DNA of 42,581 nucleotides from Ruminococcus sp. Its GTDB lineage: Bacteria; Bacillota; Clostridia; Lachnospirales; Lachnospiraceae. Under the pieces are notes generated by a model. That model did not search any database, was not told the DNA's origin, and worked only from the letters and a program-made list of their open reading frames with translations. A program made the translations under genes and the position numbers. Shown in pieces: positions 1 to 42,581 of the stretch. Each line of letters begins with the position of its first letter. Within the stretch, counting starts at the first letter, position 1. The stretch covers positions 1 through 42,581 of the forward strand of contig JAMPIB010000031.1 in assembly GCA_023663085.1 (NCBI GenBank), given 5' to 3'.

Positions 1-93
1 ATGCTGAATGACAGTGCGGCTTTGTTGGAAAAATGCACGGATAAAAGGGAAAAGAACCTTGTAACGGATTTCCTCGCATTGTGGAACAAATAG
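1..93 (+). CDS. C-terminal fragment of an unidentified protein (cut by window start)
   Basis: Frame 1 is open from the first base to a TAG at 91-93 and encodes 30 residues ending in DFLALWNK. The window happens to begin with ATG, but no upstream sequence is available to show a ribosome-binding site, so this is probably the tail of a longer gene. The other two forward frames hit stops within the first ten bases. The fragment is rich in charged residues and looks like the end of a small helical protein; no family can be assigned. Hairpins at 112-142 and 177-211 follow it and could end its transcript. Confidence 0.4.
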   Translation: MLNDSAALLEKCTDKREKNLVTDFLALWNK

Positions 94-111
94 AGAGTGA
101 ACTGTCTGAAT

Positions 112-142
112 AAATCGGCTTACGAATTGTAAGCTGATTTAC
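112..142 (+). terminator. Hairpin downstream of the 5' partial gene
   Basis: GCTTAC (118-123) pairs with GTAAGC (129-134) around the loop GAATT. Flanking AAATC/GATTT extends the stem with one mismatch. There is no clean T-run after it, so it may be an RNA-stabilising hairpin or half of a two-hairpin terminator with the next one. Confidence 0.4.
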
Positions 143-176
143 AGTTTGAAAGCTTCAACATCTTAATAATAGGCAT

Positions 177-211
177 AAATGGAAATTAGTAAGTTTCCAT
201 TTGGTTATTTT
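177..211 (+). terminator. Rho-independent terminator
   Basis: AAATGGAAA (177-185) pairs perfectly with TTTCCATTT (194-202) over an 8-base loop. It is followed by GGTTATTTTT. It separates the partial gene at 1-93 from the AlkZ-like gene. Confidence 0.6.
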
Positions 212-228
212 TAATTTGCGAGTTTAGA

Positions 229-237
229 TGATATAAT
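229..237 (+). promoter_or_regulatory. Extended -10 promoter for the AlkZ-like gene
   Basis: TGATATAAT is an extended -10 element (TGn plus a perfect TATAAT at 232-237). No good -35 hexamer sits 17 bases upstream. It lies just after the terminator and about 68 bases before the start codon. Confidence 0.45.
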
Positions 238-304
238 ATGAACAGGCATCAACGACAACAATGGAATAATAAAAGAAAAATGTATAAGTGGGAACAGATA
301 AAAG

Positions 305-1351
305 ATGGAAAATGGCTATGAGGAAATAGAAAAAAAGATATGCAGTAAACGATTAAATAATGGTAGAAAGAATGGTAATGTAGTAAAAAATTTTTTAGGC
401 ATTCAAAGTCAGTTTTACAGGTATGCAACAATATGCTGTGAACTGTATGGGGATAATTTTGATTTCAATAGTTCACAGTATTTCAGGGCATGGACAATTC
501 GTGGAACAATACATATTCACCATATAGAAGATTATAATCTCGTTATCTATAAAAATATGCTTACACCATACATGCAACAATTTTGGAATGATGAGAGTAT
601 ATCGTCTATATCGGAAAAGGAATTTTTTTGTGAAATTATATTAAATGCGCTGAATGAGCAGTATTTAAATAAAAAACAACTGATAGATTTATGTTTTTTA
701 AATGGAATGACAGCTGATAAAAAAGAGTATTTATTTAATTCCTGGGGCGGTATCCCAAGGTATTTAGTAGAAACGGGAAAGATCATCATTATGTGTGATG
801 ACCATAATACATATATGCCTGCACCTGATGTCATATTAATGAATCAGGAAGATGCTGAGAAAGAACAGCTAAAAAGATATTTAGAAGGTTATAGTCCCTG
901 CACAATAGAGGATGTAATGTATTTTTTTAAATGGGGCAAAAGAAAATCCCGGATATTGATAGAGCAGGTATTGAGAACATATTTTATAAATAAAAGTAGT
1001 ATGATCAAATATAATGGTCAGGATTATATATTTATTGAAAAGGAAAACATAAATGTAATAGATCAGGAAATATATGTTTTATCTGCGTTTGATCCAATGC
1101 TTATCGGATATGAAAAAAAGAAAAATCTACTATTACCTGGGAAATATTTGAGGGATGTTTTTTCAATGCAGGGAATTGTAAGACCTACAATAATATACCA
1201 GAATAGAGTATGCGGGATTTGGAAAATAAAAGAGCGGACAATATATGTTGATTTATTTGAGAAATTATCAAAAATTTACATAGAGGAGATAGAAAAAATC
1301 TTAATAGAGGCAACAGATTTGTCAAAAATAATTGTTAATATAAGACAATAA
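305..1351 (+). CDS. Winged-helix DNA-binding protein, AlkZ-like DNA glycosylase family (HTH_42)
   Basis: The 348-residue protein matches the HTH_42/AlkZ family (winged-helix proteins including DNA glycosylases that unhook interstrand crosslinks or excise alkylated bases). Seen: GIQSQFYRYA near the N-terminus, giving the Q-x-Q signature at Q34/Q36; AWTIRGTIH around residues 62-70; and near the C-terminus SAFDPMLIGY, then RPTIIYQNRVCGIW. In this family Q-x-Q marks the AlkZ-like catalytic motif, as opposed to the Q-x-D of the AlkX/YcaQ branch. A DNA-repair or antibiotic self-protection role is inferred, and the true substrate is unknown. The gene is visibly more AT-rich than the housekeeping genes and is transcribed alone, which suggests horizontal acquisition. 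The ribosome-binding site is weak (GGGAA about 10 bases upstream). Confidence 0.75.
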   Translation: MENGYEEIEKKICSKRLNNGRKNGNVVKNFLGIQSQFYRYATICCELYGDNFDFNSSQYFRAWTIRGTIHIHHIEDYNLVIYKNMLTPYMQQFWNDESISSISEKEFFCEIILNALNEQYLNKKQLIDLCFLNGMTADKKEYLFNSWGGIPRYLVETGKIIIMCDDHNTYMPAPDVILMNQEDAEKEQLKRYLEGYSPCTIEDVMYFFKWGKRKSRILIEQVLRTYFINKSSMIKYNGQDYIFIEKENINVIDQEIYVLSAFDPMLIGYEKKKNLLLPGKYLRDVFSMQGIVRPTIIYQNRVCGIWKIKERTIYVDLFEKLSKIYIEEIEKILIEATDLSKIIVNIRQ

Positions 1352-1383
1352 GCAATGATGGAGCCAATTTCGGACATATAAAA

Positions 1384-3126
1384 TTGACATTAGTATTTGT
1401 AGAGAAGGAGTTTTACTGTGAAAAAAGAAAAGTACGGCAGGCAGTCCTTTTTGCATTACTTGCAGTTACAGGAATATGTCTGTTGAGCTGCCGAAACGTT
1501 GAGAAGGCAGAAAACGTTGAAAATCCGGCTATGGCAACAGAAGAGGCAGCGACACCGATAGAAACAATCATAGTGGAAGAACAGTATCATAAACGCGATG
1601 AGATATGCGGGGCCAGTTTCCCTATGTGGAGCGTTGAACGGGAAGGGATTTCCTACGGTTTTAAGCAGTCTGTTTTTACTGAAGAAGAAGCGGCAGGCTA
1701 TGTGCAGGAGATGGAAGAATATATTAATGCACTCAAACGGCAGATGCAGGAGGTAGACTTTTTCCCTCGCAATATAGAATTGCAGATTCTGGTACTGGAT
1801 GATATTGCTACAATTGATCTGTCGAAGTCGGATGAAGTCCTTATTCTGACCAAAGAGGAATTAGAAGATGAACGCTACAGGTTTCCGCTTTTTCTCAGTG
1901 TTTCCAAACTTGATGAGACTTCCCGGAACTTTGGCGCATATACCTATATATCCGGCATGGACTTTGATAATGACAGGATAAAAGAATACCTTTCCAGACA
2001 GGAAAACCGGCAGGTTCTGGATCTGTTTTATGCCAGAAGGTCGGAAGTATATGGAAGTAGAGAAGATATCGAAATATTTGAACAGATACTGGCTTCTATG
2101 GCGGCGGAAGAAATTAAAGAAAGCGGCTTGAACGGGTATTTTAAGGAGACTTTTACAGAAAGTGCGATAAATGAATGGCTGGATAAAATAGGTTTAACGG
2201 ATGCAGAAGAGTTATACGAAAATGCCAATCTGGAGTATAGCAGTCAGTTGAAATTTAAGAGAGACGGTCAATATGATCTTCATATTGAAAGCGGGAATGT
2301 AACTTATCTTTTGGAATCATGTGCCTCTGCCTTTGAATCTGCTTTGGAACTGGAAGAATTTATTGTGACTGAAATAAAGACAAGAGAGGCAATGGAAACC
2401 TATTTAAAGGCCCATCACGTCACTTCGCCGATGTTTGATAGTGAGTATCAGCTGGTCTATAAGATTTTGGGAGACAGAACATCAAAAAATTATTGGGAAT
2501 TTTGTGATGATAACTCTTCGTGTATCTATATTTTTGGAAATTATAAAGGATTTTTTCAGGAGTCCATGACGCATGAACTGACGCATGCCTATGTGGGCAG
2601 GACGCAGGAGGATGTGGTCTGGATGAATGAAGGATTTGCAGAGTATTTCTCCAGAGCGGTCTTCCCCCAGCCTTCCAGAAGAGAGGCGTTTTATGAATCC
2701 ATCGGGAAAGCAGAAGCTGATACGGCGTGTTTGTGGCGGAATAACTATGTGGCAATGGAAGGCGTACCGGACAGTATAGAAGATTTTGAACTGTCAAGTT
2801 TTCTGGATGGATGTGTTATGGCCTATTGGGATGGCGATACGACGTTGGAGCAGGTCACAGCGCTTGAAGTGTCATTGTGGGAATGGGGCGATATAGCGGA
2901 GAAAACTGAGAACGGAGCGGAACTGAGTTATTGGGAAACCGAATCGTTTGTGTCATATTTGCTCGGCCGCTCATCTTTTGAAACAACATGGAACTGCATG
3001 ATAAATAATCTTGATTGCCAAGAAGTATATGGAAAGACTTATGATGAACTTAAATTAGAATGGAGCCAGAGTATAAGGGAGAGGGTATCGGGTGATTTGC
3101 AGATTGAGAATGATAGAAATGTGTAA
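1384..3126 (+). CDS. Putative zinc metallopeptidase lipoprotein (gluzincin, peptidase-MA-like), start disrupted by an apparent frameshift
   Basis: The open frame encodes up to 580 residues. HELTH at 397-401, followed by WMNEGFAEYF (E416, E420), is the gluzincin pattern HExxH plus downstream glutamate of M1/peptidase-MA-like proteins, so a zinc-dependent peptidase is likely; its substrate is unknown. The N-terminus holds a hydrophobic stretch ending in LLSC, a lipobox, so the product should be anchored outside the membrane. The only in-frame upstream start is TTG at 1384, with no ribosome-binding site. A strong site, AGAAGGAG (1403-1410), sits 7 bases before GTG at 1418, but that GTG is out of frame. 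One more A in the A6 run at 1421-1426 would give an ideal lipoprotein signal peptide beginning MKKRKVRQAVLF. The gene is therefore off as read, phase-variable, or affected by a sequencing error. Confidence 0.65.
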   Translation: MTLVFVEKEFYCEKRKVRQAVLFALLAVTGICLLSCRNVEKAENVENPAMATEEAATPIETIIVEEQYHKRDEICGASFPMWSVEREGISYGFKQSVFTEEEAAGYVQEMEEYINALKRQMQEVDFFPRNIELQILVLDDIATIDLSKSDEVLILTKEELEDERYRFPLFLSVSKLDETSRNFGAYTYISGMDFDNDRIKEYLSRQENRQVLDLFYARRSEVYGSREDIEIFEQILASMAAEEIKESGLNGYFKETFTESAINEWLDKIGLTDAEELYENANLEYSSQLKFKRDGQYDLHIESGNVTYLLESCASAFESALELEEFIVTEIKTREAMETYLKAHHVTSPMFDSEYQLVYKILGDRTSKNYWEFCDDNSSCIYIFGNYKGFFQESMTHELTHAYVGRTQEDVVWMNEGFAEYFSRAVFPQPSRREAFYESIGKAEADTACLWRNNYVAMEGVPDSIEDFELSSFLDGCVMAYWDGDTTLEQVTALEVSLWEWGDIAEKTENGAELSYWETESFVSYLLGRSSFETTWNCMINNLDCQEVYGKTYDELKLEWSQSIRERVSGDLQIENDRNV

Positions 3127-3129
3127 AAT

Positions 3130-3263
3130 AATGCAGCGATAACAGGCTGCTTTACATTGCACATCTGTGCCAACTGGGCCTGGGTAAGTCCCTTTTCTTC
3201 TCTGATACGGATCATGGTGCGGATCAGTTCTTTTTCCAGTTTAATGGCGTTTGCCGCATCCCC
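3130..3263 (-). pseudogene. Remnant of an XRE-family HTH (antitoxin-like) gene
   Basis: Read on the reverse strand, this stretch encodes KLEKELIRTMIRIREEKG followed by LTQAQLAQMCNVKQPVIA. That is a typical XRE/HigA-type helix-turn-helix (REEKGLTQxQLA...VxQPxIA). The homology stops abruptly before the end of the helix-turn-helix, right beside the stop codon of the peptidase gene. There is no start codon or ribosome-binding site upstream, and the frame runs on into unrelated sequence. This is a broken fragment, probably left by deletion of a toxin-antitoxin locus. Confidence 0.6.
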
Positions 3264-3376
3264 CTCACGCGACCACTGACAGTTCTTTTTTTCTCAATCC
3301 ATCATATACTATTAATACAGTACAGGAAAAAATCCTTAAGGAGCAGCATCCTTTAAAAAAGAAGGGAGAACAAAAC

Positions 3377-4015
3377 ATGACAGATAAGGTAATTGAAAAC
3401 AACCAGGTGACGATAATGGGGGAGATCGTAGGAGACTTTGTGTTCAGTCATGAGATCTTCGGAGAGGGATTTTATATGGTGGATATCAGTGTGGACCGCC
3501 TGAGTGAGTCTACAGATATCATTCCCGTTATGGTATCGGAGAGACTGCTGGATGTAAATGAAGATTATAAGGGTATGAAGATCAGCATTACAGGGCAGTT
3601 TCGTTCTTATAACAGACACGAGGAGAAAAAGAACAAACTGGTCCTGTCGGTGTTCGCGAGGGAGATCGAGTTTGTAGACGATATCGAGGAGAGCGCGAAA
3701 ACGAATCAGATCTTCTTAGACGGTTATATCTGTAAGGCGCCGATCTACCGGAAAACACCGCTGGGCCGGGAGATTGCGGATTTACTTCTGGCAGTCAACA
3801 GGCCGTATGGCAAATCAGATTACATACCATGTATCTGCTGGGGAAGAAACGCGAGATTTGCCAGCACTTTCGATGTAGGCAGCAGGTGTGCCGTCTGGGG
3901 CCGGATCCAGAGCAGGGAATATATGAAAAAAATTTCGGAAGATCAGCTTGAGAAGCGCACGGCATATGAGGTTTCTGTCAGTAAGTTAGAGATCGTGGAG
4001 GATGAGCAGGAGTAA
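3377..4015 (+). CDS. Single-stranded DNA-binding-like protein with two OB folds
   Basis: 212 residues from ATG 3377. That start is preceded by AAGAAGGGAG at a good distance; the frame is open further upstream but has no ribosome-binding site there. The sequence reads as two successive SSB/OB-like halves, roughly residues 8-100 and 108-205. Each has the small-barrel pattern: MGEIVGDFVFSHEI then KGMKISITGQFRSY, and LDGYICKAPIYRKTPLGREI then IPCICWGRNARF. The second half closely resembles bacterial SSB (NxR-like strand, CWGRNA, GxRxxVWGRIQSR). The acidic C-terminus (EDEQE) recalls SSB tails but lacks the DDDIPF-type tip. It probably binds single-stranded DNA, but is distinct from the essential SSB. 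Confidence 0.7.
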   Translation: MTDKVIENNQVTIMGEIVGDFVFSHEIFGEGFYMVDISVDRLSESTDIIPVMVSERLLDVNEDYKGMKISITGQFRSYNRHEEKKNKLVLSVFAREIEFVDDIEESAKTNQIFLDGYICKAPIYRKTPLGREIADLLLAVNRPYGKSDYIPCICWGRNARFASTFDVGSRCAVWGRIQSREYMKKISEDQLEKRTAYEVSVSKLEIVEDEQE

Positions 4016-4019
4016 AAAG

Positions 4020-4048
4020 TTGCGTTTTCGACATAATTGTGCTATGAT
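4020..4048 (+). promoter_or_regulatory. Sigma-A-type promoter for the corrinoid adenosyltransferase gene
   Basis: TTGCGT (4020-4025), a 17-base spacer, and TATGAT (4043-4048). The start codon follows 38 bases downstream. Confidence 0.55.
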
Positions 4049-4086
4049 AGGCATCAGGTTTAAATGCTGATATTATGAGGTGCAAT

Positions 4087-4587
4087 ATGGAAAGAGGCAT
4101 GATTTATATCTATAGCGGTGAAGGACACGGCAAGTCGCCTGCGGCGCTCGGAAGAGCCTTGCAGACGGCGTGCAGGGGTGAGGATGTTGTCATCATCCGT
4201 TTTCTGAAAGGAAGAGGTCTGGCGGATTCTGACTTCGTAAGACGTCTGGAGCCGGAGATCAAGATATTCCGCTTTGAGAAGTCGGATGAGAATTTCGTCA
4301 ATCTGTCAGAGGAGCGAAAGGCCGAAGAAATCTATAATATCAAGAATGGTCTTAACTTTGCCAAAAAGGTGATGAACACCGACGAATGCAGTCTGCTGAT
4401 CTTGGATGAAGTGCTGGAACTGCTTGATAATGGAATCATTTCCGTGGAAGAGTTGAAAAACTTATTGTTATGTAAACCTGATGGAATGGATATCATTATG
4501 ACGGGCGCCACGTTAAACGAGGAAGTATGCACGCTTGCAGACGAAGTGACCCGCATCGAGACTAAGAGAAACGAAAAGCGCGGATAA
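4087..4587 (+). CDS. ATP:corrinoid adenosyltransferase-like P-loop protein (CobA/CobO/BtuR family)
   Basis: The product is 166 residues. It starts with IYIYSGEGHGKSPAALG, a modified Walker A (residues 11-17, GEGHGKS) in the position of the BtuR/CobO GxGKGKT loop. LLILDEVLEL follows as the Walker B-like element, then IIMTGATLNEEV, which matches the family's late TGR/TGA segment. The family transfers the adenosyl group of ATP to cob(I)alamin or cobinamide in the cytosol. No other cobalamin gene is in the window, so this is a stand-alone salvage-type gene. ATG 4087 is chosen because GAGG (4077-4080) lies 6 bases upstream; ATG 4075 is in frame but overlaps that site. The P-loop differs from the canonical form (E, H and S substitutions), so ATP use by a divergent member is likely but unproven. 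Confidence 0.75.
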   Translation: MERGMIYIYSGEGHGKSPAALGRALQTACRGEDVVIIRFLKGRGLADSDFVRRLEPEIKIFRFEKSDENFVNLSEERKAEEIYNIKNGLNFAKKVMNTDECSLLILDEVLELLDNGIISVEELKNLLLCKPDGMDIIMTGATLNEEVCTLADEVTRIETKRNEKRG

Positions 4588-4600
4588 TGAGAGGCCGGCC

Positions 4601-4629
4601 TTGACAGATAGATGTGATAGTGTTATGAT
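4601..4629 (+). promoter_or_regulatory. Strong sigma-A promoter of the lysine riboswitch-dapA transcript
   Basis: Perfect TTGACA (4601-4606), a 17-base spacer, and TATGAT (4624-4629). Transcription would start just before the riboswitch aptamer. Confidence 0.8.
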
Positions 4630-4640
4630 AAGGCAAATAA

Positions 4641-4820
4641 GAGAAGTTGATAGAGGTTGCATTTTTTATCAGTAGGAATGCGGATGCGGGAGGCGCAGGA
4701 GAAACATTCTGAAAGGAAAAGATGCCGAAGGGAAAGATGTCCTGCCGGTTTTTCTCTGGGTATACAGTCAATAACTGTATAACTGTCATCGAATCAGATG
4801 GGGCGCTATCCGAATATTTA
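4641..4820 (+). ncRNA. Lysine riboswitch (L-box)
   Basis: The stretch carries the conserved L-box elements in the right order: AGAGGTTGC and ATCAGTA in the first arm, GAAAGG...GATGCCGAAG in the second, CTGGG then ACTGTCAT further on, and the closing GGGGCGCTATC. P1 can be closed by GATAG (4649-4653) with CTATC (4806-4810). An intrinsic terminator follows at 4842 and then dapA, the first committed enzyme of lysine synthesis. Known behaviour of the family is lysine-dependent premature termination. I did not find an obvious antiterminator pairing by eye. Confidence 0.85.
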
Positions 4821-4841
4821 GAAAACAAATATTTAGAAGAA

Positions 4842-4875
4842 TAAAGCTGACCCGTTGTGATCAGCTTTTTTTATT
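4842..4875 (+). terminator. Riboswitch expression-platform terminator upstream of dapA
   Basis: AAGCTGA (4844-4850) pairs with TCAGCTT (4861-4867) over a 10-base loop, followed by a T-rich run. It lies between the L-box aptamer and the dapA ribosome-binding site, as expected for transcriptional attenuation. Confidence 0.8.
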
Positions 4876-4915
4876 ATATAGGAAACTCGTCACGAATCAT
4901 TCAGGAGGAAAAAGT

Positions 4916-5800
4916 ATGGCAATTTTTGAAGGTGCTGGAGTAGCTATCGTTACGCCGTTTCATAAGGACGGCAGTGTTAATTTCGAGAAATTCGCAGAAC
5001 TTATTGAAGACCAGATCACAGGCGGCACGGACGCGATCATCGTCTGCGGTACGACAGGAGAGTCTTCCACGCTTACGCATGAGGAGCATTTAGAGGTCAT
5101 CAGGTATTGTATCGAGAAGGTTGGCGGCAGGATCCCAGTTGTCGCAGGAACCGGTTCCAACTGTACGGAAACGGCCGTATATCTGTCAAAAGAGGCTGAA
5201 AAGTACGGTGCGGACGGTCTTTTGTTAGTGACGCCCTATTATAACAAGGCGACGCAGAAAGGGCTGTTCGAGCATTATAAAATGATAGCGGACAGCGTCA
5301 AACTTCCTATTATTTTGTATAACGTACCGAGCAGAACAGGCTGTAATATCCTGCCGCAGACAGCGGTGAAACTCTGTGAGGAAGTTCCTAATATCGTGGG
5401 CATCAAAGAAGCCAGCGGCAATATTTCCCAGATCACCAAGCTGGCTGCGCTTGCACAGGGGAAGGTCGATATTTATTCCGGAAACGACGACCAGATCGTG
5501 CCTATCCTTGCGCTTGGCGGCAAAGGGGTCATCTCTGTGCTCTCCAATGTGGCGCCGAGGCAGACGCATGATATCTGTGCGAAGTTCTTTGCGGGCGATA
5601 TCGAGGGCAGCTGTAAGGAGCAGTTACGGGCTATTGAACTGTATGAAGCGCTGTTCTGCGAAGTCAATCCGATCCCGGTCAAGGCGGGATTAAATCTTAT
5701 GGGCAAAGAAGTCGGTTCGCTGAGACGGCCGCTATGTGATATGGAAGAGGCCAATGTAGAGAGACTGCGCAGCGCCATGAAAAATTATGGATTATTGTAA
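4916..5800 (+). CDS. dapA: 4-hydroxy-tetrahydrodipicolinate synthase
   Basis: This cytosolic enzyme condenses pyruvate with aspartate semialdehyde in the diaminopimelate/lysine pathway. The 294-residue length is typical of this TIM-barrel family. Visible signatures are CGTTGESSTL (G45-S50 region, substrate binding), YNVPSRTG with Y135 in the catalytic triad, and VGIKEASG with the Schiff-base lysine K164. AGGAGG precedes the ATG at normal spacing. It is under the lysine riboswitch and is followed after 71 bases by dapB, which takes its product, so the two form a feedback-controlled unit. Confidence 0.97.
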   Translation: MAIFEGAGVAIVTPFHKDGSVNFEKFAELIEDQITGGTDAIIVCGTTGESSTLTHEEHLEVIRYCIEKVGGRIPVVAGTGSNCTETAVYLSKEAEKYGADGLLLVTPYYNKATQKGLFEHYKMIADSVKLPIILYNVPSRTGCNILPQTAVKLCEEVPNIVGIKEASGNISQITKLAALAQGKVDIYSGNDDQIVPILALGGKGVISVLSNVAPRQTHDICAKFFAGDIEGSCKEQLRAIELYEALFCEVNPIPVKAGLNLMGKEVGSLRRPLCDMEEANVERLRSAMKNYGLL

Positions 5801-5871
5801 GCCGTTTCTACTGGCAGGCGGCATGTAGATCATACCGATGAGCATGCAGCGGAAGAAAGGAGCAAAAGAGT

Positions 5872-6627
5872 ATGACCAGAGTTATCATGCACGGCTGTAA
5901 CGGGAAGATGGGACAGACGATATCTTCCCTGATCGCAGCCGATGAAGAAATAGAGATCGTGGCCGGGATAGACGCTTACGATGACGAGCGCAGCGCGTAT
6001 CCGGTTTTTACAGATATTTATAAGTGCGATATAGCGGCGGATGCGCTCATTGATTTCAGTACGGCGGCGGCGGTGGACACCCTGCTTGACTATTGCGCGG
6101 GAAAGAAGCTGCCCTGTGTATTATGCACGACCGGACTTTCTAAGGAGCAGCTTGATAAAGTACAGGAAACATCTAAAATAACGGCCGTTCTTAAATCGGC
6201 GAATATGTCGCTGGGCATCAACATGCTTATGAAATTATTAAAAGAGGCGGCATCTATCCTTGCGCCGGCGGGTTTTGATGTCGAGATCGTGGAAAAGCAC
6301 CATAACCAGAAACTGGATGCACCGAGCGGTACGGCGTTGGCTCTGGCCGATTCCATCAAGGAAGAACTAAACGGCGGCTATGAGTATGTATATGACAGGA
6401 GTACGAAACGCGAGAAGCGCAGTCCGAAGGAAATCGGCATCAGTGCGGTCAGAGGCGGAACGATAGTCGGCGACCATGACGTGATCTTCGCGGGAGCGGA
6501 CGAGGTGGTCACTTTTTCCCACAGAGCCTATTCTAAGGCGGTATTTGGCAAAGGCGCCATACAGGCGGCTAAATTTCTGGCCGGAAAGCCTGCGGGAATG
6601 TATGATATGAGCGATGTGATCGCATAG
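5872..6627 (+). CDS. dapB: 4-hydroxy-tetrahydrodipicolinate reductase
   Basis: 251 residues. This enzyme uses NAD(P)H to reduce the product of DapA to tetrahydrodipicolinate in the cytosol. The N-terminus has the Rossmann motif HGCNGKMG (residues 7-14). The signature EKHHNQKLDAPSGTA carries the catalytic histidine pair H143/H144 and K147. HAYSKAVFGKGA near the C-terminus matches family ends. AAAGGAG precedes the ATG. It is co-transcribed with dapA and therefore presumably under the same lysine riboswitch. The fbp gene starts 38 bases downstream with no terminator between. Confidence 0.97.
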   Translation: MTRVIMHGCNGKMGQTISSLIAADEEIEIVAGIDAYDDERSAYPVFTDIYKCDIAADALIDFSTAAAVDTLLDYCAGKKLPCVLCTTGLSKEQLDKVQETSKITAVLKSANMSLGINMLMKLLKEAASILAPAGFDVEIVEKHHNQKLDAPSGTALALADSIKEELNGGYEYVYDRSTKREKRSPKEIGISAVRGGTIVGDHDVIFAGADEVVTFSHRAYSKAVFGKGAIQAAKFLAGKPAGMYDMSDVIA

Positions 6628-6665
6628 GTCTGATAGAAGTACGGCGGACATAGAAAGGGGAACAA

Positions 6666-8630
6666 ATGGACGAATTAGAGCAAAGATACTTAAAGAGCCT
6701 GGCCAAGCAGTATCCGACGATCGCTGCGGCATCGACGGAGATCATCAATTTACAGGCTATTTTGAGTCTGCCCAAGGGCACGGAACATTTCATGACCGAT
6801 ATCCACGGGGAATATGAGCAGTTCAATCATGTTTTGAAGAACGGTTCCGGTTCCGTGAGGCGTAAGATTGATGAGGAGTTCGGCAACACCCTGAGCAATA
6901 AGGATAAAAAGAGTCTGGCCACGCTCATTTATTATCCGGCGGAGAAACTGGATATCGTGCTGCGGGAAGAGGATGAGAACAGTATCGAGGACTGGTATAA
7001 GATAACACTCCACCGCCTCGTACAGATCACCAAGCGCGTTTCTTCCAAATATACCCGCTCCAAGGTCAGAAAAGCATTGCCGGAGGATTTTTCCTATGTC
7101 ATTGAAGAACTGATCACGGAGAAAACGGAGATACAGGATAAAGAGGCTTATTATAACGAGATCATCCATACCATTATCCGTATCGGCAGGGCGCCGGAGT
7201 TCATTACGGCACTCTGTAATCTGATACAGCGGCTGGTCATCGACCATCTGCATATCGTGGGCGATATCTACGACAGAGGGCCGGGGCCGCATATCATTCT
7301 GGATACGCTGCGCCAGTATCATTCTGTAGATGTACAGTGGGGCAATCATGATATCGTCTGGATGGGGGCGGCCAGCGGTCATCTGGCCTGCATCGCCAAT
7401 GTCATCCGCATGGCGGCCAGATACGGCAATCTGGATACGCTCGAAGAAGGATACGGAATCAACCTGATCCCTCTGGCCACGTTTGCGATGGAAGTCTATA
7501 AAGATACGGACTGTTCGGCTTTTGCTATCAAATATAATACTGAATATGACACCAAGGATCTGAGTCTGGATATGAAGATGCACAAGGCCATCGCCATGCT
7601 GCAATTTAAACTGGAGGGTCAGCTTATCATGCGCCGTCCGGAATTTGGTATGCAGGAGCGGCTTTTTCTGGAGAATATTGATTATGAAAAAAAGACCGTT
7701 ATCATAGGCGGACAGGAATATCATATGAAAGATACGGATTTCCCGACGATCAATAAGGAGCGTCCGTATGAATTGAGTAAAGAAGAAGAACAGCTTATGG
7801 AAAGGCTGCGGCAGGCTTTTGTCAAGTGCGAGAAGCTGCAGAAGCATGTCCGCTTTCTTTTTTCCAAAGGCAGTCTTTATAAAGTCTATAATTCCAACCT
7901 GCTCTATCACGGCTGTATGCCGATGGATGATGAGGGGAATTTTAACAGGGTCAACGTATATGGCAGGGAATACAGCGGCAAGGCCCTGTACGACGTATTA
8001 GAGCATTATGCCAGAAAAGGATATTATGCGCATAATAATCTGCTGGAGAAATTAAAGGGACAGGATATCATCTGGTATATCTGGGCAGGCCCTAATTCTC
8101 CGGTCTTTGGCAAAGATAAGATGGCAACTTTTGAACGGTATTTCGTAATTGAAAAAGAAGCGCATAAGGAGACGAAGAACAGTTATTACAGGCTGCTTGA
8201 CAGAGAAGACATCATCAATAAGATATTGACGGAATTTGGTCTGGATGTGAATAAGTCGCATATTGTCAACGGCCATGTCCCGGTGGAACTGAAAAAAGGC
8301 GATACGCCGATCAAGTGCGGCGGCAAGCTGCTCATCATAGACGGCGGTTTTTCCAGAGCCTATCAGGATAAAACGGGGATCGCCGGATATACGTTAGTCG
8401 CCAATTCTTATGGAATGCGTCTGGTAGCGCATGAGCCTTTTGAATCGACGGAGTCGGCCATTATCAATGAGTCGGATATTTTCTCGGATTCCGTCATTCT
8501 GGAGACCAGTACGGTACGTCAGAAGATCGCGGATACGGATATTGGAGCGGAACTGCGGGAAAGCATCCATCAGCTGGAAGAATTATTACAGGCTTACCGT
8601 GACGGAACGATCATTGAGAAAGGCATTTAA
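6666..8630 (+). CDS. fbp: Fructose-1,6-bisphosphatase, class III
   Basis: 654 residues, the normal length of the Firmicutes class III enzyme, which hydrolyses fructose-1,6-bisphosphate to fructose-6-phosphate for gluconeogenesis. Calcineurin-like metallophosphatase motifs are visible: MTDIHGEYEQF near residue 40, IVGDIYDRGPG, then WGNHDIVWMG, and NGHVPV toward the C-terminus; these bind the metal pair. The start ATG follows AAAGGGG. The gene lies 38 bases after dapB and may share the upstream transcript. A long antisense frame inside it is a compositional shadow. Confidence 0.96.
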   Translation: MDELEQRYLKSLAKQYPTIAAASTEIINLQAILSLPKGTEHFMTDIHGEYEQFNHVLKNGSGSVRRKIDEEFGNTLSNKDKKSLATLIYYPAEKLDIVLREEDENSIEDWYKITLHRLVQITKRVSSKYTRSKVRKALPEDFSYVIEELITEKTEIQDKEAYYNEIIHTIIRIGRAPEFITALCNLIQRLVIDHLHIVGDIYDRGPGPHIILDTLRQYHSVDVQWGNHDIVWMGAASGHLACIANVIRMAARYGNLDTLEEGYGINLIPLATFAMEVYKDTDCSAFAIKYNTEYDTKDLSLDMKMHKAIAMLQFKLEGQLIMRRPEFGMQERLFLENIDYEKKTVIIGGQEYHMKDTDFPTINKERPYELSKEEEQLMERLRQAFVKCEKLQKHVRFLFSKGSLYKVYNSNLLYHGCMPMDDEGNFNRVNVYGREYSGKALYDVLEHYARKGYYAHNNLLEKLKGQDIIWYIWAGPNSPVFGKDKMATFERYFVIEKEAHKETKNSYYRLLDREDIINKILTEFGLDVNKSHIVNGHVPVELKKGDTPIKCGGKLLIIDGGFSRAYQDKTGIAGYTLVANSYGMRLVAHEPFESTESAIINESDIFSDSVILETSTVRQKIADTDIGAELRESIHQLEELLQAYRDGTIIEKGI

Positions 8631-8688
8631 TACGTTATTTCATACAGAATTGAATAAGCAGGATAAGTAAGGTGCAAAGAAGATCAGC

Positions 8689-8735
8689 AGGAAGAACCAT
8701 ATATTGGCGGTTCTTCCTGTTGGTCAGTTTTTAGT
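8689..8735 (+). terminator. Terminator hairpin between convergent fbp and lipoprotein genes
   Basis: AGGAAGAACC (8689-8698) pairs perfectly with GGTTCTTCCT (8709-8718) over a 10-base loop. A short T-run follows on the + strand (CAGTTTTTAG). It is placed to end fbp, and possibly also the convergent gene. Confidence 0.65.
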
Positions 8736-9306
8736 TATTTCTGGTAGTTCTGCTGCTGGTAGAGCTGGTATTGTTGTTATTGCCGTTATCGCCATTACCG
8801 GTCACGTCGTCTATCACATCGCCTACGCCGTCTGCAACGTCATCTACTGCATCACCAAGAGCGCTGCCCGCATCATCTACTGCGCTGCCGACAGAATTTC
8901 CGGCATCTCCGATAACAGAATCATTATTGCCATTATCTGCACCGCTGGTAACGGAATTAACGTTATCGTTATCGTCAGAACCATTCGTTATACCTGTGCC
9001 ATTCATATCATCCGCCGCGCCATCGGTACCGTTTGTCACGCCTGTGCCATTGGTGCCGTTTGCCGTGCCTGTAGAGCCTGTCGCTCCGGCGGAACCGGTA
9101 GCGTTTGTTGTACCTGTGCTGCCGGCTGTGCCTGTACCACCGGTGCCGTTCGTATTGCCGGCTGTGTCGGTGCCCGCAGCATTGCCTGTTGTTCCGTTGC
9201 CCGCAGCGGAATCGCCTGTTCCGGCACTGTTATTACCGCAGGCTGTCATCATGGACATTGCAAGAACCATGAGAGAAACAAATAACAATGTTTTTATCTT
9301 TTTCAT
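8731..9306 (-). CDS. Low-complexity Gly/Thr/Asn/Asp-rich lipoprotein
   Basis: 191 residues. A clear lipoprotein signal peptide (MKKIKTLLFVSLMVLAMSMM, then TAC with C23 as the lipid-anchored cysteine) is followed by nothing but low-complexity sequence. Residues ~24-110 are rich in G, T, N and A, with many short GTG/NGT/TGS units. Residues ~110-175 alternate acidic and small residues (DDVADGVGDVIDDV). The end is Asn/Ser-rich. No enzymatic domain is visible. AAAGGAGTG precedes the start. It may be a surface spacer or matrix protein, and the function is unknown. Frames on the opposite strand are large only because of this repetitive composition. Confidence 0.75.
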   Translation of the reverse strand: MKKIKTLLFVSLMVLAMSMMTACGNNSAGTGDSAAGNGTTGNAAGTDTAGNTNGTGGTGTAGSTGTTNATGSAGATGSTGTANGTNGTGVTNGTDGAADDMNGTGITNGSDDNDNVNSVTSGADNGNNDSVIGDAGNSVGSAVDDAGSALGDAVDDVADGVGDVIDDVTGNGDNGNNNNTSSTSSRTTRNN

Positions 9307-9354
9307 AATTTCACTCCTTTGCTGAAATATAATAGATATATAATAAAACAGAAA

Positions 9355-9384
9355 TTGTGAAACTTCCTGTTCTTATGTTATTAT
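9355..9384 (+). promoter_or_regulatory. Putative promoter for the HisA-like gene
   Basis: TTGTGA (9355-9360), an 18-base spacer, and TATTAT (9379-9384), within the divergent gap between the lipoprotein gene and hisA. Confidence 0.4.
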
Positions 9385-9437
9385 GTCAGATAGAAATCAA
9401 AATATTCGCAGGTTGAGAGAAAGGAACGGTAATTAAG

Positions 9438-10223
9438 ATGGAATTTCGTCCCTGTATTGATATTCATAACGGAAAAGTAAAACAGATCGTAGGAAGCAGC
9501 TTACAAGATGAAGGCGACCGCGCAAAGGAAAATTTTGTCGCCGGACAGGACGCCGCTTTTTTTGCCGATCTTTATAAAAAAAATAATATCAAAAACGGAC
9601 ATATCATTCTGCTGAATCCGCGGGAGAGCGAGTATTATGAGGCCACGAAAGAACAGGCTCTGTCCGCGCTGGCGGCCTATCCGCAGGGTTTACAGATCGG
9701 CGGCGGCATCACGGCGGAAAATGCGGCGCAGTTTTTAAAGGCCGGCGCCTCGCATGTCATCGTGACGTCTTATGTTTTTAAAGATGGACGTATCCATTTT
9801 GAAAATCTGCACAGACTGGTGAAAGAAACCGGCAGAGAAAAACTTGTTCTCGATCTGAGCTGTCGGATGAAAAACGGATGTTATTATATTGTAACCGATA
9901 GATGGCAGAAGTATACGGATGTTGTTTTAAATACGGAAACAATGGATGAACTGGCTTCTTACTGCGATGAATTTCTCATCCATGCGGTGGATGTGGAAGG
10001 AAAGGCGGATGGAATCGAGGAAAATCTTGTAGAGATGCTCGGAAACTGGAATAAGATACCGGTCACTTATGCGGGCGGCGTTCACAGCTTTGAGGATCTG
10101 CGTCTGTTAAAAGAACTGGGAAAAGATCATATTCATGTAACGATAGGGAGTGCGCTCGATCTGTTCGGCGGAACGATGAAACTGGAAGACGTGCTTGCGT
10201 ATGTCAGAAGACAGGGGATATAA
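9438..10223 (+). CDS. hisA: Eukaryotic-type phosphoribosylformimino-AICAR-ribotide isomerase (HisA/HIS6)
   Basis: 261 residues. The enzyme performs the Amadori isomerisation of ProFAR in histidine synthesis. The sequence resembles the fungal/plant HIS6 branch rather than ordinary bacterial HisA: CIDIHNGKVKQIVG at the start, LQIGGGI, VIVTSYVF, VLDLSCR, then FLIHAVDVEGKADGIEE, VTYAGGVHS and a closing IGSALDLFGG. These are landmarks I recognise from yeast HIS6. No other his genes flank it, and it has its own putative promoter. An interdomain origin or an ancient paralogue is inferred. The TIM-barrel catalytic aspartate would be D8. Confidence 0.85.
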   Translation: MEFRPCIDIHNGKVKQIVGSSLQDEGDRAKENFVAGQDAAFFADLYKKNNIKNGHIILLNPRESEYYEATKEQALSALAAYPQGLQIGGGITAENAAQFLKAGASHVIVTSYVFKDGRIHFENLHRLVKETGREKLVLDLSCRMKNGCYYIVTDRWQKYTDVVLNTETMDELASYCDEFLIHAVDVEGKADGIEENLVEMLGNWNKIPVTYAGGVHSFEDLRLLKELGKDHIHVTIGSALDLFGGTMKLEDVLAYVRRQGI

Positions 10224-10230
10224 CCAAATA

Positions 10231-10302
10231 AAGAGGATGCCTCCTAAGCTATTTCTAACAGGTCTTCATTCACCTGACCGTTAACTTCTGAGACAGCCTC
10301 TT
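10231..10302. other. Long imperfect inverted repeat (extended hairpin)
   Basis: The outer arms 10231-10243 and 10290-10302 pair at 11 of 13 positions. Inside them TAACAGGTC (10256-10264) pairs with GACCGTTA (10276-10283) with one bulged A. The whole forms a ~72-base rod between the convergent hisA and csp genes. It could be a bidirectional terminator or a structured RNA; a T-run is only weakly present (TTCCTTTAAT). The rest of the gap, 10303-10459, shows nothing else I can name. Confidence 0.5.
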
Positions 10303-10459
10303 CCTTTAATCCGTCATAACAATATTACTAATTCTAAATAAAAATGTAACATTTATATTTAAGAAAAGGCACATTGTGAAACTGATTAATGCATATAATA
10401 AAGGGTTTCCAATATTCCATTACGCTTTATCATATGTTGGACGTAACGTATTCTCTTGA

Positions 10460-10660
10460 TTATAATTTTGTTACGTTAACTGCCTGAGGCCCTTTTTCGC
10501 CGTTTACTACTTCGTACTCAACAGCCGCTCCCTCTTCAAGAGATTTGAAGCCTTCCATGTTCAGTCCTGAGTAGTGGACGAAAACGTCGTTACCCTGCTC
10601 ATCAGAGATGAAGCCGTAACCTTTTTGGTTGTTAAACCACTTTACTGTACCTTTGTTCAT
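10460..10660 (-). CDS. csp: Cold-shock-domain protein
   Basis: 66 residues, the size of a single cold-shock domain that binds single-stranded RNA/DNA as an RNA chaperone. [19 protein letters not shown] carries the RNP1-type motif KGYGFIS, and [10 protein letters not shown] carries RNP2 (VFVHY). The ATG at 10660 is set by GGAGGT seven bases upstream. The frame extends further upstream without a ribosome-binding site. The 5' leader is about 45-50 bases. Confidence 0.95.
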
Positions 10661-10715
10661 AGTACTACCTCCAATAAAAAATAAAAATGTAACTGTTGTG
10701 TCGTGCAACATTGAT

Positions 10716-10744
10716 AGGATAGCATAAGTGTCGCAAAAAGTAAA
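10716..10744 (-). promoter_or_regulatory. Promoter of the cold-shock gene
   Basis: Reading the reverse strand: TTTACT (10744-10739), a 17-base spacer, and TATCCT (10721-10716). It sits immediately downstream of the YerC-like gene's stop codon. Confidence 0.5.
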
Positions 10745-10747
10745 GCA

Positions 10748-11035
10748 TTATTTGTTCAAACGTTCAAAAATTAATTGATATCCATCGTTTCCGTAATTCA
10801 GGGAACGGTTGACACGGCTGATCGTTGCGGTGGAGGCGCCTGTTTTTTCTGCAATCTCCAGATAAGTCTTATGCTGCTTCAGCATAGAGGCCACTTCAAA
10901 GCGCTGGGAAAGCGACAACAGTTCGTTGGCCGTGCACAGATCTTCAAAAAAATCATAGCATTCTTCGCGGGTCTTTAAACAGAGGATGGCGTCAAACAAA
11001 CGGTCTGCGGCATCGCTTTTTAATTTTTTATTCAA
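10748..11035 (-). CDS. YerC/YecD-type TrpR-related DNA-binding protein
   Basis: 95 residues. The sequence fits the TrpR YerC/YecD family, small Trp-repressor-fold regulators common in Firmicutes. CTANELLSLSQRFEVASML is the first conserved segment, and YLEIAEKTGASTATISRVNR is the helix-turn-helix. The targets are unknown. It is transcribed away from the DUF1836 gene and ends 36 bases before the csp promoter. No tryptophan gene is nearby. Confidence 0.88.
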   Translation of the reverse strand: MNKKLKSDAADRLFDAILCLKTREECYDFFEDLCTANELLSLSQRFEVASMLKQHKTYLEIAEKTGASTATISRVNRSLNYGNDGYQLIFERLNK

Positions 11036-11179
11036 GATATTTCCCTGCCTTTCCTGTTCAGGCGCCGGACTGCGGAGCCTGCGCTTTTACACGTTAATGT
11101 GATGCAGATTGTACGTATGACTACTATAACATATCCGGTCTGGAATGTAAAGTTTTCCAACAAATGCAGTCCAAAGGAC

Positions 11180-11208
11180 TTGTCATGTAGTAATAAAAAC
11201 TATATAAT
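11180..11208 (+). promoter_or_regulatory. Promoter of the DUF1836 gene
   Basis: TTGTCA (11180-11185), a 17-base spacer, and perfect TATAAT (11203-11208). It lies in the divergent gap with the YerC-like gene. Confidence 0.75.
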
Positions 11209-11246
11209 ATGTTACAGTAGACTGAAAAACACGTATGGGGGCGGAT

Positions 11247-11858
11247 ATGACTATCAATATAGAAGATTTGTTAAACAGTATTTTAGGAAGTCTTGACAGG
11301 ATCGCTTATATTAAATCGGAAGATATCCCGAATATCGACTTGTATATGGATCAGGTGACAACCTTCATGGAATCGCGCCTGCGCAGCACGACGAGACATC
11401 CGGGCACGGACAAGATACTGACCAAGACCATGATAAATAATTATGCCAAAAACGACTTACTGCCGCCGCCCGTGAAGAAAAAATATTCCAAAGACCATGT
11501 CCTGCTGTTGATCTTTATTTATTATTATAAGGGAATCTTATCTATCAGCGATATCCAGGAACTGTTAGCGCCGGTCACGGAGCGTTTTTTTAATACAGAG
11601 GCGGAGTTTGACTTAGAGACGGTATATGAGACAGTATTCGGTTTGGAACAGGGACAGACGGAGGCTTTGAAAAAAGATATCATAGAGAAGTTCCATCTTT
11701 CGGAAGAAACATTTCAGGAGGCGCCGAAAGAAAGTCAGGAATTTCTGCGGATATTTTCTTTTATCTGTATGCTGAGTTTTGACGTTTATACCAAAAAACT
11801 TTTAATAGAAAAATTGATAGACAGCCTGCAGGAAACGAAACAACCCGACGACAAATGA
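11247..11858 (+). CDS. DUF1836 domain-containing protein
   Basis: 203 residues from ATG 11247; ATG 11235 is in frame 12 bases upstream, and GGGG(GC)GG between them favours the second as the start. KILTKTMINNYAKNDLLPPPVKKKYSKDH (residues ~56-85) is the recognisable DUF1836 core, which resembles a MerR-like winged helix, so DNA binding is inferred. The C-terminal half is helical with no other motif. No partner gene is evident. Its 3' end overlaps its own terminator. Confidence 0.85.
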   Translation: MTINIEDLLNSILGSLDRIAYIKSEDIPNIDLYMDQVTTFMESRLRSTTRHPGTDKILTKTMINNYAKNDLLPPPVKKKYSKDHVLLLIFIYYYKGILSISDIQELLAPVTERFFNTEAEFDLETVYETVFGLEQGQTEALKKDIIEKFHLSEETFQEAPKESQEFLRIFSFICMLSFDVYTKKLLIEKLIDSLQETKQPDDK

Positions 11859-11880
11859 TCTGTCTCCGGGTTGTTTTTGG
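11840..11880 (+). terminator. Terminator overlapping the end of the DUF1836 gene
   Basis: ACAACCCG (11840-11847) pairs with CGGGTTGT (11867-11874), followed by TTTT. The stop codon (11856-11858) lies in the loop. Confidence 0.8.
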
Positions 11881-11885
11881 GGCTG

Positions 11886-12917
11886 CTATTCGGCCGCTTT
11901 TTTGGCAAAGGAGGTGTCTACCAGTTCCGTATAATCCACTCTCTTTTCCAATTCGCCGGCTTCTTCCAGAATATTCTGCAACAGTGTGAAACTCGATTCT
12001 TCAAAAATTAAATCCGCTTTCCAGGTATCCTGTGCGGCGTAGCGTTCAACAATCGTAGTAATGGTCTCTTTATCCGTGCCTTCAAACTGCGGTGCAATAA
12101 CGGTCGCTATTTCTTCAGCGGAATGGCTCTGTACGTAGTCCATCCCTTTTTGCAGGGCATTAGTGAAGGACTGGATGATTTCGGGATTGGCTTCTATATA
12201 GCTTTTTTTGGCGGAAAAAGCGGTATAGGGTACGTAGCCGGAATCTTCGCCGAGCGAAGCCACGACATAGCCGTCGCCTTTGGCCTCTAAGGAAGTGGCG
12301 TGCGGCTCAAATTCCACCGTAAATTCACCCTGACCGCCTGAGAAAGCGGCGGCTGTGGAACCGAAGTCGATGCTCTGGTCGATATCAAGATCGGCGGCGG
12401 GGTCGATACCGTTTTTTTTCAGGATATATTCAAATACCATCTCCGGCATACCGCCTGCGCGGCCGCCGAGGACATCTTTGCCGACTAACATGTTCCAGTC
12501 AAAGTTCTCGATCGGCTCTCTGGCTACCAGAAAGTTTCCGGCCCGCTGTGTAAGCTGCGCGAAGTTCACGGCAGGATCCGAGGAACCGCCGATATAAGTA
12601 TAAATCGTACTTTCGCTGCCCATGAAGCCGATATCCGCTTCGTCGGTCAGGAGTGCGGTCATGGTCTTATCGGCGCCGAATCCGGTGACCAGCGTCAGTT
12701 CGATGCCTTCCTCGGCAAAATACCCTTCCTCAATGGCTACATATAAGGGCGCATAAAATATGGAATGTGCCACTTCATTTAAAATAACAGGTGTTGTTTT
12801 GACGGAAGACGTCTCTTTGGAAGTCTGTGCCGTATCTTTGTCTGACCCGCCGCAGCCGGTAAGGAGAGATACCGCGCACAAGGCCGTAAGCAATAGGGAT
12901 AATAGTTTCTTTTTCAT
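11886..12917 (-). CDS. NMT1/SsuA-type ABC transporter substrate-binding lipoprotein (orphan)
   Basis: 343 residues. The lipoprotein signal peptide ends in LLTGC (C22). The mature part has the NMT1/THI5-like fold of nitrate/sulfonate/taurine/thiamine-precursor receptors: NEVAHSIFYAPLYVAIEEGYF, then GIELTLVTGFGADKT, then LLTDEADIGFMG, the classic start of this class. The ligand cannot be told. No permease or ATPase of this class lies within the window, so it either works with a distant transporter or has another role. GGAGGTAT sits just before ATG. Confidence 0.88.
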   Translation of the reverse strand: MKKKLLSLLLTALCAVSLLTGCGGSDKDTAQTSKETSSVKTTPVILNEVAHSIFYAPLYVAIEEGYFAEEGIELTLVTGFGADKTMTALLTDEADIGFMGSESTIYTYIGGSSDPAVNFAQLTQRAGNFLVAREPIENFDWNMLVGKDVLGGRAGGMPEMVFEYILKKNGIDPAADLDIDQSIDFGSTAAAFSGGQGEFTVEFEPHATSLEAKGDGYVVASLGEDSGYVPYTAFSAKKSYIEANPEIIQSFTNALQKGMDYVQSHSAEEIATVIAPQFEGTDKETITTIVERYAAQDTWKADLIFEESSFTLLQNILEEAGELEKRVDYTELVDTSFAKKAAE

Positions 12918-13090
12918 ATACCTCCTGTGTCTGTAAGACTTGATTTTATTAAAACACTTAATTTATTATATCGGGCCGCTGCATATTGGTTCCAAAAACA
13001 TCTTTCCCAAACGACGTGTTTGTGATATAAAAGAATAGGCCGACAGAGATAGGGTGATGAAAAAAAGGCAATACAGAAGAGAAAAGGGGA

Positions 13091-13104
13091 ATAACATATG
13101 TTAT
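13091..13104. repeat. 14-bp palindrome ATAACATATGTTAT (copy 1)
   Basis: A perfect palindrome overlapping the start codon of the EamA gene. The identical 14-mer occurs again at 19123-19136 across the pcrA stop codon. Possible operator or coincidence. Confidence 0.35.
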
Positions 13105-13961
13105 GGATATGGCTGGTGCTCTTTTACGGCGTTATGAAAGGGCTTCGCGAGATTGTAAAAAAGAAAGCCTTAGAGAAAAATTCCACGATAGAAGTACTTT
13201 TTTTATATACGCTGCTGGCGTTTATACTCGTTGTTCCCGACGCGAAACATGCGATGGGACTGGAAACAAAATATTATTTTTATATTGCGCTTAAGTCGTT
13301 TGTCATTTTTCTGGCATGGATATTCAGCTTTAAGGCCATTAAAAAAATGCCCATCAGTTTATACGGTGTGCTGGATCTTTCCCGCGTGTTGTTCGCAACG
13401 CTTCTGGGCGTTATCGTATTGCAGGAGACGTTAGGCGTTTTGCAGACTATAGGTCTTTTACTTGTTTCGGCAGGTCTTTTGTTCTTAAAATACAGGCCCG
13501 GCATGTTATCCGGGAAAAAAGATGCGCCTAAAGAAAGCGTGGAGGTGAAAATAGTCGTCATGGCCTTTGCCTCCTGCCTGCTCAACGCGGTTTCGGGTCT
13601 TTTGGATAAATTGCTGATGAAAGATATCAACAGCTCCCAGTTACAGTTCTGGTATCTGCTTTTTTTAACGCTCATGTATCTGGCTTTTCTGCTCGTGACA
13701 CGCACGCCGGTGCATGTTGGGAGTCTGATAAAAAATTACTGGATCTGGCTGCTCAGCATCATGATCGTTATTGCAGATCGGGCGTTATTTTTGGCTAACG
13801 GCATGGAGGGCAGCAGGATCACGGTCATGACGCTTCTAAAGCAGTCCGGCTGTATCGTGACGATTCTGGCGGGGAGATTTCTTTTTAAGGAGAAAAATAC
13901 GGGACATAAACTCGTATGCGCCGCAATTATTCTGGCGGGTATCGTGATCGGGGTCATCTAA
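13098..13961 (+). CDS. EamA/DMT-family membrane transporter
   Basis: 287 residues, about ten hydrophobic helices in two five-helix halves, the standard EamA (drug/metabolite transporter) layout. The first half contains FSFKAIKKMPISLYGVLDLSRVLFATLLG followed by LQETLGVLQTIGLLLVSAG. The second half repeats it with LKQSGCIVTILAGRFLFKEKN and CAAIILAGIVIG. The substrate is unknown. AAAAGGGG lies about 10 bases before ATG. The start codon sits inside a perfect 14-bp palindrome. The gap 13962-14142 holds only a promoter. Confidence 0.88.
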   Translation: MLWIWLVLFYGVMKGLREIVKKKALEKNSTIEVLFLYTLLAFILVVPDAKHAMGLETKYYFYIALKSFVIFLAWIFSFKAIKKMPISLYGVLDLSRVLFATLLGVIVLQETLGVLQTIGLLLVSAGLLFLKYRPGMLSGKKDAPKESVEVKIVVMAFASCLLNAVSGLLDKLLMKDINSSQLQFWYLLFLTLMYLAFLLVTRTPVHVGSLIKNYWIWLLSIMIVIADRALFLANGMEGSRITVMTLLKQSGCIVTILAGRFLFKEKNTGHKLVCAAIILAGIVIGVI

Positions 13962-14011
13962 AACGTCACTTAAAACGACTTAAAATGTATGACCGGATAA
14001 AAGAAAATGTC

Positions 14012-14041
14012 TTGTGCGAGTAATTTGTTCTATGGTATACT
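14012..14041 (+). promoter_or_regulatory. Promoter of the chemoreceptor gene
   Basis: TTGTGC (14012-14017), an 18-base spacer, and TATACT (14036-14041) with an upstream TGG giving an extended -10. Confidence 0.55.
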
Positions 14042-14142
14042 ATACGGGTATATGGGGGACAGGGTTTATATAAGGGGGTATTTCGGATAAGATTGCCATT
14101 TGGCAGCTAAAAATACAAACAGAAAAGTGTGAGGGATGGAAA

Positions 14143-15609
14143 ATGGAACGTGAGAGAAGTGAAGTGAACAAAGTGGCGCTCTTCAGCCATACGGTCATAG
14201 CAATCGCGCTGTTGGCCTCTTATGCGCTGGAAGTAGTAAAGGGAGCAAGAACGATAGGTTATTATGTGGTTTTTGCTATTCTGGCAGCCGGGCCGGTCAT
14301 CATTGAGTGGGTGCTGTATGCGAAGAATCATGCGGATGCGAAGATACAGCATGTTCTCGGCACCGGTTACGGTATCTTCTATATTTTTACGATCTTTACC
14401 ACGACAAATGTGACGGCATTTACTTTTGCCTTCCCGCTTTATGTGGTCATTACATTATATTCCGACGTAAGATATTGTATCATTATTTCTTCGGGCGGCT
14501 TTTTAGTCAATCTGATCTTTACCATTTACCAGGCGGTAACGGTGGGAATCCCGGCAGGGGATATGGCGACTTATGAGATCCGTAATATTTTGATGCTGCT
14601 GGTGGCGGTCTTCCTTTGCCGGGCGACGGCTGTTACGGCTAAGATCAATAAAATGAAAATGGACGATCTGAGTCAGGAGAAAGAAAACGTCTCCAATCTG
14701 TTAAATAACGTCATGAACATATCGGGAGACATGTCCGAAGGTATTGTGGATGTAAGAGCACAGATGAAAGAACTTGGCAGCGCAGTATCCGAAACAAGGA
14801 CTGCCATGCAGGAAGTTTCCAGCGGTACGAACGAGACTGCCAACGCCATCCAGAAACAGCTTGGACAGACCGAAGAGATCCAGCACCATATCGAACAGGT
14901 GGAGACGGTATCTAAGAGCATCGGCGAGAGCATGGAGCAGACCAAGAGCGATATTTTAAACGGCAAGGGCAGTCTGGATGTGCTGCTCGCACAGGTAGAA
15001 TCCTCCGAACAGGCGGGTAACGAAGTGGTTACGGATATCAGCGCTTTGGAAGAATACATGCAGAACATGCAGTCTATCATTGATCTGATCACCAACGTGG
15101 CCAGCCAGACCAGTCTGCTTGCTCTGAATGCGAGCATCGAGGCGGCGCGCGCGGGAGAAGCCGGCAAAGGTTTCGCCGTCGTAGCAACGGAGATTTCCAA
15201 TCTGGCGAATCAGACGCAGAGTGCGACCGTTAATATTACAGATGTTATCCATAATGTATCCGACAAACTGACTATTGCAGTCAATGCAGTGCAGCAGTTG
15301 ATGAGCAACAATGCCAAACAGAACGAATCGGCGGTAACGGTTGCCGACAGTTTCGAGAAGATCACGGAGAGCACACAGAGCGCGGACGAGCAGAGCAGGA
15401 TGCTGGCGCAGGTAGTCGGTTCTCTGGCCAGCGCCAATGCCGGTATCATAGAAGGTATACAGACAATATCGGCTGTTATGGAAGAGGTATCCGCCCATTC
15501 CAATGAAACGTATGAGATCAGCGATAAGAATACGAGTATCGTGAATCAGGTAACGGAACTGGTAGAGAGTCTGAACAGGCAGGCACAGAGTTTAAATAAT
15601 AACGCATGA
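14143..15609 (+). CDS. Methyl-accepting chemotaxis protein with a polytopic N-terminal sensor
   Basis: 488 residues. The C-terminal half is the standard MCP signalling coiled coil, with the CheA/CheW-binding hairpin tip around residues 314-360 ([20 protein letters not shown], then [18 protein letters not shown]). The first ~165 residues are a run of about six hydrophobic helices (for example [15 protein letters not shown] and [20 protein letters not shown]) rather than two helices around an extracellular domain. No HAMP domain is obvious between them and the coiled coil. It likely senses within or at the membrane. No che genes are in the window. Confidence 0.93.
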
Positions 15610-15672
15610 TATGAATGCACATGGCATGGAAAATACGGAAAGTATTAAAAGTGCAGAAAGGTATGGAAGGCA

Positions 15673-16668
15673 ATGGGTTTATTTTCAAATCAGTTTTCAA
15701 ATGTAGTGGAATGGAATGAAACACGGGAAGGCGTTTTATTCTATAAATGGCAGAATCAGGAGATCAAGAAGGGTTCTAAACTCATCATCCGTCCGGGACA
15801 GGATGCGATTTTTCTCTATAACGGTGTTATGGAGGGTGTTTTTGAAGATGAGGGAAGTTATGATATCGAGTCGGATATCATTCCCTTTCTGACAACCTTA
15901 AAAAGTTTTAAGTTCGGCTTTAATACGCCGCTGCGTGCGGAAGTCCTCTTTATCAATACCAAGGAACTTCTGGTAAAATGGGGCACCAAGAATGCGATAA
16001 ACCTTCCGGCGCCGGGACTGCCGGGCGGTATGCCGATCCGTGCTTTCGGTACGTTTAACTGTAAGATTGCGGAGTTTGACGTGGTGATTGACAAGCTGGC
16101 GGGCATCCGCCAGACCTATACGGTAGAAGATGTCAAGGAGCGTATCGTGGCCAGCCTCGATCAGCTTCTGATGAGCTGGATTTCCAAAGAAGGCAGGGAT
16201 ATGTTCAATCTGCAGGCGGACGCCAGAAACATTGCCAAAGGTATCGAGTCCGAACTGGATGCGGATATGCGCAAGATTGGTATCGCCATTACGGACTTTA
16301 CGATAGAGAGTTTCTCTTATCCGGAAGAGATCAAGAAGATGCAGGAGAAAGCGGCTGCACAGTCCATGGTGGGAGATATGAACAAATATACGCAGATGGC
16401 GGCTGCGGACGGTATGGGCAAAGGCGGTTCGGGCGGCGGTATCGCCGGCGATATGGTGAATCTGCAGATGGGCATGGCGCTCGGACAGCAGATGGTGAAT
16501 CAGATGAACCAGACAAATCAGATGAACCAGAACATGAATGCGGCGGCAGGAACTACAGCGGGCGCATCACAGGCCGGAAACGGCGCGGGGCCGAAATTCT
16601 GTCCGAACTGCGGCACACCGACCAATGGCATGAAATTCTGCGGAAACTGCGGAAATCAATTATTTTAG
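15673..16668 (+). CDS. SPFH-domain protein with C-terminal zinc ribbon (YdjI-like)
   Basis: 331 residues. The N-terminal ~230 residues form an SPFH-type domain of the YdjI/virion-core-like group (start MGLFSNQFSNVVEW, then LIIRPGQDAIFLYNG, and FRxxxPLRAEVLFI-like segments). A Met/Gln/Gly-rich linker (about 240-300) follows. The last 22 residues are a zinc ribbon with C310, C313, C323 and C326 (CPNC...CGNC). Homologues in Bacillus lie in membrane-stress loci. A membrane-scaffold role is inferred. The pcrA gene starts 25 bases downstream, so the two are probably co-transcribed. Confidence 0.85.
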   Translation: MGLFSNQFSNVVEWNETREGVLFYKWQNQEIKKGSKLIIRPGQDAIFLYNGVMEGVFEDEGSYDIESDIIPFLTTLKSFKFGFNTPLRAEVLFINTKELLVKWGTKNAINLPAPGLPGGMPIRAFGTFNCKIAEFDVVIDKLAGIRQTYTVEDVKERIVASLDQLLMSWISKEGRDMFNLQADARNIAKGIESELDADMRKIGIAITDFTIESFSYPEEIKKMQEKAAAQSMVGDMNKYTQMAAADGMGKGGSGGGIAGDMVNLQMGMALGQQMVNQMNQTNQMNQNMNAAAGTTAGASQAGNGAGPKFCPNCGTPTNGMKFCGNCGNQLF

Positions 16669-16693
16669 ACCGTAGGAAGGGCACGGTTGCGGG

Positions 16694-19126
16694 ATGAGCA
16701 TTTATGATACTTTGAATGAAGAACAGAAGAAAGCGGTCTTTACGACTTCCGGGCCGGTGCTGGTGTTAGCGGGCGCGGGGAGCGGCAAGACCAGAGCCCT
16801 GACGCACAGGATTGCCTATCTGATGCAGGAGGAGGGCGTGGAGCCGTATCATATTCTGGCTATTACTTTTACCAACAAGGCGGCCGGAGAGATGCGGGAG
16901 CGTGTCGATAAGCTGATCGGCTTCGACTCCGAGCAGGTATGGGTATCGACTTTCCATTCGACCTGTGTACGGATACTGCGGCGCTATATCGACAGGATCG
17001 GCTATGATAATCATTTTACGATCTACGATACGGACGATCAGAAGAGCATCATGAAAGAAGTCTGTAAGAAACTTTCGATTGATACGAAGATGTTAAAGGA
17101 GCGGACGATACTTTCCGCCATCTCTTCGGCCAAAGACGAACTGATCTCCCCGACGGAGTACGAACTGCAAAACGCCGGGAGTTTTGATTATAACAGCGGG
17201 CGCATTGCCAGAGCCTACCGCGAATATCAGGATACGCTGCGCAAGAATAACGCGCTTGATTTTGACGATCTGATCGTGAAGACGGTGGAACTGTTTAAGA
17301 GCGATCCGGAGGTGTTAAATTCCTATCAGGAGCGTTTTCGTTATATCATGGTGGACGAGTATCAGGACACCAATACGGCGCAGTTTGAACTGATCCGGCT
17401 GCTGGCGGCGAAATATAACAATCTCTGCGTAGTGGGCGACGACGACCAGTCCATTTATAAATTCAGGGGCGCCAACATCCGGAATATTCTGGATTTTGAA
17501 AAAGTGTATCCGAAAGCATGTGTTATTAAATTAGAGCAGAACTATCGTTCGACTCAGACGGTATTAGACGCCGCCAATGCGGTCATCAAGAATAACGTCG
17601 GCCGGAAGGATAAAGCGCTCTGGACGCAGAAACAGGAAGGCTCGCCGATCCATTTCAAGCAGTTTGACACCGCTTTTGACGAGGCGGAGTATATCGCGGA
17701 GGATGTGCGCGGCAAGAAGCGGGAAGAGCAGGCCGATTATGGCGACTGTGCGGTTTTATACAGGACTAACGCGCAGGCGCGTCTGTTAGAAGAACGTTTT
17801 ATCATGAAAGCTATCCCCTATCAGGTAGTCGGCGGGGTGAATTTTTATGCCAGAAAAGAGATCAAGGATATTCTGGCCTATTTAAAGACAATAGATAACG
17901 GGCAGGATGATGTAGCGGTCAAGCGTATCATCAACGTACCCAGAAGAGGGATCGGCGCGACGACAATCCTGCGTGTGCAGGAATATGCGGATGCGCGCGG
18001 CATCAGTTTCTATGACGCGCTGCGGGAGGCCGATCAGATCATGACGATTGGCAAAAGCGTTTCCAAATTAAAGTCCTTTGTGACGATGATGCAGGCGTTC
18101 CGGAGTAAACTGGAGTTTTTTGATCTGGAAGATCTGATAAAGGACATTCTGGAAACGACAGGATATGTGAAAGAACTGGAAGAGTCCGATGCGGAAGACG
18201 CGGAGGACCGGATCAACAATATCGACGAACTGATCAGTAAGGCGGCCGCTTTCGATGCAGCGCACGAGGAGACTTCGTTAAGTGCGTTTCTGGAGGAAGT
18301 GGCGCTCGTGGCGGATATCGACCAGGTCGATGATGATAATAACAAAGTACTGTTAATGACGCTGCACAGCGCCAAGGGACTGGAATTTCCGCATGTATAT
18401 CTGGCGGGTTTAGAAGACGGTATTTTTCCGAGTTATATGACAATCACTTCGGATGATCCGTTAGAAGTGGAGGAAGAGAGGCGCCTTGCCTATGTAGGGA
18501 TCACGAGGGCCAAGGACGATCTGACCATTACCTGCGCGAGAATGCGTATGATACGCGGGGAGACGCAGTACAATCCGGTGAGCCGTTTTGTCAAGGAGAT
18601 TCCGCCGTTTTTACTCGACCATAAACTACCCGCACCGAAGGTCAGGGATTATCCGGATTATGAGGAGGATTCCAAAGAGTACAGCTTTTTCCAGACAAAG
18701 CCTTATCAGACGGCGGAGAGCAGTTACCGGCGAAGCACAGGCCATGAGGGTAGTGCAGATGCAGTTTACAGGCGCGACGGCGCAGGCAGCTATGAGAGGC
18801 GCTTCGGGAAGAATGCGGATACTATTTTCGATAAGCCGAAAGTTTCTGCAAAACCGAAGGCAGTCGTGAAACCTAAGCGTACTGCTTATGAAGACCAGCC
18901 GTATATTACGAGAACGACGAGCGAAATCGCGCAGACAGCGGCGATAGCGGCCTCTGTTTCCTCGCTCGGATATGAGCAGGGAGACAGGGTCAGACATATG
19001 AAATATGGAGAAGGAACCGTCATGAAAATTGAGCCGGGAGCCAGAGATTATCAGGTAACGGTAGTTTTTGACGAGGCCGGGCAGAAAATTATGTATGCGG
19101 GTTTTGCCAAGTTGAAAAAAGTATAA
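16694..19126 (+). CDS. pcrA: UvrD/PcrA-family ATP-dependent 3'-5' DNA helicase
   Basis: 810 residues, a superfamily I helicase acting in repair and replication. Seen: Q-motif LNEEQKKAV; Walker A AGAGSGKT (26-33); Walker B VDEYQDTN (D221, E222); GDDDQSIYKFRGA; MTLHSAKGLEF; and LAYVGITRAKD. After ~residue 630 comes a long, low-complexity, charged linker of about 120 residues (Lys/Pro/Arg/Tyr-rich). It is followed by the C-terminal UvrD tudor-like domain (GDRVRHMKYGEGTV, then VVFDEAGQKIMYAGFAKL). The linker makes it longer than the usual ~720-750. It follows the SPFH gene by 25 bases. Confidence 0.96.
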   Translation: MSIYDTLNEEQKKAVFTTSGPVLVLAGAGSGKTRALTHRIAYLMQEEGVEPYHILAITFTNKAAGEMRERVDKLIGFDSEQVWVSTFHSTCVRILRRYIDRIGYDNHFTIYDTDDQKSIMKEVCKKLSIDTKMLKERTILSAISSAKDELISPTEYELQNAGSFDYNSGRIARAYREYQDTLRKNNALDFDDLIVKTVELFKSDPEVLNSYQERFRYIMVDEYQDTNTAQFELIRLLAAKYNNLCVVGDDDQSIYKFRGANIRNILDFEKVYPKACVIKLEQNYRSTQTVLDAANAVIKNNVGRKDKALWTQKQEGSPIHFKQFDTAFDEAEYIAEDVRGKKREEQADYGDCAVLYRTNAQARLLEERFIMKAIPYQVVGGVNFYARKEIKDILAYLKTIDNGQDDVAVKRIINVPRRGIGATTILRVQEYADARGISFYDALREADQIMTIGKSVSKLKSFVTMMQAFRSKLEFFDLEDLIKDILETTGYVKELEESDAEDAEDRINNIDELISKAAAFDAAHEETSLSAFLEEVALVADIDQVDDDNNKVLLMTLHSAKGLEFPHVYLAGLEDGIFPSYMTITSDDPLEVEEERRLAYVGITRAKDDLTITCARMRMIRGETQYNPVSRFVKEIPPFLLDHKLPAPKVRDYPDYEEDSKEYSFFQTKPYQTAESSYRRSTGHEGSADAVYRRDGAGSYERRFGKNADTIFDKPKVSAKPKAVVKPKRTAYEDQPYITRTTSEIAQTAAIAASVSSLGYEQGDRVRHMKYGEGTVMKIEPGARDYQVTVVFDEAGQKIMYAGFAKLKKV

Positions 19127-19136
19127 CATATGTTAT
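19123..19136. repeat. 14-bp palindrome ATAACATATGTTAT (copy 2)
   Basis: Identical to the palindrome at 13091-13104. Here it spans the pcrA stop codon. Confidence 0.35.
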
Positions 19137-19266
19137 GAAAAAACGATGAAGAAAAAATAAAAAACAGGTAGTAAAAAATAAAAATTGGTGGTATATTATA
19201 TAATATAATGTACAAGGGGCGGGAGACTACCGGAACCGTAAAATAAAGGAAAGAGAGGATTTGGGT

Positions 19267-19569
19267 ATGAACAGGACAGATATCAAAGAGATGAAAGAGG
19301 AAGTTTTGAATAAATTGGACGAGGTACTGGATAATACGGGGGTCAACGAACTTCTGGGCAAGAAGAAAAAAGAAGAAGAAAAAAAGAATACGCTTTTGTG
19401 GGTATTGGCAGTAATCGGAGCTATCGCAGCGGTAGCAGCGATCGCCTATGCAGTCTTCCGTTATATGCAGCCGGATTATCTGGATGATTTTGATGATGAT
19501 TTCGATGACGATTTTGACGACGATCTGTTTGAGGATGAAGACGATTCCGAAGATGAGGCGGATAAATAG
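19267..19569 (+). CDS. Small single-pass membrane protein with Asp-rich tail
   Basis: 100 residues from ATG 19267, with AGAGAGG eight bases upstream; a TTG six bases earlier is in frame but sits on the ribosome-binding site. Residues ~1-40 form a charged helix (KEMKEEVLNKLDEVLDN, then KKKKEEEKK). Residues ~43-68 are one transmembrane segment (TLLWVLAVIGAIAAVAAIAY). The tail is a run of acidic residues (DDFDDDFDDDFDDD). The tail should face one side of the membrane as a polyanion; which side is unclear. No known family. A strong terminator follows immediately. Confidence 0.75.
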   Translation: MNRTDIKEMKEEVLNKLDEVLDNTGVNELLGKKKKEEEKKNTLLWVLAVIGAIAAVAAIAYAVFRYMQPDYLDDFDDDFDDDFDDDLFEDEDDSEDEADK

Positions 19570-19590
19570 TCTGGATAGAATGATCTTTAG

Positions 19591-19620
19591 AGCGCAGGTT
19601 GGGAAAGCCTGCGCTTTTTG
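19591..19620 (+). terminator. Rho-independent terminator
   Basis: AGCGCAGG (19591-19598) pairs perfectly with CCTGCGCT (19608-19615), followed by TTTTTG. It ends the Asp-rich protein transcript. Confidence 0.9.
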
Positions 19621-19673
19621 TCACAATGGACAGGGAAGAGTCGTTCAGGCAGGACGGAAAGGCATGAGCAGAA

Positions 19674-21215
19674 ATGAAAAAAGGACAGATCATAGAAGGT
19701 GTCGTAGAACGGATTGATTTTCCCAATAAAGGAGTCGTGGCGTCCGATACGGGCATGTGTATTGTAAAGAACGCACTTCCGGGGCAGAAGGTAAGGTGCC
19801 GCGTCAATAAAGTAAGAAAGGGAAAAGCGGAGGGCGCTCTGTTAGAGGTGTTGGAAACTTCCCCCGCAGAGATTCCGAGTCCCTGTCCGCATTTCGGCAT
19901 ATGTGGAAGTTGTATTTACCAGTCGCTGCCTTATGAAGAGCAGCTTCATATCAAAGAAGAACAGGTCAGAAAACTGCTCGATTCCGTACTGGATAAGCAG
20001 GGCGGATATCATTTTGAAACGATTAAACCGAGTCCCGTCTGCAGCGGCTATCGTAATAAAATGGAGTTTTCCTTCGGGGATGAGATAAAAGACGGCCCGC
20101 TTACGCTGGGGATGCACAAAAGAGGCAGCTTTTATGATATTGTCGCAGTCACAGACTGTCAGATCGTGGACGAGGATTACCGGAAGATATTAAGATGTAT
20201 CATGCGTTATTTTATAGAACTTAAGGAAAAAGGCGCTAAGATACCCTTTTATCACAGGATGCGGCATACCGGCTATCTGCGGCATCTTCTGGTCAGAAAG
20301 GCGGCTAAGACGGGGGAGATACTCGTGGCGCTGGTCACGACGACGGACTGGACGGGGACGGATTCCGGGACGGAGATGGATTCCGTGTCGGGGGCCTTTT
20401 CCGGGAAAAAGGCGAGGGCCGGCTCTTTCGGAGAGAATCTCACGGAGAGCGGGATGCTGGAAGGATTTAAGAGTGTGCTGCTGGAACTTAAATTGGATGG
20501 TCGTATTGTAGGAATCCTGCATACGAAAAATGATTCTTTGGCGGACGTCGTACAAAGCGACGGCACGGATATTTTATACGGACAGGATTATTTCTACGAG
20601 GAACTGCTGGGCCTGCGTTTTAAGATATCGCAGTTTTCCTTTTTTCAGACGAACAGTTCCGGTGCGGAGGTGCTCTACCTGACGGCGAGAGAGTATATCG
20701 CGGAATATATGAAAGATGAGCCGGTCGTCTTTGACTTATACAGTGGAACGGGGACTATCGCCCAGCTTATGGCGCCTGTGGCCGGTAAGGTGATCGGTGT
20801 GGAGATTGTCGAAGAGGCTGTGAAGGCGGCACGGGAAAATGCGGAGTTAAATGGTTTACATAACTGTGAATTTGTTGCCGGGGATGTCTTAAGGGTACTT
20901 GATACGATAGAAGAAAAGCCGGATATCATTATTTTAGACCCGCCCCGCGACGGAGTTCACCCGAAAGCGTTATCGAAGATACTGCGTTACGGCGTCGGGC
21001 ATATCCTGTACATATCCTGTAAGCCGACCAGTCTGGCGCGTGATCTGGAGGCGTTTCTGGCGGGCGGCTACCGTGTGGAGAAGGTTACGGCGGCGGATAT
21101 GTTTCCCTTTACGGCAGGGATAGAGACGGTGTGTCTTTTGAGTAACCGGAAAGCGGAGGTTATGGCTAATGGCAGCGAAAAAGTATTCTCTTGGGGAAGA
21201 AACCGAACAGATTGA
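19674..21215 (+). CDS. 23S rRNA (uracil-5-)-methyltransferase, RumA/RlmD family
   Basis: 513 residues. An N-terminal TRAM-like domain (EGVVERIDFPNKGVV) is followed by the iron-sulfur cysteines C71, C77, C80 (CPHFGICGSC) and C162 (TDCQ). The catalytic domain carries the SAM motif VFDLYSGTGTIAQL, LDPPRDGVHPKAL, and the nucleophile C449 in ISCKPTSLARDL. The family methylates C5 of a specific 23S rRNA uridine using SAM. Odd features: a Ser/Thr/Gly/Asp-rich insertion at about residues 221-260, and a ~17-residue C-terminal tail past the usual VETVxLLS end that overlaps the next gene by 47 bases. Which 23S uridine is modified cannot be decided. Confidence 0.92.
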   Translation: MKKGQIIEGVVERIDFPNKGVVASDTGMCIVKNALPGQKVRCRVNKVRKGKAEGALLEVLETSPAEIPSPCPHFGICGSCIYQSLPYEEQLHIKEEQVRKLLDSVLDKQGGYHFETIKPSPVCSGYRNKMEFSFGDEIKDGPLTLGMHKRGSFYDIVAVTDCQIVDEDYRKILRCIMRYFIELKEKGAKIPFYHRMRHTGYLRHLLVRKAAKTGEILVALVTTTDWTGTDSGTEMDSVSGAFSGKKARAGSFGENLTESGMLEGFKSVLLELKLDGRIVGILHTKNDSLADVVQSDGTDILYGQDYFYEELLGLRFKISQFSFFQTNSSGAEVLYLTAREYIAEYMKDEPVVFDLYSGTGTIAQLMAPVAGKVIGVEIVEEAVKAARENAELNGLHNCEFVAGDVLRVLDTIEEKPDIIILDPPRDGVHPKALSKILRYGVGHILYISCKPTSLARDLEAFLAGGYRVEKVTAADMFPFTAGIETVCLLSNRKAEVMANGSEKVFSWGRNRTD

Positions 21216-22554
21216 GTTTAAAAAAAGCACTGGTGAATTGAAGGAAGGCGTTATTTCCATAGCTGCTATATTGAATAAGCATGGCAGCGGGAAATTATAT
21301 TTTGGAGTAAAGAATGACGGTACTGTTATAGGTCAGGAAACCAATGATACTACATTGCGAACTGTCAGTCAGGCTATAGGCAATCATCTTCGCCCGGCTG
21401 TTTATCCAGTGATCACCAGGGAGCAGTATGGTGGCAGAACGGTGATTCTTGTAGAGTTTAACGGAACACAACAGCCGTATCTGGCGTATAATGTGCCGCG
21501 GATCCGTGTCGCTGATGAAGATCTTGTCATGGAACAGCCGATATATGAAAAAATGATGCGTAAACGTGACAATATCAGTTATGCGTGGGAAAGTCAGCGG
21601 TCAAAATATATGATTTCAGATATTGACAGGAATATATTTAAATCTTATCTGGAAAAGGCTAAAAAGGCGGGACGAATCGGCTTTGAGAATGATGATCCTG
21701 CGGCTGTCATGATAAAGCTTGAATTATCGGACGAAGAGTGGCTTCTCAATGCGGGAGCAGCCCTGTTTGTAGACTGTGGTATAAACGAACTGCAGATGGC
21801 CAAGTTTGCATCAGATGAGCGGCTGACATTTACAGATATCCGTCGATTTACCGGGTCTATTCTCGATCTGGCAGACAGGGCTGTTCAATATGTTATTGAT
21901 GCAATGGACTGGCGTGTAGAATTTGATGGTGGTCTTGAGCGAAAGGAAATACCGGAAGTGCCGGTAGATGCAATCAGAGAGGCGGTGATAAATGCCTTTG
22001 GCCACCGGTTAGTGGAATCCGGGCAAAGTGTAGAAGTGGCGATTTACCGTAGTTTTATTGAAATATACAGTCCGGGCAGGTTTCCGGACGGTGTAACGCC
22101 GGAGATGTTTATTAAGGAAATCCGTAAGCCAATCCGGAGAAACCCACTTATTACACGGACGCTCTATTATTCTAAAGATATGGAAAGTTTTGCCACAGGA
22201 TTAAAGCGTATTCAGGATGCTTGTGATGAAGTGGGATGCAGGGTTGTGTATTATGGCGATGGTTATGGTTTCACAGTGCGATTCTACCGCCACTGTGGAG
22301 AAGGTTGGGGAGAGGTTGTGCATTCTGCTGATAAAAATGCACAACCTGATGATCAACCTGAGAGTGTGGAGACCAGGATTCTTGAATTTTGCGCCATTCC
22401 TAAACGCGCAAAAGAAATACAGGAGATGCTGGGATTTAAGGATCGCCGGACTGTCCGGAAATATATCAATCAGTTGATTGAAAATGGCCAATTATCCATG
22501 ACAATACCAGAAACACCTAATCATCCGGGGCAAAAGTATGCCGCACAGGCATAG
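21169..22554 (+). CDS. AlbA_2 (Schlafen-like) / RecG-related ATP-binding regulator
   Basis: 461 residues. The N-terminus (GEETEQIEFKKSTGELKEGV, then NKHGSGKLYFGVKNDGTVIG) is the AlbA_2 putative nucleic-acid-binding domain. The middle (VPVDAIREAVINAFGHRLVE, then VEVAIYRSFIEIYSPGRFP) matches the HATPase_c_4/RecG-C-like domain. The last ~70 residues (PKRAKEIQEMLGFKDRRTVR) read as a winged helix. Such proteins are common accessory regulators, often linked to mobile or defence genes, with unknown targets. It starts 47 bases inside the rRNA methyltransferase gene, in another frame, suggesting a late insertion. ATG 21169 is the natural start, but its ribosome-binding site is the internal GGAGG of the upstream gene. 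Confidence 0.85.
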   Translation: MAAKKYSLGEETEQIEFKKSTGELKEGVISIAAILNKHGSGKLYFGVKNDGTVIGQETNDTTLRTVSQAIGNHLRPAVYPVITREQYGGRTVILVEFNGTQQPYLAYNVPRIRVADEDLVMEQPIYEKMMRKRDNISYAWESQRSKYMISDIDRNIFKSYLEKAKKAGRIGFENDDPAAVMIKLELSDEEWLLNAGAALFVDCGINELQMAKFASDERLTFTDIRRFTGSILDLADRAVQYVIDAMDWRVEFDGGLERKEIPEVPVDAIREAVINAFGHRLVESGQSVEVAIYRSFIEIYSPGRFPDGVTPEMFIKEIRKPIRRNPLITRTLYYSKDMESFATGLKRIQDACDEVGCRVVYYGDGYGFTVRFYRHCGEGWGEVVHSADKNAQPDDQPESVETRILEFCAIPKRAKEIQEMLGFKDRRTVRKYINQLIENGQLSMTIPETPNHPGQKYAAQA

Positions 22555-22588
22555 GTAAATATAAATCAAAAAAGAATGGAGGGTTACT

Positions 22589-23329
22589 ATGTTACAGGGA
22601 AAAACAGCTATTGTTACAGGCGGAACAAGAGGGATCGGCTTTGAGATCGTGAGGAAGTTTTTGCAAAACGGCGCGAAGACGGTACTTTTCGGTTCCAGAC
22701 AGGAGACTGTGGAGAAGGCGCTTGCGGCCTTAAAAGAGGAGAATCCGGAATATGAAGCGCTGGGATTCTGGCCCGATCTGGGCAGGGAAGAGGAAGTGCG
22801 GGATACGTTTGAGAAGGTAAAACAGGCATACGGCCGCATCGATATACTGGCGAATAACGCGGGTGTATCCTCCTCGACGCCGCTTGAGAAGTATACGGAA
22901 GAAGAATACGAGAAAGTTGTGGATCTGAATATCCGCTCCGTGTTTGTCTGTTCCAAGGCGGTCGTGCCGTATCTGAAAGAGACTAAGGGCGTTATCATCA
23001 ATACCAGTTCTATGGTGAGTATCCATGGACAGCCTGCAGGCGTGATGTATCCGGCGAGCAAATTTGCGGTAAACGGAATGACAAAGTCGCTTTCAAGAGA
23101 GCTTGCGCCTCTCGGCATCAGAGTCAATGCGGTCGCGCCGGGCATTATTGAAACGGACATGGTGAAAGCCCTGCCGAAAGAAATGATAGAACCGTTAATT
23201 AAATCCATTCCGCTTGGAAGGATCGGCAAACCGGAAGATATTGCCAATGCGTTTCTTTTCCTGGCCAGCGATATGGCTGATTATGTAACGGGTGAAATCT
23301 TATCGGTGGATGGCGCGGCCAGAAGCTGA
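22589..23329 (+). CDS. SDR-family oxidoreductase (FabG-like)
   Basis: 246 residues, the standard short-chain dehydrogenase length. Seen: cofactor loop TGGTRGIG (10-17), NNAG, the catalytic serine in NTSSMVS (S140/S141), YPASK with Y154 and K158, and a C-terminal FLASDMADYVTGEILSVDGA as in 3-ketoacyl-ACP reductases. It acts with NAD(P)H on a ketone or alcohol. No fatty-acid genes are adjacent, so the substrate is undetermined. GGAGGG lies 7 bases before ATG. A terminator follows at 23400. Confidence 0.9.
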   Translation: MLQGKTAIVTGGTRGIGFEIVRKFLQNGAKTVLFGSRQETVEKALAALKEENPEYEALGFWPDLGREEEVRDTFEKVKQAYGRIDILANNAGVSSSTPLEKYTEEEYEKVVDLNIRSVFVCSKAVVPYLKETKGVIINTSSMVSIHGQPAGVMYPASKFAVNGMTKSLSRELAPLGIRVNAVAPGIIETDMVKALPKEMIEPLIKSIPLGRIGKPEDIANAFLFLASDMADYVTGEILSVDGAARS

Positions 23330-23399
23330 AACAGTGGCAGAGAGCGGATTACAGGAAACGGTGGCTGCATTCGGAGAATATAATAACAGATAATATTTT

Positions 23400-23428
23400 A
23401 AGACGGGTGAGTTTTCATCCGTCTTTTT
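23400..23428 (+). terminator. Rho-independent terminator upstream of the glycan operon
   Basis: AAGACGG (23400-23406) pairs with CCGTCTT (23419-23425), with TGA/TCA extending the stem past one mismatch, then a T-run. It isolates the glycan operon from the SDR gene. Confidence 0.85.
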
Positions 23429-23461
23429 TGGTTAAAATGACAAATAAAAAGAAAAGTATCC

Positions 23462-23490
23462 TTGTTTTTTCGGCAATTTTGTGATATAGT
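23462..23490 (+). promoter_or_regulatory. Putative promoter of the glycan operon
   Basis: TTGTTT (23462-23467), a 17-base spacer, and TATAGT (23485-23490). It lies between the terminator at 23400 and the GH26 gene and is the only good candidate in the gap. Confidence 0.5.
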
Positions 23491-23538
23491 TATCTACAGT
23501 GAGAAAAACCGGAAATGGTTTGGGGAGATTGTGGATTA

Positions 23539-25107
23539 ATGAAAAAAGTCAGAAACAGCCTGTTACCGTTGGGTATTGCGTTTTCTGCGTTTCTGACCGC
23601 CTGCGGGAGCGGGACGGCGGGGAGTGATACGCAGACAACCGAGAGCGGACAGACGGCTGAAAGTGTGCAGACAGCAGAGAAAGAACAGAAAGAACCTGTC
23701 ATTATCGGAACATGGCAGGCGGAAGATGCAGCACTGGAAGGCAATGTCAAAGTAGAAAAAAACAAAAGCGGATATACAGGTGATGGTTATATAAGTGGTA
23801 TTCAAAATGATGATGATGGCTGCCTCTTTACGATTGAGATCACGGAAGGCGGTTTTTTTGACCTTAATTTTATCAGTGCCAGTGAGGGCGGGTATAAAGA
23901 AAATTTCATATCTGTAGATGGCGAGTCGGTGGGCAGCATTGTCACTGAGGATGCGGAGTTTGCGGATTCCTATATCAGACGGGTCTATCTGGAGGCGGGA
24001 ACTCATGAGATAGAAGTCGTCAAAAGCTGGGGCTGGATATGTCTCGACTGTCTGGTGGTCTCGGAATCGGAGCAGCTTGATCCGGCAATCTATGAGGTAA
24101 AGACGGCGCTTTGTAATAAGAATGCTTCTGAAGAGGCGCGGAGGTTATACAGTTATCTGTGCGATATCTATGGCGAGAAGATACTTTCGGGCCAGTACTG
24201 TGATACCGGCGGGAACGGTAAGGAATTTCAGGTCGTTAAGAAAGCGACGGGTAAGACGCCGGCGGTGCTGGGACTGGATTTTATAGAGTATACGCCGTCC
24301 CGTGTAGAAAACGGAAGTACAGGACATGCCACAGATCTGGCGCTTAATTTCTGGGAAAATGGCGGTATCGTTACTTTCTGCTGGCACTGGAACGCACCCT
24401 CCCCCTATCTGACCGGACAGTGGTACAGCGGGTTTTATACGGATTCGACGAACATTGATCTGGCAAAGATCATGAACGGGGAAGATAAAGAGGGATATGA
24501 TCTTCTGATGAAGGATATCGACGCCATAGCGGAGCAGCTTCTTATTCTGAAAGAAGCGCATGTGCCGATACTCTGGCGGCCGCTGCATGAAGCGAGCGGC
24601 GGATGGTTCTGGTGGGGCGCGAGCGGCCCGGAACCTTATATACAGTTATATAAACTGCTTTACGAGAGACTGACGAACGAGTACGGGCTGGATAATCTGA
24701 TCTGGGTCTGGAACGGACAGGATGCAGCGTGGTATCCGGGAGACGAATATGTGGATATCATCGGGGAAGATATTTACCCCGGAGAGAAAGTATATACTTC
24801 GCAGATCGACGCCTATTTAAACGCCGCGCAGAATTATGCGGGAGAGACGAAACTGGTGTATCTGACGGAGAACGGCTGTGTATTTGATCCCGAACTTGCC
24901 AAAAGGGATGGCGCGATGTGGGGGATGTGGTGTACCTGGCAGGGCGAATTTGTAGCCAGGGATACGGCTATTTTTACCTTGAGCGAGCAGTACACGGAAG
25001 AAGCGGCACTCATAAAGGCATATGAGGACGAAGACGTTCTTACTTTGGAAGACCTGCCGGATCTTGCGACTTATGAGATGCGGGAAGAGTTTAAGCAGGC
25101 GGATTAA
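23539..25107 (+). CDS. GH26 mannanase-like lipoprotein with N-terminal CBM
   Basis: 522 residues from ATG 23539. The lipoprotein signal peptide ends in FLTAC (C22). Residues ~55-180 are a beta-sandwich carbohydrate-binding module of CBM35 type (GTWQAEDAALEG, then GYTGDGYISG, and YLEAGTHEIEVVKSWGWICLD). Residues ~195-500 are a glycoside hydrolase family 26 domain with acid/base E351 in WRPLHEASGGWFWWG and nucleophile E444 in VYLTENG. GH26 enzymes mostly cleave beta-1,4-mannan, so an extracellular mannan endo-hydrolase tethered to the membrane is the best call. It is the first gene of the ten-gene operon. Confidence 0.93.
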   Translation: MKKVRNSLLPLGIAFSAFLTACGSGTAGSDTQTTESGQTAESVQTAEKEQKEPVIIGTWQAEDAALEGNVKVEKNKSGYTGDGYISGIQNDDDGCLFTIEITEGGFFDLNFISASEGGYKENFISVDGESVGSIVTEDAEFADSYIRRVYLEAGTHEIEVVKSWGWICLDCLVVSESEQLDPAIYEVKTALCNKNASEEARRLYSYLCDIYGEKILSGQYCDTGGNGKEFQVVKKATGKTPAVLGLDFIEYTPSRVENGSTGHATDLALNFWENGGIVTFCWHWNAPSPYLTGQWYSGFYTDSTNIDLAKIMNGEDKEGYDLLMKDIDAIAEQLLILKEAHVPILWRPLHEASGGWFWWGASGPEPYIQLYKLLYERLTNEYGLDNLIWVWNGQDAAWYPGDEYVDIIGEDIYPGEKVYTSQIDAYLNAAQNYAGETKLVYLTENGCVFDPELAKRDGAMWGMWCTWQGEFVARDTAIFTLSEQYTEEAALIKAYEDEDVLTLEDLPDLATYEMREEFKQAD

Positions 25108-25135
25108 AGATGAATTAAAGATGAATTAAAGATAG
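25103..25135 (+). repeat. Three tandem 11-bp units across the GH26 stop codon
   Basis: ATTAAAGATGA occurs at 25103 and 25114, and a variant ATTAAAGATAG at 25125. The first unit contains the TAA stop and each later unit carries another TAA, so slippage here would not change the protein. Confidence 0.8.
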
Positions 25136-25156
25136 ATATAAAGTGCAAACCGGGCA

Positions 25157-25170
25157 TCTTGCATGCAAGA
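25157..25170. promoter_or_regulatory. 14-bp perfect palindrome, candidate operator
   Basis: TCTTGCATGCAAGA is perfectly palindromic and lies 33 bases before the start of the giant binding-protein gene. It could bind a dimeric regulator or be an RNA hairpin. Confidence 0.35.
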
Positions 25171-25202
25171 GCTTAATCTAAGTTTAGGAAAGAGGTATGG
25201 GT

Positions 25203-28193
25203 ATGAGATGGAGGAAAAACGGTAAAAAAATCGTGGCGCTTACTGTTGTTATGGCGTTAGTCATGCTTCCGGGTGCGGAATTTGAAAGTCATGCACAGAC
25301 AGATATGGCAATGGATGACTTTGACGACATCATCAGTACTTACAATATTGATGATTCTATTCCTTCTTATAAGGAATACATGGCAGAATACGGAAGTATG
25401 AATCGTCCGGCCGGAGCGGTCGAAGTACCGGCAGGCGGTTATGTGCGCTACGAGGAAAGCGATGCGGCGGCGGTGCCCGAAGTGTATACCGATTATGAGG
25501 GTATGGCGGGCGAGAGCGTGCTGACGGGTGAAGATTCTCTGATCGAGTTCGAGGTGGATGTGCCGGAGAGCGGGCTGTATAATCTCTCCGTGGTATATTA
25601 TCCCGTAGAGGGTAAAAACTCGGATATCGAGAGAGGCGTTTTCATCGACGGCGCACTGCCTTACGGCGAATTATCCCGTCTGACGTTCCCGAGGATCTGG
25701 ACGAATTATGTGGAAAACACGCATCTGGATGATAACGGTGTAAGGGTCATGACCTGGGAGAAAGATAATCAGGGAAATGATGTAAAACCGCTTATCATGG
25801 AAGTGCCGGAGTGGCAGAGCAGATATTTATACGACAGCAACGGATATATTACCGAGCCGCTTTCCATTTATCTGGAGGCGGGAAACCACACGATCTCCAT
25901 GATCTCCTTAAAAGAGCCCATGTTAATTAATAAACTGGTGTTAAACAGCGAAGGCGTAATTGACTCCTATGCGCAGGTCAAGGCGGACTGGGATGCGGCG
26001 GGGGCCTCCGATACGCAGGGTAAGATGATTACCCTGGAGGGGGAATATGCGACCAGGACATCTTCCCAGATGTTATATCCGCAGCAGGATCAGTCCTCTC
26101 CTTCCGTTTCACCGTCCAGTTCCAAAGAACTTCTGAACAACTCCATCGGCGGAAATTCATGGCGTCTGGTAGGACAGTGGATCGAATGGGAATTTGATGT
26201 GGAAGAAGACGGTTATTACAATATATCTCTTTATGATAAACAGAATTTCAGCAGAGGCGTACACGTTTCCAGACGTATCACCATCGATGGGGAAGTGCCT
26301 TTTGAAGAAATGTCCGACTATGCGTTTGATTACGGCCAGAGCTGGCGGGAGGATGTTCTTTCTGATGAAAACAGCGAACCGTACCGTTTCTATCTGACGA
26401 GCGGGCATCATACGATACGTATGGAGGCGGTTCTTGGTGAGTTCTCCGAGATCGTAGGTCTGGTGGAAGAGTCGGTGCAGCAGCTTAACAGCATTTACCG
26501 GCAGGTCATCAAAGTAACGGGCGTAAGTCCCGATACATACCGTGATTATCAGATCGAGACTATCTTACCGGGACTGACGGCTGAACTGACGGCGGCCAGA
26601 GAGACTTTGAATGAGGCGCTGGTCTTACTGGAAGAAGTAGCCGGAGCCAACAGTGATAAGAAGACCGCGCTTTTGACGATGTTGGATCAGCTGGACGATC
26701 TGATTGCGGATAATGAGTATTTCGTGCGTACCATTACTTCTTATAAGATAAATGTCAGAGCGCTGGGAACATGGATCACGCAGGTTATCAGCCAGCCTCT
26801 GCAGGTTGACAGGATCAATATTTATTCGCCGGGCGAGAAGATCACTTATGAGAATACTTCGTTCTTCTCCCGCGCGGGCTATGAGATACAGAGATTGTAT
26901 TACTCTTTCGTAATTGACTATAACAATATCGGCAGCGTTTCGGAAGATGGCAGCGGAGATGCTATCACGCTCTGGATCGGAACCGGACGTGACCAGGCCA
27001 ATGTTATCAAAGCGCTGGTCGATGACAATTTCACAAGTAAAACAGGCATCGGCGTCAATGTGCAGTTAGTCGATATGTCTACTTTATTGAAAGCAACTCT
27101 GGTAGGGGAAGGCCCCGATGTGGCGATACAGGTGGCCAACACCAACGGTATTGCCGGAGCGGTCTTAAATACCGGTAACGATACGCCGGTCAACTACGGT
27201 ATCCGTAATGCGGTACTGGATTTGAGCCAGTTCCCTGACGCGCAGGAGGTAATGGCCAGATTCCCGGAGGCGGCTTCTTTGCAGTTTACCTTTGACGGTT
27301 CTGTATACGCGCTGCCGGAGACGATAACCTATCCGGTCATGTTCTACCGGAAGGATATTCTGGCGGAGATCGGACTGGAAGTGCCGGAGACCTGGGATGA
27401 TGTAAAAGTGGCGATGACGGTACTGGCCAAGAACCAGATGGAATTCGGTATGCTGCCGACAGAGCAGTTATTCGCATCCCTGCTGTATCAAAACGGCGGT
27501 TCCTATTATATAGAAGACGGAAAGGCTTCGGCGCTGGATTCGGATATCGCGGTAAGTACCTTTAAAGATTTCTGTGAATATTATACGGATTACAAACTCG
27601 ATAAAGAGACCAGTGTGGAAGAACGTTTCCGTACAGGCGAGTGTCCGATCATCATAGCGGATTATACGGATTATAATAACTTCGCCGTATCCGCACCGGA
27701 TATCGCGGGATTGTGGACTTTTACACAGATACCGGGAACCGTACAGGCGGATGGCAGCGTTGACCATTCGGTAGCGAGCACGGGACTGGCCAGTATGATA
27801 ATGGCCGATACGGATAATAAAGAAGCCAGCTGGGAGTTCTTAAAATGGTGGACAAGCGCCGAGACGCAGACGCAGTACGGACGGGAAATGGAAGGTCTTA
27901 TGGGTTCCGCGGCGAGAGTGCCCACCGCCAACTACGAAGCATTTTTAAATATGCCGTGGCCGGTTGATGACTTTGAAGCCCTGAAGGAATCAATGGAATG
28001 GGTACAGGGTATCCCGCAGGTACCCGGAGGATATTATTCCTGGCGTAATGTATACAATGCGTTCTACACGGTGGCAACGGAAACAGATACCGCGTTGCCC
28101 AGAGAAGAGTTAATGGATAAGGTTATTTATATCAATGCGGAAATCAATTATAAACGAGAAGAACTTGAGCTGGATGTGGACAGCGGAAAGTAG
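25203..28193 (+). CDS. Giant extracellular solute-binding protein with N-terminal carbohydrate-binding-like modules
   Basis: 996 residues from ATG 25203, set by AGAGGT six bases upstream; ATG 25197 is in frame but touches that site. There is a signal peptide without a lipobox (…LVMLPGAEFESHA). Residues ~45-250 and ~270-420 are two beta-sandwich, CBM-like segments (each with SGLYNLSV/DGYYNISL and AGNHTI/SGHHTI). A helical linker spans ~425-520. From residue 586 (DAITLWIGTGRDQ) to ~960 it is a family 1 sugar-binding protein of CUT1 importers. It is followed 12 bases later by two permeases. How it stays on the cell without a lipid anchor is unclear; an uncleaved signal anchor or glycan binding are options. 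Confidence 0.85.
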   Translation: MRWRKNGKKIVALTVVMALVMLPGAEFESHAQTDMAMDDFDDIISTYNIDDSIPSYKEYMAEYGSMNRPAGAVEVPAGGYVRYEESDAAAVPEVYTDYEGMAGESVLTGEDSLIEFEVDVPESGLYNLSVVYYPVEGKNSDIERGVFIDGALPYGELSRLTFPRIWTNYVENTHLDDNGVRVMTWEKDNQGNDVKPLIMEVPEWQSRYLYDSNGYITEPLSIYLEAGNHTISMISLKEPMLINKLVLNSEGVIDSYAQVKADWDAAGASDTQGKMITLEGEYATRTSSQMLYPQQDQSSPSVSPSSSKELLNNSIGGNSWRLVGQWIEWEFDVEEDGYYNISLYDKQNFSRGVHVSRRITIDGEVPFEEMSDYAFDYGQSWREDVLSDENSEPYRFYLTSGHHTIRMEAVLGEFSEIVGLVEESVQQLNSIYRQVIKVTGVSPDTYRDYQIETILPGLTAELTAARETLNEALVLLEEVAGANSDKKTALLTMLDQLDDLIADNEYFVRTITSYKINVRALGTWITQVISQPLQVDRINIYSPGEKITYENTSFFSRAGYEIQRLYYSFVIDYNNIGSVSEDGSGDAITLWIGTGRDQANVIKALVDDNFTSKTGIGVNVQLVDMSTLLKATLVGEGPDVAIQVANTNGIAGAVLNTGNDTPVNYGIRNAVLDLSQFPDAQEVMARFPEAASLQFTFDGSVYALPETITYPVMFYRKDILAEIGLEVPETWDDVKVAMTVLAKNQMEFGMLPTEQLFASLLYQNGGSYYIEDGKASALDSDIAVSTFKDFCEYYTDYKLDKETSVEERFRTGECPIIIADYTDYNNFAVSAPDIAGLWTFTQIPGTVQADGSVDHSVASTGLASMIMADTDNKEASWEFLKWWTSAETQTQYGREMEGLMGSAARVPTANYEAFLNMPWPVDDFEALKESMEWVQGIPQVPGGYYSWRNVYNAFYTVATETDTALPREELMDKVIYINAEINYKREELELDVDSGK

Positions 28194-28205
28194 AAGGAGG
28201 AAAAA

Positions 28206-29165
28206 ATGGCAGAAAACGGGAATCAATCTGACGTAAAAGTGTCGCAGGAGGCGCTCGATATCGCCAAAAAGCAGGCGACGCTATGGTATCAGATCAAAAG
28301 AAACAAAGCTTCATATATGATGCTGGCACCTTATTTTATCTTGTTTTTCTTCTTCACGGTACTTCCGGTAGTCATGAGTGTGGGCTTTAGTTTTACTTAT
28401 TATAATATGCTGGAAATGCCGGAGTTTATCGGCTGGAAGAATTACATAAAACTGTTTTTGGAAGACGATATCTTCTTAAAAGCATTAAAAAATACCCTGA
28501 TCCTGGCCGTAGTGACCGGGCCGGTCAGTTATTTCTTATGTCTGCTCTTTGCATGGATCATCAATGAATTCAAAGGGTGGCTGAGAGCGTTTCTGACACT
28601 GGTCTTTTACGCGCCCAGTATCTGTGGTAATGCCTATGTCGTATGGAATCTGATCTTATCCGGCGACAGATATGGTTATCTGAACGGTATTTTGTTAAAA
28701 CTCGGCATATTGGACGAGGCGGTCATCTGGATGAAGACGGAGAAATATGTCCTGCCTTTTCTGATCGTCGTACAGTTATGGCTGAGTCTGGGAACCGGTT
28801 TCCTGTCCTTTATCGCCGGTTTACAGACGGTAGATAAGTCGCTGTATGAGGCGGCGGCGCTCGATGGCGTCAAGAACCGCTGGCAGGAACTCTGGTATGT
28901 GACCCTTCCTTCCATGAAACCGCAGCTGATGTTCGGTGCGGTCATGCAGATCACGCAGGCGTTCGCTATTGCGGATGTTTCCATACAGCTGGCCGGCAAT
29001 CCTTCGGTCAACTATTCGGGAGCAACAGTCGTAACGCACCTTCTGGACTACGGTACGGTACGTTTTGAAATGGGTTACGCCTCGGCGATCGCCACGGTAC
29101 TGTTCCTGTTAATGGTAGGTAGCAACCTGCTTGTACAGAGATTATTAAGGAGGGTTGGTGAATAA
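28206..29165 (+). CDS. CUT1 carbohydrate ABC transporter permease (MalF-like)
   Basis: 319 residues with six main hydrophobic helices. It belongs to the binding-protein-dependent transport inner-membrane family. The EAA loop that docks the ATPase starts at E215 (EAAALDGVKNRWQELWYVTLP). The N-terminus AYPY-like (MMLAPYFILFFFFTVLPVVM) is typical of MalF/UgpA-type subunits. AAGGAGG precedes ATG. Its TAA overlaps the ATG of the next permease by one base, indicating translational coupling. Confidence 0.95.
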   Translation: MAENGNQSDVKVSQEALDIAKKQATLWYQIKRNKASYMMLAPYFILFFFFTVLPVVMSVGFSFTYYNMLEMPEFIGWKNYIKLFLEDDIFLKALKNTLILAVVTGPVSYFLCLLFAWIINEFKGWLRAFLTLVFYAPSICGNAYVVWNLILSGDRYGYLNGILLKLGILDEAVIWMKTEKYVLPFLIVVQLWLSLGTGFLSFIAGLQTVDKSLYEAAALDGVKNRWQELWYVTLPSMKPQLMFGAVMQITQAFAIADVSIQLAGNPSVNYSGATVVTHLLDYGTVRFEMGYASAIATVLFLLMVGSNLLVQRLLRRVGE

Positions 29166-30067
29166 TGAGCAGACAAAAAGATTATTTGAAACCTTATAAA
29201 AAACGCCGTTTCTTCAAGCCTAAAGAGAAGAAACTGAACCGCTCCATGGCGGGTAATACGCTGTTATTCGTGGTCATGGCGATCTGCGGCGTGGCGATGA
29301 TACTGCCGCTTGTCATGGTCATCAATAACTGTTTGAAACCGCTTGATGAACTGTATCAATTCCCGCCGAAGATCTTTGTAAGAAATCCGACGTTTGAAAA
29401 CTTCTCGGATCTGTTTACGATGATGAGCGATTCCTGGGTTCCTTTTTCTAGGTATATATTGAACACAGTCATTATCACCGGCGGCGGCATGGTGGGGCAT
29501 GTTATCATAGCGTCCATGGCGGCATATCCGCTGGCAAAGCATAACTTCCCCGGCAAGAAGATACTGTTCCAGATGGTAGTCCTTTCCATGATGTTCCACT
29601 GGACGGTTACCCAGACGCCGCAGTACATGATGATTTCCTGGCTGCATATCAATAACAGTTACTGGGCCCTTATTTTACCGGCATGTTCCTTCGGTATGGG
29701 ACTTTATCTGATGAAACAGTTCATGGAGCAGCTTCCGGATTCCTTAATGGAATCGGCGAGACTGGACGGAGCGAACGAATGGCAGATTTTCTGGAAAATA
29801 GTCATGCCGAACGTAAAACCTGCCTGGCTGACGCTGGCAATCTTCCAGTTCCAGCAGATGTGGGCCAATACGGGAAGTACATTCTTACGGGACGAGGAAC
29901 TGAAACCTCTGCAATATTCCCTGCAGCAGATCGCGGCCGGCGGTACGGCCAGAGCGGGCGCGGCGGCGGCGGTAACGTTTATCATCGCGGCAGTACCGAT
30001 CACATTCTTCCTGATATGTCAGAGAAATGTCTTAGAGACGATGACATCATCCGGTATGAAAGATTAA
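29165..30067 (+). CDS. CUT1 carbohydrate ABC transporter permease (MalG-like)
   Basis: 300 residues with six predicted helices. The EAA loop begins at E196 (ESARLDGANEWQIFWKIVMP). It partners with the preceding permease for the giant binding protein. The C-terminus (CQRNVLETMTSSGMKD) is in the position of the MalG tail. One-base overlap with the upstream gene; the NHL gene follows after 15 bases. Confidence 0.95.
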   Translation: MSRQKDYLKPYKKRRFFKPKEKKLNRSMAGNTLLFVVMAICGVAMILPLVMVINNCLKPLDELYQFPPKIFVRNPTFENFSDLFTMMSDSWVPFSRYILNTVIITGGGMVGHVIIASMAAYPLAKHNFPGKKILFQMVVLSMMFHWTVTQTPQYMMISWLHINNSYWALILPACSFGMGLYLMKQFMEQLPDSLMESARLDGANEWQIFWKIVMPNVKPAWLTLAIFQFQQMWANTGSTFLRDEELKPLQYSLQQIAAGGTARAGAAAAVTFIIAAVPITFFLICQRNVLETMTSSGMKD

Positions 30068-30082
30068 GGGGAGGGAACGGAG

Positions 30083-31570
30083 ATGAAAAGATTCATTCAA
30101 CTACGAAAGATCATGTTCCTCTGCCTTGCGGTATGCGTACTTGTTCTTGCGACAGGGGAAAATGTACAGGCGTCCGAACTTCCATACGATACCTATAATT
30201 ATGATTATCGTGAATATATTCATTTCACGCCGGCGGCCTATATTCCGGCAGGGTCGGTAAAAGGCACGGATCTGACATGGAACGGCGAGCCTCTTGGCGG
30301 GTTTGTATCGCCGCAGGATTTCTGTCAGGCGGACGACGGGACGATCTATATTGCCGATACGGGCAACAACCGTATCGTTGCACTGGATAAGGATATGAAA
30401 AATGTAGTGAACGTCATCACTACTTTTGATAACGGGGGCACGGAAGATACATTTTCACAGCCTTACGGTATCTGCGTCTCTGAAAAAGGGCAGATCTACG
30501 TGGCTGATTCCCAGCACTACAGAGTGGTCGTTTTAAACAGCGACGGCAGTCTGGTCAAGATCGTAGACAATCCGCAGTCGGAGAGTCTGGAGGATGGTTA
30601 TGTATTCGTACCTTTGAAAGTGGCGGTAGACTATGCGGACAGAATCTATGTCATTGCGCAGAACATGTTTGAAGGTATCATGGTATTTGAAAATAACGGC
30701 GCTTTTTCCAGTTTCTTCGGGACGATTGAAGTAGAGATCAGTTTGTGGGAGAAATTCTGGAAACGTCTGGCAACCAAGGAAGAACGTTCCAAACAGGTGT
30801 TATTTATTCCTACCGAGTTCACGGGTATCGACATTGACCCGGAAGGCTTCGTTTATTCTTCCAATATTGATGCAACGGGCGTACAGGGCGTCAGAAGACT
30901 GAACCCCAGAGGCGAAGACGTCATCAAGAAGGGCGAGAACGAGAACGTAGGCGGCGACCTCTGGGTCGATGGCAATACGGAATATGCCGGCGCCTCCCAG
31001 CTTACGGATGTCGTGTACAGACAAAACGGTGTTTATTCCTGTCTGGATCGTAAGAGAGGACGTATCTTTACCTACGATCATGAAGGCAATCTCTTATATA
31101 TATTCGGCGGTCTGGGTACACAGGAAGGAACTTTCTCCATGCCGGTGGCTATCGAGGATATCGGCGGCAGACTGGCGGTACTGGATGCAACGAGATGTGC
31201 GGTCATATGCTTTGAAGAGACGGAGTATGGCAGACTGATCAATGAAGCGGTATCGCTGCGTTACGACGGGGACGAGGCACAGGCCGTAGCACTCTGGGAG
31301 AGAGTACTGGAACTGGATGAAAACAACGAACTGGCCAATACGGGTATCGGCAAAGCCTATCTGACGGCAGGCGATTATGTACAGGCCATGAAATATCTGG
31401 AATTGGGTATGAACCGAGATTATTATTCTGTCGCTTACAGGCGTTATCGTAACGGTATGCTGACAGAAAACGCAAGTTATTTTTTGACCGGGATACTGGT
31501 ACTTATTGCAGCCTGGCTCATTATCAGGAATATCAGAAAGAAAAAGAAAGGGGGAGCGGTGAATGAGTAA
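30083..31570 (+). CDS. Membrane-anchored NHL-repeat/TPR protein
   Basis: 495 residues. The signal peptide covers residues 1-28. NHL beta-propeller repeats follow, with clear units such as DDGTIYIADTGNNRIVALD and KGQIYVADSQHYRVVVLN, running to about residue 370. Residues ~380-460 are TPR-like helices (AQAVALWERVLELDENN, then AYLTAGDYVQAMKYLELGM). One C-terminal transmembrane helix (YFLTGILVLIAAWLIIRNI) with a basic KKKKGG tail stops transfer, so the propeller is extracellular. A protein- or glycan-docking scaffold is inferred. GGGAGG precedes ATG. It overlaps the YIP1 gene by 8 bases. Confidence 0.85.
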   Translation: MKRFIQLRKIMFLCLAVCVLVLATGENVQASELPYDTYNYDYREYIHFTPAAYIPAGSVKGTDLTWNGEPLGGFVSPQDFCQADDGTIYIADTGNNRIVALDKDMKNVVNVITTFDNGGTEDTFSQPYGICVSEKGQIYVADSQHYRVVVLNSDGSLVKIVDNPQSESLEDGYVFVPLKVAVDYADRIYVIAQNMFEGIMVFENNGAFSSFFGTIEVEISLWEKFWKRLATKEERSKQVLFIPTEFTGIDIDPEGFVYSSNIDATGVQGVRRLNPRGEDVIKKGENENVGGDLWVDGNTEYAGASQLTDVVYRQNGVYSCLDRKRGRIFTYDHEGNLLYIFGGLGTQEGTFSMPVAIEDIGGRLAVLDATRCAVICFEETEYGRLINEAVSLRYDGDEAQAVALWERVLELDENNELANTGIGKAYLTAGDYVQAMKYLELGMNRDYYSVAYRRYRNGMLTENASYFLTGILVLIAAWLIIRNIRKKKKGGAVNE

Positions 31571-32195
31571 ATATTTTTCCAAAGAGAAATGGAAATACAT
31601 GTTTTACACAATATCTCATCCCATGGACGGTTATTACTGGATACGCCATGCGGAGAGGGGCAGCGTACCGCTTGCCGTATTGATGGTAGTGATCTTTTCT
31701 TTCTGCTTTACGGCCAACAGGCTTTTAGCCAGCTTCGTGGTAAACGATCTGGATCCGCGGGGCGTAGACAGTATCTATGAACTGGCCGGCGTACTGGCGT
31801 TTTATCTGCTGATCTGTGTCGGTAACTGGTCTATCACCTGTCTGTTAAATGGAGAGGGGAGACTGAAAGATATCGCGATAGCGGTCGGCTACGGTACGGT
31901 ACCGATCAGTGTGGTACTGCTTGCGGCAACGCTGATCAGCCAGGTGATAGCGGATGACGAGCAGGCGTTTTACACTTTGCTTCTGGCGGTAGGCATTGCC
32001 TATGGTCTCATCATGATACTGATCGGTATCATGCAGGTACATAACTACACGCTGGGAAAAACGCTGCTGACCCTGTTTTTGACAATTATAGCCATGTTAA
32101 TCATTGTTTTTCTGGTACTGCTTCTATCTAACCTTTTAGGTATGGTGTTTAACTTCTTCAGAAGCATTTACACAGAGATCATATTCAGAACATAG
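31563..32195 (+). CDS. YIP1-family polytopic membrane protein
   Basis: 210 residues with about five hydrophobic helices. The start, ISHPMDGYYWIRHAERGS, matches the opening motif of bacterial YIP1-domain proteins. The family has no defined biochemical role in bacteria. It overlaps the NHL gene by 8 bases and precedes the DUF5696 gene by 15, suggesting that the three products are made together and perhaps form one membrane complex. Confidence 0.8.
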   Translation: MSKYFSKEKWKYMFYTISHPMDGYYWIRHAERGSVPLAVLMVVIFSFCFTANRLLASFVVNDLDPRGVDSIYELAGVLAFYLLICVGNWSITCLLNGEGRLKDIAIAVGYGTVPISVVLLAATLISQVIADDEQAFYTLLLAVGIAYGLIMILIGIMQVHNYTLGKTLLTLFLTIIAMLIIVFLVLLLSNLLGMVFNFFRSIYTEIIFRT

Positions 32196-32210
32196 GAGGC
32201 GGACGAAAGC

Positions 32211-34571
32211 ATGAAATCATCGAAAAAAGAAAAAACCAAGCTTCCTATGAGCCTGACGAAAAAAATCGTACTTTGTATTTTGGGGATAGCAGTAATAGCA
32301 GCTGTTATTTATCTGCTTTATTATTTTATCCATTATGTATCGTACAACAAATACAGGGATTATCTTTCTTCTTATGAGTACGAGCAGGGTACACAGTATA
32401 CGCCCATTGCAGAGGCAAGTCCCGATGTGGCAGGCATGGAACTGGTATGTGAGAATGAGTTTTTGAAACTCTATACGGATACAAAGATGGCGAGCATAGC
32501 CATTTATGATAAACGGGATGGCTCCATTACGTATTCCAATCCGCCGGATGCGGATAACGACAGTATAGCGAATGCCAGCAATATGAATTACTTAAAATCA
32601 CAGTTCGTCCTCGGTTACTATAACTCGGATGTAACGGCCGGCGCTATGGATTCTTACAGCCAGTCGGTGGCCAAAGGACAGTTTCAGGTAGAAGGCATTG
32701 CGAACGGACTGCGTTATATCTACCGTATCGGCGAACTGGTGAGCAGTAACGGAAGTGAGGGTATCTCCTTCGAGATTCCCATAGAATATCGCTTAAACGG
32801 CGATGCGCTGGATGTATCCATTCCGGTATCCGGTATCAAAGAATACGGAAACGCTTCTGTATACCGTATCCAGCTTCTTTCCTATCTGGGAGCGGCGGGC
32901 AATACGGAGAACGGTTATCTGGTAGTACCGAATGCTTCGGGATCTTTGATCTACTTTAATAACGGTAAGACCAGCGAGGCTTCTTATGCGCAGTATATCT
33001 ACGATATCGACCCGTTAGCGGCCAATTATACGACGACGGAGAATATCGAGAGCGCGAGACTGCCGTTATATGGTATCTGCAGGGAAGACAGGAGCATCCT
33101 TGTGACAGTGGAAGACGGTGCGAGCACCACATCCATTACGGCTGGCGTTTCGGGCGTCTATAACGATTATAATTACGCCTACCCGACGGTGATCCTGCGC
33201 AATACGGATAACCTGCGTATGTTCGGTAATACCACACAGGATATCTTCGTTTTGGAGCCGGATGCGTATGATATCAATTTCCAGGTAAAATATACGTTCT
33301 TAACGGCGGAAGATAAAGGGTATGCAGGACTGGCCAATTATTACAGGAACCGTCTGATAGCGGAGAATGTACTGACACCTTCGGGAGAGGGCGGCGATAT
33401 TCCTTTTTACTATGATGTGATCACAGGCGTTAAGGAAACATCGCATATGCTCGGCGTACAGTATCTGCACACGTTCGCGATGACCACGTTCGACGAGGCC
33501 GGACAGATCTCCGAAGATCTGGCGGCAAACGGTATCAACAGTCAGGTCATGAACTTACAGGGGTGGTTCAACGGCGGTTATTATCATAACGCGCCCCATA
33601 ATATAAGAGTTCTCGGCAAGCTGGGCGGGAAGTCCGATCTGGAGAAGCTGCAGGAGACGGTGGCGGCCAATAACGGCAGAATGTATGTGGATGTGGCGTT
33701 CCAGGAAGTAACTTTTGCGGATAACGGATTCAGTTTTAATAGTGAAAGTTCCCGTTATTATGGCGCGGGTTATGTAGCGGCTTTCGGTCAGGTCAATCCG
33801 ACCACGCTGCGTAACACTTCGGGATTAGGGTATGCGGAGACAAGATATGATCTGCTCTCTCCGAAGTATCTGCCCAGATATGTCGGAAAATTTGCCGATA
33901 AGATAGAGGGTATTGATGTATATGGTATTTCCCTGCGGGATCTGGGAAATGAACTGCATTCCGATAAAAGGCGTACCAATATCATCAACCGTGAAGAGGC
34001 GCTGGACGTCGTACTCGCACAGCTTGATGCGCTGGCGGATACGGGCAAGCAGATCATGACTAACTGCGGTAATGCCTACAGTTTCGCCTACAGTACGGAT
34101 ATCATCAATGTACCGGTTGCGGATAATGATTTCCCGATCGTGGACGAAAGCATACCGCTCTATGAAATGATAATCCATGGAAGTATACCGTATTCGACCA
34201 GTTTACTGAATTTCCAGGATCAGGAAGACATGACGGGTCTGGTACTGCAGGCCATCGAGGCCGGAGCGGCGCCGCATTATGTGTTCACCTGGGATGAATC
34301 GAGCCAGATGAAGGATACGGGACTCAACAGATATTATGCAACGACATATGAGACCTGGAAAAACGAGGCAATAACCATTTATACACAGGTCAACGAGGCG
34401 TTGAAATATGTTTCGGGCGCTATCATGAGCGATCATCAGATACTGGATAGCGGCGTCAGAAAAGCAACTTATGACAATGGTGTCACTATTTATATCAACT
34501 ATGATGATGAAGCAAAACAGGCGGATGGCATAGAGATTCCGGCGATGTCATACAGATTGGAGGGGATTTAA
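32211..34571 (+). CDS. Membrane-anchored DUF5696 protein, possible glycoside-hydrolase-like fold
   Basis: 786 residues. The N-terminal transmembrane anchor is at about residues 17-45 (IVLCILGIAVIAAVIYLLYY) after a Lys-rich start. Residues ~60-390 look beta-rich (for example YRIQLLSYLGAAG, SARLPLYGIC, FQVKYTFLTAEDKGYAGLANYYR). Residues ~395-720 alternate helices and strands in a TIM-barrel-like way (LAANGINSQVMNLQGWFNGG, GRMYVDVAFQEVTF, IEGIDVYGISLRDLGNELHS, KQIMTNCGNAYSF). The DUF5696 assignment is from memory. A glycosidase-like role is inferred, with E/D candidates in NELHSD and TWDESS. RBS AGGAGG. The next gene starts at the base after its stop. Confidence 0.75.
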   Translation: MKSSKKEKTKLPMSLTKKIVLCILGIAVIAAVIYLLYYFIHYVSYNKYRDYLSSYEYEQGTQYTPIAEASPDVAGMELVCENEFLKLYTDTKMASIAIYDKRDGSITYSNPPDADNDSIANASNMNYLKSQFVLGYYNSDVTAGAMDSYSQSVAKGQFQVEGIANGLRYIYRIGELVSSNGSEGISFEIPIEYRLNGDALDVSIPVSGIKEYGNASVYRIQLLSYLGAAGNTENGYLVVPNASGSLIYFNNGKTSEASYAQYIYDIDPLAANYTTTENIESARLPLYGICREDRSILVTVEDGASTTSITAGVSGVYNDYNYAYPTVILRNTDNLRMFGNTTQDIFVLEPDAYDINFQVKYTFLTAEDKGYAGLANYYRNRLIAENVLTPSGEGGDIPFYYDVITGVKETSHMLGVQYLHTFAMTTFDEAGQISEDLAANGINSQVMNLQGWFNGGYYHNAPHNIRVLGKLGGKSDLEKLQETVAANNGRMYVDVAFQEVTFADNGFSFNSESSRYYGAGYVAAFGQVNPTTLRNTSGLGYAETRYDLLSPKYLPRYVGKFADKIEGIDVYGISLRDLGNELHSDKRRTNIINREEALDVVLAQLDALADTGKQIMTNCGNAYSFAYSTDIINVPVADNDFPIVDESIPLYEMIIHGSIPYSTSLLNFQDQEDMTGLVLQAIEAGAAPHYVFTWDESSQMKDTGLNRYYATTYETWKNEAITIYTQVNEALKYVSGAIMSDHQILDSGVRKATYDNGVTIYINYDDEAKQADGIEIPAMSYRLEGI

Positions 34572-35501
34572 ATGAATAAAAAGAAAAAGAAAAAATTAAC
34601 TCTTCTCCAGAAGCGCAGTATGACAGGCTATCTGTTCATTCTGCCGTGGGTGGTAGGTTTCATACTCTTTTATGTAAGGTCGCTCATCTTAACGGGCCAG
34701 TTTGCTTTTTCCAATCTGACCATTGACGCTATCAACGGCGGATATAAACTGGATCCGGTAGGATTTGAGAATTTCAATTATGCGTTCAGGGTGCATGGTA
34801 CTTTTAAACAGGTATTGACGAGTTCGGTGCTGAATATGATAATCGACGTACCGCTCATCATCTTTTTCAGTCTGTTTATGGCGATGCTCCTAAATAAAAA
34901 GTTCCCCGGAAGAACGATTGTGAGAGCGATCTTCTTCCTGCCGGTCATCTTAAATTCCAGCGCCATTACGGCGGCGATGGAGATGTGTACACAGATGATG
35001 CAGGGCGGACTTTCCACGCAGGCGGCGGAAGTGACCGCAACGGTCGGCAATACGATGGCGCTGGATATCGACTATCTGGTAGATATGTTCATGAGTCTGG
35101 GACTTCCGGCGGTCGTGCTGGATTATATCGTGGCGGCCGTGGCGCGTATCAACGATATCATTTCGGCCTCCGGTGTGCAGATCATTATTTTCATCGCGGC
35201 CCTGCAGGCAATCCCCGGTTCCATGTACGAGGTAGCCAAGATGGAAGGCGCGACCGGATACGAGACTTTCTGGAAAGTAACGTTTCCTATGGTAATGCCG
35301 CATATCATCACCAATGTGGTCTATACCATTGTCGATAGTTTTACGGAGAGCGAAGTCGTGGAACTGGCCTATAATACAGCGTTCGATCAGTTCAATTATG
35401 GACTCAGTTCCGTGTTCAGTCTGGTCAGTACGGTCATCACCTGTATCATACTGGTTCTGATATGCGGAGCAATACAGAAGCGGACGTTCTATTATAACTA
35501 G
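34572..35501 (+). CDS. CUT1 carbohydrate ABC transporter permease (second importer, MalF-like)
   Basis: 309 residues. A basic N-terminus (NKKKKKKLTLLQKRSMTGYL) is followed by six predicted helices. The EAA loop starts at E220 (EVAKMEGATGYETFWKVTFP). A ~50-residue hydrophilic/amphipathic insertion (about 135-185, with MCTQMMQGGLSTQAAEVTA) lies between mid helices. It begins exactly after the DUF5696 stop codon with no intergenic base. Not closely similar to the first MalF-like subunit. Confidence 0.93.
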   Translation: MNKKKKKKLTLLQKRSMTGYLFILPWVVGFILFYVRSLILTGQFAFSNLTIDAINGGYKLDPVGFENFNYAFRVHGTFKQVLTSSVLNMIIDVPLIIFFSLFMAMLLNKKFPGRTIVRAIFFLPVILNSSAITAAMEMCTQMMQGGLSTQAAEVTATVGNTMALDIDYLVDMFMSLGLPAVVLDYIVAAVARINDIISASGVQIIIFIAALQAIPGSMYEVAKMEGATGYETFWKVTFPMVMPHIITNVVYTIVDSFTESEVVELAYNTAFDQFNYGLSSVFSLVSTVITCIILVLICGAIQKRTFYYN

Positions 35502-35518
35502 GGAAGGGGGAGAAAAAA

Positions 35519-36508
35519 ATGCAGAAAGATGTTGTGGCAAAGAATTATTTTTCAAAGATAAATACCGTATTTCAAGACCCTGACCAGACGAAGAGTCTCC
35601 TCAATAATATTAAGAATTTTGCGCTGGCGTTATTAAAGGCCGCGATCCTGATAGGGGTAGGATATGTTATTTTATCTCCGATCATAGGTATGGTGGTCAA
35701 CTCCTTTTCCTCCAATAAGGACGCTTATAACCCGATGGTCTTCGTACTGCCGCAGTTTCCTACGCTGGAGAGATATAAGCTGGCGATAGAGAGGCTTGAT
35801 TATTTTAAGACGATAGGAAAAGACCTGCTGTATACGCTGACATTGACGGTATTGGAACTGGTAGTGTGTTCTATGGTAGGATATGGATTTGCCAGATTTG
35901 ATTTTCCGCTTAAGAAGCTGCTCTTTGGGTGTGTGGTCGTGATGATCGTTATTCCATCCCATGTGATCATGCTTCCTGTATATATGACGTTTAGAAACTT
36001 TGACCCGTTCGGTATCGTTACGGCGATCAGAGGGACGTCGGGACTCATGGGCACCGTCGCGCCGATGTATATCATGACGCTATTCGGCTGCGGAGTCAGG
36101 TCGGGACTATATATTTATATTTTTAATCAGTTTTTCCGCGGACTGCCGAAAGAAATTGAAGAGGCAGCTCTGGTGGATGGGGCAGGCGTATGGTATACTT
36201 ATTTCCGTATCATGTTAGTGAACGCCATGCCCGCTGTCATCACGGTAACGGTATTCTCTATCGTATGGCAGTTTAATGATACTTTTTTTGCAAAGCTATT
36301 TCTGATAAGCGAAGATGTGGTCATCAGTAAGAAGATATCCAGTTTGCAGTCAACGATCGCCAATATGGATAAGATTCTGGATGTCACCATTCAGGAGTTA
36401 TATCTGGATGCGGGCATCGTGCTGGTCATCGTACCCATCATCATTATTTACTGCGTACTTCAGAAATACTTTATAGAAGGTGTGGAGAGAAGCGGTATCG
36501 TAGGATAA
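35519..36508 (+). CDS. CUT1 carbohydrate ABC transporter permease (second importer, MalG-like)
   Basis: 329 residues, six predicted helices. The EAA loop begins at E215 (EAALVDGAGVWYTYFRIMLV). The C-terminal QKYFIEGVERSGIVG is the typical MalG-type end. GGGGGAG lies about 7 bases before ATG. It completes the second permease pair, whose binding protein is probably the lipoprotein encoded at 38520. Confidence 0.94.
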   Translation: MQKDVVAKNYFSKINTVFQDPDQTKSLLNNIKNFALALLKAAILIGVGYVILSPIIGMVVNSFSSNKDAYNPMVFVLPQFPTLERYKLAIERLDYFKTIGKDLLYTLTLTVLELVVCSMVGYGFARFDFPLKKLLFGCVVVMIVIPSHVIMLPVYMTFRNFDPFGIVTAIRGTSGLMGTVAPMYIMTLFGCGVRSGLYIYIFNQFFRGLPKEIEEAALVDGAGVWYTYFRIMLVNAMPAVITVTVFSIVWQFNDTFFAKLFLISEDVVISKKISSLQSTIANMDKILDVTIQELYLDAGIVLVIVPIIIIYCVLQKYFIEGVERSGIVG

Positions 36509-36564
36509 GCAGCCTTTCCACAGCATTTCTCAACTTTATAACATAAAAAGGAGGTATGAAAAAG

Positions 36565-38499
36565 TTGAAAATGAAAAAATTAACAGCCTGTCTTTTAGCA
36601 GGCGCAATGGTGTTTTCTCTGACCGCGTGCGGTGGTGAAACTGAAGCACCCGCTGCCGAAGAGCCGGATACGACTCAGGAAAGCGCAGAGGCGGAAGACA
36701 CGGAAAGTACCGAAGCAGAAAGCGAGAGTACGGAAGAAGAGGCAGCGGCTCCTGAAGCAGTAGAGGCCAGCGTTGACTTTGAAGATGGCAGCATGAGTTT
36801 CGTTGCGCCTTATCTTACGCCTACTAACGCAGCAGAGGTAGAACTTTCCGTAGTTGATTTTGCAGGCAGCAAGGCTCTGCAGGTGAAGAACTTAAACGGC
36901 AAAGTGCCTTTCGTGGCATTTGACGTAACAAGCCTTCTGGGTGCAGACGTTGCCAAAGTGGCATCTGTGGAAATGAGTCTGGGAATCTCTTATGATGACG
37001 GTTCTTTCAGCGCGGTTTCCGGCAGCGTACTGACATGGAGCGGTGAGGACAGACACGAAGTCGCTAATGACTGGAGTGTATATATGGAGACCGCTAACCC
37101 GAAGGTAGCATCCGTAAGCATCAAATCCGGCGATGAATTTGTAGCGGATGCAGGCAATATCATGATCCTTTCTCTGACATCCGATACCGGTCTGGATGCC
37201 GGCAAAGGCAATGCGACACTTTATATTGACAATCTCCGTTTCCTGGATGCCTCAGGCAATCTGCTCAGTGCAGACAGTTCCGTAGCTTTCGCGGCACCGC
37301 AGGGATTTGAGAACAGCGGCGCAGACAGAAGCAATCTGGCGTCCATCTCAGGTGCGGTAAACTTTGAAGGTTTTGAGAAATCCGCAGGCGGCTGGGCACA
37401 GGATGGACTGGATATGCCGCAGGAGATCATCGACGCACTGGTACCGGGCGCTGTTGTAGAAATTGAGTACACAAGTACGACAGGAAATATGTGGCTGGTA
37501 ATGCCTTCCGCAGATGCAGGCTGGATGAGAGTCGGCGTCGGCGATGCAGACGGCAGCGGTCAGCAGTATGCTTATACAAACAATTCCGGTACAACGGCAC
37601 AGGTTACTTACGAGCAGCTGGCAGCGGTATGCGGCGACGACGTAAGTACATGGGGCCCGACCATGCAGTGTGAATCCGATGGCGACTGGGAAGTATTCAG
37701 CGTGAAAGTAGGACAGGCAGCACCTTCCTATGCAGTTTCCGGTGCGGTAGAGTTTGCGGGATTTGAGAAATCCGCAGGCGGCTGGGCACAGGATGGACTG
37801 GATATGCCGCAGGAGATCATCGACGCACTGGTTCCCGGTTCGGTAGTAGAGATCACATACACCAGCACAACAGGAAATATGTGGCTGGTAATGCCTTCTG
37901 CAGAAGCAGGCTGGATGAGAGTCGGCGTAGGTGATGCAGACGGAAGTGGTCAGGGATATGCGGTATGTGATGGCACGAAATGTTATGTTCCTTATGAGAT
38001 GATCGCAGAATACTGCGGTGATGATGTAAGTACATGGGGTCCGACCATGCAGTGTGAATCCGACGGCGACTGGGAAGTTTATTCCGTAAAAGTCGGTAAA
38101 GCCGGAGAATTTAAGCCGCTGAATCATCTGGTAAAATTTGAAGGATTTGAAAAAGCAGCAGACGGCTGGGCACAGGATGGACTGGATATGCCGCAGGAAA
38201 TCATTGACGCGCTGGTACCGGGTTCTGTTGTAACAATTTCTTATACCAGTGAGACAGGCAATATGTGGCTTGTAATACCTTCCGCAGAAGCAGGCTGGAT
38301 GAGAGTCGGCGTCGGCGATGCGGATGGCAGCGGTCAGGGATACGCGGTATGCGATGGCAGTACCTGCCAGATCCCGTTTGAAATGATCGCAGAATATTGT
38401 GGTGATGATGTAAGCAAATGGGGCGCAACCATGCAGTGCGAATCCGATGGCGCATGGGAAGTATTTGGCGTATCCGTTGGTCAGGCACCCGTGGAATAA
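36565..38499 (+). CDS. Lipoprotein with three near-identical ~128-residue modules
   Basis: The lipoprotein signal peptide ends in SLTAC, followed by an acidic Glu/Ala/Thr linker. Counting from ATG 36556 (647 residues), one beta-sandwich-like domain covers ~70-235 (VDFEDGSMSF through ATLYIDNLRFLD). Three repeats then start at about V268, V398 and V526, each with GFEKSAGGWAQDGLDMPQEI, GNMWLVMPSA, GWMRVGVGDADGSGQ, and a MQCESDGDWEVFSV-type end. Repeats 1 and 2 share 71 identical bases. A carbohydrate-binding role is inferred. Start: GGAGGT abuts ATG 36556, so TTG 36565 (10 bases after GGAGG) or ATG 36571 fit better. Confidence 0.8.
   Translation: MKMKKLTACLLAGAMVFSLTACGGETEAPAAEEPDTTQESAEAEDTESTEAESESTEEEAAAPEAVEASVDFEDGSMSFVAPYLTPTNAAEVELSVVDFAGSKALQVKNLNGKVPFVAFDVTSLLGADVAKVASVEMSLGISYDDGSFSAVSGSVLTWSGEDRHEVANDWSVYMETANPKVASVSIKSGDEFVADAGNIMILSLTSDTGLDAGKGNATLYIDNLRFLDASGNLLSADSSVAFAAPQGFENSGADRSNLASISGAVNFEGFEKSAGGWAQDGLDMPQEIIDALVPGAVVEIEYTSTTGNMWLVMPSADAGWMRVGVGDADGSGQQYAYTNNSGTTAQVTYEQLAAVCGDDVSTWGPTMQCESDGDWEVFSVKVGQAAPSYAVSGAVEFAGFEKSAGGWAQDGLDMPQEIIDALVPGSVVEITYTSTTGNMWLVMPSAEAGWMRVGVGDADGSGQGYAVCDGTKCYVPYEMIAEYCGDDVSTWGPTMQCESDGDWEVYSVKVGKAGEFKPLNHLVKFEGFEKAADGWAQDGLDMPQEIIDALVPGSVVTISYTSETGNMWLVIPSAEAGWMRVGVGDADGSGQGYAVCDGSTCQIPFEMIAEYCGDDVSKWGATMQCESDGAWEVFGVSVGQAPVE
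37351..38486 (+). repeat. Three tandem ~390-bp coding repeats
   Basis: Units begin near 37357, 37747 and 38131. Bases 37372-37442 and 37762-37832 are identical (71 of 71), offset by 390. Third-unit divergence is mostly synonymous, which points to recent duplication or gene conversion. Confidence 0.9.
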
Positions 38500-38519
38500 G
38501 AACAGGAGGACATACAGAA

Positions 38520-40040
38520 ATGATGAATATGAAGAAATTTTTAGCGCTTGGTCTTGCGGCAGTTATGACAGTGTCTGTTACAGCCTGCGGCGGGAGCAGC
38601 GATAACAGCAGCACAAGTACCGGAGATACGGCGGCTGATACCAGTACGGCAAGCGTAGAAAACAGCGGGCCTTCGGTTATCAATATCGGAACATGGTGGA
38701 CAGAGCATACTTATTATGACAGCAATAATACGGATATCTCTGATAAGACGGACTGGGAAAGCTGCCAGGATAAGGATGGCGATGACGAAGATACACTGGC
38801 AACCAATGCTTTGAATCGTCAGATCCATCAGATGATGTTTGATAACAAATCCGTTATCGAAGAGAAATACGGTATCACATTTTACTTTAACAACCTGACT
38901 TATCCGGGTGTAAAAGAATCCGTTAATACCTCTATCATGGCGGGAAGTCCTGACTGTGATATCTATCTGGTAGAGCCGGCGGTAGGTATCCCGGCACAGA
39001 TGAACGGTCTGGCTATTGATTTAAAGACAGTCCTTCCGGCGGATGACGACCTGTTTACCGATCAGACGAACCTGTCCTATCTGGATCTGGGCGATGGCAA
39101 GGCATGTATCCTGATCAGAGCAGAGGCGCAGGCACAGGTTGCCGCTACTTATCCTCTGGCATTCAATGTACAGATGCTGGAAGACAATAATCTGGAAGAT
39201 CCGAGAGATCTCTGGGAACGCGGCGAGTGGACATGGGATAAGTTCAACGAGTACTGCCAGGTACTGACACAGGATAGTGACGGCGATGGACAGATTGACC
39301 AGTATGGTTACTGTGGTTTTGAGAACGAAACACTTTCCGAGCTGATGATGAGCAACGGTACCGGTATCGCCATGGGCGCTCAGGAAACCTTGTCCTCTTC
39401 TGCAATGGGTGAAGTTTTACAGCAGATGTCAGATATGTACAATGTATACAATGTATGCTATCCGTATGACTTTGACGGGGATCCTTCTAACAGTATGAGA
39501 AATCAGTATACACAGGGTAATATCGGTTTCTTCCCCTGCGCGGCATGGATCCAGTCCAGTAACGGCGATTATGACTGGGACGGCACACTGGGAACAACAC
39601 TTCCTTTTGACGTAGCATACGTTCGCTGGCCGGTAGGTCCTTCCGGCAACAAAGACACGAACCCCGGCAAGAATGCTCTCGGCGGTGAGTTCTATATTAT
39701 CGCAGCTGGCTGTAAAGATCCGGTACTGGCTTACAACGTACTTTACGATATGTGGAACTGGTACGACGGCGACACATCTATCCGTGATGATAGAAAAGCG
39801 CTTAACTGGTGGTATGCGGTAACGGCAAAAGAGGCAGAACTGCAGGATGCAAACTTCGATGTTATGTTCGACTGCGGCGCACATTCAGCAGTTGACTTAT
39901 GGCAGTCCTTAGGTCTTGATTATTCAACGGACAGCAAGAATGGTCTTCAGCAGATTATCGAAGGAACCATGACGCCCGCACAGTTCCAGGAAACATTCAA
40001 ACAGCAGGTACAGGATGGTCTGGATGCGTACTTTAACTAA
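38520..40040 (+). CDS. Extracellular solute-binding lipoprotein of a carbohydrate ABC importer
   Basis: 506 residues from ATG 38520, with AGGAGG 11 bases upstream; ATG 38523 is equally possible, and the longer open frame overlaps the previous gene without a ribosome-binding site. The lipobox is VSVTAC. The mature protein is a family 1 solute-binding protein (SGPSVINIGTWW at the start, EKYGITFYFNNLTYPGVKES, AYVRWPVGPSGNKDTNPGKN). Acidic runs such as DKDGDDED and DSDGDGQIDQYG may bind calcium. It is the last gene of the operon and is likely the receptor for the second permease pair. A terminator follows. Confidence 0.9.
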   Translation: MMNMKKFLALGLAAVMTVSVTACGGSSDNSSTSTGDTAADTSTASVENSGPSVINIGTWWTEHTYYDSNNTDISDKTDWESCQDKDGDDEDTLATNALNRQIHQMMFDNKSVIEEKYGITFYFNNLTYPGVKESVNTSIMAGSPDCDIYLVEPAVGIPAQMNGLAIDLKTVLPADDDLFTDQTNLSYLDLGDGKACILIRAEAQAQVAATYPLAFNVQMLEDNNLEDPRDLWERGEWTWDKFNEYCQVLTQDSDGDGQIDQYGYCGFENETLSELMMSNGTGIAMGAQETLSSSAMGEVLQQMSDMYNVYNVCYPYDFDGDPSNSMRNQYTQGNIGFFPCAAWIQSSNGDYDWDGTLGTTLPFDVAYVRWPVGPSGNKDTNPGKNALGGEFYIIAAGCKDPVLAYNVLYDMWNWYDGDTSIRDDRKALNWWYAVTAKEAELQDANFDVMFDCGAHSAVDLWQSLGLDYSTDSKNGLQQIIEGTMTPAQFQETFKQQVQDGLDAYFN

Positions 40041-40101
40041 GTAAGGGTATGTGGCGGAATTTGAATGGATAGATAGTTGCTGTAAGAGATTTTAAGGGAA
40101 G

Positions 40102-40147
40102 AAAAACTCTATGCGACCGAAGGAAATTTGGTTGCATGGAGTTTTTT
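40102..40147 (+). terminator. Terminator ending the glycan operon
   Basis: AAAAACTC-t-ATGC-g-ACC (40103-40117) pairs with GGT-t-GCAT-g-GAGTTTTT (40130-40147), with only the interior mismatches. A T-run follows. It is about 60 bases after the binding-protein stop. Confidence 0.85.
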
Positions 40148-40167
40148 GCTGTTAATTTCAGATTTTA

Positions 40168-40196
40168 TTGATAATTTGAAATTAAAATGATATGAT
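40168..40196 (+). promoter_or_regulatory. Promoter of the RhuM-Fic pair
   Basis: TTGATA (40168-40173), a 17-base spacer, and TATGAT (40191-40196), 36 bases before the RhuM start codon. Confidence 0.7.
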
Positions 40197-40232
40197 AGAA
40201 ACAGATTCTTTTAAAATACAAGGAGGATGTGA

Positions 40233-41228
40233 ATGGAGAAAAGTGAAGTTCTCTTGTATGTAACAGAAGACGGAACTGTTAAATTAGAAGTTGCGATGGA
40301 GGCAGAAACGGTGTGGCTTAATCTGAGTCAGTTGTGTGAACTGTTCCAACGTGACAAATCTGTTATATCAAGACATATCAAGAACATATTTGCAGAAGGA
40401 GAACTGGAGCAGGATTCAGTTGTTGCATTTTTTGCAACAACTGCGGAAGATGGAAAAACATATCAGGTTGCTTATTACAATCTGGATGTGATCATATCTG
40501 TGGGTTATCGTGTGAAATCCATCCGTGGCACGCAGTTTCGTAAATGGGCATTGAAAGTCCTGAAAGAATACATGATAAAGGGTTTTGCAATGGATGATGA
40601 CAGATTAAAAAATCTCGGCGGCGGTAATTACTTTGAAGAATTGTTGTCACGAATCAGAAGCATCCGTGCAAGTGAAAAGGTCTTTTGGAGGAAGGTTCTG
40701 GACATTTATGCTACCAGCATAGACTATGAACCGAAATCAGAAATTTCCGTGCAGTTTTTTAAACAGGTGCAAAATAAGATGCATTGGGCAGCTCATCGCC
40801 ATACTGCGGCAGAAGTGATCTTTGAGAGAGCCGATAGCGAAAAAGAGTTTATGGGGCTGACAAGCTGGCGTGGAGAATTTCCGGAAAGAGCGGATGTCAC
40901 GATTGCAAAGAATTATTTGAGCAGAGAAGAAATTGAAATATTGGACAGGCTTGTTTCCGCTTATCTGGATATTGCAGAACTGCGGGCAATGAACCGGGAA
41001 CCCATGTATATGAAGGACTGGATTGAAACAATAGATGATTACTTAAAAATGACAAGGCGGGATATTCTAACGCACAAAGGGAAAATATCTCATAGGCAGG
41101 CGATTGAGAAAGCACATAAAGAATATGAAAAGTATTCGGAGAAAACAAAGCTGCACTTATCTGCGGTAGAAAAGCATTATCTGGAAACTATTTCCACTCT
41201 GGAAGGGATTGAAAAGAAGCAGGAGTAA
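40233..41228 (+). CDS. RhuM-family protein
   Basis: 331 residues matching the RhuM family (first noted in a Salmonella pathogenicity island, later found in mobile regions of many bacteria). Seen: VWLNLSQLCELFQRDKSVIS with RHIKNIF, a Bro/KilA-like DNA-binding start, then YYNLDVIISVGYRVKSIRGT and QFRKWALKVLKEYMIKGF, which are family hallmarks. The C-terminal half is helical with KMHWAAHRHTAAEVI. The biochemical activity is unknown. AAGGAGG precedes ATG. The degenerate Fic gene starts 8 bases after its stop, so the two are one unit. Confidence 0.9.
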   Translation: MEKSEVLLYVTEDGTVKLEVAMEAETVWLNLSQLCELFQRDKSVISRHIKNIFAEGELEQDSVVAFFATTAEDGKTYQVAYYNLDVIISVGYRVKSIRGTQFRKWALKVLKEYMIKGFAMDDDRLKNLGGGNYFEELLSRIRSIRASEKVFWRKVLDIYATSIDYEPKSEISVQFFKQVQNKMHWAAHRHTAAEVIFERADSEKEFMGLTSWRGEFPERADVTIAKNYLSREEIEILDRLVSAYLDIAELRAMNREPMYMKDWIETIDDYLKMTRRDILTHKGKISHRQAIEKAHKEYEKYSEKTKLHLSAVEKHYLETISTLEGIEKKQE

Positions 41229-41236
41229 TTTGGATC

Positions 41237-42274
41237 ATGAAAAAAATCGAGGAAATCATACATGACGAGGCATATTGGCGAAATGAAGCCTTAACAGGTG
41301 AATGGGAAAACAGGCTGAAACATTTTTATAAAGAAATTGGAAGAATGCAGGGACTTAGTTTTTATGAAACCAGTTTCAAGACAAAAAATATACAGTTTTA
41401 TAAACAGGAGAGCATTTCTGTTTTGGAGAATAATGAAATAGAAGTACAATTAACAGATGTATTCAGCCTCCGATTAACAGATGATGTTTCTGCAAAAATG
41501 GATTTATATGAATGTTTGGAAAATCAGCAAGGGCATATTTGTAATGATATTTTTAGTGGAAACATCAAAATAAAACATAAGAATGCAGCGTTTAGGCAGA
41601 ACCAGATATGGGAAAATGCAAAATTTAAGAAAGTAAGTTTTTCAGAGTATAATCCGCCAACGCCGGAGAAAGTTCCTGAATTGATGAAAGAATTGGAAAT
41701 ATACTGGAATGAAGAGATAAAGGCGGAGCCGGTTATAAAAGCGGGTCTTTTTACCTATCAGTTTTTGACGATCATGCCTTATGAGGAAAATAATGAAATC
41801 TGGCTTAGTATTTTATTAAACTCTTTTTTCAGGAGACAGGGCATGGGGAGTGATTATTATATTCCGTTCGCAAGATATTTCGCTGAACAGAATATGGAGA
41901 GGGAAACGGCAATGCGTCATACCAGAGAAAGTGGGGACTATGTTATTTGGATTCATTTTTTTATAAATGTTATGGAAATGGCGGTTGCTAAAACGAATCA
42001 GGCGATTATGCAGTTGGAACAAATACATAAGAATACTTTAGCTTCGATTGAAAAAGAAAAACAACAATTATTATTGCAGGAAGTATCTGCATTTATGGAA
42101 GAAAATCCGGTTTTTGTTATTCATGATATTGAGAGGGAGTTTCGCACGGCATATAATACTGCCGCGAAGTCAGTTGCTATTTTAGAAAAGCATGGTGTGA
42201 TAAAGGAAATTTCTAACAAACAGAGGTATCGAGTGTACTGCTATGAAAAATTGATCAGGGAGATTTTGAAGTGA
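41237..42274 (+). CDS. Fic-fold protein with a degenerate catalytic motif
   Basis: 345 residues. Fic-like landmarks precede the core: FRQNQIWENA, then YNPPTPEKVPELMKELEIYW, then IKAGLFTYQFLTI, aligned with the usual FRxxQVW and PPxPExVPxLM. The catalytic loop, normally HPFxxGNGR, here reads MPYEENNEI (residues 180-188). The histidine is Met, both glycines are lost and the arginine is Ile, so AMPylation as known is unlikely. The last ~70 residues (FRTAYNTAAKSVAILEKHGV) form a winged helix typical of Fic-HTH proteins. It follows RhuM by 8 bases. A regulatory or antitoxin-like role is inferred. Confidence 0.7.
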   Translation: MKKIEEIIHDEAYWRNEALTGEWENRLKHFYKEIGRMQGLSFYETSFKTKNIQFYKQESISVLENNEIEVQLTDVFSLRLTDDVSAKMDLYECLENQQGHICNDIFSGNIKIKHKNAAFRQNQIWENAKFKKVSFSEYNPPTPEKVPELMKELEIYWNEEIKAEPVIKAGLFTYQFLTIMPYEENNEIWLSILLNSFFRRQGMGSDYYIPFARYFAEQNMERETAMRHTRESGDYVIWIHFFINVMEMAVAKTNQAIMQLEQIHKNTLASIEKEKQQLLLQEVSAFMEENPVFVIHDIEREFRTAYNTAAKSVAILEKHGVIKEISNKQRYRVYCYEKLIREILK

Positions 42275-42383
42275 AGGATTATTAATAACGTATGCAGAAA
42301 AATTCAGAAAAAGTTTTGTTGCATTAGCTGAAATAAGATAATAAAATATAGATAGGAAAGTATGAATTTTTGGAGAAAAGCCA

Positions 42384-42392
42384 TGCTATAAT
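42384..42392 (+). promoter_or_regulatory. Extended -10 promoter for the 3' partial gene
   Basis: TGCTATAAT is a TGn plus perfect TATAAT (42387-42392), 44 bases before the next start codon. No good -35. The rest of 42275-42420 shows no gene. Confidence 0.5.
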
Positions 42393-42436
42393 CTGCAGGC
42401 AGATGATAGTATTACTAACCAAAGGAGGTGTTTTTT

Positions 42437-42581
42437 ATGGCAACTTCAAGTATCACGAAAAATTTTGTCATTTCCGGCAAGGAGCAGGTGGAGATGTTTG
42501 TCAATGCGATTGAAGAGTCTGCCAAGAACCGTCCTGTTCATATACCAGTAGCAGCAAGAGAGATAACAGACGAAGCGGAAC
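42437..42581 (+). CDS. Start of an unidentified small protein (cut by window end)
   Basis: ATG 42437 follows a textbook AAAGGAGGTG with six T's as spacer. The 48 visible residues begin MATSSITKNFVISGKEQVEM and include FVNAIEESAKNRP. The shape (short N-terminal strand, then a helix) resembles small antidote-like or hypothetical proteins of gut Clostridia, but I cannot place the family. The frame is open to the window end. Confidence 0.6.
   Translation, partial: MATSSITKNFVISGKEQVEMFVNAIEESAKNRPVHIPVAAREITDEAE

Follow-up and report, generated by a model that had tools for sequence, protein, structure and literature searches.

The eleven contiguous genes on the plus strand between positions 23515 and 40040 of the window (the whole analysed stretch of 42,581 nucleotides from a draft Ruminococcus genome) most likely represent a general uptake chassis in its beta-mannan form. 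Gene content, gene order, conservation, the exclusivity of one receptor (SBPL) to the module in the genomes searched, the clade-specific neighbours and the remote homology of DUF5696 are settled at the level of sequence. The explanation as a whole, which we consider probable, is that a polysaccharide-uptake chassis conserved in Bacillota is present here in a beta-(gluco)mannan form, and that in this chassis two importers are combined with an outward-facing docking complex of NHL, YIP1 and DUF5696 proteins.

Layout and boundaries of the block

23400..23425, plus strand: intrinsic-terminator-like hairpin 5' of the block (11-pair stem, 5 G-C, T-rich tail)
23515..25107, plus strand: CBM35 and GH26 lipoprotein, predicted surface endo-beta-mannanase (Pfam; probable start: MKK codon near 23539)
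25197..28193, plus strand: SBPL, CBM-like beta domains, coiled coil and solute-binding domain, without lipobox (Pfam, profile matches)
28206..29165, plus strand: P1, CUT1-type permease (Pfam PF00528, EAA motif)
29165..30067, plus strand: P2, CUT1-type permease (Pfam PF00528, EAA motif)
30083..31570, plus strand: NHL repeats and TPR, with an N-terminal signal helix and one C-terminal hydrophobic helix (Pfam)
31563..32195, plus strand: YIP1-family membrane protein with six hydrophobic windows, of which two overlap (Pfam Yip1)
32211..34571, plus strand: DUF5696 protein, hydrophobic N-terminal anchor and GH129-like domain (Pfam DUF5696, 628 bits)
34572..35501, plus strand: P3, CUT1-type permease (Pfam PF00528, EAA loop)
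35519..36508, plus strand: P4, CUT1-type permease (Pfam PF00528, EAA loop)
36556..38499, plus strand: lipoprotein with three CBM65 modules (PF18259; lipobox LTAC by eye)
38520..40040, plus strand: SBP2, lipoprotein solute-binding protein (SBP_bac_1; ORF from 38418)
40101..40147, plus strand: intrinsic-terminator-like hairpin closing the block (20-pair stem)

The initial annotation had described ten genes running in one direction between two terminators, with small gaps or overlaps. All the genes that it named were found, contiguous and on the plus strand, and only the count had to be corrected, to eleven, which is also the number of names in its own list. The intergenic gaps are 89, 12, -1, 15, -8, 15, 0, 17, 47 and about 20 bases, the last of these assuming that the SBP2 lipoprotein starts near 38520 in an ORF that opens at 38418. 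The hairpins at the two ends have the longest stems among 18 terminator-like sites between 23000 and 40600, where the next-longest stem has 9 pairs and shuffled sequences average 13.1 sites. Promoter-like sites were not above the shuffle level (25 versus 29.1) and therefore did not locate the transcription start sites of the block. A common promoter or operator upstream of GH26 was rejected, as six upstream stretches aligned poorly and held no conserved element, and so was a regulatory RNA within the block, since Rfam at gathering thresholds matched only a lysine riboswitch at 4643-4816. A polysaccharide utilization locus of Gram-positive bacteria is defined by a degrading enzyme, a transporter and a linked regulator. 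Pfam detected no regulator in 23515-40040 or in the scanned neighbours, so that the linked regulator of this definition was not found for the block, and LacI proteins do adjoin the loci of relatives.

Conservation and co-divergence of the core

The module is not rare, given that at least 571 DUF5696 relatives were found in genome contigs (two patterns). DUF5696 was matched with 400 bits or more in 79 of 397 sampled genomes of the host family, and the core also occurs outside that family. The family sample held 123 other DUF5696 places at this threshold, of which 100 were fetched; loci with short flanks were left out (16/100 in the family, 32/80 near relatives and 4/20 outside the family). The order SBPL, two permeases, NHL/TPR, YIP1, DUF5696, two permeases was kept in 84 of the 84 usable family loci, and the eight-gene core was complete in 48/48 near relatives with enough flank. 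The second receptor was found in 78/84 family loci, with none by profile in the other 6. Co-occurrence of all genes across relatives, a check that the initial annotation had proposed, holds for the core and does not hold for the full set of eleven.

SBPL was present in 10/10 genomes with DUF5696 outside the host family versus 0/40 genomes lacking a DUF5696 match, so that in the genomes searched it appears exclusive to the module. Two of these ten genomes (G458 and G436) have modules without SBPL in reach and carry SBPL in the genome. The distance matrices of the components agreed closely over the 84 loci (Spearman 0.79-0.95; permuted maximum 0.18) and over 24 pairs of loci from the same genome (0.64-0.94; 19 pairs for SBP2), correlations that vertical inheritance alone would also raise.

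These data bear on the idea that two CUT1 importers of mannan oligosaccharides, ordinary and independent of each other, have come to lie by chance beside unrelated membrane genes, which we regard as improbable. All four permeases keep EAA loops, as independent importers would, and the SBPL-permease-permease set, which outside the host family lies upstream in 10/16 loci, is downstream in 3/16 and out of reach in 3/16 and is therefore a separable block. However, a core conserved without exception in both samples, concordant divergence and the lack of SBPL from all 40 genomes without DUF5696 argue against independence, and on the same three grounds chance clustering of the eleven genes was ruled out.

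Clade-specific neighbours

The genes around the core differ between clades. One clade is marked by an upstream GH26 together with CBM65 and with GH130 phosphorylases nearby, and other clades have GH43, GH51, GH10 or GH3 instead. The initial annotation would have been undermined by homologous loci in which GH26 and the second receptor were routinely absent; upstream GH26 is indeed absent from 66/84 loci of the wider family (CBM65 from 60/84), with other hydrolases adjoining instead, but it is retained in the clade of the window (44/48), and the second receptor is not routinely missing. Wherever GH26 lies upstream CBM65 is present too (18/18 family loci and 44/44 near relatives). When the GH26 label was placed on the DUF5696 tree it required four changes compared with 17.6 for shuffled labels, and the 22-row set holding all GH26 rows had a support of 89 in the FastTree tree and was not starred. 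GH130 was in reach in 14/18 GH26 loci versus 4/66 others in the family (Fisher's exact test, p = 2e-9) and in 32/48 near relatives. Exceptions are three loci (L035, L254 and L259) that have GH26 downstream of the core without CBM65, and one locus outside the clade (L120) that has GH130 without GH26. Many relatives carry GH130, LacI and DUF624 genes that the block of the window does not have, which counts against the favoured reading. Outside the clade the scans covered the nearest same-strand proteins at 59/84 loci (73/73 upstream, 96/130 downstream), and those of near relatives covered 115/168 proteins (104 downstream, 11 upstream) chosen mostly by length, which is not a random sample.

Substrate of the block

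The GH26 protein (Pfam GH26 246 bits, CBM35 61 bits; lipobox LTAC by eye) matches the solved GH26 endo-mannanase 3zm8 with E = 1e-92 and 6hpf with E = 3e-80, and its candidate catalytic residues Glu 359 and Glu 452 each face a Glu in both alignments. Among the five GH26 relatives of known structure that match it best, four bear the name mannanase and the fifth is named only GH26. The predicted mannanase would thereby be a surface GH26 with both catalytic Glu, as in a Roseburia-type locus. It is the only GH26 found in its own draft genome. The GH130 pair and epimerase of such a locus are not in the block and are found on a different contig of this genome (C16), which carries two GH130, an epimerase, a CE2 and a third set of binding protein and permeases. 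That C16 already has a mannan-type importer counts against the favoured reading, in that it leaves any mannan cargo of the two further importers in the block presumptive.

With the nearest named relatives of GH26 being beta-mannanases and GH130 within reach in related loci, beta-mannan is the likely substrate, in agreement with the mannan-like polymer proposed initially. Some GH26 enzymes are lichenases, and xyloglucan or mixed-linkage beta-glucan, with GH26 acting on these, is an alternative that we hold to be very unlikely: 2/33 PDB chains matching the GH26 protein are named glucosidase (6d2w, 6d2x) and every locus with an upstream GH26 also has CBM65, whereas the top named matches are mannanases and GH130 and cellobiose-epimerase-like genes are neighbours. 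What had been called a triple-module lipoprotein proved to hold three stretches of CBM65 (PF18259, 237.8 bits, cut-off 25), and phmmer gave no match for it in the PDB at E 0.1. In the available excerpt of PMC10992016, known CBM65 ligands are xyloglucan and beta-glucan and not mannan, and CBM65A/B of Eubacterium cellulosolvens EcCel5A prefer xyloglucan, which counts against the mannan reading and for the alternative. The EcCel5A modules, as given in that excerpt, share Pfam CBM65_1 with the block protein, which matches this family in three stretches and differs in being a lipoprotein in which no cellulase domain was found.

The DUF5696, NHL/TPR and YIP1 proteins

DUF5696 is a remote relative of the GH129 hydrolases (hhalign probability 98.9 over 466 columns), its residues 229-773 aligning with GH129-like proteins. 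By sequence profile this kinship, remote only, extends over GH129, 3,6-anhydro-D-galactosidase and GH101 (5wzn, 5opq, 8rzg), with pieces that match 5opq in the barrel and at either end. The GH129 reference set of 17 rows matches 5wzn with E = 3e-300, although just 7 of its 17 genomes gave a match to Pfam PF11308, and its residues corresponding to D435 and E478, the catalytic Asp and acid/base Glu of NagBb, are invariant. Most DUF5696 sequences do not keep this pair. Glu at 618-620, the acid/base place, occurs in 38/183 sequences overall and in 10/102 from the GH26 clade; it coincides with Asp577 in 11/183. Asp at the place of the nucleophile is regular only in some clades (Asp577 in 100/102 sequences of the GH26 clade versus 32/81 outside it), Asp577 being assigned from its spacing, as it and the GH129 nucleophile were not paired in the hhalign path. 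In the GH26 clade Asp494 and Glu683 are kept in 102/102 and Glu543 in 96/102 sequences, and 27/41 columns fixed in the clade and variable outside it fall in the barrel (relatedness uncorrected).

We read DUF5696 as a putative substrate-tuned surface scaffold, with an altered enzyme less likely. The latter would be an active glycosidase tethered to the membrane and belonging to a new family of the GH129/GH101 group, using a different acid/base residue and trimming side chains before import, in the mannan case perhaps alpha-galactosyl ones. The long remote alignment, the four acidic residues retained in the GH26 clade and the concentration of clade-fixed columns in the barrel all speak for this enzyme; the scarcity of Glu at 618-620, alone or with Asp577, and the absence of Asp577 from most sequences outside the clade speak against it, and we consider it unlikely though a serious candidate.

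NHL and YIP1 form a single protein in 29/84 family loci. This fusion, together with conservation and hydrophobicity, suggests a docking role for the NHL, YIP1 and DUF5696 proteins; the detailed topology of the proteins of the block is likewise a prediction. Propeller, TPR and polytopic YIP1 domains often mediate contacts between proteins, which would also suit a complex of NHL, YIP1, DUF5696, P3 and P4 acting chiefly as a sensor of surface glycans that signals through the permeases or the membrane and is not part of an importer. A histidine kinase and a response regulator adjoin one module (L002). Nevertheless, Pfam finds no signalling domain in the core of the window and the adjoining regulators differ from locus to locus, and we judge a sensor to be the most improbable of the alternatives. 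No description of DUF5696 (PF18952) or of the NHL/YIP1 module was found in the open-licence PMC literature.

Receptors, permeases and ATPase

Capture and import of glycans, as first proposed, is supported by the Pfam assignments of receptors, permeases, CBM and GH26 proteins, and the two proposed receptor-permease sets were recovered as SBPL and SBP2 with four PF00528 permeases. Consistent with CUT1 importers, the sequences predict two EAA permeases per importer and one solute-binding protein per permease pair, the pairing of particular receptors with permease pairs being presumptive. A regular expression found an EAA-like motif in P1 at 84/84, P2 at 83/84 and P3 and P4 each at 55/84 family loci. 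By alignment P3 has the Glu of the loop at 83/84 and the Gly at 82/84 loci, and P4 has them at 81/84 and 84/84, respectively; the possibility that P3 and P4 are degenerate permeases was thus ruled out.

SBPL is a fusion of CBM-like and solute-binding parts (Pfam), in which residues 269-406 match 5x7g, 440-505 coiled-coil designs and 570-880 the receptor Lin1841. The last (5ysb), a sophoro-oligosaccharide-binding protein, is the nearest solved relative of the receptor domain (E = 8e-33 by profile); SBPL differs from it in about 560 extra N-terminal residues (CBM-like domains and coiled coil) and has no lipobox. SBP2 scores 26.2 bits for SBP_bac_1, just above the cut-off of 26, and matches 6rjy, an arabino-oligosaccharide-binding protein, with E = 2e-11. 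The lipobox pattern was found in only 5/13 SBP2 proteins outside the host family, and the pattern has false hits, because it also matches 18/84 DUF5696 proteins.

No ATPase is encoded in the block. Candidates of the MsmX/UgpC type encoded apart, as expected for CUT1 importers, are predicted elsewhere in the genome: with the ATPase adjoining a Paenibacillus module as query, the best of 93 matches was C8:7299-8393 (55% identity over its length), and two further ATPases show 46-51% identity across some 240 residues. Since there are several candidates, the C8 protein is a putative partner.

Comparison with known systems

According to the available part of PMC6385246, the MULL/MULS loci of Roseburia intestinalis comprise a surface GH26 mannanase, a binding protein with two permeases, a GH130 pair, an epimerase, LacI and esterases, and a similar set without GH26 is what the window genome carries on C16. 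In the same part, RiMUL has a single importer (RiMnBP/RiMPP1/RiMPP2), its GH26 carries CBM27/CBM23, and NHL, YIP1, DUF5696, a second importer and a CBM65 protein are not named for it. An ABC transporter of Bifidobacterium animalis resembles the block in having two manno-oligosaccharide-binding proteins (Ejby 2019, via the excerpt of PMC13278490), and differs in that these serve one transporter, whereas the block has two permease pairs and a membrane module.

Proposed function and implications

In the explanation that we favour, the GH26/CBM35 mannanase and the triple-CBM65 lipoprotein would grip the polymer on the cell surface and cleave it, and SBPL and SBP2 would capture the released oligosaccharides and pass them to the permease pairs P1/P2 and P3/P4, with an MsmX-type ATPase from outside the block supplying the energy for import. 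NHL/TPR, YIP1 and DUF5696 would form a membrane-anchored, outward-facing complex tied to P3/P4, which would most likely bind glycan through the GH129-like domain of DUF5696 and dock receptors and hydrolases beside the permeases, and degradation would be finished inside the cell by the GH130 phosphorylases and epimerase from the other contig. The SusCD utilisome is a system of Bacteroidota. More tentatively, the three proteins may be its functional counterpart in Gram-positive bacteria, a dedicated docking machine with a substrate-tuned pseudo-hydrolase on a membrane hub. This machine would gather both ABC importers, the non-lipoprotein receptor with its CBM and interchangeable hydrolases of the cell surface into one complex, and would be redeployed with different enzymes from one polysaccharide to the next.

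The usual picture of how Gram-positive bacteria of the gut and rumen take up polysaccharides has a single lipoprotein receptor with a single pair of permeases. In the fixed eight-gene core described here, two importers flank three membrane proteins that are uncharacterised while the enzymes are exchanged, and in related bacteria the same little-studied membrane set is combined with enzymes acting on different plant fibres. Should the core form a single complex, this would give a role to DUF5696, a family without a paper in the literature searched, and would account for the ability of these bacteria to retain the sugars that they liberate, and the clade of the core would be a marker predicting the fibre used by a strain.

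Gene content of the block

The draft genome, of which the window is one entire contig (C24), amounts to 3.44 Mb and is 90.7% complete. Eleven genes at 23515-40040 are flanked by terminator-like hairpins at 23400-23425 and 40101-40147; the initial annotation had counted ten, and its gene list, which itself names eleven, holds good:

Gene 1, + strand: GH26/CBM35 lipoprotein
Gene 2, + strand: SBPL, CBM-like/solute-binding fusion of 998 residues
Genes 3-4, + strand: CUT1 permeases P1 and P2
Gene 5, + strand: NHL/TPR protein
Gene 6, + strand: YIP1 protein
Gene 7, + strand: DUF5696 protein
Genes 8-9, + strand: CUT1 permeases P3 and P4
Gene 10, + strand: lipoprotein with three CBM65 modules
Gene 11, + strand: SBP2, solute-binding lipoprotein

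The RhuM-family and Fic genes 3' of the block do not belong to it, both being past the terminator. They lie at 40233-42274 (RhuM-family protein, best PADLOC model PDC-S05, 552 bits; then a Fic protein, SoFic, 113 bits), behind a promoter-like site at 40168 of a kind no more frequent than in shuffles, and this pair directly after the operon terminator is a candidate for defence genes. Elsewhere in the window, the ORF of a Schlafen/AlbA_2 protein (21169-22554), whose C-terminal domain is Fic-like, shares 47 bases with the RNA-methyltransferase ORF before it, and an ordinary lysine riboswitch (4643-4816, 107 bits) is located 5' of DHDPS (4916-5800) and DapB (5872-6627).

Conservation of the core

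When 397 genomes of the window's family were searched with PF18952 (DUF5696), matches exceeded the cut-off in 105 and reached 400 bits or more in 79. From the 123 other DUF5696 places with at least 400 bits, 100 were fetched and 84 had flanks long enough. All 84 carry SBPL, NHL, YIP1 and two or more permeases upstream of DUF5696, and two or more permeases follow it; YIP1 was a protein of its own in 55 loci and fused to NHL in 29, and a second receptor was within reach in 78. DUF5696 relatives are encoded on at least 571 stretches in genome_contigs, the closest named ones among the matches listed being Lachnospiraceae MAGs at 82% identity, from which we place the window's genome in Lachnospiraceae and thereby in Bacillota. 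Among the best 80 of these stretches, 48 had sufficient flank, and the core (genes 2 to 9) was present in 48/48 and the full eleven-gene set in 44/48.

In a phylum sample DUF5696 exceeded the cut-off in 39 of 398 genomes, two of them from the window's family. Twenty neighbourhoods from other families were fetched and 16 were usable. NHL, YIP1, DUF5696, P3 and P4 are the inseparable part and SBPL-P1-P2 a second block, usually joined to it, because these other-family loci keep NHL-YIP1-DUF5696-P-P in 16/16 while the position of SBPL-P-P varies: 10 loci have it upstream and 3 downstream, and in the other 3 it is not within reach.

The components also diverge together. Distances between loci were concordant for every pair of eight components, with Spearman values of 0.79-0.95 across 84 loci (72 where SBP2 is involved) against at most 0.18 after permutation. 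This agreement could stem from species history; between modules of the same genome (24 pairs, 18 genomes) it was still 0.64-0.94.

The GenBank records of L273 (1-25960) and L274 (1-27526), labelled UNVERIFIED 'Bacteriophage sp.', hold the whole eight-gene core and look like bacterial DNA under a phage label. The contig of L211, titled Anaerolineaceae MAG4, has the full eleven-gene set with a DUF5696 identity of 56%, reflecting either mis-binning or transfer out of Bacillota. Two modules are on plasmids. L002 is on pNP243 of Butyrivibrio fibrisolvens D1, where GH43 and a two-component system accompany it; L003 is on a plasmid of Paenibacillus cellulosilyticus, accompanied by flavin-dependent oxidoreductases and an ATPase.

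The SBPL receptor

With presence defined as a match to the SBPL profile (A9) at E 1e-40 or better, SBPL was found in 10/10 other-family genomes with DUF5696, which served as positive control, and in 0/40 genomes without a DUF5696 match. Two of the ten (G458 and G436) encode SBPL although their modules L257, L258 and L262 have none in reach. In the genomes searched, SBPL accompanies the DUF5696 system.

By profile, SBPL has an unusual make-up: its N-terminal domains are CBM-like, one stretch matches 5x7g, a coiled coil spans 440-505, and the receptor domain is close to Lin1841. A lipobox-like motif, the search for which gives false hits, was found in SBPL and SBP2, respectively, in 9/84 and 85/86 proteins of the family sample, 7/49 and 48/51 of the near relatives and 2/13 and 5/13 outside the family. 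Since so few SBPL carry the motif, most are non-lipoproteins and would have to be retained by the N-terminal helix or by partners, or else released.

Predicted mannan genes of the genome

The GH26 of the block is the only one found in its own draft genome. Its five best solved relatives comprise four named as mannanases and one labelled plain GH26; the top matches are 3zm8 (E 1e-92) and 6hpf (E 3e-80), both of which have Glu at the positions of Glu359 and Glu452. Another contig, C16, encodes a CE2, two GH130, an epimerase-family protein, two permeases and an SBP, a set much like that of Roseburia MULL (PMC6385246). Counting the two importers of the block and the permease/SBP set of C16, the organism has three predicted CUT1 importers that can be linked to mannan. 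Its best MsmX/UgpC-like ATPase shares 55% identity with the ATPase adjoining the Paenibacillus module, and two additional ATPases match at 46-51% over partial length.

Enzymes adjoining the core

In a FastTree phylogeny of 103 DUF5696 rows, 4 changes sufficed for the GH26 label, compared with 17.6 for shuffled labels. All 19 rows with upstream GH26, including the window, belong to a single group of 22 rows with support 89, and the remaining three have CBM65. Wherever GH26 is upstream CBM65 is present (18/18 family loci, 44/44 near relatives); in three loci (L035, L254, L259) GH26 lies downstream of the core without CBM65. GH130 was in reach in 14/18 GH26 loci versus 4/66 others, and three of those four belong to the GH26 clade. 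A scan of 115 author-selected proteins among the 168 in near-relative flanks gave GH130 (38), LacI (17), DUF624 (14), GH5 (13), GDSL esterases (10) and epimerases (7). In other clades the commonest neighbour was GH43 (11/73 upstream and 14/96 downstream proteins), and GH51-type arabinofuranosidase, GH10, GH3, GH35, GH67 and GH106 also adjoin modules there.

A further GH26-like ORF of about 270-330 residues, in divergent orientation, was seen upstream of the module in the near relatives L155 (checked with Pfam), L136, L138, L147, L148 and L176, and is perhaps an intracellular partner.

Relation of DUF5696 to GH129

The family-wide DUF5696 profile (A1) matched a solved 3,6-anhydro-D-galactosidase chain (E 7e-11) and a GH129 chain (E 1e-8). 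A second profile, A4, was built from 17 GH129-like proteins of the same family and gave a match to 5wzn at E 3e-300; it aligned with DUF5696 over 466 columns with a probability of 98.9. The GH129 nucleophile and acid/base, which we take to be D435 and E478 in NagBb, correspond to invariant residues in A4. Of 183 DUF5696 proteins, 132 have Asp577, which was assigned to the nucleophile position by spacing, 38 have a Glu at 618-620 and 11 have both.

Within the GH26 clade Asp577 was present in 100/102 proteins and Gln450, Asp494, Asp645 and Glu683 in 102/102 each; outside it the counts were 32/81 for Asp577, 10/81 for Gln450 and 76/81 for Glu683. Without a correction for relatedness, 41 columns were invariant within the clade and variable elsewhere; 27 of them are barrel columns and 14 belong to the N-terminal part, which is about as long. 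We read this pattern as a putative binding pocket in DUF5696, tuned to the glycan of each clade and lacking the GH129 catalytic pair; less probably, DUF5696 is an enzyme with a different acid/base residue.

Proposed working of the module

No description of the module, and no paper naming DUF5696 or PF18952, was found in the open-licence library searched; the component parts are of known kinds and their fixed combination is undescribed there. The import function is well supported. Hydrophobic segments suggest that NHL/TPR and DUF5696 are external on membrane helices and YIP1 within the membrane. Together with the fusion of NHL to YIP1 and the link to P3/P4, these segments lead us to propose a docking complex of NHL/TPR, YIP1 and DUF5696, which would place receptors and hydrolases next to the permeases. 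Overall, the modules look like a single chassis whose enzyme sets can be exchanged, and from the enzyme families we infer that the substrate would differ by clade, being mannan in the window's clade and arabinoxylan- and pectin-type glycans elsewhere.
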